Part shown: one piece after another, positions 1-64,000 of the stretch | Numbering within the stretch: position 1 is the stretch's first letter | Layout: each line of letters opens with the position of its first letter | From: Macrolepiota albuminosa | Taxonomy: Eukaryota > Basidiomycota > Agaricomycetes > Agaricales > Agaricaceae | Direction: 5' to 3' | Length of the DNA: 64,000 bases | NCBI GenBank assembly: GCA_027475525.1 | Contig: JAMWFC010000117.1 | Coordinates: 682,001-746,000, forward strand | The notes under the pieces: model-generated | Databases searched by the model: none | Told to the model about the DNA's origin: nothing | The model's input: only the letters and a program-made list of their open reading frames with translations | Program-made: the position numbers and the translations under genes

Positions 1-607
1 TTTTCCAACCTTATGCCATCGTCGTTCTCCCTACTGACCACTATTGCTGGTCCTTGCACCTGTCCTTGTGTCGTCAATGACGACGGTCCCAGCTCAGTAG
101 CCACATCGGCCACATATCCCAAAAGCCGTTCAGTAGGTGCAGTCCAGAAGAGGGTACTATGCGCAAACACGCTGCCTTGTACCATTTCCAAGTACTGGGT
201 AATATCCGGTTGACCCTCAGAATGAGCTGACGAGCTCTCACAAACACGCTGCCTTGTACCATTTCCAAGTACTGGGTAATATCCGGTTGACCCTCAGAAT
301 GAGCTGACGAGCTCTCAGGCAATACCGGATACATCAATGAAGGCATTTGGCTTGCTGGCAGCGACACTCCTGAGACCGCGGATCTCTCTCCTGGTTTACC
401 ACCAGGTCGTACAATGGACATCATCCATGATACGGATAGCCCACCAGGCATTCCAAAGCTCGTGCTGACATCGTGAGGAATCTTTTTGTCCCGCTTTGGT
501 GGAGGTTGGTATGCTGACACAGATTGCATCTTCACAGCTTGAAGCACAGGTAAGTCACCTGTGTCTGCAGCTGGGAACAGAGGATCCAGATCAAGAGAGC
601 CAGTCAT
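1..607 (-). CDS. Unrecognised protein, N-terminal part, runs off window edge
   Basis: The ATG is at 605-607 on the minus strand (protein begins MTGSLDLDPLFPA). I do not recognise the family. The visible protein is polar and Ser/Pro-rich, with no membrane segment. A 77-bp exact tandem duplication (164-317) shifts the frame. With one copy removed, the frame stays open to the window edge, and the protein continues through a segment containing FWTAPTERLLGYVADVATEL. The open frame ending at 74 is therefore a product of the duplication. No neighbour gives a functional hint. It could be the 5' exon of a host gene or part of a transposon ORF. Confidence 0.4.
164..317. repeat. 77-bp exact tandem duplication (copies 164-240, 241-317)
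   Basis: Two identical abutting copies, period 77. They break the frame of the minus-strand ORF at 1-607. Confidence 0.95.
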
Positions 608-880
608 GGAAGCACGTTTTCAACGTGATGCCAACAGAGAATCGAGAGGTTTTGATGATAGTTGCCTAGTCGGTAACAAGCCTAGAGTCGAAAGCCGATA
701 GCAGAAGATTTAAAAAAATGTAACCGGAGTTACGGGTTAGAACTATCTTGTGTGTATCACACAAGTGCTAAATCAGACCGCAGTATCAGATTGACTAGTA
801 CTTAGAGTGAAAACAAGATGTTATCTTACGTAATACTCTATTAAACGATTATAGCGTCATTGACGCTTGGAACATGAATG
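608..880. other. No gene seen
   Basis: AT-rich sequence upstream of the minus-strand ORF. I see no coding potential or repeat structure. It could hold that gene's promoter, but no motif decides this. Confidence 0.5.
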
Positions 881-889
881 ACTCCGTTA

Positions 890-1140
890 CAATATAAGTT
901 GCTAGCACATATAATGGATAGTGAGCCTCATGATTATATTGGCTAAGATTTTCATCTTGAAGAGAGCTCCTGTCACTGGAGCCCATGCACTAGACATAGA
1001 CTTGATCACATATGCTCTGAAGCACTTATTGTTGATTGCTGCTCCCTGATTGTTAGCCTTGAACCATGCTGTGCAGAGGGCTCTGAAGTGGGCCTCAATA
1101 TTTGAGCTATCCCTGTACTTAATCAAATTGAGCTCCTCCT
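890..1140 (-). pseudogene. Ty1/copia Gag remnant
   Basis: A 74-codon open stretch (902-1126, minus strand) reads SSNIEAHFRALCTAWFKANN, then a segment ending in SMSSAWAPVTGAL. This matches the conserved central part of fungal copia Gag (UBN2-type), usually 'DIEAHF..L...W..A...G..I.D..F....I.SMP..W'. No protease, integrase or RT is adjacent and no LTR is visible, so it is an isolated fragment. The family call rests on remembered family pattern, not a search. Confidence 0.5.
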
Positions 1141-1299
1141 TTGCTTAGAGGAGTCCCAGATCTGATTTGGCATTATTCAGAATTATGAGTGAGGTCCAGG
1201 CATCAGCAGCAAAGTGTGTGTGCATGTACTGTTAGCCTCACATGTTCTGTGAAATAAAAGTTGAAATATCACACAAGTTCAGTCTTATTCCACTAAGAC

Positions 1300-2430
1300 T
1301 ACTTTTATATAAAGTAAACTTTACCATTTTGCATCAATAGATTGACAATACAGTTGTTTATTCACAGACTTAGTCTGATTCCAAACACCATTAGTACCTG
1401 CAGACTGCAGGATCATCTTGTGGAGAACTCTGCATGGCCTTGCAGTTGACAACTCTCTATCACAGAATATATTGTATTCTGTTCACACAAAAATCTTCCT
1501 TGATCTTCTCTCTTCTATAGAAGAAAAAACTCACCAGTACTATAGTGCTGGAATCCTATGCTTCACATAATTCTGCAACAAAGAAGATATTCATAAGACG
1601 ATGCACATGCCTGCAGATCCAATACTCATTGTAGTCTTTGTAAGAGATCACATTGGTACCTCATCTATCGACTCAATAAAATTATGACTTACAGCCATTT
1701 TTATAATGTTAGACCCCTTTGAGTTCCACTTGTTGTTTGGCCTGATATCCACAATGCCAGGCTTGCTGTCAAAATGCATGTAAACTAGTACAGCTTTTAC
1801 TTCTTCCTCAATAAAATGCCACATATCGAGAGAGTTGAAGAAACTGATTTTAATACTTGCACTTGTCAGGAAGTATCAATACAAGATGTCCAAGAAATTA
1901 TAGTGTGAGTGTCCAAACTATCAAATGCATTTGGACAACATATCATTGTAGCTCCATTGAAAAAGACAGTTGATGGATGAACTCAAATACTCAATGGGCT
2001 TTGAAGTAACTTATATAATACTAATACTACCTCAAGCTACATGATCCATAGTGTTTGTGATGTGAAATTACCGGTGAGAGACAGCAATGAGGTTTTCTCA
2101 GACAGCAGAAGTGGTAGTTGGAGGGTCACAGTAATAAATGATATTATCATTTGGCAAGCCTGGCTATCGTGGATATCAGGCCAAACATCTAAACAAGCAG
2201 AACTTAAAGGGGTCTAATGTTATGAAAATGGCTGTAATGGCCTCCACCTATGGCATATTTTCAACTATGCCAAATGGATGTTCTGCTACGTCACAAGCTT
2301 TAACTCTCAAACGCTCTCCTCATAACCCCATCTCTTTCTCCTACTTACATTCTCTTCACCATGGCCTAGATTTTGCTTTACTAAAAAACCATGCTATATG
2401 GCCTGTGGCCCTTACAACTTTCTAGGGTTG
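1300..2430. other. Non-coding, AT-rich; old repeat debris
   Basis: Contains the inverted pair 1696-1768 / 2155-2236 and nothing else I can assign. Short open frames here show no recognisable motif. Confidence 0.4.
1696..2236. repeat. Imperfect inverted repeat, ~75-bp arms
   Basis: 1696-1768 and the reverse complement of 2155-2236 match over most of their length. Shared blocks include GATATCAGGCCAAAC and AAAGGGGTCTAA. The spacer is about 390 bp. It could be a MITE-like element or two head-to-head fragments of one transposon. No target duplication was identified. Confidence 0.6.
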
Positions 2431-2738
2431 CTGCTACCTTGAAGAATTACTTCTATCCCAAAACAATTTTGACTCATCTTGCAATGTTTCTATCAACTGC
2501 AATATTCACAGATCTACAATTGGTGTGCATCAACCTTCCACATACCTTGAACAAAAACAACTCACTGCATTGGTGCCAACTGTTGTCTCGCAGAGAGACA
2601 AGATTTATTCTGTCCTATTTGCACACTTAAGAACCACCTTCTCATCAACAGCATATCTGAAAACTCACCTTTGTTTGCATTTTGAGAAATTTCCCAGTGC
2701 ACATCATCCCTTTTGTTCCTAACAAGGGACATGTTTCT

Positions 2739-3090
2739 TGAGAGACATGTGGTGTAGCAGCACACCACACAAGTCCAAGACCCCTTAAGTGGCCTGCCTT
2801 CTGCTGACATAATGCAGCAAGGAGCTCTGGGTTTGAACCATGTCTCTCAACCACCCAGGCATTTCTCCATGGATGCCTGGCAGTCAGCTGCAAAAGGGAG
2901 GTTTAGTGAGTATTATGACAATGATCATTGAGTCCCACACTGTCTTTCAGTTTGTGCTGGAATTTGTGCGTAAATGCATTCCTACCTTGGTACATGGAGG
3001 TCCAACCCCTTCAATTTGTGGGCAACTCAAAGCTAAGTGATTCGTTCTGCCCAGCATGCTGGGAGATGTACCATCAAAAAAAAAAAAAAA
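2739..3090 (+). mobile_element. SINE-like insertion with poly(A) tail and 15-bp TSD
   Basis: The 352-bp insert is flanked by identical AAGGGACATGTTTCT at 2724-2738 and 3091-3105. Excising it with one TSD restores the recombinase reading (LTRDMFLNTTNS). The insert ends in a run of about 15-17 A immediately before the 3' TSD. A sequence close to a Pol III B box (GGTTTGAACC, 2830-2839) lies about 90 bp from its 5' end. The A box is weak (TAGCAGCA near 2755). No ORF is present. Long TSD, A-tail and internal B box together suggest a tRNA-derived SINE mobilised by a LINE. Confidence 0.7.
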
Positions 3091-3527
3091 AAGGGACATG
3101 TTTCTCAACACTACAAATAGTGATTGTCTATTCTCATCTGCCTCAGAGTCTCTTACTTACTCTCTAACAGAAAAATTTATTCAACACAAAACCTCGACAT
3201 CGTACACAGACAGTTATCGCATAAGAGGTTCTGTCAAACTCCTATGCGATGATGTCCCGCCACACATTGTCATGAAGCATGGCAGCTGGAGCTCCCTCTG
3301 CTTCCTGATTTACTGGAGGCGTTTGGACGCCATCGTTCCTAAAGCTGTTGCCTCAGCTTAGGACTCTGGCTCGTCGGATATTTGCTCATGATAATGATCT
3401 TTCAGATATCCAAAATACGAACTGGTCTGACCTCCTGAATCTTGCAATGTCTTAGACCACCCTTCACCATCAATTCACAATCCTCTCTCATTATCTCAAC
3501 GTTCTAATTTCTCAATTCATGATGCTT

Positions 3528-3681
3528 AGCACCCTTTCTTGTCAATTACTCATATGCCATCAATTGACTTGATTTGTTTCACTGTATACTGGTCCCCTAT
3601 CTTAAGCACCCTTTCTTGTCAATTACTCATATGCCATCAATTGACTTGATTTGTTTCACTGTATACTGGTCCCCTATCTTA
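3528..3681. repeat. 77-bp exact tandem duplication (3528-3604, 3605-3681)
   Basis: Identical abutting copies with period 77, inside non-coding relic sequence. Confidence 0.95.
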
Positions 3682-3981
3682 CACTACCTTCAAAACTGTA
3701 CACTACAAATTCCCATGTATGCCCACTACCTCACATTACTTTCAAACTGTACAATATGTTTTCCACTTTCTTACACTACTTTAAAATTGTATATTACAAC
3801 GACCATGTTCCATTTCAAAACTCAAAACTATCTCGCACTCGGTATGATCACACTTAATGGGACAGCTCCGGTGGGTAGGCACAGCCAAAGGTGAGCTGCA
3901 CCTAGTTGGGGTATTCGCCGCTCCCACTGCAGCTGCTCCTGTGCACGGGACAAAGTCCCTTCCCCGAACCTTCATCATATT

Positions 3982-4383
3982 TCTCGTATATCAATTTTCC
4001 ACACGTCCACTTATCAACCCAGCTTTATTGGGCAGGTTAGAATCCAGACCTAATTTCCCGCCATCTATAATATATGGGACAACCATTTTGTGAGAACTAT
4101 CTGATTAGTAAGGCTGATCAAGGCTGACCAAGAACCTTCCTTTTAGGGTAATATCATAAGAGTTTGTGTACTTGGAGTCTCAATTTTGTACTTAGAGTAT
4201 AAAAAATAAAATATGTATATTGTAGACTTCAATATTAATATAAATACCATATTTGGACATTTTTGGATTGTGTCCGGATGAGAAGAGGCCAAACGCGATT
4301 TAGTGGACACCAGTTTTCACGCCTTGCGTGTTCTTTGACCACACATGACCAAACAAACTCGAAATTCACCGTTGTAGTGAGAA
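3982..4383. other. AT-rich spacer, probable Helitron left flank/5' end
   Basis: No ORF. The Helitron's 5' terminus (a 5'-TC end after an A) must lie here or just downstream, but several candidates exist and I cannot choose between them. Confidence 0.35.
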
Positions 4384-4778
4384 GACACTACAAACAAAGT
4401 AAGTGTCAATTTGTTGATTGATTGATCAAATGTTTACAAACATTGAATTCAGCTTATTTGACACTACAAACAAAGTTACAACAAAGTAAGTATTGGCTTA
4501 TTTATTATTGATCAATTAATAAACATTCAATTCAGCTACAAACAATTCCGAAATCGTTACAACAAAGTAAGTATTGGTTTGTTTATTATTGATCAATGCT
4601 AATTCAGCTTATTTGACACTACAAACAAATCCGAAATCATTACAACAAAGTAAGTGTTGGTTTATTTATTATTGATCAATGCTAATACATATTCAATTCA
4701 GCTTATTTAACACTACAAACAGTTAGTATCAGTTCATTTATTATTGATCAATGCTAATAAACAGTGAATTCAGCTTAT
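4384..4778. repeat. Subterminal tandem repeats, ~80-100-bp units
   Basis: About five imperfect units share the blocks ACACTACAAACAAA, ACAACAAAGTAAGT, TTATTATTGATCAAT and ATTCAGCTTATT. They lie just upstream of the RepHel start, inside the presumed Helitron 5' region, and may carry promoter or origin signals. Confidence 0.75.
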
Positions 4779-4829
4779 TAGTGAAAGCTTGACAACATTT
4801 AGCTATTGATATACTAGATATATCATCAT

Positions 4830-4886
4830 GTAAGTAACTTTCAAAGAGTTTGAGCTATTAAAATGCTTAAAAAATCAATAATTTAG
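4830..4886 (+). other. Candidate 57-nt intron splitting the RepHel start codon
   Basis: GTAAGT...TTTAG. Joining 'AT' (4828-4829) to 'G' (4887) makes an ATG in frame with the whole downstream exon. An in-frame TGA lies a few codons upstream, and the next in-frame ATG is only at 4975. Confidence 0.5.
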
Positions 4887-6936
4887 GCAATCTTCAACTA
4901 CTCATTCTGAACCCAGGACTCCTGAAGGTCAAAGACAGCAGGCTAGGATTCAAAGCAGGCTTCAACAGTTGCAAATGACTGATCCTGATGATCGTCGTGC
5001 ACATAGAAGTAGAAGATCTACTTCAGTGGTTATACCACTTGATTTTGGAACTGAGGGTATGGGATCTGGGAGTATACAAACTGGGGGAATACAAACTGGG
5101 GGAATACAAACTGAGGGAATGCAAACTGGAGGAATACAAAATGGAGGTATACAAACTGGGGGAATACAAACTGGGGGAATACAAACTGGGGGTATACAAA
5201 CTGGGGGAATGCAAACTGGGGGTAGAGGGTCTGGAGATATGCCTATTGCTCAGGATCCATTTGCTATTGTCATTCCTCAAACTCATTTGCCTGAAGGATG
5301 GGATGCACCTTTACAGAATCCCATACCTAGAATGGTGCCACCTCTACCTGTTTCTACATCCAGAAGAAACAATAGGCCTAGAATGGTACCACTTCTACCT
5401 GCTCTACCTCTTCCTATACATAGAAGAGACAACCTGCCTACTATTGCTCCACTTTCTGTGGACATTCCTGAAACTGTTCTGCCTGAAGGATGGGATACTC
5501 CTTTACAGAATCCTATGCCTATAGTGCCACCCCTACCTGCTCTGGCATTTAGAAGAGTCAGAAATGTATCTGTACAGAATTCTATGCCACCTCTACCTCC
5601 TGCCAGACTAGCAGATTTACAAGAGCAGCAAAGGCTGAGACATATGGCTATGATTCAAGAACAAGACAGACAACAGGAATTGGCACAAGCAATAGTAGAG
5701 GAGCAACAAAGGGTCAGACATGAGGAGCAAGAGAGGGAACAAAGACAACATGAAGCATTGGCTACTTTGCACCAAGAAAGGCTGAGGGAGGAGGAAGGAT
5801 TGAGGCAACAGGAACAACAGGAACTGAGACTAGAGGTAAGGCAAAGCCAACTTTAAAAGCCTATCTTAATTGACAAAATTTGACAGTTTGTTGATCTCAA
5901 TCCTGAACATAGGCCTTTGAATCAGGCTAGGGCTGAAAGGATCTTACAAAACTGGCAACAGCAACATTTAGCTGATCTTGAAGAGGATTTCAATGATTTG
6001 GATCCTCATAGATTACAAAATATCCATGCAGCTTTTGATGAAATGCTTCAAAATCCTTTGGAGTATTTGGAGCATCCCATAGACAATGAGATTGATCCAA
6101 ATCTACTGGATGATCCTAGGAATAATCCTGCTGAGAATATAGAGGAGGACTTGGAGTATGTGGATCCACCTGGAGATAATAGACAGCAATATCTACCAGC
6201 ACCTCCTGACTTGGAGTATGTGGATCCACCTAGGGATGTCATGCAGCAAAATGTACCAGCACCTCCTGTCTTACAGAGGATACAACAACCTGATGATGTT
6301 CAGCCTAGAAATGCTCTTCCAACAGGAAGACAGCATTATCTGGATGGATCCCCTTCACATTATCTTGGTTCTATGGATGTTGCATGTCCACACTGTCATG
6401 CTCTACATTTTGATGCTGAAAAGCTCTCCAAGTCTACTAGACGTAATCCAAAGTTTGGCATGTGCTGTTTACAAGGGCAGATTGATTTGCCTAGACTTGA
6501 AGATGCTCCACCAGAACTGCTTGGCTTACTCCAAGGTCACCATCCTCTTTCTGATGCTTTTAAAGCATCTATTTGCCAATACAATGCAGCCTTTGCATTT
6601 ACATCTCTGGGAGTCAAAATTGACCAGGCAATTACCAATGCTCCTGGACCATACAGCTTTAGGATTAATGGAGAGCTCCATCATCTGACAGGTGCTTTGC
6701 TTCCAACTGAAGGTGATCATCCTGTGTATGCACAACTCTACTTCTACGATCACAATCAACAATTGGCTTTTCGTCAGAGAAGCAATCCTAGATTGGATCC
6801 TCAGATAATGGCCTCTTTGCAGGATATGCTTCATAGAGTCAATCCCTTTATTGGCTTATACAAGCTTGCAAAGCAGATTATGACAGAAGTTTCTGAAGGC
6901 CAACTACAAAGGCTTTCTGTTCAACTGAGAGCTGAC

Positions 6937-7090
6937 TTTGGAGACCATCGACGCTATAACAACCCTAATGAACAGGAAGGAGTTGCTGCAATTATACCAG
7001 GAGATGGTTCTGATTTGGAGACCATCGACGCTATAACAACCCTAATGAACAGGAAGGAGTTGCTGCAATTATACCAGGAGATGGTTCTGA
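6937..7090. repeat. 77-bp exact tandem duplication (6937-7013, 7014-7090)
   Basis: Identical copies. They shift the RepHel frame by +2, and the frame downstream (7140 on) agrees exactly once 77 bp are discounted. Confidence 0.95.
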
Positions 7091-8031
7091 AGAATGATCA
7101 GATCACCGTGACATAGTCCTGCATCTGCATGGAGGTCAATTGAAGCGAATCAGCCATTTACACCCCTATTACACTCCTCTGCATTACACTATCATATTTC
7201 CAACTGGAGAACCTGGATTTCACACCGATATTCAATCTCAATTTGGACCAGCAGGAGAACAAAGAGCCAAAAAAGTTAGCCAAACTGCATATTATGCATA
7301 TAGGCTGCAGCAAAGAGCTTTGGAAGCTAATGCTGCATTGCTTTGGAGTGGCAGACTATTTCAGCAATATGTTGTAGATGCATGGGCATCAACTGAGCAG
7401 AACAAGCTCAATTGGGTCCAGCACAATCAACAGAAGATTAGGGCTGAAGTCTATCAAGGAATAGTCGATGCAGCTGCTGGAGATGAAGACTTATGCAGAC
7501 AAGGCCAATGGGTGGTTCTTCCTTCTTCTCATGTTGGAAGTGAACGACACATGCAGCAACTATTCCAGGACTCTATGGCTATTTGCAGACATTTCCATAA
7601 ACCAGATCTCTTCATCACCATGACTGCCAATCCAAAGTGGCCTGAAATAGAAGAGGCTCTGCTAAAAGAACCTATGGTTAATGGAAAGAGGCAAACAGCT
7701 TCTGACCATCCAGATATTGTTGCCAGAGTATTTGAACTCAAGAAGAATGCTCTTTTGAAGGACATAAAAGATGGTCTATTTGGAAAATGTGTGGCATCTG
7801 TCCATACCATTGAATTTCAAAAGAGGGGACTTCCACATATACATATCTTGATCTTTTTCCATCATCATGACAAGATCAAAGATGCAGCTCATGTGGACAC
7901 TATTGTTTCTGCTCAAATTCCTGATCCAGTGACTCAGCCTCAATTGTATCAGGTATTGGCTTTGCTTGAATTATCAATGCAGTAACTGATCTTTGTTATT
8001 AGGTTGTTACTACCAATATGGTTCATGGTCC

Positions 8032-8185
8032 ATGTGGAGCAGATTTTCCCAATGCCAAGTGCATGGTAGATGGCAAATGTTCCAAGAGATATCCCAAAGA
8101 ATTTCAAGATGTGGAGCAGATTTTCCCAATGCCAAGTGCATGGTAGATGGCAAATGTTCCAAGAGATATCCCAAAGAATTTCAAG
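8032..8185. repeat. 77-bp exact tandem duplication (8032-8108, 8109-8185)
   Basis: Identical copies just after RepHel intron 3. They create a premature TAG, and the frame is restored if one copy is removed. Confidence 0.95.
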
Positions 8186-9621
8186 AAGCTACACAGTATG
8201 GTAATGATGGCTATCCCCAATATGCCAGACCTAACAATGGCCACTTTTTTGAAAAGCATGGTCGTCGTTATGACAATCGTAATGTTGTCCCATACAATCC
8301 ATATCTCTCAGCCAAATTCCAATGTCATATCAATGTGGAAGTCTGTGCTTCAGTGGATGCAATCAAATACATTCACAAGTACATCTACAAGGGCCATGAT
8401 AGGACAACTTTGGAGATTGCTAGGGAGGAGAGGGATGAAATCAAGGAACACTTGGATGCCAGATACATTTCTGCTCCTGAGGCTTGCTGGCACATCTTTG
8501 AATTCAACATGCATGCTGAATATCCTTCAGTGTACAGATTGCCTGTGCACTTGGAAAACCAGCATGAAGTCTATTTCTCAGATGATGAACTGATACAGGT
8601 GGTGGCTGCTAGACCTAATGCAGACAAGACTGCACTCACAGCTTGGTTTGAAGCCAATACCAGGTTTCCCAATAATAACACCACTTATCAGAACTTTCCA
8701 ACCAAGTTTGTTTATGAAGCATCTAAACGGAGTTGGAAGGAGAGGCAGAGAGGGACAGCAATTGGAAGGATGTATTTTGCTTCACCAAGACAGGGAGAAA
8801 GGTTCTATCTCAGGATGCTCTTGACTGTTGTAACCAATGCAACTTCATGGGCTGATCTCAGAACAGTCAATGGCCATACCTATCCAACTTATCAGGAAGC
8901 TTGCAAGGCTCTAGGTCTTTTGGAGGATGATGCAGAATGGAGGCAGTGTCTCACTGAAGCTGCTCCAATCCAACTAGGATCAGCTCTCAGGCAGCTGTTT
9001 TGCACTATTCTATTCCACTGTGCTCCTGCCACTCCTGAGGCTCTATGGGACGAATTCAAACATTCTATCTGTGATGATCTTCAACACAAATTGGTACATA
9101 CTAGGCAATACAGGGACCAAGTCTTTACCAATGAGGATGTCTATGACTATGGCCTTTATCTCATCAATGACACTTTGATGAATTTTGGGAAAACTCTGAA
9201 AGACTTTCCCAACATGCCAGAGGCTCAACAGAATTGGAATATAGTTCCAGGTAATTGGCATTTGCATAAGAGATTGACTTGAATACTGATCAATCTTCTA
9301 GGCAATAGACTTTTGGAAGATGAAACTAATTATGATGTTGAGGAGCTCAAGCAAAGAGTGGAGAGTAACAAGGCCAAGTTCAATGTGGAACAACTGGAGA
9401 CTTTCAATGCTGTCATAAACTCAGTGAACAACAATTTGGGCAGGATGCTATTCATTCACAGTGCTGGAGGATGTGGCAAAACCTTTGTCTGCAATACTCT
9501 GGCTGCTGCAGTTCGTTCCAATGGAGATGTGGCATTATGTGTAGCATCATCTGGCATTGCTGCCTTATTGTTGGAAGGGGGTAGGACAGCTCATTCAAGA
9601 TTCAAAATTCCCATTCCTGCT

Positions 9622-9946
9622 TGTGAGACCTAGATAAAGAGAATGATTATTTCTGTACCTATAGAACAGGAAAAGAACAAATAAGCCTCAGTATGCGTGT
9701 CGTATAATCGAGAAGCAACTGATTATTTCTGTACCTATAGAACAGGAAAAGAACAAATACTATGCGCAATCATTAATTAGTATCAGATTGTCATAAAAGG
9801 ATAAAGTAGAGGAGGAAGAATAACTTACAGCCTCAGTATGCGTGTCGTATAATCGAGAAGCAACTGAGGCGTAAGTAAAAGTCGTGGTCAATTAAATACC
9901 AGTCTACACGTGACGAGTGAAGAAGAGCAGACCCTAAAGTACAACA
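9622..9946 (-). repeat. Copia-1 3' LTR (325 bp)
   Basis: Bounded by TGTGAG and GTACAACA, identical to 15578-15902. A ~39-bp block (starting GATTATTTC) and a ~37-bp block (starting GCCTCAGTATG) each occur twice inside, in the order A-B-A-X-B. The A-to-A offset is 76 bp. Confidence 0.95.
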
Positions 9947-10019
9947 CAACCCCATCTGCGAAAATGGAACGAGGAAACATGTTTTTTTTTTTTTTTTTTT
10001 ATAATCGAATGGATCAGTG

Positions 10020-13000
10020 TCAGCGGCGGACGAGACCCAATTCAGCAAGAAAACGGTGGTGAAGAACGCGAGGCAAGGACTTCGTCATGATATCAGCGAC
10101 CATGTCATCGGTAGAAGCCCAGATGGGTTCAAAAGAACCAGATTGTATGTGCTCACAGATAAAATGAAAACGTATGTCGATATGCTTTGATCAGGATGAC
10201 GTGACTTCAGAAGTGGATATGTTAATCGCACTCTTGTTGTCGCAGAGAATTGGGAATGGAGTCGGGGCAGGTAGGCGAAGTGAACGTAAAAGTTGACGGA
10301 TCCACAAGCCCTCTCGTAATGCGTGAGTCAATGACATATATTCAGCCTCCGTTGAAGACAAAGCGACTGTACGCTGCCTGACAGCCGACCAAGAGATAAG
10401 ACTAGAGAACATGAAAAAAGTATATCCCGAAACACTGCGGCAAGACTTAGGGTCAGATGCCCAGTCGGCATCCACGAACGCACCCCCAGTTGGGATGTGA
10501 AGGCGAAAAGGTAAGACTTTGTTGGAATGGGAGAAGTTATATTCGAGAGCAAGGTCAATAGATCCAGCAAGATATCGAAGGACCCCTTTTGCAGCTAGAA
10601 GGTGCGCCCTCAAAGGATTCGCGTTATACTGGCCAAGGTTCATGGCGGTAAATGCGAGGTCAGGGCGAGTACAAAGACTCAGATATAGTATCGAACCAAC
10701 TAAACGTTGATAGTGGACCGTGATATCGGCATCCGCAACGTCAGGGATAGAGTTGGGAGGAGGATCGGGCAAGGAATGTAAAGGGGAGTGTAGAGGTACT
10801 TGCGTGGCCTTAGCGTCCAGCAGGTTGTAGGAATTGAGAAGATCAATAATGAAGCCCTTCTGCGAGAGCCACAACTTCTTCGTGGATCGATCTCTCTCGA
10901 CACGAATACCCAGGTACAAGGTGGTGGGACCAGCATCCACGACTTCAAATTGTTCGTTGAGCTTGCGAATAAGCCATTCGTATAGGGGAATGGAATTAGT
11001 CGCATTCAGACCATCATCAACATGGAGACAGATGATGATGAAAAGATCCGAGCCGTCAGCTGGCATGGAAATCGTGGGATTGGGAGGTGTTGAGAAATAA
11101 CCGACAAAGACAGCATGATCAACTTCGCATTGAGATAGTCCTAAGTCAGACAAGATGCGACGAATCAATTCATACCATTCATGAGAAGATTGCTTCAGTC
11201 CATACAGCGCACGAAGGAGACGGTATGTTGTTGACTTGTCATGCTCCGGAAAACCGGGAATTTGCCTGCAATAAACCTCGTGTGAAAGGGGTGCGTTAAG
11301 GAAGGCAGTCTTTACGTCGAATGTAAAGAGATGCAGGTCATGGTGAGCTGCGTAAGCAAATAAAAGGCGGATGCTCGTCATCCTGGCAACCGGGGCGTAG
11401 GTAGTTCCATAGTCTTCCGGACGTTGACTAAAGCCCTGGGCAACCAGACGTGCCTTTTCACGACCACGTAAAATTGAACCCTCAGGGTCAAGTTTGTAGG
11501 CGAAGACCCAACGGACTCCAATCGGGCGACGACCTGGTGGAAGAGGTGCAACCTCAAAAACACCGTTGCTGCGCAGACTATCCATCTCACGCTGCATTGC
11601 AGCCAGCCAAACATCCGCGTCAGGTCGACGAATGGCCTCATTGTAGTTTTCCGGTGGTTTTGATAAATCAAAAGATTTGGGAGAGCGCAAAGGGAGAGGA
11701 TCCGGACCATGAGTCAGGTAGGCTTTGAAGTCCAATATATTGGCGAATTTGATTCGAGCTGTGTCATCAAAATCGGTAGAATAGGGTTCAGAATCCAAGA
11801 GACTCGCAAAATCCAATATAGCGAGAGAACTTTGATCAGGAAGAATATGGCATGCATCTCGGTTTGCCCGTCGACGAACTAAACGAGCATTGCGTGCAGC
11901 GAGTTCGTCAGCATGTGCTTTGCCTTTCACTGTTTGGATGATGTTTCGACGGGGACGATTAGGCGGATCGAGGATTGGGGTCGGAGAAGGAGATAGAGGG
12001 GAAGCATGTGGGGAGGAAGAGTAAGGAAGTGGAGAATCAGGGGGAATCAAAGATGGACGAGGTAGTGGGAGAGATGGTGGAGAAGAAGATATAGTGGGAG
12101 GAGTAGAATGCGGTCTCGGAGAAGGGGATCGATGAACTTGGTGAGGGTGAAGACGACCAGGCGTAGTTTCATCAAATATGACATCGCGAGAGAAAAAATA
12201 TTTTCCATTGAGGTCACGAACCCTGTAGCCTAGCCTATGTTCATTGTAACCGACAAAAATTGCTTCAAATCGGCGAGGAGAACCTTTAGCTCTTGTCTCA
12301 TTCGGATGTAATACAAAGCAACGGCAACCCCAAACCCGAAGATGTGACAGATCTGGTTTTCTGCCTTCCATGATTGAGTACGGAGTATCGAGAGCGGGAA
12401 GCGTCGAAGTAGGCAAACGATTTTGGAGATATTGAGCTGTGAGTATGGCATCACCAAGAAAGGATAGCGGAAGACCAGCCCACGCCATCAGCGATTGGGC
12501 AGTATCCTCAATGGTACGAATATAACGTTCTGCCTTCCCATTTTGCTGATGTGCATAAGGAGCCGTAGTTTGGTGAATTATACCCCTAGATTCGATGTAG
12601 GCTTGAAAAGGACCTTCAATGAACTCTTTCGCATTATCCGAGCGAATAGCTTTAATCAAATTTCCGGATTTAAGTTGCCAGCTCGCTTCAACACGTTTGA
12701 AATGGTCTAGCGCCTGCGTCCGTGAAGAGAGAAGAGCTGTACTGCCATAATTCGAATAATCGTCGAGTAGTGAATGAAAGGAATTCGTGCGTCCGTTCGA
12801 AAATAATGTTGGGAAAGGGCCACAGGAGTCCATGTGTATGAGCTCGCATACTTGAGTTGCTCGGTGATGTAAGGTGTCGTACGGACGAGCCGGACGTTTG
12901 CCAAGGATGCATGGAATACATCTATCATCCGTGAAAGAACCAGTATACTCAACCCCAGTGGCATAGTTCTTTGTAAGAATTTCCCGCGTAGCGTCCTGTC

Positions 13001-15410
13001 CCAAGTGACCGAAACGATGGTGCCAGATGTTCGGAGTCACAGAGATGTTAGGGAAAGAAGCGGGGGACGAGATTGGGGCTGTCATTGCAGCAAGGGAGAT
13101 GTCTTCAGTGGGCAAAACGAAATCGCAAAAAAGGAAAGAAAGGCGTTGATGTACAGTGGCCTTCAGAGAATGTCCTTGAAGTTGTTTCGAAGATGATGGG
13201 AAGAATATCGAGGTCGAATCTTTTTCAAAAATTAATCTTAAGTTATTTTCAACCATGGAGCCGACCGAAAGAAGATTAATGGGAATATGAGGGGAATGAA
13301 GGCAATCTTTTAGTGAGATAATGACATTTGCGCCATTTACGTGGGCGCGAAAACGAGCCTCACCCCGACCAAGGGTTTCTAATGTGCCACAGTTCGCAGT
13401 CCCAACTGGGATAGCCCCAGAAGGATCATATGTCCAGAACAAGGAGCGGTCCCGGAGAATATGGGTAGTACAACCTGAGTCCAGTAGGGCGTTGAAACGG
13501 TTCGAGAATGAAAACAGTGCTTGCGGTGATGTGGACTGCAAGAAGTCGGAATAAGGAGAACTTGGGTTCTCATGATGCGACGCAGCATAGGCAGTCAAAT
13601 GAATGTCATTGTTGTCGTCTGCTTGGGATACATCTAAATCTTCAACGTCATCAAAAAAAGGTACTGGTGTGGGAAGGCGCTCTGTATCTGTAACTGCAAT
13701 GTTTGCCTTTGGACGTAACCGAGGATTGTCCCGATGATTCTCCATTCCACCTCCTTTCGACCAGCATTTATCAATGGTATGACCATTCATGTTGCAATTC
13801 GTACACTGGATTCGAGGACGGTTCAAGGTTGGATCAGGAGAATTTGGGGCGTTCGAATTTTCATTTGGTGACGATTGTGCAGGAGAAATATTAGAAGACG
13901 AGGTGGAGGGCAGTGTGCGTGAGCGATTTGACATGTTAACGCGACATTGATCAGCCGCAATGTTGAGAACCCGGGTAGCCAATAGGTCAAAATTGTAAAG
14001 ACCTTCAGGACCAGCCGTCTCTCACGAACGTCGCACTTCTTCTTTAAGTATACCCCAAGCATCACCTCGAGTTGGTAGACCATCGACAAACTTCTGAATG
14101 CGCTGCCACGGAGTGAAATCCCATGGAGTTCCTGCTAATTGATGAACCGCAGTATGCCACTGTTGTACATATGTAGGGACTGAGTTATGAGTTGCTCGAA
14201 GGTCAAAGACTTTTGCTTTTGTGAATTCCGCGGCGGAAGCACTCCCTATACCGAAACGTTCTCGAAGGAAAAATAAGAGATCACGCGCGGTGCGAATGGG
14301 AAGGTCATACGGACCCCCACGTTTGGGCGGCAGAGAGTCCTGAATGTCTGAAGATAAACGACCAACCAGGCAGTGTTCCGCAATGTCATCGTTATGCCAA
14401 AAGACACGGTACACCTCAGCCTCTTCTGGAGTAGAGTCGAAATCGTAATGAGGAGGGAGAGCAACACGACATGTTGGATCACGTAGGTCACCAACTCTGG
14501 GAATCTTGCAAATATGTCCTCGGAGTCCGATACTCGTGATGATACGAGTAACCGCGGATTCCCATGACACCCACTCTGTAGCGGAACGAAGAATAGGTAT
14601 GGTAGCTAAGGAAGGAAGCTTTGCGTCACCAAGGGGAACCTCAGCGGGTCGAGAAGTAATGGGAGTAATGCGAGGATCAGGTAAAGAATGCTGTGCAAGT
14701 TGAGACTGGAAATGTTGAGGACGCTGGTGAGAGAAATGAGGAGTGTGATTTTGAGTAGGAGAACGATGCATATGAGAAGAAAAAGAAGGGTGTTGAGTGG
14801 GAAATTCAGTATCAGGGGGATTGTTGTTCGGAGAAGTGACGTAACTCAAATCAGAATAAGCAGAAGAAGAGGAATGAGTTCTGGAAGGGGGTAAATGAAT
14901 ATTATGCGGAGAAATTGGTGTAGGACGTGGAGAGGACTGAATATCTTCTGGACGGACGGAATTAGGGCGATAATTCGTATCAGGAATATCATGACGAAAA
15001 GTGAACGAAGGATGGGAATTTGGGAAATGATTCTGATGTTGAGGGGGTGGAGAAAATATCTGTTGTTCGTGAAAGACAGGAATCGAAGGAGAAGGAGGGA
15101 CAGGCGGTGGTTGAGCTGGCCTACGAGGGGAAGGAGCATGAAATGAAGGAAAACATGCTGATTGTGGACGATTTGGATGTGGGATATTGAAAAATTTATT
15201 ATTCTGAAAAGTAGCTGGAGAAGAATTGTCAACATTATTCGGTAAGTAATTGGAGGAATGAGAACGCTGCAGAGGTGGGTGTGTGGGTTCGTTGGTCGTC
15301 GGATTGTACGATCGAGTCCCAGAGTGGCCAGAAGCCGGATTAATCATTTCCGGGCCGGCAGACCATGGATGCCGAGGAGGTGGTCGATCTATGCCCGGAG
15401 GTATGGACAT
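10020..15410 (-). CDS. Copia-1 Gag-Pol polyprotein (two in-frame TGA)
   Basis: One minus-strand frame of 1797 codons. I chose the ATG at 15408-15410 (MSIPPGIDRPP); the open frame upstream lacks an ATG and lies near the LTR. In order: a Pro/Ser/His-rich leader; capsid-type Gag ending ILKEEVRRS; TGA at 14022-14024; zinc knuckle CTNCNMNGHTIDKC; protease DSGCTTHIL; GAG-pre-integrase (HHRFGHL); integrase with HMDSCGPFP and a C-terminal P/S-rich tail; RT starting RWVFAYKLDPEGS with active site LHVDDG; and RNase H with STEAEYMSL and DNKSAI. A second TGA (10191-10193) falls where SKHIDIR normally follows an Arg, and reading continues to TGA at 10020. Both stops fit CGA-to-TGA. The first lies inside Gag, before the zinc knuckle, so it is not a normal gag/pol readthrough site. 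Confidence 0.92.
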
Positions 15411-15566
15411 GATTGAAGTAATGATAAAATCAATGACAGTCAATGACGTAATGAATGACGATGTGAGAAGGACAACGAAATGGAGGCGGCCACCCGTCGT
15501 ACGAGGCAATACAAGAGAAACAGTAAGTCGTGTCTTCGTATCAGAAGTATCTGGTCAACAAGGAAA

Positions 15567-15577
15567 GGCCCATAACC
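15567..15577 (-). promoter_or_regulatory. Copia-1 primer-binding site, half-tRNA(iMet) type
   Basis: Minus-strand GGTTATGGGCC directly abuts the 5' LTR. It is complementary to the anticodon stem-loop of initiator tRNA-Met, the priming mode known from Drosophila copia. Copia-2 has the same 11 bases. Confidence 0.75.
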
Positions 15578-15902
15578 TGTGAGACCTAGATAAAGAGAAT
15601 GATTATTTCTGTACCTATAGAACAGGAAAAGAACAAATAAGCCTCAGTATGCGTGTCGTATAATCGAGAAGCAACTGATTATTTCTGTACCTATAGAACA
15701 GGAAAAGAACAAATACTATGCGCAATCATTAATTAGTATCAGATTGTCATAAAAGGATAAAGTAGAGGAGGAAGAATAACTTACAGCCTCAGTATGCGTG
15801 TCGTATAATCGAGAAGCAACTGAGGCGTAAGTAAAAGTCGTGGTCAATTAAATACCAGTCTACACGTGACGAGTGAAGAAGAGCAGACCCTAAAGTACAA
15901 CA
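15578..15902 (-). repeat. Copia-1 5' LTR (325 bp)
   Basis: Identical by eye to 9622-9946. Followed on the plus strand by the TSD CTGCT (15903-15907) and the rest of the helicase. Confidence 0.95.
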
Positions 15903-17062
15903 CTGCTCTTGACACATCCATTGCCAATATCAAGAGAGGAACCCAGTTATCACAGCTCATACTTCACACCAAAGTTGTCATTTGGGATGAAGTTCCAATG
16001 CAACACAAAAATGCCATTGACTCTGTCGATCGTGGCTTCAGAGACATCTTCAATAATGACATTTCCTTTGATGGAGTCACTGTGGTTTTTGGAGGGGACT
16101 TTAGGCAAACTCTTCCAGTAGTTCCACATGGACTCAGGCAGCAGATGATTGCTGCTTCACTCAAAAGGGGCCAACTTTGGGATCATATTCAAGTTCACTA
16201 CTTGGTCCAAAATATGAGATTGGATCAGACTGCAGAGAATATTGCTCATGCAGCTTGGTTGTTGGATGTTGGTGCAGGGAAAAATCTAGGACCTGGAGAA
16301 ACAGTCAAACTGCCTGAAAGGATGATCTGTGATGACAATTCTATCACTGGATTGATTTCTTCCACATATCCTGATATTGGTCATCCTCAAAATGATCAGT
16401 ATTACCTGGACCGGACTATTCTCTCTGGCAAGAACTCGGATATAGAGGAGATCAATGCAGAAGTTCTAGAGAGGTATCCAGGGGAAGAAAGGATTTTACA
16501 GAGTGCAGATTCTGTTCTCTCTGATAACAGGAATCCTGATGGCCTTGCATTATATCCTGTGGAATATCTCAACTCTTTGAAAGCCAGTAGTTTGCCTTTG
16601 GCTAAACTGGCTTTGAAGATTGGAGTTCCTGTCATGCTTCTCAGGAATCTGGACACAACCAAAAGACTTTGCAATGGAACAAGAATAATTATCACTCACA
16701 TCAGCACTAGAGTTCTCAGATGTCGTATTATCAGTGGAGATGCCAAGTTTGCAGGTTCAACTGTTTTGATTCCAAGGATCAATCTAGATGCCTCTGAAGA
16801 GGATTTGCCCATACCATTACACAGGAGACAGTTTCCAATTCGATTGGCCTTTGCTATGACTATCAACAAGTCTCAAGGGCAATCAGTCAAGCATGTTGGA
16901 TTGGACCTTCGATCACCTGTTTTTACACATGGCCAACTTTATGTTGCACTTTCTCGATGCACATCAGGAGATCGTATCAAGGTGATTTTATCAGAAGAAA
17001 ATACATCAAAAACAACTGCAAATATTGTATATCAAGAAGTTCTCAATGGTTTACAAATGTAA

Positions 17063-17390
17063 GTGTGATTGTTAATTAACTACTTATTACTAACTTTATA
17101 TTTTAGCATCTAACTTGATACTGTACATATAACTTGGAATTATAGCATTGTTTCTTGGGTTTACAAATGTGAGTGTGATGTTTAATTACCTACTTATTAC
17201 TAACTTTTATATTTTAGCATTTGACTTGATATTTGTTGATACTGTACTAATAGAATATATATAACTTGGAATTGTAACATCATTTCTTGATAAATGTGAA
17301 CTTTCTATTCTTTAACAACATATGCTTGAACCAGTAAGACATAATGAAAGTAAGTCATGATAGAAGTTGAGTTATGAATATACATATTTG
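17063..17390. other. Helitron 3' non-coding region
   Basis: AT-rich, with an imperfect duplication of about 100 bp (from TACAAATGTAAGTGTG at about 17050 and TACAAATGTGAGTGTG at about 17161). No ORF. Confidence 0.5.
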
Positions 17391-17640
17391 GAACCCCTAA
17401 CCGAACAAAGTGAGGTTGGGATGAAGGCTGAGTTACTTATATACATACTTGGAGCCCTAACCGAACAAAGTGAGGTTGGGGTGGAGGCTAAGTTACTTAT
17501 ACATACTTGGAGCCCTAACACATACTTGGAGCCCTAACCGAACAAAGTGAGGTTGGGGTGGAGGCTAAGTTACTTATACATACTTGGAGCCCTAACCAAA
17601 CAAAGTGAGGTTAGGGTGGAGGCTTAGTTGGGGGGGGTTT
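17391..17640 (+). repeat. Helitron 3' subterminal tandem repeats, ~58-59 bp
   Basis: About four units of CCTAACCGAACAAAGTGAGG plus a variable GGTTGGGGTGGAGGC / AGTTACTTATACATACTTGG segment. A 77-bp exact tandem duplication (17443-17519, 17520-17596) is superimposed on the array and is out of register with its natural unit. Confidence 0.8.
17443..17596. repeat. 77-bp exact tandem duplication (17443-17519, 17520-17596)
   Basis: Identical copies. The junction (CCCTAAC|ACATAC) breaks the register of the surrounding ~58-bp satellite. Confidence 0.9.
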
Positions 17641-17704
17641 GGGGGCAAAGCCCCCAACGAGCTACGAAATTCGTGCCGAAGGCACGAATCGTAGCTCGTA
17701 CTAA
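17641..17704 (+). terminator. Helitron 3' terminus: two hairpins and CTAA
   Basis: GGGGGCAAAGCCCCC forms a 6-bp stem. ACGAGCTACGA...TCGTAGCTCGT, with an inner ATTCGTGCC/GGCACGAAT arm, forms a near-perfect hairpin of about 20 bp. CTAA follows, then T. This matches the canonical Helitron end (hairpin plus CTRR, inserted before T) that stops rolling-circle transfer. Confidence 0.85.
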
Positions 17705-17968
17705 TTTAGCCAAGGTTTGTACTCTTATGTAATCAACTTTATGACTTCGAAAACTCACGTAAACAAAGTTGACTTGGTTCTTTTCACACCACATACCTCG
17801 AGTAAGTTCGTCTTTGGATAATTTTTCTTTATGATGAAACGCACTGGGCTCTGATATCGATTGATGTTGCGCACTACGCTTCTTCAGCGGCGGCCTAGAA
17901 AACCGTTAACTGATTATGCTTATTCTATCTCTTTATTTGATTTGTGTTCTTATACCCTCTTTCAGGCG

Positions 17969-19200
17969 ATGGCGAAAGACACAGATTCTATCCAATTAGC
18001 AACCATCCTACGTGACATGTCTTTGAGTATATCTTCCGTCCGAGAGGGTATTCAATCTCTTCAGCAAAGGTCTGCATAGTTTTGTATTGTTGCATTGATC
18101 CTCACGTTTTTCTTCGATAGTACTTTTGACTTCAAAGACGGAATATCCCTGCTTTCATTAAAACATCAAACTCTTCTTTCTTACTTAAATTCATTGGTGC
18201 TACTTTCCGCACGTCGTGCGACTGGCCACTTCCTACACACTCGGACTCGCTTTGAGCTTCTTTTTAGTGCTTCAGAAAGGCCATGTCGTAATAATGGACT
18301 TGGTGATCTTGTGGATGCAATGGTGGAAGGACGGGTTGTTCTCGAAAAAATCCGTGTTCTCGAGATGAAGATGCGTTATCAAATAGAAAAACTTATCAGG
18401 GTTGCGGAGGAATCACAAAACACTGCCGATCTCCTTGAAGGTAATTTTGATATTTGCCTATCTGTATCGGTTCTCATTCGTTGACAGATCCATTGGCGTA
18501 TCGCGCCAACCCACATAACCTCTTAACCCATGATGAAGAAATCGAGGACGCTGCCAACGAGTCTGCGCACAATGATGATTCTCACCAGGAACATAGTATA
18601 TTTGACGCTGGTGCGATTTATCGTCCTCCACGTGTCGCCCCTGCTCCATACACCGAAAACTCAAAGTCAAAGAGGAAGAAGGAACACAAGTTTGTCCCTT
18701 CGGCTCTTGCTTCATTGTCATCAGATGCCTCGCGTCCTCATGTTGAGTCAACCTCCGGTCTGGGTTCTACACCTTCTCTTGCATCTGGCAGAGCTGCGTA
18801 TTTGAAGCGACTCAACGAGTTTGAAGAGGATAATTTCGCCCGAGTATTGATGAAGAAAAGCGATGCTAGAAGGCGTGATCGGGACGAGGCGGACCTTGCG
18901 TTGGGCGGCAGTTTAACTGGTGGTGGTAAGCATCACCGGAGAGCAGGAGGGTTTGAAGACGAGTTTGGTGACGTTTTGAAAAGCGTTGAAAGAGTTAACT
19001 ATCACGGTTCTGGAATCAGTGACGGCTATGATGAGCTGAGGCAGCAATCCAAAAAGGTTCATTTTCTTCGACGAAGTCGGCAAGAAGGCAGCCAGAAGCG
19101 TGTTCACGCGGGAGAGGAAGAAGTTATTGAACGTGCGAGAAAAAGAAGTAGATTTGAAGTAGAAGCGAAGAATATGAAGAAGAAGCTTGGAAGAAGATGA
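17969..19200 (+). CDS. LCP5: LCP5/neuroguidin-like, Sas10/Utp3/C1D family
   Basis: A U3 snoRNP-associated nucleolar protein needed for 18S rRNA maturation in yeast. Exons 17969-18069, 18121-18440 and 18488-19200 (introns 51 and 47 nt, GT-AG) give 1134 nt, 377 aa, in phase throughout. The Sas10/C1D domain covers roughly residues 30-130 (FKDGISLLSLKHQTLLSYLN, then VLEKIRVLEMKMRYQIEKL). The family motif DPLAYRANP opens exon 3, followed by YRPPRVAPAPY and a strongly basic C-terminus (RARKRSRFEVEAKNMKKKL) typical of nucleolar proteins. The ATG is preceded by CTCTTTCAG, so a 5'UTR intron is possible; an in-frame ATG upstream (17861) is less likely. The Helitron ends 264 bp upstream, possibly in its promoter. 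Confidence 0.88.
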
Positions 19201-19700
19201 CTGAAAGGAATGTTACCGACCTATAGTACTTCTTGTAATTGGTGTGACTATGTTATCTACCTCCTGCCAGAATAGGTGTTACTACTTATGTTACTATTGT
19301 GATATCTACCTCCGCTATATAACTAATGGCTTGTCATGATCGACATATTTTAGTTTTATTTATTTTATTTATTTTATTTTATTGATCCGTATCCAAACAC
19401 CCTTTTATTTTCGAAGTTCCGGTCTCATAAGTATCCACAACTATCGAAGTTCCGGTCTCATAAGTATCCACAACTATCGTCATTTTCTCCTGTAACTATC
19501 GTCATATTCTCCTGTAACTACTTATCACGATACTATTCGAACTCCTGTAATTATCACAAGGACAATAGGACTCAGCATATGATTACTAGAAGTAGAGTAT
19601 AAAAGGCCTATGTATTCGATAGCAAACTCTAACTTCGTTGCTGTTGGTTTCTCTCTGATTTAATTTATTAAGTCGGTTCCTGACATGGCTAAGGTCGCAT
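19201..19700. other. Intergenic; short tandem repeats
   Basis: The LCP5 3' region is followed by a 33-bp tandem pair (19411-19476; TCGAAGTTCCGGTCTC unit) and a 22-bp tandem pair (about 19477-19520; TCGTCAT unit). No gene is seen. Confidence 0.6.
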
Positions 19701-21235
19701 TACAAGAATACGCCTCGGTAGACCTAGTGTGTATAATAAAAGTTGAGTTCATTAGAAAAGTCAAATAGCAATGATAGATCGGGCAAGGATTAATAGTTGC
19801 TTGGGGTTAATTCGGGCAGAGATCACAACGCCGGACCCCTCTTCAACGTCACACTTATCATACAGGGCCTCTCGCCACCGCCTTTGTTTATCCCATTATC
19901 TAAATTCTCTCTTATACCTGTGAGCGGTCAGTGCTTTCGTCATAATTTTGTAGTCCGTGTTTAGGACTGTGATGGGTCTGTAGTTACTTATGTCCATTTT
20001 GTAGATTGGGCATAGCCAGCCTTCGGCGAAGCTCGTATTCTCCGACATACCATGTTTCTGGATATCATTAAAAACTATCGTGAATGCTCCTATTACATCA
20101 AAACCTTGTCTTTCGTGTTCCTCCTTTTCGTCAAAAAGTTTCGCCAGTTCGACCCATATCAAGTTCATGGAGGATGCCATCTAGGCCTGTAGCTTTGCTG
20201 CTTTTCAGGGATTCCATTGATTTCTGGATTTCTTCCCTAGTAAGGGGGCCGTCGAGCTCCTGTGCTTGGTCTTGGGTTAGCTTTGTAGTGACGGTCTTCA
20301 GGGCATTTTTATTGCGTGGTTGTGTTTTTGCCTGTCTGTTGGTTTGTCCTTATCTTGTAGTTGTTTGTGGTGTAGCCGCGCGATCTCGGTCATCCCTGTC
20401 AAGCATCTCTCTAGCTTTCCATCAAGCGGGGCGGGCTTTTTTAGGGCGGCTATCATGTCTCTTGTGTTTTCCTTCTTGTTCATGTTTATCCAGGTTCTTG
20501 ACATGGTCTTACAGTTCAGGAAGTAGTTTGTAGCGGTAGTGTCTTTTGCGTGCATAAATCTCACTGCCTCGAGGGCTTTCTTGAGCCCTCGAGATCTTCT
20601 CCTGTTAGATGTTCCTTCAAGTTGCGTGCTTTTTGAATGAATTCACGAGGTGCCACATACGCACGGCCCTTTCTCTCAGCGCGAATTCTTTCCTTCTCTC
20701 ATGCATGGCCTTGAGGAGTGCCACAACCATACGCTTGTTCTGGCGACGTTGCTTACGCTCAGTGATCTTATCATCTTCTGGATGTGCCATGTGCCTCTTG
20801 TTCATAATATCCTTCCTCCTCCCATCCAGGCTGTTCAGCTTCGTGGGGAGCAAGGTTAGGTTGTTCTACATCTACTTTATTAGCCTCTGTCTCTAATCGA
20901 GGTTTATAGCTATCAATGATTTGTCCTTGGATCTCAGGATCCATCTCTTCGCTCGTCAGTTGAACCCCACCCCAGTCGTGGGGGTCAACTGCTTTACCCT
21001 TAAGTCTCGATTCACTTTCATTGGGTATTTACTTTTTATTAGTAGTAAAGTTTACTGCGGCAACAGATATATTGTTATATCTACAGGCAATATGTTCCCA
21101 GTCTACGTTGGTGAGCGCGTCCCTTGCCGTGTTTACTACATGGGTCTTTTCTCCTGATAGGCCCCTGATTTTGACGTCCTCGACGTCCTCTTCTGATAAT
21201 AATCGTCCAATTTGTGTATTCTTATGTATATACAA
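19700..21235 (-). pseudogene. LINE (non-LTR retrotransposon) fragment
   Basis: Minus-strand coding with frame breaks. 21235 down to about 20800 reads an ORF with GKAVDPHDWGGVQLTSEE, which resembles a fungal LINE ORF. 20853-20298 is Lys/Arg-rich. 20290-20160 encodes a stretch ending KATGLDGILHEL (RT motif 'K..G.DGI'). 20180-19896 encodes EGWLCPIYKMDISNYRPITV, then LNTDYKIMTKAL, the signature RT motifs of LINEs. The fragment stops before the RT YADD region, so the 3' part is missing. It lies between LCP5 and PAN2, about 125 bp from the PAN2 start, and may supply PAN2 upstream sequence. Confidence 0.75.
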
Positions 21236-21360
21236 GTAGCGAGTTCTGCGGTCTGAGAGCGCCCTTCAGTGTTTTTCTCGTATTTCTGTTCGAATCATGT
21301 GATGTAAAGACTCAGAATCTCTCCTCGTCTGCGAGCCCATGATCATTGCTTAGAAAAAGA

Positions 21361-24300
21361 ATGTCCACTTCCTATCGCAATATCAATCCTATAACTCTTG
21401 CATTCCCTCAACCTGTGACAGCTCTTTCGTTTGACCCCGTGTCGGATGTCCTCTGGGCAGGTTCAAACCTGGGATATGTTACTGGATATCATGGAACGCG
21501 AGGTATTCGTGGCGTGTCCTTCAAGGTAGGAGGCAACCTTGCAGTTAGGAAACTAGTTTCTGGAGAAAGCCATGTACGTGCTTTGGGCCTATCGGGTGAG
21601 GGATTTGGTACTTGGACGAAAGGCGGAATGAACAAGTGGTATTTCCGGTGCGACCAATAGACAACACACTTCTCACCGGCTCATTCGCTTTTGAGGTGTG
21701 ATAGTCATGCATCGAGTATAACATCTTTTTCAAATACTGCGAATTCCAGCATTGTAGCTGCATCCACTGCCGAAATGGACTTGCTCTACATAAACTCCCT
21801 GACGGGAGTTGCACTTCGACAAATAGTCACGCCCTCCATAATTAGTCATTTGCAGGCCTCAAATACTGTCCTATTATCAGGGTCTTTGGATGGATATTTA
21901 CGCACGCATGACCCTCGTTCCAACTCAAGCAGGTCTGCGGAGAATAATGTCAAAGCCCACACAGGTGGGATTCAAGGGCTTGACACGACTGGAAATTTCG
22001 CATTCACCATTGGGCTTGGAGAAAGGTTGGCCTTGTGGTGTTCCGTCTTGTAACAAACAAACTCATTTCGATCAGAAAATCCCGACCCTTTCCCGACCCT
22101 CTAGTAAAAATATACGACCTAAGGACAATGCGCTCCTTGCCGCCAATTGCCTTCTCTTCGGGCCCTGCATTCATACACGTTCTACCGAAGCGTAATTCGA
22201 CCATCATGGTTGTTTCAAACCAAGGATTAGTCAACATTGTGGACGTTTTGAACCCTGCTGCTGCCAGCGAATTCTATCAAGTACTTCTGATCATGCAACT
22301 TATACTTTGGCCTGATTGCTTTCTTCAGCTCGATTTAGCTTCTTATGTTACATCTTGTTCTGTGTCTGCGACTGCGGCTTACTTGGCATTTGGTGATGCT
22401 GACGGGGCGATCCATATCCTTTCTCAAGTAGAGGACGTGGCCGGAGTTCCGTTCAACGGATTTGACGGACAACCAGTTGATTGGGCAGACACCCCCGCTG
22501 AGTTAGCGGAAATAGATTGGACAGAGTCCACGTGAATTTGGTCCCGTCCCAAAGAAAGATACAAGCCTGATTATCTTTGACAGGCCTTTAAACACAATTG
22601 GACTGCCTCATTATAACTCACGGCTATTGTCAGCATGGACACCACTCTTGCAGCCGTCCACTGTCATGTACCTTTCCCCTTCAAAAATACCCGCACAACT
22701 CCTCAGTACAATGAAAATGAAAGACAGCGTCGCTTATGCTGCCCTTCCTAGGGAACTCAGAGGACGCCGAAACGTGGTTAGCATTGAATTGCAAAGACGA
22801 AATGGTCGATTTCGAAGTGGAAAGGCAACCAAGGTCTGGGTTTAAGCTTTTAACGATTCAAGTCGATCTTTCTCAATTTATTTCTCCAGGCCGGATCGTC
22901 TTCTTCAGTCTATGAGTACATAGACGGAGACGTTCCGCAAATGTATCGTCAGGTAGAGATCGAGTATTCCAAATTTGGCGTCGAAGATTTCGATTTTGGG
23001 TACGTAGTCGCTTTTACTCTTGCAGAGAATTGACCTTTCACGCACATTCACATGAGGTTCTACAATAAAACTGAGTACAGCGGATTAGAGACCCATATTT
23101 TCAACTCATATACGAATTCTCTCTTACAAGTCATGCATTATTGTCTCCCTATTCGAAATGTGGCGAAATCACACATCACTACGAATTGTACAAGAGAGCA
23201 CTGCTTACTTTGCGAGTTAGGCTTTGTCGTACGTATGTTGGAGGATGCGAGAGGTACAAATTGTCAGTCAAGCAATTTCTGCAAGACGGTTGGGGTCCTG
23301 GCGCTGGGTATTAGTCTCTCTTTGAAGCTGCTCGTTTCCGAGTCACTCATCCTGTCGAATAGCCTCAAACTCTATTGAACTCGTAGATTACGGGAGACAG
23401 GGCATTCAAGTCGACTATGCCCATAGGATCCAAGTATTCCACCGATTTTTGATCGAACATCTAAGCTCGGAAGGGAATTCGTGTCCCCCTAAAACCCCCC
23501 TTATGCTGAAGACACTGTCTGGCACATCTAACCTACGTCTACCTTCGGTGGCACCTATCACTCAGCTGCTTGGCATTGACAGTAAGAACGTTATTACCTG
23601 TACGAGCTGCGGTGCAGTACGAGAAAAAGACAATATGACCCATCTTGTAGACTTAACATATCCTCGAAAGGTTAACTGCGGCATTTCTCTTCCATGACTA
23701 ATTGTTGACCCACCACCTAATTCAGGGACCTTCCAATGAACCACACCCAGCTACAGACTTTCCCAGTATTTTACGGCATTCGCTTTTGCGTCAAATCATA
23801 CACAAGGCGACTTGTCAACGGTGCTCAGCGCCTACGTCCTTTATATCTCGACGTTCGATCCCATCCAAGGATTTGCCACCCATTTTGGCCATTAACGCAT
23901 GTATCTACAACGAAGAAAACTTGAACTTGTGGCTCGATTTAAGGGGTCAAACGTTCCTACAAACGAAGATCCGGTTATTTGGTCAAGCTGGCGGCGTGGA
24001 TGATTCGGCCGGTGTTGAATATGTCATCAGAGTTTGTTGGCCCATTTTTATTTTGCCATCAATTGAGAGTTTACCATCCTTAAGGCTCTTGTTGTCCAGA
24101 TACTGACCAGGGATACGAAATCGCACCTTGTAGCTATAGTCAGAGGTATGAACATGCAATTCGTCGTTTTCCTAAAGCTTGACATTCCTATCGTCACTCT
24201 CAGTTCCTGAGGCAGAACAGCGTACAGATCTGGCCAGTCCTTGGTTCATCTTCAATGATTTTGTGGTTCGGAATATTTCAGAGGAGGAGGCATTGAGCTT

Positions 24301-25538
24301 CCCAGACAAGTGGAAGGTCAGTTGACTTATTTGTGCAATCAAATTATCTAGAGGTCTATTTGAAGGTTCCGGCAATCATTTATTATGAACGGAACGACCT
24401 TCCTGAAGTCCTCAATTATAGCGGACTTCCGGACACTATCGACGAAACTATTCTTTGCCATGATACATCAATATCTCAGTGTGTCTTCTGTATTATTATC
24501 AAACTAACTGTTAAACAGTTTTTTTAGAAACCGTGATCACCGCCTTATCAAGCATGAAGTTTTGTTGCCGAATGAATTACCTCAACCAGGAACTGTTGTA
24601 GCCATTGACGCCGAATTTGTCTCCATGCAACAAGTAGTGTCATCCAATCTAATCTGCTTATCAACTGAAGCTTTTTTCCAAGGAAGAGACCGAGTTCCGG
24701 TCAGACGGAACGAAGAGAGTTCTTCGGCCCGCACGATTAAGTCTGGCACGTGTCTCTGTCTTACGTGGAGATGGTCCGAAACAGGGAGTTCCTTTCATCG
24801 ATGATCACATTCATACAAGTGAAGCTATCGTCGATTACCTGACTGAATTTTCGGGAATAAAATGTAAGCCCTCTCATCATCCCATTGAATTGCTTACCTG
24901 GTTGTAGTCGGTGACCTGGACCCTCATCTTTCTCGCCACACCCTGACTCCACTTAAACTTGTGTATAAGAAGCTTCGTCTTCTTGTCGATCGTGGATGTG
25001 TGTTTATTGGTCATGGACTTTCGAAGGACTTTCGAATCATCAGTGGGTGATATTGACATTATAATTCACATATCCTTTTTTAATTCAGGTCATAGATATC
25101 TATGTGCCACCAGAGCAGGTCATCGACACAGTCGATCTTTATTTCCTTAAATCACGCCAACGTAGACTGTCACTACGGTTCCTTTCATGGTTTGTGCTGC
25201 ACGAACACATACAAACAGATGCGCACGACTCAGTAGAGGATGCGAGGTCTGCGTTAAAACTTTACAAAGCTTATAACAGTTTTAGAGAAGCCGGAACCTT
25301 TGATGAAAAGTTGGATGAGTTGTATGCCGAAGGCCGACTATACGTGAGCCAATTTGCTGTTACATTGTCATCTTTGACCTATTTCGATGTTCAGAACTTC
25401 AGGCCGCCCCAGCCGATTAGCAATAGCGGACTCCCCGACACAAAACGCGGAGGAACCCCGGGATATCCAATGTCGCCAAGTGGAAGTGTTGCCCACTTCG
25501 ACAATCTGCGTGGCTATTCGCCAAATTGGCGCCGCTAA
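21361..25538 (+). CDS. PAN2: PAN2, catalytic subunit of PAN2-PAN3 deadenylase
   Basis: Shortens mRNA poly(A) tails in the cytoplasm with PAN3. 17 exons: 21361-21647, 21705-22025, 22076-22280, 22329-22531, 22584-22833, 22890-22999, 23057-23307, 23363-23670, 23726-24031, 24070-24145, 24204-24316, 24366-24478, 24528-24633, 24683-24863, 24908-25042, 25096-25343, 25395-25538. The total is 3357 nt, 1118 aa, normal for PAN2, and every junction is in phase. Domains: WD40 propeller (exons 1-4); pseudo-ubiquitin-hydrolase domain ([18 protein letters not shown]); RNase D/DEDD exonuclease with DAEFVSM (D, E), [12 protein letters not shown] (D) and [14 protein letters not shown] (H, D). All catalytic acids are present. 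Exon 10's short 38-nt upstream intron is the least certain junction. The gene looks intact. Confidence 0.93.
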
Positions 25539-25644
25539 TTTTGGCGATGCTCCTTGATAGTATATACCGCCGAGGTCTATACAATATGGCGGGGTATTAT
25601 AGCACAACCATAAATGAAGGGAATTTGGGATTGCGCCTAAAAAT

Positions 25645-26167
25645 TCAGATATCGAAATCATCATCTAAATCCTTTCTTCGTTGGTACTGAAGCAGACACA
25701 TGTATCAATAACAGATATTATAGATGACAATTAGCGCACCAGAATAGTCGACTTCCTGGTTGTCCCCTTCCCTTGCACATCCTCCATCTAAGAAAAGCTC
25801 AATCAGCGTTGTTAGGAATCAGGTGTTCGGTCGTACCTGTTTGAGTAACTCTATAAGTTGTTCCTCTGTCAATCTTCCTCGCAATTGTCCACTTTGTGCC
25901 ATTTGGAACAGAATACTTTCGATTTGTTTTGATCGTTCTGGACTCACGAGGGATATTCGTGATACTGTTAGAAGTGGATTGCAAGATAAGTCAATAACGC
26001 GACCTCAAACGACGATCGAGCTTACGTCGTTCTCGAGCAGCTGGGTCTAATACTGTTGAGACCAGGTCCCGTTTCACTTGTTCTTCCTGCGCATGCTTTG
26101 ATTCCTCGTCAGGCAAGCCCTGCGGGCCACCTGGGCTTGATTTTCGTAGTTGGCCAAGCCCTGTCAT
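25645..26167 (-). CDS. PDCD5: PDCD5 (TFAR19-like, programmed cell death 5 family)
   Basis: A small helical protein found across eukaryotes and archaea, linked to DNA binding, apoptosis and chaperonin (CCT) interaction. Four exons on the minus strand: 26167-26026, 25964-25837, 25787-25740 and 25686-25645. Introns are 61, 49 and 53 nt. The sum is 360 nt, 119 aa, in phase. Motifs: VLDPAARERLSRISLVSPER, a segment with FQMAQSGQLRGRLTEEQLIE, then the acidic tail QRRKDLDDDFDI, a hallmark of the family. The N-terminal helix before the core is shorter than usual (MTGLGQLRK start), so an upstream exon could be missing. It converges on PAN2: the stop codons are 106 bp apart. Confidence 0.9.
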
Positions 26168-26594
26168 GTCCAAACAGTATCAGGTGCGAGTGTCGGTGCA
26201 GACGTGAGAGGACCTCCAATATGTAATCGCATCACGTGCTGAGATAAAATGGATCAGGCAAATACAAATAAGGTTGGGTTTGAAAGGACGTGAAAACTAG
26301 TGTGGCGGGAAATAGAACTTTGAAAATTGCAGCTGCAAATTAGCCTGGCTAATTTGCCGTCAATTTGCCAGTCCCCCAAAATCATGAGATCAGAGGTGCG
26401 AAATAGGGCAAATTAGCCCGACCAAGGCCCAGAAAAATACTTGATCCTTGTAACATCTAATCTGTACTAAAAGCAGCCCTATGGAGTGGGCAGCATAGTG
26501 TATAGCTGTATTCTATTTATGAATTAATTTATAAGAATACTTAATTATACAATTAAAACTCTGGTAGCTACAGCAAAAAAAAATGATATATCGC
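26168..26594. other. PDCD5 upstream region, no gene seen
   Basis: Probable PDCD5 promoter. It includes a short AATTAGCC/GGCTAATT palindrome near 26338-26352 and a related AAATTAGCC at about 26411. It ends at the Copia-2 target site. Confidence 0.5.
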
Positions 26595-26599
26595 CATCA

Positions 26600-26923
26600 T
26601 GATGACGGAAATGACGACTAACTCCGGCTATCACTTGTGATGTCATTCCATGATCACATACACGTATGTTTTTCATTATTTCATAAATTATGCTTACATT
26701 ACTTTATGATGACTCACATATGACTTCATCATACATACACGATGCTATAAATACATTGTCTCACCCTGAGGTCAAGTTATCTCTCGATACTTGACACCAG
26801 GTGCGTCATTTAGTTTACTTACTCTAAAAACTTATACTTATATCTCTCAATACTTGACACCAGATTATTATATCGTTAACTACTGTATCCGAATACATTA
26901 TCCTTTACTATTATGCTGTGACA
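26600..26923 (+). repeat. Copia-2 5' LTR (324 bp)
   Basis: TGATGACGG...GCTGTGACA. Contains a TATAAATA box (about 26745) and a duplicated AATACTTGACACCAG-type block. Confidence 0.93.
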
Positions 26924-26934
26924 GGTTATGGGCC
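26924..26934 (+). promoter_or_regulatory. Copia-2 primer-binding site, half-tRNA(iMet) type
   Basis: GGTTATGGGCC abuts the LTR. It is identical to the Copia-1 site and complementary to the initiator tRNA-Met anticodon arm. Confidence 0.75.
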
Positions 26935-28129
26935 CCAGCGTCGCGAATGAGACCAGCACTTCTGAAACGTTACAGTTTCCAAAATTTAATGGTACAAATT
27001 ACCATACCTGGTCCAATAATATGAAGTCAGCTTTGCAGGCTAAAGCCTTGTGGGGTGTTGTATCTGGAAGAGAACCTTGTCCTCCGAAACCACCCACCGA
27101 ATATGCTGACCTCATGACCACTACGTGCCCTACCGACGATCAGCCTTCCCAAGTCGTATATAAAGAGGGATCTGACTTGATGAAAGCATTACAATCCAAA
27201 GATTTTTTGATCTGGCAGCTTGCTTGTGAGAAGTACAAGCACTGGCTAAACAAGGACGATTCCGCTATGGGATTGATTTGAAATGCCATCGAATTCACCC
27301 AGCGTAAAACTATAGTCAATCTCGACACTTCCCAAAAGATTTGGGAACACATGAAGAAGAATTATGTTGACCAGCAAAGTGGTATCAATATCCACTACTA
27401 TTATCAGCAATTATATGCGAAAAGGTGGGACGGTAACTCACCCTTGGCTGATCACCTTGGGTTTTACATGAGTATTCGTCGCCGCTTTATCAAGGCCAGT
27501 CACAATGTCAACAACTACACTATTCTTAATGCCATGCTCCTCTCACTACCTCATACTCCAACCTGGGAGGTCGTCAAGCAAAACTTGCTGTCCCGCAGTA
27601 CCTCTATGATGCTCAAAACCATAACTACGGAATTATTATCCGTCCATAATAGGTTATTTCTCGAAAGTAACTCTATGACCAAAACATTGGCTTTTGTGAC
27701 AGCTGGAGACAACAATTCGAGTGGGAGTCGACCAAGGGCATTTATTCCAAAAAGAAAGCTCAAACCCAAGCAACTGCTGAAACCAGATGATGTCTGCCAC
27801 AACTGTGGTGACAAGGGCCATTGGAGCCCAAAATGTCCTAAGCCTAGAAGGTCTAGAGGTTTTGAGAAGGCTAATATAACAATATCTCCAGTTAAAACTA
27901 ATACTCAAGAAGTTGGTAAAGTCTTAGTGACCACTTACGATGCCATGCCCATGGGATTGCTCCTTGACAGTGCTGCCTCATGTCTCATGGTAGCAGATCT
28001 TGCGTATTTTGTGGACTATCAGGGAATCAAAAATCAGCACATTTCTGTAGGAGAGATGAACGTCTTACCTGTAACTGAAAAAGGAACAATTGAATTTTGA
28101 ACCTATCTTTCCAATGGAGTCAATGACAT
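26928..28129 (+). pseudogene. Copia-2 Gag and protease
   Basis: A single frame starting MGPSVANETSTSE. Gag begins LQFPKFNGTNYHTWSNNMK, the usual copia opening. The zinc knuckle is CHNCGDKGHWSPKC (~27797-27838). The protease active site LLLDSAASCLMV (D-S-A) is near 27958. Stops: TGA at 27279-27281 (GLI*NAIEF; Trp expected) and TGA at 28098-28100 (GTIEF*TYLSNG; Arg expected). The solo LTR at 28130 interrupts the gene 29 bp after the second stop. Confidence 0.88.
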
Positions 28130-29058
28130 TGATAGGACCCCATACAGGATTAGCGCATCAATAGCAGGCTACGGCAACATGGCACAGGCTCAGGATATCT
28201 TAGCACACGCTAACTAACCAATTTTGGCAATATTTGACGGCCGCGCACGGCAAGAAGCAGATCCGATCAGTGATAGCACCGACGGCAGACAGAATGACAA
28301 CTGAAAGATGGCATCAGTCACTGACGACAGCGCTTAGGAAGAAGCCTGATGATCTATCAAAAACTGATGGACAGCTTGGCGTTTGACCTTGGCATCTGAC
28401 ACCGCTTAGCGCCTCTATCTGGCGCCTGACATCGCTAAGCATTTTGGACAGACAGAAGGGTGATGGATTGATGGTTTAGCATTGCGATCTGCTGCCTAGC
28501 ATCGCTAAGGGTCTTGAATGGACGGTAGGGATCTGAAACCGTTGGAGCTACCCCTATGAAATTTTCTAGTTTACTGCACTTTGGCAATGGTTGGTCACTG
28601 GCGACAGTGAACTCCTTGTAGTATATAAAGTACTTACCGACTTGTACATACCCATCGAACGATAGAACAGAGTTTCCCCTTACTTCAGTCTCCCTTACGC
28701 TCAAGACCTCATTTATGGTCGGCAACGTCGAACTCATTGGCAGTTGCAGACTATCACTAGCCTTCGACCTATTCGTGCCTTGCAGCTATGGCAGGCATTA
28801 ACGACGCTTAGACTTCGCTAAGCTTACTGTGTTCTTGCCACTAACATTGCCGTGTGCACTTACCGCTCCCTTCATAGGCGCTTTACCTTAGCGCTTTACA
28901 CTTGCTGACCCCCTTACCGACTTTTCCTCATTTTCACAGGCACGTTCTCTGGGACCTGCCCAGGACTCCTCACATCACTTATAGCGTGCCCAACGCAAGC
29001 TTTTGGTACGGTAACACTATAGTTATATTTGTTACTGACCAAACTTTGGGCATCATCA
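28130..29058 (+). mobile_element. Solo LTR of Gypsy-A (929 bp)
   Basis: TGATAGGACCCC...GGCATCATCA, the same LTR as 53588-54526. The 4-bp TSD is ACAT (28126-28129) / ACGT (29059-29062), differing by one G-to-A at a CpG. No internal domain. Confidence 0.88.
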
Positions 29059-29071
29059 ACGTACAGCTCCG

Positions 29072-30087
29072 CTGATGACATCAACTGTGGTTGGGTGTGC
29101 TGGATGTATACGCAGTACAACACCGTCTCCAGCACTTGGCGTGTGTAGTTGTGAGGAGTCCTGACAGGGTCCCGGTGTGCTCAAGCAGAGGTGATAAAAT
29201 GATGTGCTAAATTATAGTGCTTTGGGGGCTACCTGGCAGACGGTAAGCGTCGTAGCTTAAACAAAGATATTGAAGAAAAGACAAGTAGTGCAGCATATTG
29301 TGCCCGTAGGTGGCACCATAAACAACAAAGACGAGATAGACAAGGCTAGTGCCCGACTTAGTGATGAAGTCAAAGAAAGCTAGCATGAGTTGAACGCTAA
29401 GTGTAACTGTGTGCTCAAGAGGTTATGATTGCTTCTTTATATACATGTAAAGTAGCTATTTTATATACTATGCACTACCATGTTTGCCAAGATAAAAGTC
29501 CATCTGCAGCGCTACCTCCTAGCGCCTCTCCTCATGGTTTTCTCTAACGGCGACCAACGGTGTTATGACCCATGGTGACCAGCAGCGACTCTATATTGAC
29601 TTAGAGTTGTACGAGTCTGCTTACTTTTACTATAACTCCGATTGGCCAGGCTGTTCTGGGGTATGGTCAGAAAATCCTCGACAGATGCTGTGAGCACTAA
29701 TGTCAGTGCTACTCATTGTACCAGTTCCTGACAGGTCCGGATGTTGGATTTAAGTATATCCAGTGCTGCCGTCATTGATCCTTTTAGACTTCTGATTGAA
29801 GTGCCTTGTCAAATGGCAGCACCTGCTGCTGGCTCCTTCTGGAAGTGATCAGGGTTTAGTTAGAGTCCTCTTCTGCCGTCATGTTAGCGCTATACGTTCT
29901 GAGCCTCCTTCGTCCTTGGGATAGGTGAATAGAGTGTGCTGAAGGCCAGGTAGCTAGCGGTTAGGGTAAATGGCTGAGTCCTGTAGTAGGTTGCCAGAGC
30001 TAGGGCTGCTCTATATTTCCAACTAGTCACTAGAGTCTTCAGTACATCAAGTGTCGGTGGGCCTATAATGTCCCTTGATGTGCTCAG
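29072..30087 (-). mobile_element. Diverged LTR-like insertion, inverted
   Basis: About 1 kb inserted 13 bp after the solo LTR. Its ends are inverted matches (CTGATGACATCAA / CTGAGCACATCAA) and TCCG flanks both sides. Excision restores the Copia-2 reading across V-Q-L-R-V-E-A-Y. An internal stretch (TGAGGAGTCCTGACAGGGTC, ~29152) resembles the reverse complement of the Gypsy-A LTR, so it is probably a solo LTR of a related family on the minus strand. A plain MITE is possible. Confidence 0.6.
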
Positions 30088-31037
30088 TCCGAGTAGAAGC
30101 CTATCACCACGATGTCTTGCATATTCCCACTCTTGGTGCAAACCTAATTAGCCTTGGGCTACTTCAGCACGGCGGCGCCACAATTAGTGGACTAGCATAT
30201 GGAATCAGCCTGTCCTGGAAAGGTCAGGAGTTCTTACATGCCAACCTCATTGGGTCACATGGCATGTTATATCGAATTGAGACCATGACCATGGGCATTA
30301 CTGACAATAACATTGCCTTCGTTACTAATGAGTCCACCATGCACCTCTGGCACCGCCGACTAGGTCATATTAGCCCACGAACTATAAAGACAATGGTTGA
30401 TCAGCATCTAGTAACAGGTATCAATATCAAATTACCTTGAGAATACCATCGACTTTGCAGTGGATGTGCTGAGGGAAAATCTACATGTCCTCCTCTCCCT
30501 GATTCAAGCCAGACAGAATACAAATTAAATGAGCTGTTAGTGATGGACTTGACAGGCCCAATGAGTGTACCCACTTGGAATGGAAACTGTTACACTATGA
30601 TTACCGTGGAAGCCAGCAAGTGCTATCCTACTGGATGACTTTTAAAGACTAAAGACAAGGTTAGTGATGCCGTCCAAGAAACCACCGTCTTGTATGAACA
30701 AAGTGGAGGAAAACTTGTTCAAATCATCAGAACAGATAACGGGAGCAAATTTGTAAATTCCATCCTACAAAAATTTTGTGCACTAAACGGCATTAGACAT
30801 CAGACAACAAATCCGTATCGTCCCCAGCAGAATGGAATCACAGAACGAGCCATAGCCGTCAATATTTCTCATCTATGTATCTTTGGGTCACTAGGATGGG
30901 CACACGTATCAAAGGAAGTATGACAAGGCAAGTTGGAGTCCCATGCACTACATGTACGAATGCTTGGTTGGTGGGCGGAAGAAACAAAAGGCTACAGGCT
31001 GGAGGATCTAGAAAACGGAAAACTCATTACTTCATGA
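30088..31037 (+). pseudogene. Copia-2 pol: pre-integrase and integrase
   Basis: VEAYHHDVLHIPTLGANLIS opens the GAG-pre-integrase region, with LWHRRLGHIS after it. The integrase core follows: VMDLTGP (first Asp), IRTDNGSKF (second Asp) and QQNGITERA (Glu). Directly after ERAIAV the reading jumps to NISHLCIFGSLGWAHV, so roughly 40 residues usually found there are missing (a deletion). Stops occur at about 30438 and 30636. It ends at the solo LTR at 31038. Confidence 0.85.
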
Positions 31038-31968
31038 TGATAGGACCCCATACAGGATCAGTGCATCAACAGCAGGCTACGGCAACACGGCACAGGCTCA
31101 GGATACCTTAGCGCACGCTAATTAACCAATTTTGGCAATATTTGATGGCCACGCATGGCAAGAAGCAAATCCGATCAATGATAGCGCTGACAGCAGACAG
31201 AATGACAACTGACAGATGGCATCAGTCACTAATGACAGCGCTTGGAAAAGAAGACTAACGATCTATCAAAAACTGATGGACAGCTTGGTGTTTGACCTTG
31301 GCATCTGACATTGCTTAGCACCTCAATTTGGCGCCCGACATCGCTAAGCATTTTGGACAGACAGAAGGGTGATGGATTGATGGTTTAGCATTGCGATCTG
31401 CCGCCTGGCGTTGCTAAGGGTCTTGAATGAACAGTAGGGATCTGAAACCGTTGGAGCTACCTCTATAAAATTTTCTAGTTTACTGCACTTTGGCAATGGT
31501 TAGTCACTAGCGACGGTGAACTTCTTGTAGTATAAAAAGTACTTACCAACTTGTACATACGCAACAAAGAACAGAGTTTCCTGCTCCTCTTACTCCAGTC
31601 TCCCTTACGGTCCAAATTTCATTTATAGTCGGCAATGTCGAAGTTATTGGCAGTTGCAGACTCTTGCTAACACTTGACACACTCACGCCTTGCAGCTACG
31701 GCAGGCATTAACGACGCTTAGACCTCGCTAAGCTTACTGTGTTCTTGCCATTCACATTGCCGTGTTCACTTACCGCTTCTTTCATAGGCGCTTTACATTA
31801 GCGCTTGGCACTTGCCGACTCCTTTGCCGACTTAATCTTAACTTCACAGGCGCGTTCTCTGGGACCTGCCCGGGACTCCTCACATCACTTTCAGCGTGCC
31901 CAACGTGAGTTTTTGGTATGGTAACACTATAGTTATATTTGCTACTGACCAAACTTTGGGCGCCATCA
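31038..31968 (+). mobile_element. Solo LTR of Gypsy-A (931 bp)
   Basis: Same family and orientation as 28130-29058. The 4-bp TSD is ATGA (31034-31037) / ACGA (31969-31972), again one C-to-T at a CpG. It sits in the Copia-2 integrase C-terminal tail; the reading ENGKLITS resumes as RDVEFYEND. Confidence 0.9.
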
Positions 31969-33962
31969 ACGAGATGTCGAGTTTTATGAGAATGACACAC
32001 CGAGTGAATTAGCGCGTTTAGATCCTGAGCTAACACAATCAACAACGCAGGAAATAAATGATTTTATTAATACTGCAACTTACCTGAAATCCAAAATGCC
32101 CAGACAAGTCCTCATACCTGAACCCTCCTCCAAATCAGAAGTCAAAGCACAACTAGAGACCCAATCTTCAGACAGAGACAGTTCAATGCCTACTAAAGAA
32201 TTGCATTATCCAACTCCTGTTTCAACAACAACTCATGATCCACCCCCCGCACCTCAAAAGAGCACCAAGTGGAAGGATTTACCAGCTCATGAACCTTCGA
32301 CGCGCCTAAAGAAACTTCCTATTAGGTTCTGACAGGATAACAACAATGGGAATCACACTGCCTTCGTTGCAGTATCAGGTCTGACTCTGGAGGATGCATT
32401 AAAGTCTATTGATGCTAGTAAATGGCAAGAAGCCATTACAAAAGAATACAACCAACTGGTTCAAAAGGGAGTATTTGAGGAGATCGACGACTTATCTCCA
32501 GGGAAAAAGGCTGTGAGAAGTAAAGTGGTCCTAAAGGAGAAGTTAGATGAAAATGGCAAACTCATCAAGTACAAAGCTCGTATCGTGGCCCAAGGGTTTT
32601 CCCAGATTCCTGGAATTGATTATAACGAAACATTTTCTTCTGTGGCCAAGTTCACTACACTTTGTGTATTCCTCGCTATCGCAGCAACGTTAAACCTCGA
32701 AATACATCAAATTGACGTCATCGGAGCATACTTGGAAGGAAGGCTCGATGAAGATATATATATGAGAGCTCCATCCGGTATTGGAAAGACTCAATACTAG
32801 AGGCTCATCAAGGCAATATATGGCCTTAAACAAGCCGGAAGGAAATGGAAAGAGAAGTTACATGGAGTCATGTTGAGTATGGGTTTTGAACCATCTTTTG
32901 CTGATGATTGTCTCTATATACTCTGGGAAAGCGGAAAAATTGTCCTCATCGTTATTGTTTATGTGGACAATATGATTGTAGCGAGTCACGACATTAACAG
33001 AATAGTCTCATTCAAAACCAATATGGACAAGCATTTCAAAATAACCGATTTAGGTGAAATACATTATATTCTCAGACTGCAAATTAAATGCAATTGTAAA
33101 AACCACTTCCTTTACCTGAATCAATCATTCTATATTGATTCAATACTGGAGCAATTTGGAATGGGATCATGCCACCCTGTTTCCACTTCCCTAGTCACCA
33201 ACCACAATTTATTGTACTACAGTGCCCAAAAACCAAGGACGAGCAAGAAGAATACAATCAGTATTCTGGAGGAATCAATTATCTGTCGTTAATCGGTTCC
33301 TTACTATATGCTACACAGACTCGTCCTGACATCCAATTCGCTGTTAATCTACTCACTCAATTTTCGAACAATCTAGGCATCCCTCACCTTGCAGCATGCA
33401 AACAAATTCTCCGATATCTCAAAGGCACTAAATTTTACTGCTTAAAATTGGGTAATTTGTTTAGCAATGAACCATGTCTCGTGGGATGGAGCGACACAAA
33501 CTGGGCACAGAACAATTACAATCGACGTTCTATTAGTGGGTAGTGCTACGATCTTGATGGAAGTTTTATTTTGTGGTCATCGAAGAAGCAGTCCATTACT
33601 GCCACCTCAACCGTGGAAGCTGAATATATTGCATTGTCCAATGCTACAAGAGAGGCTATTTGGCTATGAAGCCTACTTAAAGCTTTAGACTTCGAGCAAA
33701 CAAAAGCTACAATCATTCATATGGACAGTACTAGCAGTATCGCGTTATCAAAGAATCCTGTCAATCATTCACGAGCAAAACATATCGACATCTGATATCA
33801 TTTTATATGCAAACACATAACTCACGGCAACATACAACTTTCCTATATTCCTACACACGACATGATTGCAGACGTTTTAACCAAGGCCTTACCATGAGAA
33901 ACATTTGAGAAGTATCATACGAAAATGGGAGTTGTGCTACCTACATTACCATCAAGTGGGAG
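31969..33962 (+). pseudogene. Copia-2 pol: integrase tail, RT and RNase H
   Basis: RT begins near 32400 (SKWQEAITKEYNQLVQKGVF) and includes KARIVAQGFSQIPGIDY, IDVIGAYLEG, YGLKQAGRKW and the active-site region VIVYVDNMIVAS (YVDN instead of YVDD). RNase H includes VEAEYIALSNATREA and MDSTSSIALSKN. A 1-nt change of frame occurs near 33220. Stops include TAG ~32800 and ~33541, then TGA at ~33668, ~33793 (DI*YHF; Arg expected) and ~33895 (LP*ETFEK; Arg expected). The YVDN change would damage polymerase activity even without the stops. Confidence 0.88.
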
Positions 33963-34286
33963 TGATGATGGAAATGATGACTAACTCCGGCTATCACTTG
34001 TGATGTCATTCCATGATCACATACACATATGTTTTCTATTATTTCATAAATTATGCTTACATTACTTTACGATGACTCATGTATGACTTCATCATATATA
34101 CATGATGCTATAAATACATTGTCTTGCCCTGAGGTCAAGTTATCTCTCAATACTTGACACCAGGTGTGTCATTTAGTTTACTTACTCTAAAAACTTATAC
34201 TTATATCTCTTGATATTTGACACCAGATTATTATATTGTTAACTACTGTATCCGAATACATTATCCTTTACTATTATGCTGCGACA
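33963..34286 (+). repeat. Copia-2 3' LTR (324 bp)
   Basis: TGATGATGG...GCTGCGACA. Differs from the 5' LTR at about 18 positions, nearly all C/T or G/A. Confidence 0.93.
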
Positions 34287-34291
34287 CATCA

Positions 34292-34980
34292 CCATACTAT
34301 TGCATGAGTTTGCCCAATGTCCAGCAGCTCAAGTCATATCTCAGAGCCTTACCAGAGATTTTGAGCAAGCCAGTAAAGTTTAACTGACTCTTGACCAAAA
34401 AACAAGGCTGACTTAGATAATGCTAACTAGAAGAAACACAGAAGATCTGTCACAATCAATTGGAGGGAATTTAAGCAACAATTAACCAGAATCCAATTAC
34501 ATCACCACTATCTAAAACGGCTGAGGCATCTGAAGAAGTTGACAGTGAAACAAAACTGAGAAGAGCAAATTGTCTGCACCAGTTGATCTGGAAGTGGATC
34601 CTTTGCAATGGCTAGATGACAGGCTTCCAGACTTGTCTGGATTTGAAAACCATTATTTTGATCTTGCAGCTAAGTTTAAAATTTCACATTACATGCAGAT
34701 CTTGGCAGATAGCATACCTCACAGTATGATGGCATCCAAAAATAGTCAGCAGAGAGATTTGAGTTGGAGATTAGGCTCAAAAAATAGAATGAGGAAGGAT
34801 GTGGAGACCAGTGATTTCATTCCTCAGGCTAATGAGTAGGAGCAGTGGTTATAAAGTATATGGCATATGAGTAGCAGCAATTGTGTGCAAAATAGCTGCA
34901 AATAAATGCAGAGTAAGTGCAAAATAGCATGTGTACAAAGTGACAAATTTGCTGAGAATTAGGCATGCAAAATAGGGCCT
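34292..34980 (+). other. Unrecognised ORF (34570-34839) in repeat-like DNA
   Basis: An 89-codon open frame, with DPLQWLDDRLPDLSGFENHY and IPHSMMASKNSQQRDLSWRL. This looks like real, decaying protein sequence, possibly an N-terminal part of a mobile-element protein, but I cannot name it. The frame ends at TAG 34837-34839 with no continuation seen. Downstream sequence carries repeated GCAAAATAG motifs. Confidence 0.35.
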
Positions 34981-34989
34981 GAGAGGTGA

Positions 34990-35800
34990 TAGAGCAAATT
35001 TCCCAGAAAATTAGAACTCAGACCTATTTTCCACCACACTAATAAAAATTGGAACATACAAAGATTTGGTGTTCTGACTGTATGCAGAAATAGCCGTTGT
35101 GGTGGACACAGCAGATACCTCAACCAGGCATAGCTCAGCCTTGGCCATGCCTACCCACTGGAGCTGTGCCTTTGAATCAGAGGTGATGAGGTGTTTTCTT
35201 TGTTTATGAAAAGTCAAAGATAGTGTTATCAAAGGTAATTTATGAAAGACAGATATTGAGAAGGTTGGACCAGTTGTCAGAACATTAGAAAAATTGTGAT
35301 CTTGGGCAAATTGATGGAGTAGAGTCCCAAGCAGAAACAACAGCATTGAGAATGATGGTGTCTAATTTTCTCCAGTAGATAAGGAAGCAAAAAAAACTCC
35401 AGCCACCATGTTTCATTACAATGTGTGGGGGCACTCCATCTGAGAGAAGTTTAAATAAACCTCCAATGCAATAACTGTGACCATGCACAATGTCAACATT
35501 TTAAGATGAATAAATTTCTGATAGGAAAAAATGTTAATGTGAAAATGAGACTAGATTTGTATTTACTGTTTATCATTGAAATAAAAATAGCTTTTGTGAG
35601 GAATGAAATAGCAAAATTGTTGCTGTAAGTCTTGACAAGCAAATAACAAGCAAATAAAGGTGAGTCTTCTGGAGAGTAATTGATAGCTAGGTGGTTTGTA
35701 AGTGCACAAACAGGATAAAACAGATCTTCTATTTGAGTAAAAAAAACAGTCAGCACCAGTAAAGCATGTTGTTTTGGTCCAAGAAATGTGGAAAGCAATA
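34990..35800 (-). pseudogene. Tyrosine-recombinase element relic, copy B
   Basis: Minus strand. About 35760-35640 encodes YPVCALTNHLAINYSPEDSP followed by LFAC. About 35470-35290 encodes HGHSYCIGGLFKLLSDGVPP, then HIVMKHGGWSFFCFLIYWRK. The HxxR box has Cys for Arg, while the H..GGW box and the nucleophilic Tyr are kept. About 35190-35030 encodes QLQWVGMAKAELCLVEVSAV, the same downstream segment as copy A (3857-3980). Several stops and frame changes are present, so it is dead. An old Gypsy-A-type LTR starts at 35815 within or next to it. Confidence 0.65.
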
Positions 35801-36292
35801 GCACTGATAGGACCTCACACAGGCTAGGTGCATCAATAGCAGGCTCAGCACCAGCTCCAAACACCTTGCCACACTCGTCTCAAATTTGGTGCACATGATT
35901 TATTTATTTTAGGCCCTACCCAATGGCCATGCACAGCAAGCAATGTATCCAATCAGTGATGATGCTGATGGCAGCTGAAATGACAGGTGATAGCTGACAA
36001 TCATACTATCAGCAAGCAGTGATAGATGGCATCACTCAATCAGCATGTGGTACAGCTAGCCAATGACAGCACTTACAAATTGGAAATAATAGCATTTACT
36101 CATGACAGACTGCTTGACATTTTACCCTGGTACCTGATGACTCTTGGTGCTCTCTAACAGTTCAGACAAATAGCATTCTTGTTCATTTCTCACTATTTAG
36201 TTTAATGCACAGTGTCTACTTACATTCCTTATAGTTCACCACTTCTTAGCAATCCTTGGCCATTTAGCAATGGAGAACTCATATTTACTATA

Positions 36293-36512
36293 TACTGGCT
36301 CAAAAAACTGCCCCAATATTTGGCCTTTTTGGAAAGATTCACATGGTGTGCAACAATTACCTAAGCAAGAAATCGTAGAAAATCACATGACATACAACTG
36401 CATCTTGGCTTCATAATGATGTGTAGATCATGTGATTTGGACAAGAACTCGCTTATTAATAAATCAAACAAAATATTCAATCATTGGGGCAGTTTTTTGA
36501 CCCACTCTAATT
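36293..36512. repeat. Tc1 element, left inverted repeat (~215 bp)
   Basis: Matches the complement of about 37680-37895. Includes AAATCACATGACATACAACT and TTAATAAATCAAACAAAATA. Confidence 0.8.
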
Positions 36513-36535
36513 TACTCTAATTTTCAGATCTAGTA

Positions 36536-37640
36536 CTTGGTATGGCCTCCATTTGCCTTTATAACTCCTTTGATGCTTCTAGGCATGCTCTCTATGAGGC
36601 TTTGACATACCTCTGGTGGTATTTTATTCCACTCCTTGACCACTCTCTCCCACAACTCATGCATTCCTTTAGGGGGTATCTCATACTCCAAAAGTTTGTG
36701 CTTGATGTAAACTCAGAGGTGTTCAATGGGATTGAGGTCAGGGGATTGGGCAGGCCAGGATATCACAATGATGTTGTTATCAGAAAACCAGGTTGTTGCT
36801 TGTTTGGAGGTGTGTTTTGGATCATTGTCCTGCTGAAAATATCATTCTTCCTCCTCCATTTCCAACTTCTCAAAGCTTTCCACCACTACCTCATCTAAAA
36901 TCTCACAATACTGTGCAGCATCCATCTTCTCCTGAACTTCTATGAGCTTCTCTACTCTATTCCAACCCATGCAGCCCCATACCATTAAATTGTTTCCTCC
37001 TCCATGCTTGACAGTTGGTGTAGTGATGCAGTCAGATAGTGGTTCTGTTGGAATTTTCCACACATATACCTTCCTATCTGATCCAATTCAATTGATCTTT
37101 GTCTCATCACTCCACAAAACCCTTTTTCAATCCTTCATTGTCTAGTTTTCATGATACTGAGCAAACTTGAGCTGGTTTGCATAATGAGCAGCCTTGAGCA
37201 TAGGAACTTTCTTCTTTGTTGCTGAGCAAAAACCTGCCTTTTTCAATGCATTCCTGACTGTCTGAGGATTGACAGGACTGGAGATGACAGAATTGATGAA
37301 CTGTGTAGCTTGAACAGCATTATCCAGCTTCCCAGTAGTAATTTAATGAGTAATAGACTGTTTGTCACATGCTGTAAGCTTGAAAGGACAATCTTCAGGA
37401 TGATTCTCTTTGTTGCTCTCCAGTTTTTTGCTGATCTTCTCCACAGTGCCCTTTTCCAGGCCAGTTTTTGCTTGGATTTGATGCTAAGAATACCCCTCAT
37501 TGAGGAGAGAAGCAACAGAAGAGCAATTGACAGCAGAAACAGGTCACATAATGGTGGTAGAGTGTTAAGATAATGATTGATTAAAGTTGAACATGTCAAA
37601 TTACATGACATTGCTTTTACTTCCCACAAGGTGTTTCCAT
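36536..37640 (-). pseudogene. Tc1-type DD34E transposase, inactive
   Basis: Minus-strand coding with shifts. It includes KVYVWKIPTEPLSDC, then VKHGGGNNLMVWGCMGWNRV (first catalytic Asp region replaced or shifted), [19 protein letters not shown] (second Asp) and [15 protein letters not shown] (Glu of DD34E). TGA follows IEHL, where Trp is expected. A frame break with stops lies near 36842-36850, and the N-terminal third (37640-37240) reads only in another frame. The C-terminus ends KGVIKANGGHTKY. Confidence 0.8.
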
Positions 37641-37679
37641 CTTCTACTGCTGAAAAGTATTGAGAAAATATGAAAATTA

Positions 37680-37895
37680 AAGTGAGTCAAAAAACTGCTC
37701 CAATAATAGAATATTTTGTTTGATTTATTAAGAATAAGTTCTTGTTCAAATCACATGATTTATATATCATTATAAAGCCAGGATGCAGTTGTATGTCATG
37801 TGATTTTCTACTATTTTCTGCTTAGATAGTTGTTGCATATCATATGAATCTTTCTAAAAAGGCCAAACATTGAGAGGCAGTTTTTTGAGCCAGTG
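37680..37895. repeat. Tc1 element, right inverted repeat (~215 bp)
   Basis: Complement of the left arm, ending GCAGTTTTTTGAGCCAGTG before TA. Confidence 0.8.
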
Positions 37896-38009
37896 TATAT
37901 TCTATTAGTACAGTGATGATGCCAACTGTGGTTGGGTGTTGTCAGGAGACTCCTCATTTCTTCTTTTCTTCACTCCTGATCTCTTCACTCTCCCTTCATT
38001 CATTCTCTT

Positions 38010-38480
38010 ATTTCTTCTGACATTATTTCATTTTACTGTTTCTATTCTTTCAACACTATCTGTTAGTACTACTCTCAGCCCTTGAGGTGCTCTGGTTCTT
38101 TAGCTACCATTCAGACAAGTGTGGGCTCCTCAGCACCACTTCCAGACCGCTTATATAAGCCAGAGTTTGCCAAAGTTTGCCCCTTATTTGTGCAATTGTT
38201 TGTGTAGGCAATTTTTGAGTTTTTAAGGTTTTGTTGTAAGAGTTTGCCAAAGTTTGCCCCTTATTTGTGCAATTGTTTGTGTAGGCAATTTTTGAGTTTT
38301 TAAGGTTTTGTTGTACTGTACAGTTGTTTCCCATGCTTCAGAGGCCCCAGAAGCATTCAACCTGGCATAAGAAATTCCTAGACTTGTTCTCTTTGGATTT
38401 CCCTCTGCCAGGTGAGTAGCTATCATGATATTGTCAGTATATATTCTAATACACTTTGGATCTCCCTCTGCCAGCTGTGT
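38010..38480. other. No gene seen; contains a 77-bp duplication
   Basis: Low-complexity TTTTGAG/TTTGCC-rich sequence between the old LTR and the Gypsy-C RT fragment. No recognisable coding. Confidence 0.4.
38162..38315. repeat. 77-bp exact tandem duplication (38162-38238, 38239-38315)
   Basis: Identical abutting copies in non-coding DNA. Confidence 0.95.
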
Positions 38481-38489
38481 GACTGAGCC

Positions 38490-38957
38490 ACAGCCTCTAG
38501 AGGTTGCCCTTACAGCTTGAGTATCTCATAATGCCTTTCAGAATGACTAACTCCCCTGCCACGTTCCAATACTTCATGAACAACATCTTCCACAACATGA
38601 GCAATGTCTTTGTCATCATTTACCTGGACGACATCCTCATTTACTCCAACTCAAAGAAGGATCACCAGAAGCATGTCCAGCAAGTCCTTGAATGCCTCCA
38701 GGAGCACAACCTCCATGCCAAGCCCAAGAAGTGCTCGTTCCACATCAAAGAGATCAAATACCTTCGCATTATAGTGTCTCTGAATAGTGTTTGCATGGAC
38801 CCCCATAAGATCAAGGCCATTGTCAACTGGCCGCAGCCCTGGAACGTCAAGGAAGTACAGTCTTTTCTGGGTTTGACCCCCATAAGATCAAGGCCATTGT
38901 CAACTGGCCGCAGCCCTGGAACGTCAAGGAAGTACAGTCTTTTCTGGGTTTTGCTAA
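38490..38957 (+). pseudogene. Gypsy-C reverse transcriptase fragment, left part
   Basis: Ty3/gypsy RT from the palm onward: EYLIMPFRMTNSPATFQYFM, then VIIYLDDILIYSNS (YLDD catalytic box), KCSFHIKEIKYL and [16 protein letters not shown]. The left edge is abrupt. Gypsy-B is inserted right after FANF, and the reading resumes at 50538. One 77-bp duplication (38798-38951) lies inside. Confidence 0.88.
38798..38951. repeat. 77-bp exact tandem duplication (38798-38874, 38875-38951)
   Basis: Identical copies in the Gypsy-C RT. Removing one restores [10 protein letters not shown] in frame. Confidence 0.95.
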
Positions 38958-38962
38958 CTTCT

Positions 38963-39273
38963 TGTAGCGTAGTCCACTATGTGGCGTTGGCCACATAGCT
39001 TTACTTACTGTAGAGTAGTTTATATTATATTATATTTATTATAATATAATATTAGTTTACATTATTATAAATAGTTTTACCAGCTGCTTACAAAGCAGCT
39101 TATTTTTGTGTTTTATTATAATATAATATTAGTTTACATTATTATAAATAGTTTTACCAGCTGCTTACAAAGCAGCTTATTTTTGTGTTTATACTACATA
39201 GTCAATAGACCGGACTGGTCTGATTCTGTGCAGTGTGAACATTAAGCTCACAACTTCCTGTAACTTCGTTACA
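38963..39273 (+). repeat. Gypsy-B 5' LTR (234 bp plus 77-bp duplication)
   Basis: Identical to the right LTR except about three transitions and an extra 77 bp. The right LTR, which lacks it, shows that the duplication is not part of the LTR. Confidence 0.93.
39035..39188. repeat. 77-bp exact tandem duplication (39035-39111, 39112-39188)
   Basis: Present in the left Gypsy-B LTR but absent from the right LTR. Confidence 0.95.
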
Positions 39274-39845
39274 TTTTTTTGAATCCGCCAGCTAGGATCT
39301 ATTGCCTAGCATCCGACATCAGTCGCTGAGTTTGTTGACAGAACTCTATCAGCTTCTCGAGCTTCTTGCACAGCCACACCATACAAATTTCAAACAGGGG
39401 ATTGATGAGTAATCCCATACCTGCAATGCCCACTGACAGCGGGCGAAATGTCCACGACCTACGGGGAGACCCAGCAGACACCCAGGACGTGTCAGCGTCC
39501 AATGCAGGTCAGGTAAGACCCAAGGCTCGAGACCGAGGTCAGAGTACCAACCTGGCCGGGAATGAGAGCGAGGCCCGGAGAGCTGAAAGCTCACAGCAGG
39601 ACGGTCCGCAATGTCTCCAGGACAAGATGCCCGGGGGATTAATGCCCCCAGTGACGCAGCTGCCAGAAGGACCATGACGGTCTAGCCGATTGGCTTTCAA
39701 AGGACCCCTGGAGGACGGCTGACAGTCAACCGGCGCCTATGGCGCCCCAGGAGACGCCGAGTTGTCAGTATGGACTGGGAGAGCCCTCCCTGCAAGCCGG
39801 AGTATTGTGACCAGGCGGTCCACCGCGGGCTCAATGCCTTTTAAA
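39274..39845 (+). other. Gypsy-B leader between 5' LTR and gag
   Basis: Starts TTTTTTTGAATCCGCCAGC. No clear tRNA primer site was identified. A 103-codon open frame (39366-39677) shows no family motif and may be chance or a short leader peptide. Confidence 0.5.
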
Positions 39846-42800
39846 ATGGCGGAAGCCCGCATAGAGGAGGTACCGGAGGAGGCTGCAAGGCCTGAAGTAT
39901 CCCACGCAGAAAACTGATTCCCACGCACACCAGCAGTGGAGGAAGCTCCGGAGGTTGTAGAGCTTCCAGAGGAGGTGATGGAGTCATCAAGTGACGACGA
40001 CGCCGGAGCAGAGGAACAGCGGCTGAAAACCGCGTACACCGTGCGCTTGCAGATGTTCTGGGACTTGCACCCAGAAGTGATGAAATACACCACCCAAGCG
40101 TGACTTGAGTGCTACGCGTCAGTCCATATAGTAGCACTTAGGCAACAAGGGCACGAAGTGCCCAATGTATTCAGTACAAAATATACTGATTTAATAGTGA
40201 GAGTGCTCACGATGGAGCTGCAAATGTATGTGCAGCGGAAGGCCACACGGCAATCGGGGGTCTCGACCCCCTGGAGCCACACGTCCGAGGAATGCTCGGC
40301 ACGACGCAATCAAGACGTCGGAATTGAGCTAGTGGAGGCACTAGCACGGGCGCAAGAAGTGCCCGAAGTAAGACCAGTGAGTACTTTTTATACTCCAGCA
40401 GGACAAGGGTAGCGTGAGGAGCCCCCACACATGCGTAACCATGACCATAGGACAGATATGTCAGGTCCGGATGGGCACGATAGTACCGTGCTCAAGGTGG
40501 AGAGCGAGGCATCTGTGATGCCACATGTGCCCATGGCCGACACGTTGAGCGACAGAGTCATGTATCAACGTATGCGCAATGGCGACCTCAGGACTAAGGG
40601 ACAGTCCCTTATCGACGATCAGGGCATTGTATTCAAGGGCACTAAGCCCATTGACAAGATGCGTCGTCAATTCATCATGCAGGGTCAGGAGAATCAAGCT
40701 TCTCCAGTTCCAGGGCAGCGCAACGATCATGATCGAGGAGACTTTCTCGATCGAGATGGCGCTACGAGACGTGATGTCCCTGGTAATGGCCGGGATGACA
40801 GCCCTAGGTCAATTCCTCGAGACAAGGGCAATTATGCCCACAGTCGAGGAGGCTCGGGACGTCCTCTGCAGGGTGGACGAGGGAAGTCACTTCCCCATGC
40901 CGCTGATTTGGCGACTAGATCCCCGGATCAGCGGGAGGCCATTCGAATGTATCGTGAAGCCATGCACAATCGCCTGCATTGAGTAGTCGATGATGCCCTG
41001 GGTGTAACCTTACAGTTACCTGATGGAGTGAAGCTGCGTAAAGCAGACAGTAGGCACATTCGTGCCTATACGGGCGCGTCCAAGTTCAGCGACCTGGAAG
41101 ATTGGGCGATGGATGTATGCACCCATCTTGCCATGTGCTTATATGGAGGCGACCGTATGGAACGAGAACAAATCTTTGTTCTTCCTGAGTTCTTGGCCGG
41201 AGAGGCCATGGGATGGTTTCGATGGGCAGTACTGCACGTCAACCGTGTCCAATATGACTGGACATTCAAAGGAGTCCTTACAGGACTGTATAATCGATTT
41301 GTACACCCCTCAACGCTCCAGGATGCAAGGCGGGACTTCCAGTCCGCCAAGTACACCGAGAAGTTAGGAGTGCAAGGGTTCTATGATACCCTTAATGACC
41401 ATGCCCAGAACATGGCAGTATACCTGGACGGGTACACAATGCTCAAAACGTTCTTGGATGGCATTCCAGCGGACATGCGCCGCTATTTAATACGTGAGGA
41501 CGGATTGTCCCCAGAAGTCAACGATGTAGAAGAGTTTGTGGCATATGCCATCAGGTATGAGCAGTCTCTGAAGACTGCTAACCACTACGAGCATCGGAGT
41601 GGACACAAAGGAGGACCCAGGCAACTACCGCCTGGTGGGACACCCTCACGGGGTCAGCATGTGGGGACCTTCCTGGCCAAAAAGACCGATTTGGACCATG
41701 ACCGCAACACGCGGTTTGTTGTACGCAGAACCCCTGCGGCGAACCGAGGGCAGAGCCGCCCATGCCCAGATCGGGCGTCGGACGGAGACCGTCCTAAACC
41801 AAGGCCGGACTTCAAACCGGCCAACCCACCAGGTCAGATGGGGACTTGTTTCATGTGTGGCCAACCAGGCCACTACGCTACCAACTGCCCCGCGAAGCCA
41901 GGAGCCCCGAGGAAGGGGTATACACCCCGCGCCCACCTTTGAGCTGCACATACTGCAGCTACGAGTGGGAGTGACGGAGACATATTTGCCAAGTCTGAGG
42001 CAGAGCACCCCACAAACGACCAGGAGCCCCCAGAGGAGGCATCGGGCGCCGAGCCCAAGAGTGTGGTCGTGGAGGGGGAGGAGTACGTCACAGTCGACGT
42101 ATATGATGACGTCTACAACAATGAGTACTACAGTCGCGACAGCGACTCCGAGTGCCTAGCGGCGATGATGGATTGGCCGTCCACAAATGATTCCAAATGG
42201 AATAACGTGGTTCGGATGAAGAAGGTGACTCTTCGTCGTGCAGAGGGCACTTTGCAGCGCCCTACATTGAAACGAGCAGACAAGGAGTGCCTGGTCTCGT
42301 ATGTGGACATAGACGGCCACAAGGCATGGACCCTATGGGACTCTGGGAGTACTACGTCGGGCATAACGCCCCAGTTTGCCCATGTGTACGGAATATCCGT
42401 GCAGGAGTTGGATATGCCATTGGCATTACAGCTGGGCACCGTAGGGAGCCGAGCCATGGTGCAGTATGGGACAAATGTGACTGTCCAAACGCGCCATTGG
42501 CATTACAGCTGGGCACCGTAGGGAGCCGAGCCATGGTGCAGTATGGGACAAATGTGACTGTCCAAACGCCGGGCTCACATAGCCGGGAATACATGGATGT
42601 AGCAAACTTCGATCGCTACGATATGATACTGGGAACACCATTCATGCGGCGTAACAAAGTCATATTAGACTTTGACCATTGTCAGGTGCTAGTGAATGGG
42701 AAAGTGATCCCAGCTGAGCGAGCTACAGCAGACGACACTGATAATCGTCTGCGACGTCATCGCACTATGAAGAAACGCAAGGACTCTCCATGACTGGGCT

Positions 42801-45800
42801 GGCGCAGAGTGCCGGCTGTGGAGGATGTGGAGGAAGAAGTGCAGGCTATGCCTGGACTGAGCGCAGACCACAACGTGGTAATGATGAGTGAGGAGGAGTA
42901 TCAAGCCTCCAAGAGGAGCAACAAGCAAATAATCGCTCCTGATGTTCGAGGCGCAAAGCCTCCAGACAAGCGCCATCGAAAGGCGAGACAACGGGAGGAC
43001 TCAGTGGATGTATGTCCACCTACGTCCTCACAAGTCAAGTTGGAAGACTTGAGAGACAGCATCTGAGAGGTGGAAGCCTCAGGAAAGGGGGACACACGGT
43101 CCCTATGGGAGCGACCAGCCCCCCTGCTGGAGTACGACTGGGCATACGACCCCCGAATGCCGCAAGAGTGGAACGAGCTGGTGGCAGCCACATGTGCGCA
43201 AAATGCGCACCAGAGACGGATGACCGTCAACCCAGCGTATTGCTAGCCAGCCTCGGACGAGGTGTCCGTAGCGTACTCACTTGTATGTGAGGGGAAAAGC
43301 CTTGTGGCCTATAAGGCAGCGGCAGCAGGTGCTCCGCTGAGACTACATATACCCAATGACAGTGTCAATCGGGTGCTCGCAATGCGCGAGCAGTATGCAC
43401 TGCCGCCTCGGCCACCCTCAGAGATGGTGGAAGTACTTCCCCCGGTGAGTATGAAGGGGAAGCAGAAGGCGACAAGCCTTAGTGAGGAAGATATTCCTCG
43501 GTTGCGTCAGCAATAGCAAGAAGAATTTGCCAACATGGTCAACGGGACCAAGGAGGAGCTGCCGCCATGGTGGGAGGTGAACCATGAGATCAATCTCATA
43601 GACAAGAGCAAGCAGTATAAGTACCACTTGCCGCGCTGCCTGCGCGCCCTCCAGGAGCAACTACGCGATAAGACTAATCGCTATTTGAATGCTCAATGGT
43701 GGTCCCCATACACCACCGCTCAAGCTGCACCATTATTGTGCATCCCGAAGAAGGATGGAACCCTTCGAACAGCTCTTGATGCACGTCAGCGCAATGACAA
43801 TACCATAAAGGATGTAACTCCTTTACCAGATCAAGAGGTGATCTGGGAAGACGTGGCTCGGGCGAAGTATCGCTCAAAGATTGACCTTACTGACGCTTAC
43901 AAGCAGGTGCGCATTCGCACCGAGGACGTACCCAAGACCGTATTTGCATCGATCATGGGCACGTTCACGAGCAATATAATGCAGATTGGAGACTGTAATG
44001 CTCCAGCAACTTTCCAGAGGCTAATGACCTCTATCTTCCGAGACGTAATAGGATGTTTTATGCACGTCCACTTAGATGACATATTCATCTACTCGGATTC
44101 TATGGAGGAGCATGAGCAGCACCTCAGAGTCATATTTGAACGACTGCGCAAGTACAAGTTGTACTTGAAGTGGAAGAAATGTGAGCTCTACGCTCAGAGT
44201 ATAGACTGCCTAGGGCATGTCATTGATGAGCGGGGTATCCACCCCGATCAGGACAAGCTCGATCGTACGCTCAGAGTATAGACTGCCTAGGGCATGTCAT
44301 TGATGAGCGGGGTATCCACCCCGATCAGGACAAGCTCGATCGCATTTGGGAGTGGCAAACGCCCCAAAACTACAATGACATCCAACGATTCGTTGGCCTT
44401 GTCAACTACATATCGAGCTTCTTGCCCGATGTCACAGCCTATACTGGGCCACTTATGGCCATGACGCAGAACGGGTCACCGTTCAATTGGAGGCCGTTGC
44501 ACCAGTGGTGCTTCGAGATGGTCAAACGGATCTGTACAAAGACTCCGGTGATTCGACCAATCGACCCTAGACGGGACGAGCCGATATGGCTCATTTGTGA
44601 CGTGTCCAAGACAGGCGTCGGAGCCATGTATGGTCAGGGAAGCAGCTGGCAGACGTGCCGCCCAGCAGGGTTCATGTCGAAGAAGTTCACAATGGCCCAG
44701 CAAAACTATGCGGTGCATGAGCTGGAGACTCTTGCCATACTCGAGGCCCTCCTCAAATGGGAGGATAAGCTGATGGGATATCCCATCCACATCATAACGG
44801 ACCACAAGGCCCTTGAGTTCTTCAAAACTCAGGTGAACTTGTCGCTGCGTCAGCGACGGTGGATAGACTACATGTCGAGATATCAGTTCGACATCACCTA
44901 TGTTAAAGGTGAACTCAACAAAGTGGCAGACTGCTTGTTACGCTACTTTGAGAGTGATGTAGTCGGAGAGGCTCACGAGCCTCATGAGTATGTGCAGGCA
45001 GACTGCCGCATAGACCCAGACGGAGAGGACTTACCTCTCCACCGATACCAGGAGCTCAGGAAGCATGTCCTGGAAGTACGCGCTATGCGTGACGATGAAC
45101 GGAGGCGAAGCACTCACCTCAGAGAGCAGCGTGAAGAGCGGGATGTGGCCGCCCAGTTGCTCAAGGAGCATGAAGCTGTGGACCCAGCGTCTACTAGGGA
45201 GCACGAGCACCACGATATACCCGTTATGCTTGTGGAGATGCTCAAAGGCAAATTGCCTTCATCCCAGCCCCCTAGCCTGGTCAACGACGACTTCCAGAAG
45301 GAAGTGGTGCAGGACTATGGCGATGATTCTCTCTTTGCTGAAATACTCACCAATCCTGACGACCATCCTTGGTTCAGGCATGAGCCTGGTGGACTGATTA
45401 CGACGGAGAACCGTCAAGGGGTGGCAGTGGTGTGCCTCCCCCGTATGCGAACCATTATTACGCGGGTCTTGGACCAGGCCCATGCACTGGTGGGGCACTT
45501 TGGTGCTGCCCGGACGTTGGGCTACATCCGAAGATGGTATTGGTGGCCACGTATGGCCCAGGAAGTGACTAAGTTTTGCGCCTCATGCGCAGCATGTCAG
45601 AGGGCAAAGTTGCCCCCTGGATCCCCTCCCGGAAAACTACACCAGCTGGCCGTGCCGGTGAAACCTTGGGATTCAATTGGAATGGACTTTGTAGATCCCT
45701 TTCCTGAGTCCAGAGGGTTCGATTACCTCTGGGTGGTCATATGCCGCATGACAAGCATGGTGCACCTCATACCGGTGCGAACTACGCTGACGGCTAAGGA

Positions 45801-46773
45801 GCTGTCATGGATCTACCTGAGGGAGATCGTTAGGCTGCATGGGCTGCCTAGCACCATTGTGAGCGACCGTGACTCGAAGTTCACGTCTCAATGGTGGAGA
45901 GAACTCCACAAACTGCTAGGAGCGTGACTCCTCATGTCGACGTCCTTCCATCCTCAAACGGATAGGCAGACAGAGCAGGCTAACCGCAGTATAGGTCAGA
46001 TTCTGAGGGCAGTTGTTCGCTCTGACCAACAGGACTAGGTGGACTGGTGTCCACTCACTGAGTTCACGATTAACGTGAGTATCTCAGATACCACAGGGTA
46101 TGCGCCCTTTGAACTCAACGGAGGGTACTTGCCCTCCATGCTGCACAAAGTTTGTGCTGATACGGTGGCTCACCGCGGAGTTGTCGAGTTCGCCAGGCAG
46201 GCCCTGGAGAACATCGCGGCGGCGCATGATGCCATCATAGAGGCGCGAGTCTTTCAGGCGAAAAATGCCAATCACCATAGGTGAGCAGAACCGCCAATAG
46301 CAGTAGGAGCGTTGGTGTACCTATCAATGCGTAATCTGAGACTCCCAAAGGGATGGGTGAGTAAACTCTGCCTGAAATGGGTAGGCCCATACCGCGTTCT
46401 AGACGCAGAGCCAAGTACCTCCAACTACGTGTTGGAGCTGCCTCTGGCATTACAGGAACGACGCATCGTTCCTAAGTTTCATGTGTCGCTGTTGCGACCT
46501 TATAGCGCGTCTGACGATGCGCTGTTCCCTAACAGGGCGACCCCGGGCCCCTATGATTTTGGGGCTCGAGACGATGACGAATGGTTTGTCGAGTGCATAA
46601 TTGGGCACCGGTGGACTGAGCGTAACACGCTCGAGTTTGAAGTACGTTGGTCCCTTGGGGACACAACATGGGAGCCACACTCCCATTGCTCCAAGTTGGC
46701 GGCACTTGACCGTTATTTGGAGTTGAAGGGCGTTAAGCGCCCACATCAATTAAGTAAGCATGCCGGCGCTTAA
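39846..46773 (+). CDS. Gypsy-B Gag-Pol polyprotein with chromodomain (in-frame stops)
   Basis: With the duplications at 42416 and 44189 discounted, one frame runs from ATG 39846 to TAA near 46771, about 2250 codons. Gag: acidic N-terminus, then capsid (SKFSDLEDWAMDVCTHLAMC) and zinc knuckle CFMCGQPGHYATNC (~41851). Protease: TLWDSGSTTSGI (~42340). RT: LLCIPKKDGTLRTALDARQR, then HVHLDDIFIYSDS (LDD box, ~44070). RNase H: WLICDVSKTGVGAMYGQG and TDHKALEFF. Integrase: HH-CC zinc finger (CASCAACQ), GMDFVDPFPES, VSDRDSKFTS and QTDRQTEQANRS. Chromodomain: WFVECIIGHRW...FEVRWSLGDTTWEPHSHC. Twelve in-frame stops, eight TGA and four TAG, no TAA. It encodes the structural and replication proteins of a chromovirus-type retrotransposon; this copy is not functional as read. 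Confidence 0.92.
42416..42569. repeat. 77-bp exact tandem duplication (42416-42492, 42493-42569)
   Basis: In the Gypsy-B protease. Shifts the frame from class 0 to class 2, exactly as the downstream reading requires. Confidence 0.95.
44189..44342. repeat. 77-bp exact tandem duplication (44189-44265, 44266-44342)
   Basis: In the Gypsy-B RT. It introduces a TAG in the second copy, and the frame is restored by removing one copy. Confidence 0.95.
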
Positions 46774-46875
46774 TTTGATCGGCAGTGCCGATCGCGGCTT
46801 GGCTGAGTTGGTCAGCAGCTGTGGCTGAAACACATCTTAAAAGGCAAAATTTCTTTTTCGCTTTTTTCCCCAACC

Positions 46876-49800
46876 ATGGACAACATGCCTGTGGACCAGA
46901 GTGAGCAGCAGCAGCAGCAGTTTGAGATTGCGCCGTTGGTCTTACCGTCGGCTGAAGGGGGGGGCAGATGGCTCCCCCGCTTGTCCAAAATGTGCCCCAG
47001 TGGGGACAATCGCAACAAGCTGTGGGCTTCCCACAGCAGCAGCAACCACCAGCGGCGGGCTACCTGCCACAGCAGCCGGTGATCAGTGGCTATCCACCAC
47101 TTCAAACCATGCAGGGCAACTTCATGCCCCAGAACGCACCTGTGGGTGGCTATCAGCCCCAACAACTATTACTGGGCGCTTATGCGCCACATCACACCGA
47201 GGGCCAATCCCAACAACAGGCCTACGGGGGGCTAGTCAGCCCCCAAGCAGCGCCAGGATGGGGGCAGTTTGCCCCCGCTATGGCAAGAGAGGCTATGGGC
47301 ACACATCCTTTGCCCCAGTTTACCGCCCCGGCGCACTACCCTGGGATGGGTGGTGTGCCCGTAATGATGCCGTACCCCCTGGCTTGGATGGGGGCTTGGG
47401 GCGCAATGCCCCAGTACAGCGACTCGCATGAGTTGCAAGCCAAGGGAGGCCGGTTGATTTCCCTGTCGACCACAGCACCAATTGACAATCTAGAGGGACG
47501 CAAAGCATCCCTCGTGCAGGCCACCGTGGCCATCGAGAGCACAGAAACTCTCAGTCCAGGACGGAGCATCAGTTCATCGGCTGATGCGCCGACGGAGAGC
47601 TTGGCCAAGCTCAGAGCACAGAAACTCTCAGTCCAGGACGGAGCATCAGTTCATCGGCTGATGCGCCGACGGAGAGCTTGGCCAAGCTCTCCTTGCTACA
47701 GTGGCTGGAAATGCCGCACCAATCCGAGCCCAGCTTGGAAGAAGAGTTGCGTCCTCGACATGACAAAGGAAAAGCATGGGCTGTCGAGCCCAGTCACAAC
47801 CAGGACTTAGTCCTGGCTACTCTTCTCCAACGTCTGGGAGATAACGGGTACGATGTACCCGCAGAGTCATCATTCCTCCGCGATGCGGAGGCAGTCGTCC
47901 TCATCTGCCGGATGATGGATGACATGGATCATATGCGTGCCCAGCGCAAAACTGATCTCCTTGCCCTATTGGCCGCTCGTAAGCGGCAGACTACACCCCT
48001 GAGTCGGGACACCGACTCCAGCAAAAGGGCGCGTTGGCAAGGAGTGGAGGACGCATCCTCCCGCTCAATTAAGTCGAGCGTTGCTGCCCCTGGCCGGGAG
48101 GCCAGTCTAGGATGGGACATCCTTCCCTATGAAGATGTCCCTGCTCCAGCCGCCCCCTGGCTTATCCAGCACCTCGCCAGCAGCGCGTCTGAGGTCGCGT
48201 CTTTGTGACCAGTATCCGTGGTGTCCACCACGTACTCTGGGGAGCAGAGTTCCAGGGGCATGAGCACACGCCCCACTGAGGCCAAGGCCTCACAACCCCG
48301 AAAGGATTGTTGGGGTAAGCAACCGGAAGGGCACGCATACGTCAACGTGCATTTCCCCAAGGATGCCCCGAAAGGGGCCCCAGGGGCTAACATCCCCTTT
48401 TTACCTGCCATACTGGTAGAGGGCCTGCCAGCCTGACTCCCGTGGTGTGTGTAGGCTATGGACCCACGGTCTGAGAAGTCGGAGCCGGAGAGGCTGCCAT
48501 CCCCGCCCTCTGACAACGATTGGTATGAGGAGCCTGAAGAGGCTCGTATGAAATCCCCTGTGCTGCACAAGACGGCGGCACAACATATGACATGCGAACA
48601 GCGCAACAGCAATCGACGGGCCAAGATGGAATGTCGGGCGCAGGATAGCGCCAAGCAAGGAGCTGCCCTCCTCAAGGACCAAACCGGGCGCATCCCTGAT
48701 GCACTCGGTGTTGTGATCTATTGTGATCACACTATTGAGCGCCAGAACTCATTCTTTGGCGCAGGGTTAGCTCCCCAATTCTATTGGTCGCCAATGACCA
48801 ATACCATCTTTGTCGGGCAAGAAGCCCGTTTTTTGGTGCGGGGTTAGCTCCCCAATTCTATTGGTCACCAGTGACCAATACCATCTTCGTCAGGCAAGAA
48901 GCCCGCGCAGCCAGGTCCTTTGAGGACGATAAACAGGGCAACGCCGCGGCGACGCCCCACAACAGTAAGGTGTACCAAGTGGCACCTCGCGGGTTTCCCC
49001 GCAGTCCTCGAGAAGTCCGCAGACTTCATGCACTGGTTAACAACCAGTTTACGCTGATTCATCAGCGTCAGTTGGGCTACCTCTTGCTCAACGAATTCAA
49101 GCGGGTGGCGCTCAACTGCCACCCTACTGCCCGAGACAGAGCTATGTCTCATTTACTCGACGAGGTCGAGTATAGGACCATCGTGGTACCCTTCGCGAGT
49201 CCAGAGGAGCAGGAGAACGTCCCGCGAATGATTGTGCCATTGCGGCTCTATCGCCGCAAAGAGGGAGGGAAAATTGCCTTCGTCGGCCTTACCCCTCCTG
49301 ATCCAAAGCAACCATTTGCTTTGGACTACCTGGGCTCATACGCCCTCCTCTATGGACGTCCTGGGACGTCCAACGTATGGACTGGTCTGGCCATGAACCG
49401 TGCCATGCACATTCATTGGCGCAGCCTCTTTGGGTTTGCGCTTGTATGCACCCTCAGCGCCAGCTGCACCTCCAAGTCCACGGTACACAAGTATCTGGCC
49501 TATGTCTTTGCAAGGCCAGGCCTCTACAAAGAGGCCGTGGCTGAGTACGAGGCAGCCACGGGGCAAGTCTTTGTGCCCCTCCATGCCGACGACCCTAACT
49601 TCGAGGCCCGGGCTGTAGACATCCCGGAAGCGTCAGCTTCTATGTTCACCACTTCGGACGCGTTACGTGTCTTTCTTCATAATCAAATCCCAGTCAGCTG
49701 GGCTGACCATGCGTATACTTATGGGGTCACCTACTTGGCCCATTTATTCTTCAGTGACAGCCAGCTCTACAACGAGGCGGCCGCTATCGACGACAAGAGG

Positions 49801-50253
49801 CTACAATGCCTCGACCATTATGGTACACCCCAGTCCATCGCTCAGTGGGATGGGTGGCGCGAGGCCACCATTGGCGATCGCCAACGCCTGATGCTCCAGC
49901 AGCAGGACAGTCGTCATGCTTACAACGAGGCGCTCACCAAGGGGATGTACCTCCTCATCGGGCAAGACATTCATGCCTGCGAGATCTGGACGTGCCAGTA
50001 CCCGTCCGACACTGGGGATCTTCCTGATCCCCAACCATCTGTCCCGGGATCAACCATCGACCCCAATCTCACACTGTCCCCCCTCCGGGACTATGACGAT
50101 TCCCTGCCAGTAGCAGGGCCTTCGGGCACTTCCTACGTGCCCACACCCGAGGATGAACTCCTCGACTACGACATGGACGACGCGACCGCCGATCCATTCC
50201 GGGAGCCTGGAGACTCTCCCATTGCCCCCATCCCTGACTTACTGATGGCATGA
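46876..50253 (+). CDS. ORF-X: long unassigned ORF between pol and 3' LTR of Gypsy-B
   Basis: Starts MDNMPVDQSEQQQQQ, 103 bp after the pol stop, same strand, and ends 45 bp before the 3' LTR. One frame of about 1070 codons results if two 77-bp duplications (47536, 48752) and a 1-nt slip in the G8 run at about 46956 are discounted. Internal stops are TGA 48206, TGA 48434 and TAG 48452. Regions: a Gln/Pro/Gly/Tyr-rich N-third; a charged middle with a KRARWQ basic patch; a more folded C-half (from ~48960) with RLHALVNNQFTLIHQRQLGY, FALDYLGSYALLYGRPGTSN and MNRAMHIHWRSLFGFAL; and an acidic C-terminus. No signal peptide or clear transmembrane pair is seen, so it is not an obvious env. The function is unknown. 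It could be two ORFs (second ATG 48458). Confidence 0.7.
47536..47689. repeat. 77-bp exact tandem duplication (47536-47612, 47613-47689)
   Basis: In ORF-X. Removing one copy joins the N-terminal and middle reading frames. Confidence 0.95.
48752..48905. repeat. 77-bp tandem duplication, diverged (48752-48828, 48829-48905)
   Basis: Same 77-bp period and also a frame break in ORF-X, but the copies differ at about seven positions, all transitions. It is the only imperfect member of the set. Confidence 0.9.
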
Positions 50254-50298
50254 CCGTCGTATTATCTCAAGACCGTAGCTCAGTCTGATTGAGGGGTG

Positions 50299-50532
50299 TG
50301 TAGCGTAGTCTACTATGTGGCGTTGGCCACATAGCTTTACTTACTGTAGAGTAGTTTATATTATACTATATTTATTATAATATAATATTAGTTTACATTA
50401 TTATAAATAGTTTTACCAGCTGCTTACAAAGCAGCTTATTTTTGTGTTTGTACTACATAGTCAATAGACCGGACTGGTCTGATTCTGTGCAGTGTGAACA
50501 TTAAGCTCACAACTTCCTGTAACTTCGTTACA
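50299..50532 (+). repeat. Gypsy-B 3' LTR (234 bp)
   Basis: TGTAGCGTAGTC...TAACTTCGTTACA, followed by the TSD CTTCT. Confidence 0.95.
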
Positions 50533-50537
50533 CTTCT

Positions 50538-50780
50538 ACCAGAAGTTTATAGACAACTACTCCAGTATCACAAAACTCCTCAACCAGCTCACATGCAAGA
50601 ACATCACATAGAACTGAGACAGTAAGTGCCAGAGCATTTTTAATTTGCTCAAGGAGGCTTTCATAGTCATTTCTATACTCTGGCACTATGACCCCACCCT
50701 CCTGATCATCCTGGAATGCAATGCTTCCAACTATGCCATTGCTGGGATCCTCTCACAAATGGGACTCAATGGCTGAGAAC
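50538..50780 (+). pseudogene. Gypsy-C reverse transcriptase fragment, right part
   Basis: Resumes YQKFIDNYSSITKLLNQLTC, with CQSIFNLLKEAF and then ILECNASNYAIAGILSQMG, the start of the RNase H region. It joins the left part (38490-38957) exactly once Gypsy-B and one TSD are removed. It has several stops and is truncated at the right. Confidence 0.88.
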
Positions 50781-50789
50781 CCCAGCTAG

Positions 50790-51023
50790 TCACAAAGTAG
50801 AGGCATCTCCTATGAGTTTCTTAGAAGAGCTCCCAAATAGAACACCAGAAATTCTTCCGAAATCCTGATGCTTTGCTCTATCCCAAATTTCTGACTTTTT
50901 AGCCACATATAAGTTACTATAATAAGTCTTCCTAGTATCAACTAAGAATTTTAGTAAAGATAATCCAGGTTTCACAGGTTGAAAATTGAATTGTTTGCTC
51001 AACAAATCAAATGCCCTGCGCAA
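50790..51023 (-). pseudogene. Unassigned coding fragment (minus strand)
   Basis: An open stretch with SKQFNFQPVKPGLSLLKFLV and AKHQDFGRISGVLFGSSSKK. Composition looks like real protein, but I do not recognise it. Cut at 51024 by an LTR fragment. Confidence 0.3.
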
Positions 51024-51079
51024 TGATAGGACCCCACATAGATTAGGCATATCAACAGCAGGCTCAGCATCAGCTCCGG
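51024..51079 (+). repeat. Gypsy-A LTR fragment, 5' end only
   Basis: TGATAGGACCCCACATAG..., 56 bp, in plus orientation, truncated by the inverted LTR at 51080. The preceding 4-mer is GCAA. Confidence 0.8.
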
Positions 51080-52014
51080 TGATGATGCCCAAAGTTTGGT
51101 CAGTAACAAATATAATTATAGTGTTACCGTATCAAAAGCTTGCGTTGGGCGCGCTATAAGTGATGTGAGGAGTCCCAGGCAGGTCCCAGAGAACGCGCCT
51201 GTGAGAAAGAGGTAAAGTCAGTAAGGGAGTCGGCAAGTGTAAAGTGCTAAGGTAAAGCGCCTATGAAAGAAGCGGTAAGCGAACACGGCAATGTCAGCGG
51301 CAAGAACACAGTAAGCTTAGCAAAGTCTAAGCGTCGTTAATGCCTGCCGTAGTTGCAAGGCGCGAATAGGTCGAAGGCTAGCGATAGTCTGCAACTGCCA
51401 ACGAGTTTGACGTTGCCAACCGTAAATGAGGTCTTGAGCGTAAGGGAGACTGAAGAAAGAGGAGCAGAAAACTCTGCTCTATTGTTTGATGGGTATGTAC
51501 AAGTCGGTAAGTACTTTTTATACTACAAGGAGTTCACCATTGCCAGTGACTAACCATGGCCAAAGCGCGGTAAACTGGAAAATTTTATAGGGGTAGCTCC
51601 AACGGTTTCAGATCCCTACCATCCATTCAAGACTCTTAGCGATGCCAGGTGGCAGATCGCGATGCTAAACCATCAATCCATCATCCTTCTGTCTGTTCAA
51701 AAGGCTTAGCGATGTCAGGCGCCAGATCGAGGCACTAAGCGATGTCAGACGCCAAGGTCAAACGCCAAGCTGTCCGTCAGTTTTTGATAGATCATCAGGC
51801 TTCTCCTTAAGCGCTGTCATCAGTGACTGATGCCATCTGTCAGTTGTCATTCTGTCTGCCGTTGGTGCTATCACTGATCGGATCTGCTTCTTGCCATGTG
51901 CAGCCGTCAAATATTGCTAAAATTAGTTAATTAGTGCATGCTAAGATATTCTGAGCCTGTGCCATGTTGCCGTAGCCTGCCGTTGATGCGCTGATCCTGT
52001 ATGGGGTCCTATCA
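51080..52014 (-). repeat. Gypsy-A LTR, minus orientation (3' LTR of element M1)
   Basis: 935 bp, the reverse complement of the 53588-54526 type. On the minus strand a polypurine tract (TTGGGAGGAGA, complement of 52015-52025) directly precedes it, so it is the 3' LTR of a minus-strand element whose internal part begins at 52015. Outer flank CCGG (51076-51079). Confidence 0.9.
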
Positions 52015-52183
52015 TCTCCTCCCAACTGAAAAATTGACTGTCCTCAGTCACCAAATATGGTTACCGTTACCGCTTTTGTGACAAGTGGTCCATGCGTTCT
52101 TCAAACTTCGTTTATAGTCCTGGTGCATAAGTTTGGACTTCACCTCTCTTCCCCTGATTTACCTGGCACTCATTTAAAATAAA

Positions 52184-53587
52184 ATGTCTTTCCGTGTTCC
52201 AACTCTGCTCCCAGTACCGTCTTGCGAGGCTCAAGACACCGCCTCTGCCTACATCAAAAAGGCAAACCGGTTTGTTAGGCGCATCGAGGGTGTGGGCGCG
52301 GAGGCGCCTCCAAACTTGATTGCTGCTGTGATGAAACTGTTGTAACGCTGGTATGAGGTTTGCGTTCTTGGCGTAGAGTGGGATAGGGAGATCGAGGTGC
52401 GGGAGTGGTGCCGAGCCCGCTATGTTGACAATTGTGGCGCTGAGTGGTTAGTGCCGTTTTCTCACTTTGTAAGTGCTTTTAGTCCTTGCCATGTCGCTAG
52501 CTGATCGAGTTGCCAGGCGCCTCCTCCCGTCCCAATGATCGAGGACGAGTTGGAGGATATTCTGTCCAGTGCCTTGCCGATGATGGTAAGCGCACCTGCG
52601 GCAGAGTGAGTATTCCTAACTCATTCTTTTGACTTAGCTTTGGTCTGATCTGTCATCCCACAATAAACAAGAGGTGTTGGCGCCTCTAGCATGCATGCAG
52701 GTGGAAGAGGAGATCATGGCAAGGCAAGAGGAGGTTTCTCAAGACGCCCATGAGATTACCAGGATGCTAGAGGAGCAAGAGAGGGTGGCCGTGTTGGCAG
52801 CAGAGATGGAGGAAGTTGCTGCGGGGAAGGTGCCTGCCACCAAGAGGCAGTCAGTAGCAGAAGGATCCAGCCAGGGTGGTCATGCTGGCAGCACTTTGAG
52901 CCCAGTGTTGCCGGCTAGCAAGTCGGGCTTGCCAAGGAAGCTGGCAGGTGCTTCTAAGCGCAAGGTAGGTGCTGATTTTGCTTGTCGTTGCCGATGGTCG
53001 CTAACGACATTTGCAGAGTCGCAAGGTGGCTCCTCAATATGCGGTAAGGGGCGCTTTTTTAAAATTGGTTTTGCATTACTAAGTCTTTTTAGGCACCAAC
53101 TCAAAGTTCCTTTGACGACAAGGAGCTGAAAGGTTTGCTTTTGCCACGTCGGGAGGAGGCCGTTCTTGATGAGGGGCAAGAGGCCGGGGTCGTGATGGAG
53201 GAGATGAAGGGAAAGAAGACCGTTTCCCAGGCGACCTGGCAGGCATTTAAAGAGGTGCAGGGAGCGGTAAGTAACTTTTCTGTCTCCTTGAGTCTCTTAC
53301 TAACTCTTAGCGCTAGTGTGACAAGTGCTGGGCAGATAACGACCCAGAAGGCTGCTGGTTCCTGACTGGGGCCCAGCCTTGCTATCACTGTGGTGCTTTA
53401 AAACGCGCTTGCACTATCGATGGGGCCAAGAGTTGCAAGCATGGCGGCATGCCTGATGCCCTTGTCGAGAAAACATTTTCCTGTGCTGTTTTGGTAAGGA
53501 GGGCTAGGGAGTTTGTGAAGGGGCAGAAGAAGAAGGTCGCTGCCGATGGTATGGCAGCTATTGGACGTGCCTCCTTGGCATTGCCGA
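52184..53587 (+). pseudogene. Antisense accessory gene of Gypsy-A (AAG), N-terminal part, element M1
   Basis: Runs opposite to its host retroelement, starting 169 bp inside the 3' LTR. Exons 52184-52468, 52517-52585, 52638-52964, 53017-53043, 53093-53266 and 53317-53587. All five introns are 48-52 nt, GT-AG and phase 0. The protein starts MSFRVPTLLPVP and contains RRIEGVGAEAPPNL and EWDREIEVREWCRARYVD. An acidic coiled-coil-like stretch (residues ~120-165) follows. Exon 6 opens with CDKCWADNDPEGCW, then QPCYHCGALKRAC: spacing C-x2-C-x8-C-x8-C-x2-C-x6-C, close to a fungal Zn2Cys6 cluster. This copy has TAA at 52343-52345 where the second copy has GAG. It is cut by the LTR at 53588. Function unknown; DNA binding is a guess. 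Confidence 0.7.
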
Positions 53588-54526
53588 TGATAGGACCCCA
53601 TACAGGATCAGCGCATCAACGGCAGGCTGCGGCAACACGGCACGGGCTCGGGATACCTTAGCGCGTGCTAACTAACCAATTTTGGCAAGATTTGACGGCC
53701 GCGCACGGCAAGAAGCAGATCCAATCAATGATAGCGCCGACGGCAACCAGAATGACAACTGACAGATGGCATCAGTCACTGACGACAGCGCTTAACAAGA
53801 AGCCTGATGATCTATCAAAAAACTGACGGACAGCTTGGCGTTTGACCTTGGCGTCTGACACCGCTTAGCGCCTCGATTTGGCGCCTAACGTCGCTTAGGT
53901 GTTCTGACAGACAGAAGGGTGATGGATTGATGATTTAGCACCGCGATCTGCCGCCGGGTGGCGCCAAGGGTACTCAATGGACGGTAGGGATCTGAAACCG
54001 TTGGAGCTACCCCTATGAAATTTTCCAGTTTACCGCACTTTGGCGATGGTTGGTCACTGGCGACGGTGAACTCCTTGTAGTATATATAGTACTTACTGAC
54101 TTGTCCATAAGCATCAGATGAATAGACCAGAGTTTCCCCCTTTCCTCAGTCTCCCTTACGCTCAAGAGCTCATTTACGCTACGGTCGGCAACGTCGAACT
54201 CATTGGCAGTTACAGACGCCCACCAACACTCGACACACTCGTGCCTTGCAACTACGGCAGGCACTATCAACGCTTAGACCTCGCTAAGCTTATCGGGCTC
54301 TTGCCGCTTACCTTTGCCATGTTCACTTACCACATTTTCCTTAGGCGCTTTATCTTAGCGCTTGACACTTGCCGACCCCGTTACCGACTTTTACCCTTTT
54401 TTCACAGACGCGTTCTCTGGGACCTGCCCGGGACTCCTCACCACACTTTTAGCGCGCCCAACGCACACTCTTGGTACGGTAACACAATTGCTACATTTGT
54501 TGCTGACCAAACTTTGGGCGTCATCA
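53588..54526 (+). repeat. Gypsy-A LTR, plus orientation (5' LTR of element P)
   Basis: 939 bp, TGATAGGACCCC...GGGCGTCATCA. Followed within 3 bp by TTGGAGCCCACCGCGAGG, which begins with TGG as a tRNA 3'-end primer site would. The tRNA is not identified. Confidence 0.9.
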
Positions 54527-54906
54527 AATTGGAGCCCACCGCGAGGGATCTCTAGGGCAGAATTCCGCCAGAAACCCGTCTCCAGCATAGGCGCCGCCTG
54601 CTAGACCAGTCGGCAGAAGGCATAGCTCCTTCCCACCCATCAACCCCACAACCACCTGGTGCCTTACCGGGTCTCTCTCTTGCCCAGGAACTACAGAACG
54701 CCACTGTAGACGCATTTCCTGATCTCTTCCCGCATTCCCTTGATTATAGCGCCAACGACCCCTTAGCATCGCCATTTACCATACCGCAATCAGTTACTCC
54801 CATTACCCCGCTAACGCCTCTTTCACAACTCGTCTCTCTTACCCCGTCGCCAATCCCTAGAACCCCTTCCCCACTACCGCTAACCGAACTCGCTAACACA
54901 GTCGCT

Positions 54907-56415
54907 ATGGAACAACAAGTTCAGCGCATGCCGCCACGCAACCACTTCTCGGCACCGAAATGGGACGAGTCCAAGCCACGGGAGCTCTCCCAGTATTTTA
55001 AGGAGTTGGAGTATTTATTCAGGGATTGTAACATTACCGACCATACGCAGATGAAGGAGTACGCGGCAAGATACGTATCGTATGACATGGCAGAGACGTG
55101 GACAGGTTTGACCGAGTTTGCCGCCTTTGTTCCTGCCGCCCCACCCGTTCCAGCCCAAGGCGCTTCGTATGAGGACTGGAAGACAGCAGTGATCCAGCTG
55201 TACCCTGGCGCCGAGGAGGCTACCCGATACACGGTAAACGAGCTCCAGAAACTAGTACAGGAATCGTTCGACAGTGGCACCTCCTCTCTTGGCGCATTCT
55301 CCACGTATTACCGCGAATTCCAGAAAATTGCTAGGTGGCTTCTGCAGAACGGCAAGCTCTATATTAACGAGGAACGTCGCCTGTTCCAACAAGGCATCCC
55401 GACTTCACTGTGGACTCGTATTGCTCGTCGCCTAGAAATAGTTCACCAGGCTCATCACCCAGACGAGCCCTATAACGTTGCCGACGTCTTTGAAGCCGGT
55501 AAATGGGTTCTCAAGGGAACGGACACTGGCGTTGGACTGCAGCGCGCTAGGACGAGCCCACCACCCGAGCAAACTAACGGTATCATTCCCATCCCACCTT
55601 CTGTTGCCGACTTCGTTAAGAAAGAAGAACTCAATGCTGCTATTACCGCCGCTGTCGCTTCCGCTATGACACGTATTGAAACCATGATTACCACCAACCT
55701 CACGGCTAACCGACCCGCTAACGTACCCGCACCTGGCCCTTGCCACTTCTGTGGGGAAATTGGCCATACCATGACTAGAGGACGCTGCGTTACCCTAGAA
55801 AACTACATTCGGCAAGGAAGGATTCGACGGGCTATCGACGGCAAGATAGTTCTTACCTCTGGCGCCACCATCCCCAACTACCCTGACAAGAAGTCTTTCC
55901 AGGAACGGGTAGATGAATGGCATAGGTGCAATCCAGGACAAATCGTTACCGGCACGCTTTCCGGCAACGCCAACCCCGACTCAGACCAGGCGACTCAACA
56001 GCAGATGATTCACGAGGTCTTACATTTTGACAGCGTTGGCGACCACCCTACTTTTTCGTGGGAAGAGCGTATCGCCAAGCTCCAACAGGAGTTGGATTCG
56101 CTTAAGAATCAGGTCTTTGATGGGGTTGAAGTTAAGCAGCCGAAACAGCCTCTTAAAGGATATAAGCCAATGCCTCCCGCTAGCAAGTTACCGACACCTG
56201 CTCCTACCGCACCGCTCCAGAACCATTGTCGTCCACTACCGCTCCCGAACCGCCTTTGCCGCCTCTCCATCCCTACTCAGGGATTCCCGACCGTTATCAT
56301 GCTCCCGCACAACAAAACTTTGCTGCTCCCGAGAAACGTCCTGAGGGTGGCTACCGACCTACCACGCCAATTTTCGACATCGAAAAATCGAACCACGTCT
56401 TTAACCGCATTATGA
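54907..56415 (+). CDS. Gypsy-A Gag
   Basis: Starts MEQQVQRMPPRNHFSAPKWD. The capsid region includes LSQYFKELEYLFRDCNITDH and a capsid-like GTSSLGAFSTYYREFQKIAR. The zinc knuckle variant CHFCGEIGHTMTRGRC (C-x2-C-x4-H-x6-C) is at about 55742. The last ~60 codons (after ~56220) are probably not the natural reading: the conserved continuation (PDRYHAPAQQNF, VTLSVEELCSIAPDVRNQVK) lies in the -1 frame from about 56226. Upstream leader 54530-54906 has no ORF with motifs. Confidence 0.85.
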   Translation: MEQQVQRMPPRNHFSAPKWDESKPRELSQYFKELEYLFRDCNITDHTQMKEYAARYVSYDMAETWTGLTEFAAFVPAAPPVPAQGASYEDWKTAVIQLYPGAEEATRYTVNELQKLVQESFDSGTSSLGAFSTYYREFQKIARWLLQNGKLYINEERRLFQQGIPTSLWTRIARRLEIVHQAHHPDEPYNVADVFEAGKWVLKGTDTGVGLQRARTSPPPEQTNGIIPIPPSVADFVKKEELNAAITAAVASAMTRIETMITTNLTANRPANVPAPGPCHFCGEIGHTMTRGRCVTLENYIRQGRIRRAIDGKIVLTSGATIPNYPDKKSFQERVDEWHRCNPGQIVTGTLSGNANPDSDQATQQQMIHEVLHFDSVGDHPTFSWEERIAKLQQELDSLKNQVFDGVEVKQPKQPLKGYKPMPPASKLPTPAPTAPLQNHCRPLPLPNRLCRLSIPTQGFPTVIMLPHNKTLLLPRNVLRVATDLPRQFSTSKNRTTSLTAL

Positions 56416-57197
56416 AGACCCACGTCACCTTGTCAGTAGAAGAACTTTGTAGTATTGCTCCCGACGTCCGCAACCAGGTCAAGACGGCAGTCACTCCCCA
56501 ACGACCCTTGGCGACAGCCATTGCCGAAGTTGATGAACTCGACGACGCGCTTCCTGGTTTCTCTGTTACCATTGACTCTCCCGACACCGATGAACCTCTT
56601 GCCGACACCATCGCTAACGCCACCTCTGTGGACCCAGTAGAGACCTACCTTAGGTCTGTGGACCATGGAGAGGACCCCGCAATCCTTACCGTCGCTCAAG
56701 AATCGCACGCTATCCGCTCGGTAGCGCTAACAGTAGACAACAAGCACGAGGTAGAGGCAATCGTGGATAGCGGGTCTCAGATCATTTCTATGGCAGCTGA
56801 AGTCGCTAACGATCTAGGCCTTATTTACGACCCTACCGTTATACTAAACATGCAGAGCGCTAACGGTACGGTGGACAGATCTCTAGGCCTCGCCAAGAAT
56901 GTGCCGTGCACCCTTGGCGACATCACTTTTTATCTTCAGATACACATCTTACGCTCCCCGGCTTACGACTTACTTCTCGGCAGACCCTTCGACGTCTTGG
57001 CGCGATCAGTCGTCAAGACAGTTACCGACGAGGAAACAACCCTCACAATTAGCGACCCTAATTCCGGAATCCGACGAACGGTGCCAACGTTCCCAAGGGG
57101 ACAACGAAAAGGCACCCTCGCTAAGCCGCCAGAGTTTACCGACCAACACGCCAACGAACAACCCTACCGGTGTTTTCACAGACCATCGAGGAGGTGA
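56226..57197 (+). CDS. Gypsy-A DUF4100-like region and aspartic protease
   Basis: Frame -1 relative to gag, overlapping it by about 190 nt. The first part (VTLSVEELCSIAPDVRNQVK) is the segment linking Gag and protease in many agaricomycete Gypsy elements. The protease active site VEAIVDSGSQIISM is at about 56750-56790, with LLLGRPFDVL as the flap-side motif (~56970). It ends 28 nt into the RT frame, which is again -1. This could be programmed -1 frameshifting or two single-base indels. No ATG is well placed to start it. Confidence 0.8.
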   Translation: MSSTTAPEPPLPPLHPYSGIPDRYHAPAQQNFAAPEKRPEGGYRPTTPIFDIEKSNHVFNRIMKTHVTLSVEELCSIAPDVRNQVKTAVTPQRPLATAIAEVDELDDALPGFSVTIDSPDTDEPLADTIANATSVDPVETYLRSVDHGEDPAILTVAQESHAIRSVALTVDNKHEVEAIVDSGSQIISMAAEVANDLGLIYDPTVILNMQSANGTVDRSLGLAKNVPCTLGDITFYLQIHILRSPAYDLLLGRPFDVLARSVVKTVTDEETTLTISDPNSGIRRTVPTFPRGQRKGTLAKPPEFTDQHANEQPYRCFHRPSRR

Positions 57198-60100
57198 TTG
57201 GCGATGATCACGGAGATGTGGCGCTAACGCTGGAATATGACCATTCAACTGGTCTTGTAACCGTTATGTCTACTGCTTTTCTTGACCAAGATGTTTTAAC
57301 TACTTTTCCCGCTACCGACGCAGAGCCTTCCCAGAAAAATCAAAACATTACAGACTCTTCTCTTGCCTACTTGTACCTTACCGCTTCAGAATCTTTTCAG
57401 AATATTGCGTCTACCGACACCTATCTCACTACGCTTCCCGGAGCCTCGTCTCCTGCCGTTCTTGGACTTGCCGCTCCTCAGGCTACAGTTCCCCTTTCCA
57501 CCTCTGTTTATAACCAGGCTAACGCTCCTAAAAGGAAAGGGGTTCAAGTCAAAAAGAAATATAAGCCAGTTGCGCTTAAAACAAAACCCGTCGCTATGCA
57601 CTCTCCTGAGACGTTTAGAATCGAGCGACAGATCATTGGCGATCCGCTTGCCGACATGCCAATCTTATTACCGAATCCGCCACCTTTTCAGCCCACGGGA
57701 CGTTTTACCAAGGAACACCAACAACAATTCGCTAAGGAGCACGACACAGGATTTTTGACCAAAGATGAGTTAAATGTCCTTACCGACCTCGTCGCTAAGC
57801 AGGATAAAGCCTTCGCTTGGGAGGACTCAGAACGCGGTAGTCTACGTACAGATTTCTTTCCGCCTGTCGTCATCCCGACCATTCCTCACGTGCCGTGGAC
57901 TGAGCACAACCGACCGTTACCGCCTGGGATTGAAGCCAAAGTCTGCCAAATCATTAGGACCAAGATTAAGGCTGGAGTCTACGAGCCCTCCAACAGTTCT
58001 TACCGCTCCCGTTGGTTCTGTGTCCTCAAAAAGAACGGCAATCTACGCATAGTCCACAGTCTTGAACCACTGAATAGAGTCACCATACGACACTCTGGCG
58101 TACCGCCTTTCCCTGATCACGTTGCCGAGTCCTTTGCCGGGCGCATTTGTGGCGCCACCCTTGACCTCTATGTTGGCTACGACGAACGCCTGATACACCC
58201 CTCTTCCCGGGATCTCACTACTTTTCAAACTCCGTTTGGCGCCTTGCGCCTAGTTACCTTGCCGATGGGCTGGACAAACTCAGTCCCCATATTCCATGAC
58301 GACATCACTTTCATCCTCCAACCCGAGATACCGCACCATGTCCTTAGCTTCATTGATGACGTTGGCGTCAAAGGCCCCAAAGACTGGCGACTCGTAAACG
58401 GCTTACCGGCGACCCATCCCGAGAACCCCAACATTCGCTTAGCGCTATGGGAGTTTTTCTTGCTGCTCAATCGAGTTCTCCAACGTATGAAGTATAGCGG
58501 TGGTACCTTTAGCGGCCATAAGCTCCTCCTTTGCGCGCCAAGGTTCAAGATACTTGGTCACATCTGCACTCCCGATGGACGCGTTCCTGACGAGTCTCGC
58601 TTAGCACTCTTGGAGCGCTGGGGCCCTTGCCGCGACTTATCTGAAGTACGCGCCTTTCTTGGTACCGTTGGCGTTCTCAGGATATTCGTAAAGAATTTTG
58701 CCCATCGCGCACACGCCCTTAACCGACTCACCCGCGCCAACGAGCCCTTCAAATTTGGGCCAAACCAGGTCACTGCCCAACGCGACTTAGTAAAAGCCTT
58801 ACAAGACGCCAAGCCCCTAGTCCCCATCGATTATACCTCTGCCGACCCTGTTATCTTGGCGGTGGACACCTCGTACATTGCCGTTGGCTACTTCTTGTGC
58901 CAATGCCTTAGCGACAATCGGAAACAGCGACGCTACAACCGCTTTGGGTCTATTACGCTAAACGATCGAGAATCTCGCTACAGTCAGCCTAAGCTAGAGC
59001 TCTATGGGCTTTTCAAAACCTTCCGGTCGCTAAAGATGTATTTGATTGGCGTGCGCAACCTTATTGTTGAAGTCGACGCTAGGTACATCAAAGGCATGCT
59101 GCAGAATCCCGATATCCAGCCATCCGCTAGCATGAACCGGTGGGTAGTCGCCATCCTCATGTTCCACTTTGAGTTGGTACACGTCAAGAGCTCTTTCCAC
59201 GGCCCAGATGGACTTTCTAGGCGACCACGGCAGCCTGGCGACCCGGCAGTGGACCCACAGGCTGATAGCGATTTCGAGGACTGGATCGACCGATTACATG
59301 GTTTCGTGCACCTTATACAACAGCCGATTCCCCTATTACGACGGCAACAGCCTACCAGCATCCTTCTACATCCCATTGTCCCTTACCGCCCCGAGACCTT
59401 TAGCGCACCCCTCACCTTCTATACGGCAAGCATCCTTGGACAAGACTTGCCGCCAGTAAAAGTCGTACAGGAACCCCAGTCGCTAAGAGAAGACAGCAAA
59501 AATCTGACCTACGATGCCGTTCCCCAATCCGCCAAGGCAAAGGCGGAAGACAGTCGCCTGTTAGTAGTCGAGCAATGGATACAAGACCTTAAGCGACCCC
59601 CAGACCTTACCGACGAACAATACGCTACCTTTATCCGATATGCTACCCACTTCTTCTTTACCGACAACCGACTTTGGCGACGAAATCGAGATGGCGCTCA
59701 CAAGCTGATCATCAAGCCAGAAGGTCGCTTACGAGTCTTGCGCGCTATGCATGACAAGCTAGGACATAGAGGTCTGTACGCTACTCAAGCTTCTCTGTTA
59801 GAACGCTTCTGGTGGCCACACGCTAGTGCCGACAGCTAGGACATAGAGGTCTGTACGCTACTCAAGCTTCTCTGTTAGAACGCTTCTGGTGGCCACACGC
59901 TAGTGCCGACATCGCCTGGTACATCAGGACTTGCCACCTCTGCCAAATTCAACAAACCGATTCTGGTGGCCACACGCTAGTGCCGACATCGCCTGGTACA
60001 TCAGGACTTGCCACCTCTGCCAAATTCAACAAACGCACCAAGTGCTCATCCCGCCAACCGTTGCAACGCCAGCTCCCCTCTTCAGCAAAATCTACGTCGA

Positions 60101-61227
60101 CACCATGCATATGCCCAAGTGCTCATCCCGCCAACCGTTGCAACGCCAGCTCCCCTCTTCAGCAAAATCTACGTCGACACCATGCATATGCCTAAATCTG
60201 GTCGCTACAAGTACATCATTCAAGGTCGTTGTTCGCTAATCCACTGGCCTGAATTTCGAATGCTCCAAAGAGAAAATACAGAGGCGGTCGCCAAGTGGCT
60301 ATTTGAGGACGTCATCTGCCGTTGGGGAGCGCTAAGAGAAATCGTCACGGATAACGGTGCGCCCATCATCAAAGCGCTAACATACCTCGCCAAGAAATAC
60401 AACATTCACCACATTCGAGTATCTGGCTACAACAAGCGCGCCAATGGCCTGGTAGAGAGACCACACTTTGACGTTCGGCAAGCGCTCTTCAAGGCGGTCG
60501 ATGGCGACGAGTCTCGTTGAAGTGAAGTGACATATTCAGTATTTTGGTCGGAAAGAGTTACTATTCGTAAGCGCATGGGTTGCTCTCCCTATTACACGGC
60601 TACTGGCACCCATCCGTTACTCCCTGCCGACATTATAGAAGCGACCTATCTGCAGCCAGCACCCAACAGCATCTTAGCGACTACCGACCTTATCGCCAGA
60701 CGAGCTATTGATCTCCAGCGAAGGAGAGAAGATTTAGAGCGACTCCACGAGGTAGTCTTTAGCGCCCGTCGCCAAGCAGCGCTATTGATCTCCAGCGAAG
60801 GAGAGAAGATTTAGAGCGACTCCACGAGGTAGTCTTTAGCGCCCGTCGCCAAGCAGCCCTACGATTTGAAACCGAGCATAGCGCCACTATCAAAGATTAC
60901 AACTTCCCGCGGGGAGCGCTAGTGCTTATGCGCAACTCCAAAATTGAAACCTCATACAACAAGAAAATGCGCCCTCGCTATCTAGGACCTTTGGTAGTTA
61001 TCTCTCGTAACCGTGGAGGCGCTTACGTGCTCTGTGAATTAGATGGTTCAGTACTACATCGACCTGTTGCCGCTTTCCGCCTATTGCCGTATCTCGCCAG
61101 AGAACACATTGACTTGCCGCTTGAAGCGCTAGACATCGACACCGCCAAGCTTAGGGAACTTGAAGAAACAGACTTACTGGACGATGATGACTTACCGACT
61201 CTAGTTGAAGAAGAAGAACCAGATTAG
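57170..61227 (+). CDS. Gypsy-A Pol: RT, RNase H, integrase
   Basis: RT: RWFCVLKKNGNLRIVHSLEP, TLDLYVGYDERLIHPSS, LPMGWTNSVPIFHDD and active site SFIDDVGVKG (FIDD, not YxDD). RNase H: VILAVDTSYIAVGYFL. Integrase: zinc region CHLCQIQQTH, YVDTMHM (D), VTDNGAPI (D) and NGLVERPHFDVRQ (E). The tail begins SVFWSERVTIRKRMGCSPYY and ends with an acidic stretch. 77-bp duplications at 59757, 59884, 60040 and 60704 break the frame. Discounting them, one frame remains except TGA at 60518-60520 (DESR*SEVTY; Trp commonly found). No chromodomain is seen. Confidence 0.9.
59757..59910. repeat. 77-bp exact tandem duplication (59757-59833, 59834-59910)
   Basis: In the Gypsy-A integrase N-terminus. Its second copy overlaps the next duplication. 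Confidence 0.95.
59884..60037. repeat. 77-bp exact tandem duplication (59884-59960, 59961-60037)
   Basis: Overlaps the preceding one by 27 bp, giving a chain of three duplications within 440 bp. Confidence 0.95.
60040..60193. repeat. 77-bp exact tandem duplication (60040-60116, 60117-60193)
   Basis: Third of the chain. Repeats the integrase DTMHMP segment. Confidence 0.95.
60704..60857. repeat. 77-bp exact tandem duplication (60704-60780, 60781-60857)
   Basis: In the Gypsy-A integrase C-terminal region. Removing one copy restores the frame through to 61227. Confidence 0.95.
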
Positions 61228-61657
61228 AAAAGACTATATATTGATAAGCTCTTTCTTTCTATTACTTACCTTACTTATCTTTCTTGCCGATACTTACTGT
61301 ACTATATTCCACAGACAATTCCTTACGTAGTCAAGCCGCAGCGCTAGCGTGTCGCCTACGCTTAGCGCCCTGCGCAACTCTTGCCAAGGGTTTTTCGCTA
61401 TGATGATTTACTGAGCGTTTCCCTTTTCCTCAAAATTTGTCTAAGTCCCTCACATATTACTGCTCTTACTAAAAAACTACCTTAGAATACTTGCCGCCTG
61501 CCTTCTCTTTGCTATACTTTCCTTGCTCTCTGCCGCTACGCTAACTCAGAAGGTTGCACTCAATTCCTCTACTCGGTAGGGAAACAACAAAAATATATAA
61601 AATCAAGGCGCCAAGAAAAACAATGTACATAAACGGCCTATCTACGCTAAGGTCCGT
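61228..61657. other. Spacer between pol and antisense gene of Gypsy-A
   Basis: AT/CT-rich. No ORF with motifs. It separates two convergent genes (pol + and AAG -), so it should hold both 3' ends. Confidence 0.5.
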
Positions 61658-62368
61658 TTACTCGCTAACGTCGTCCATGGAGAGGGAGTCGTCTGTCACT
61701 GGCAAAGAGGAATCGCGAAGAGGAAGGAGGTCGCCAGGCAAGATATTGTTGGCCGTCTGCCAGTCCAGGGCGGCTTGGCAATCCGCTTGGTAATCGCGCA
61801 GGACATGTAGACTGCGACCCAGATTGGAATAGCGCAAGCGAAGCGCCATAAGCTGGCCCCAGACTCGTTCTTGTTCCCGCTCCATTGCCGACTCCATGGT
61901 TGCTGCCCTCCTTGAAAACCTCTCCAACATCTCCCGCGGATTAAGTGCGACGACCGGATATACGAGGTCTTGCCCCAGCCAATTAAACGCGTCGCCAGTG
62001 ACCGTTGGCTGTGGCTGGGGAGTCCAGGCAGGGTTTATCCTGGCGACGACAGGTCGCCTGGGCTCCAACCCGGCAATGTCCTCGGGGTCAGAGACGTCCC
62101 AGGGGGCAACGTTACCGTAGGGAGGCAGCCAGCGCCACTCTGGCTCCTCCCTGGCAACTTCTGCCGCTCCCTCTCCTTCTCCCACTACCGCCTCCTTGGC
62201 GGGGGCCTCCTCCTCGTCACCTTTGCGCTGGGTCGCCAAGGTCTCGTCTGGCTCCCCCTCCGCGTCCTCGTCACCCGCCATTGCCGAGGGGTTTTCTTCT
62301 CCCCTTGTTGTCGCCACTGCCGGTTCCGCCTCTTGGGGCTCTTCCCTTGGCGGCGGGTCCATTACCGC
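61658..62368 (-). CDS. Antisense accessory gene of Gypsy-A (AAG), C-terminal part, element P
   Basis: 237 codons on the minus strand, opposite to gag-pol. It begins at the LTR junction (first Met MDPPPREEPQEAEPAV) and ends TDDSLSMDDVSE. An acidic Glu/Ala-rich N-part is followed by RRPVVARINPAWTPQPQ and a helical segment MESAMEREQERVWGQLMALR ... RSLHVLRDYQADCQAALDW, coiled-coil-like. I infer that it is the 3' half of the gene whose 5' half is seen at 52184 and 63498: same strand relation to the element, adjacent position in the 3' region, and no independent start. The join itself is not in the window. Product function unknown. Confidence 0.6.
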   Translation of the reverse strand, partial: AVMDPPPREEPQEAEPAVATTRGEENPSAMAGDEDAEGEPDETLATQRKGDEEEAPAKEAVVGEGEGAAEVAREEPEWRWLPPYGNVAPWDVSDPEDIAGLEPRRPVVARINPAWTPQPQPTVTGDAFNWLGQDLVYPVVALNPREMLERFSRRAATMESAMEREQERVWGQLMALRLRYSNLGRSLHVLRDYQADCQAALDWQTANNILPGDLLPLRDSSLPVTDDSLSMDDVSE

Positions 62369-63328
62369 TGATGACGCCCAAAGTTTGGTCAGTAACAAAT
62401 GTAACAATTGTGTTACCGTACCAAGAGTGTGCGTTGGGCGCGCTAAAAGTAATTTGAGGAGTCCCGGGCAGGTCCCAGAGAACGCGTCGGTGAAAAAGGT
62501 GAAAAGTCGGTAACGGGTGTCGGCAAGTGTAAGCGCTAAGGTAAAGCGCCTAGGAAGAAGCGGTAAGTTAACACGGCAAAGGTGAGCGGCAAGAGCACGA
62601 TAAGCTTAGCAAAGTTCTAAGCGTCGATAATGCCTGCCGTAGTTGCAAGGCGCGAATGTGTCGAAAGTTGGCGAGCGTCTGCAACTGCCGATGAGTTTTG
62701 ACGTTGCCGACCGTAGCGTGAATGAGCTCTTGAGCGTAAGTGAGACTGAAGTAAGTGGGGGAAACTCTGGTCTATTCGTCTGATATGATCCTCCTCTATG
62801 TACAAGTCGGTAAGTAATATATATACTACAAGGAGTTCACCGTCGCCAGTGACCAACCATCGCCAAAGTGCGGTAAACTGGAAAATTTCATAGGGGTAGC
62901 TCCAACGGTTTCCGATCCCTACCGTCCTTTGAGGACCCTTGGCGCCACCAGGCGGCAGATCGTGGTGCTAAACCATCAATCCATCACCCTTCTGTCTGTC
63001 AGAACCCCTAAGCAACGTTGGGCGCCAAATCGAGACGGTAAGCGGTGTCAGACGCCAAGGTCAAACGCCAAGCTGTCCGTCAGTTTTTGATAGATCATCA
63101 AGCTTCTCGCTAAGCGCTGTCGTCAGTGACTGATGCCATCTGTCAGTTGTCATTCCTGCTGCCGTCGGCGCTATCATTGATTGGATCTGCTTCTTGCCGT
63201 GCGCGGCCGTCAGAAATGGCTTAAAATAGGTAGAACGCGTGCGCTAAGTTCGGAACGAGTGCGGCAAGGTTTCCGGAGCCGGTGCCGAGCCTGCCGTTGA
63301 TGCGCCTAACCTGTATAGGGTCCTATCA
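62369..63328 (-). repeat. Gypsy-A LTR, minus orientation (3' LTR of element M2)
   Basis: 960 bp. A polypurine tract (complement of 63329-63340) precedes it on the minus strand, so it closes a minus-strand element extending beyond the window. Outer flank CCGC (62365-62368). Confidence 0.9.
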
Positions 63329-63340
63329 TCTCCCCCCAAC
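63329..63340 (-). promoter_or_regulatory. Polypurine tract of Gypsy-A element M2
   Basis: Minus-strand GTTGGGGGGAGA next to the 3' LTR. M1 has GTTGGGAGGAGA at the same place. It primes plus-strand DNA synthesis. Confidence 0.8.
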
Positions 63341-63497
63341 TGAAAAATTGACTGTCCTCAGTCACCAAATAAGGCTACCGTTACCGCTTTTGTGACAGAT
63401 GGTCCGTGCGTTCTTGAGATTTGGTTTATAGTCCTGGCGCATGAGTTTGGACTTCGTCTCTCCTCCACCTCTTTACCTGGCGCTCTATTAAAAAAAT

Positions 63498-64000
63498 ATG
63501 TCTTTCCGAATTCCAACTCCGCCTCCAGTTCCATCTCGCGAGGCTCAAGACGCTGCCTCTTCCTACATCGCCAAGGCCAATAATTTCATCAAGCGCATCG
63601 AGGGTGTGGGCGCGGAGGCGCCTCCAAACTTGGTTGTTGCCGTGATGAAATTGTTGGAGCGCTGGTACGAAGTTCGCGTCCTTGGCGTCGGCTGGGACAG
63701 AGAAATCGAAGTGCGGGAGTGGTGCCGGGCGCGGTACGTGGACAATCGTGGCGCCGACTGGTTAGCGCCCTTTTCTCGCTTTGTAAGTGCTTTTAGTCTT
63801 TGCCGTGTCGCTAGCTGATTAGGTTCCTAGGCGCCTCCTCCTGTTCCTACCATTGAGGACGAGTTGGAGGATATCCTCTCTGGCGCCTTGCCGATGACGG
63901 TAAGCGCTCCCGCGCCTGAGTAAGTATCTCTGATTTTTGATTTCTGACTTAGCTGTGGTCTGATCTGTCTCCCCATAGCAAACAAGAGGTGTTAGCGCCT
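63498..64000 (+). CDS. Antisense accessory gene of Gypsy-A (AAG), second copy, 5' part
   Basis: Second, better-preserved copy of the gene at 52184, starting MSFRIPTPPPVPSREAQDAA. Exons 63498-63782, 63831-63899 and 63953 on past the window edge. Introns 63783-63830 (48 nt) and 63900-63952 (53 nt) are at the same places and phase as in copy 1. Exon lengths (285, 69) are identical. It has GAG (LLERWYE) where copy 1 has TAA, so this copy is open as far as seen. It lies antisense in element M2, 170 bp inside the 3' LTR, so the LTR and this spacer must hold its promoter. Confidence 0.75.

Follow-up and report, generated by a model that had tools for sequence, protein, structure and literature searches.

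Tandem pairs of exactly 77 bases in a Macrolepiota albuminosa contig very probably stem from untrimmed joins of k = 77 assembly contigs

Sixteen tandem pairs, all with a period of exactly 77, occur in the window, namely the whole stretch of 64,000 nucleotides of Macrolepiota albuminosa DNA analysed here, and 14 of the 16 are perfect over 77 bases. It is very probable that these pairs are an assembly artefact, in which contigs of a de Bruijn graph with k = 77 were joined without trimming their overlap. Untrimmed joins are favoured because the periods form a spike at 77, the halves of a pair are near-perfect, the boundaries carry no motif, the halves resemble each other more than the element copies do, and the boundaries are enriched at branch points. 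The pairs are almost certainly not a real biological feature, yet they leave disrupted reading frames in the sequence as published. The initial annotation of the window had proposed that contig ends overlapping by k in repeats were concatenated untrimmed; the tests of period, sister copies, boundaries and branches support the k = 77 joins, while the restriction to repeats turns out to be too narrow.

Results

Tandem pairs in the window

All the 16 pairs first annotated are present at period 77; 14 rather than 15 of them are perfect, those at 59884 and 48752 being imperfect, and the pair placed at 60040 in fact begins at 60038. They are listed below by window coordinates, with no strand assigned.

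164..317: perfect 77-bp tandem pair; period and identity scan
3528..3681: perfect 77-bp tandem pair; period and identity scan
6937..7090: perfect 77-bp tandem pair; separates the stop-free stretch 5884-7116 from 7098-7985 (Helitron_like_N, PF14214), frame +2
8032..8186: perfect 77-bp tandem pair, run 78; Helitron-like region, with no pair here in 39 of 39 other scored copies
17443..17596: perfect 77-bp tandem pair; imperfect repeats of 58 and 60 bp lie in the same stretch
38162..38315: perfect 77-bp tandem pair; period and identity scan
38798..38951: perfect 77-bp tandem pair; period and identity scan
39035..39190: perfect 77-bp tandem pair, run 79; in the left LTR as first annotated
42416..42569: perfect 77-bp tandem pair; Gypsy-B region
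44189..44342: perfect 77-bp tandem pair; flanked by 43517-44281 (RVT_1, PF00078) and 44230-45927 (RT_RNaseH, integrase), frame +2
47536..47689: perfect 77-bp tandem pair; flanked by 46956-47810 and 47585-48208, frame +2
48752..48905: imperfect 77-bp tandem pair, 70/77, with seven differences, all transitions; flanking stop-free stretches in frame +2
59757..59911: perfect 77-bp tandem pair, run 78; lies where 57125-59839 (RNase H, integrase zinc binding) ends, right side in frame +2
59884..60037: 77-bp tandem pair, 75/77 (76/77 when the register starts at 59881); overlaps the end of the 59757 pair
60038..60192: perfect 77-bp tandem pair, run 78; starts 154 bases after the start of the 59884 pair
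60704..60857: perfect 77-bp tandem pair; flanked by 60521-60814 and 60763-61227, frame +2

A single period and an exact unit

An exact-run scan of the window (periods 10-399, runs of at least 20 bases and at least 60% of a period) gave runs only at 77, at 15 (two, near 5.1 kb) and at 33 (one, at 19.4 kb). The same period prevails in 20 further stretches (200 kb, six contigs), a non-random sample picked by round coordinates: all 37 tandem runs covering at least 90% of a period are at period 77, and no such run was seen there at any other period from 20 to 399. When these stretches and the window are taken together as a 264-kb set, 54 pairs at 80% identity have period 77, of which 49 are perfect and five imperfect; all other periods from 40 to 200 yield 16 pairs, none of them perfect and some being one array counted at several periods.

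A genome-wide word-spacing scan (spacings 62-92) gave 223 matches, of which the first 100 in contig order, from C1 to C88, are listed; among these 100, 70 are at spacing 77, 23 at spacing 70 and one each at seven others; the peak at 70 looks like a repeat family. As the control, the word was reversed and gave 150 matches, this being another word of the same genome, which would hold 77-base pairs too. A spread of periods from 70 to 85, named at the outset as the contrary outcome, was looked for and not found in the 264 kb and in the 100 matches listed out of 223.

For the 49 perfect pairs of the 264-kb set, the repeat extends past 77 by 0, 1, 2 and 3 bases in 29, 15, 2 and 3 cases, where chance predicts 27.6, 13.8, 5.2 and 1.7. 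Since the extension follows chance, the unit is exactly 77 bases. Neither a motif nor microhomology was found at the boundaries of these 49 pairs. Intervals between pair starts have a minimum of 108 bases and never fall below 78, a weak test with few short intervals (n = 37); the short ones measure 108, 127, 133 and 154 bases. Two of the 20 sampled stretches have gaps of exactly 100 N, and the ends of these two gaps do not overlap.

Distribution in the genome

The pair-free segment at 17.7-38.1 kb, pointed out in the initial annotation, does hold no pair in the window; it is not a rule of the genome, as pairs elsewhere lie in host-like stretches. Pfam domains of retroelements, of Helitrons and of ordinary eukaryotic proteins were recognised, and pairs were found in unrelated element types as well as in host-like stretches. 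The joins are not confined to repeats, because one pair is embedded in sequence that has a single genomic place by the search used, and further pairs are within or next to stop-free stretches that bear host domains. Pairs are nevertheless somewhat commoner in repeated DNA: 30 of 52 belong to stretches that have a paralogue within the set, compared with a mean of 23.5 under random placement, which reached at least 30 in 39 of 2000 trials.

Copies of the same elements

Element copies that are 3-11% off the window copy still have halves agreeing at 76-77/77. Element copies were chosen from match tables, in part because they had or lacked a pair. Among 90 short loci fetched from five sites, 40 carry a pair of at least 76/77 (31 perfect, nine at 76/77), mostly at places other than those of the window. 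Five window pairs each have one fetched copy with a pair at the same place, as follows.

44189: window and L035, 94.8% identity
42416: window and L050, 95.0% identity, perfect halves in both
48752: window and L114, 93.7% identity
59757: window and L101, 92.6% identity
60038: window and L089, 96.8% identity

Place 44193 carries a pair in four copies, L029, L030, L033 and L038, of which L029 and L030 do not differ over 501 bases, and L029 matches L033 at 95.4% and L038 at 95.6%. In the place-sharing copies the halves agree at 76-77/77, except in the window pairs at 48752 and, nearby, at 59884.

Boundaries and branch points

A branch was defined as another locus with the same 77-mer but a different next or previous base, assembled loci being used rather than reads. 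Such a branch exists at 7 of 15 testable pairs (out of 81 perfect ones) and at 72 of 916 shifted 77-mers; when stratified, 2.35 were expected and 7 observed (p about 0.0007). An earlier version with a less fair control had given 7/12 and 44/544. For the other 8 of the 15 testable pairs, no branch appears among the loci compared, and for the window pair at 39035 its three testable controls were branches too. In an allele-like segment present at L010 and L119, the L010 pair at 4738 stops one base short of the position at which the two differ.

Discussion

Origin of the pairs

We infer a short-read graph, an untrimmed join and polishing as the steps that led to the pairs. De Bruijn contigs assembled from short reads at k = 77 would have supplied all or part of the sequence, and in a graph of this type adjacent contigs would have their last and first 77 bases in common at each branch point. 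A later step, which may be scaffolding, hybrid joining or path output, would then have abutted the contigs with the shared 77 bases kept, so that the 77-mer was doubled. Branch points would arise wherever two sequence versions meet, as in copies of mobile elements and probably in allele-like host copies, and the imperfect pairs could be due to later polishing or to joins of contigs from different copies.

Another software step with a built-in constant of 77 bases, such as a gap filler or polisher that duplicates its anchor on insertion, or reads or overlaps of one set length, would require no de Bruijn graph; we regard it as quite unlikely. It leads one to expect the same spike at 77 and the same absence of a motif, and the 100-N gaps in 2 of the 20 stretches do show a separate scaffolding step, but it predicts neither the location of boundaries at branch points (7/15 versus 72/916) nor the very short intervals of 108, 127, 133 and 154 bases. 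Real biology, in the form of a cellular process copying exactly 77 bases in tandem, for example fixed-stagger nick repair or mobile-element activity, is very improbable. Several element copies with a pair at the same place and the slight excess of pairs in repeated DNA (30/52 against 23.5) agree with it; set against these are the lack of a length spread in the 200 kb and 264 kb examined, boundaries with no motif or microhomology, the occurrence of pairs in unrelated element types and host-like stretches, near-perfect halves inside diverged elements, and +2 frame breaks at six window pairs. An activity of this kind would have to duplicate exactly 77 bases independently of sequence at thousands of genomic places, which is scarcely credible. 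Tandem duplication by DNA repair was rejected, for it should give a spread of lengths and microhomology at the ends, where a single length was found in the 200 kb sampled and chance extension in the 49 perfect pairs.

Ancestral duplications inherited within transposable-element families are extremely improbable. The pair at 44193 common to L029, L030, L033 and L038, and the five window pairs with one place-sharing copy each, are what inheritance would leave; yet the place-sharing copies differ by about 3-7% while their halves agree at 76-77/77 (except 48752 and 59884), the copies mostly have their pairs at different places, and unrelated families show this period too. Inheritance was rejected too, as most copies should then share the place of the pair and the halves should diverge like the copies, and neither was found in the copies compared.

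Relation to known assembly behaviour

With reads of 150 bases, SPAdes runs commonly go up to a k of 77. Contigs or graph edges from SPAdes resemble the present case in the exact end common to neighbouring contigs, and differ in that the shared end, neither trimmed nor confined to contig ends, here seems to be present in two copies within long contigs. As described in a part of the Unicycler paper, contig-end overlaps made by SPAdes are removed on finishing (PMC5481147). A section of a review takes k-mers commoner in the assembly than in the reads as a sign of false duplication (PMC10462168). The likeness lies in a sequence being present oftener in the assembly than in the organism; the false duplications treated in that section are homologous haplotypes taken for tandem copies, particularly at contig ends, whereas here a unit of fixed length lies inside contigs. 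Among the papers listed by a literature search, none deals, by title and abstract, with tandem duplications of a fixed length k inside contigs.

Consequences for annotation

Pair density is 37 in 200 kb, and 16 in 120 kb when contig C110 is set aside; if it holds, about 13,000-18,000 false 77-base duplications, or some 1-1.4 Mb, would be present in the 100-Mb assembly, as extrapolated from six contigs. Counts of pseudogenes and intact elements, ages of LTR pairs and tandem repeats derived from the assembly would be biased, and the same fault could be recognised quickly in other assemblies from a histogram of their tandem periods. Each pair within a coding region moves the reading frame by +2, which exaggerates the apparent decay of mobile elements and may make some host genes appear broken.

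Such a shift, initially ascribed to the pairs in coding regions generally, is seen at 6 of the 16 window pairs (6937, 44189, 47536, 48752, 59757 and 60704), where the long stop-free stretches to either side of the pair differ in frame, the right-hand one being at +2 relative to the left-hand one. It is not borne out by the 8032 pair itself, whose left frame closes at 7985, before the pair. The observation that the left Gypsy-B LTR has a pair and the right one lacks it holds over the spans compared, with the LTRs as first named: two spans in the putative left LTR (39035-39199 and 39112-39276) stand against one copy at 50371-50535 in the putative right LTR, which matches 39112-39276 at 99%.

Results

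Doubled units of 77 bases in the window and beyond

The window corresponds to C110:682001-746000, C110 being one of 129 contigs in a genome of 100,137,612 bases. We scanned it at periods 10-399 for exact runs spanning 20 bases or more and at least 60% of a period, and compared halves, i.e. the two copies of a unit standing back to back. The sixteen tandem pairs of the initial annotation were recovered at period 77 and in their places, except that one starts at 60038 and not at 60040. Fifteen had been taken as identical, but 14 of the 16 are perfect over 77 bases: the pair at 59884 matches at 75/77, and that at 48752 at 70/77, its 7 differences all being transitions. Being imperfect, the latter was missed by the exact-run scan and became visible on comparing the halves. 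Apart from these, the scan gave only three exact runs: two with 15-base units near 5.1 kb and one with a 33-base unit at 19.4 kb.

For the wider genome, six contigs were sampled by round coordinates in 20 stretches of 10 kb, eight of these stretches on C110 and four of those eight at most 32 kb from the window. All 37 runs reaching at least 90% of a period have period 77 and are spread over 14 of the 20 stretches, and no such run occurs there at any other period from 20 to 399. At 80% identity, the 264 kb of window and stretches hold 54 pairs of period 77, 49 of them perfect, and 16 pairs scattered over other periods of 40-200, none perfect. In the whole genome, a search for a single 7-base word occurring twice at a spacing between 62 and 92 returned 223 matches; among the 100 listed, spacing 77 accounts for 70, spacing 70 for 23, and seven further spacings for one each. 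The spacing-70 matches look like one repeat family carrying the searched word twice (e.g. C46:159949-160025). A spread of periods over 70-85, named in the initial annotation as refuting an assembly origin, was looked for in the 264 kb and among these 100 listed of the 223 matches, and was not seen.

Boundaries and branch points

In a doubled 77-mer of the form x-W-W-y, the matching run exceeds 77 only by chance. Among the 49 perfect pairs, it extends by 0, 1, 2 and 3 bases in 29, 15, 2 and 3 cases, against 27.6, 13.8, 5.2 and 1.7 expected by chance (chi-square p 0.58, three classes). No motif was found in the eight bases either side of both boundaries (maximum 0.13 bit at any position, chance level near 0.04 bit), and the doubled 77-mers have a GC content (0.483) similar to the background value of 0.474; neither a target motif nor microhomology is therefore indicated. 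Successive pairs start 108, 127, 133, 154, 204 or more bases apart, with 0 of 37 intervals below 78 (runs of at least 70 bases only).

In a de Bruijn graph with k = 77, a contig ends where a 77-mer has differing next or previous bases. Every perfect pair in the fetched loci was examined for further occurrences of its 77-mer, and the adjacent base before or after was compared; this was feasible for 15 of 81 pairs and not for 66. Most of the genome lies outside this set, and a branch may therefore have gone unseen. A branch stands at 7 of the 15 testable pairs; for comparison, 916 control 77-mers were taken at the same places with an offset of at most 70 bases, and 72 of them have one (odds ratio 10). 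The other 8 of the 15 pairs have none in the fetched loci. With one control drawn per pair, the expectation is 2.35 (p about 0.0007, same-place controls not being independent). Pair boundaries are enriched at branch points, which is an enrichment and not a proof.

Pairs in repeats, in host-like stretches and in reading frames

Repeated stretches hold 30 of 52 pairs, where random placement gives 23.5 and 39 of 2000 placements are as high, so that pairs are mildly commoner there. Of three further spots searched, two are repeated in the genome, locus L019 at many places and locus L010 at two. The absence of pairs among host genes holds within the window but not elsewhere, for pairs at loci L011 and L010 lie in or near host-like stretches. 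For the 1001 bases round the pair L011:4095, a DNA search skipping very common words finds a single genomic place; L011:9298 lies inside a stop-free stretch with, further along, an M13 peptidase domain (PF05649), L011:979 inside one with an AMP-binding match (PF00501), and L010:4738 and L010:4967 have a TRAPPC13 domain at a distance of 2.3 kb.

L010:4300-5700 has one other copy, L119 (C110:342300-343700), about 38 kb away on C110, which would represent either a second haplotype kept in the assembly or a segment duplicated recently. Identity between the two is 99.0% in the 515 bases leading up to the first half of the first L010 pair and 99.7% in the 580 bases that follow the second pair. The first pair is absent from L119, whose own pair starts directly behind the 77-mer that the second L010 pair doubles. 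Junctions at such neighbouring but different places would be expected of bubbles between alleles; against this, the first L010 pair stops one base short of a difference between the copies.

As 77 = 3 x 25 + 2, a pair can shift the reading frame, and comparing frames on the sequence as it stands bears this out at 6 of the 16 window pairs. By itself it does not hold at 8032, in the Helitron-like region, where the left frame is closed already at 7985; this region therefore has at least one further break other than a 77-base pair. In and near this region lie:

7098-7985: Helitron_like_N
10191-15554, strand -: two adjoining long frames (1276 and 510 aa) that by eye resemble a retrotransposon, without a 77-base pair
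15824-17062: PIF1-like helicase

The frames at 10191-15554, flanked by Helitron-like parts, are probably a nested insertion.

Copies of the same elements

The pair at 8032 is absent from all 39 other copies scored, each of which matches as two segments sharing about 77 bases of the target. In addition, 90 short loci from five sites were compared; they were partly chosen for having or not having a pair, and so their counts give no frequency estimate.

Loci with runs of at least 70 bases, and their places on the window
Site 44189: 11/20 loci; 44114, 44148, 44165, 44184, 44189, 44193 (four copies), 44203, 44212
Site 42416: 5/20 loci; 42359, 42415, 42416, 42425, 42441
Site 8032: 1/20 loci; 8242
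Site 59757-60115: 13/20 loci; 59728 to 60051
Site 48752: 7/10 loci; 48710 (two) to 48768

Pairs of at least 76/77 occur in 40 of the 90 loci, 31 perfect and 9 with one difference. For five window pairs (44189, 42416, 48752, 59757 and 60038) the window's own place was found in one copy each, and place 44193 is common to four copies, two of these loci being identical over 501 bases. Pairs at places common to several copies could be inherited within the elements. However, copies with the same pair place diverge by about 3-7%, and a doubling older than that divergence should leave about 4 differences between halves at 5%, by our own estimate; their halves show at most one difference in 77 bases, except in the window pair 48752 (70/77), and inheritance was rejected as the account of the pairs. 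As far as they were compared, the LTRs show the contrast noted, with a pair in the left LTR region at 39 kb and a single copy in the right one at 50.4 kb.

The two identical loci at place 44193 are copies of a Gypsy-B stretch on contig C114 (C114:2664467-2664967 and C114:3015949-3016449), and their 501 matching bases include a 76/77 pair; they possibly mark a further duplicated block.

Probable origin of the pairs and other assembly features

The 77-base pairs are truly present in the sequence file, and in all likelihood the organism itself does not have them. All the evidence fits untrimmed joins, in which contigs from a short-read de Bruijn graph (k = 77) would have been put end to end with the 77 shared bases left in. 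Imperfect pairs may have arisen when reads of other copies were used in polishing, or when the joined contigs represented different copies. The Unicycler paper states that such overlaps at contig ends must be removed (PMC5481147); no candidate for the program behind the untrimmed joins was found in the literature, judged by title and abstract. The pairs are of little biological interest, and they offer a useful warning on this assembly and a rapid way of checking the quality of others.

Gaps of exactly 100 N, their ends without overlap, stand at L015:2510-2609 and L024:8542-8641 in two fetched stretches and would belong to a separate scaffolding step. In C126, matches of two unrelated queries recur at one offset of 281,388 bases (C126:1208039-1299460 and C126:1489427-1580848), which points to a large duplicated block. 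Another such block is possible in C81, where word-pair and sequence-search matches recur at an offset of 556,397 bases (C81:253764-358212 and C81:810161-914609).
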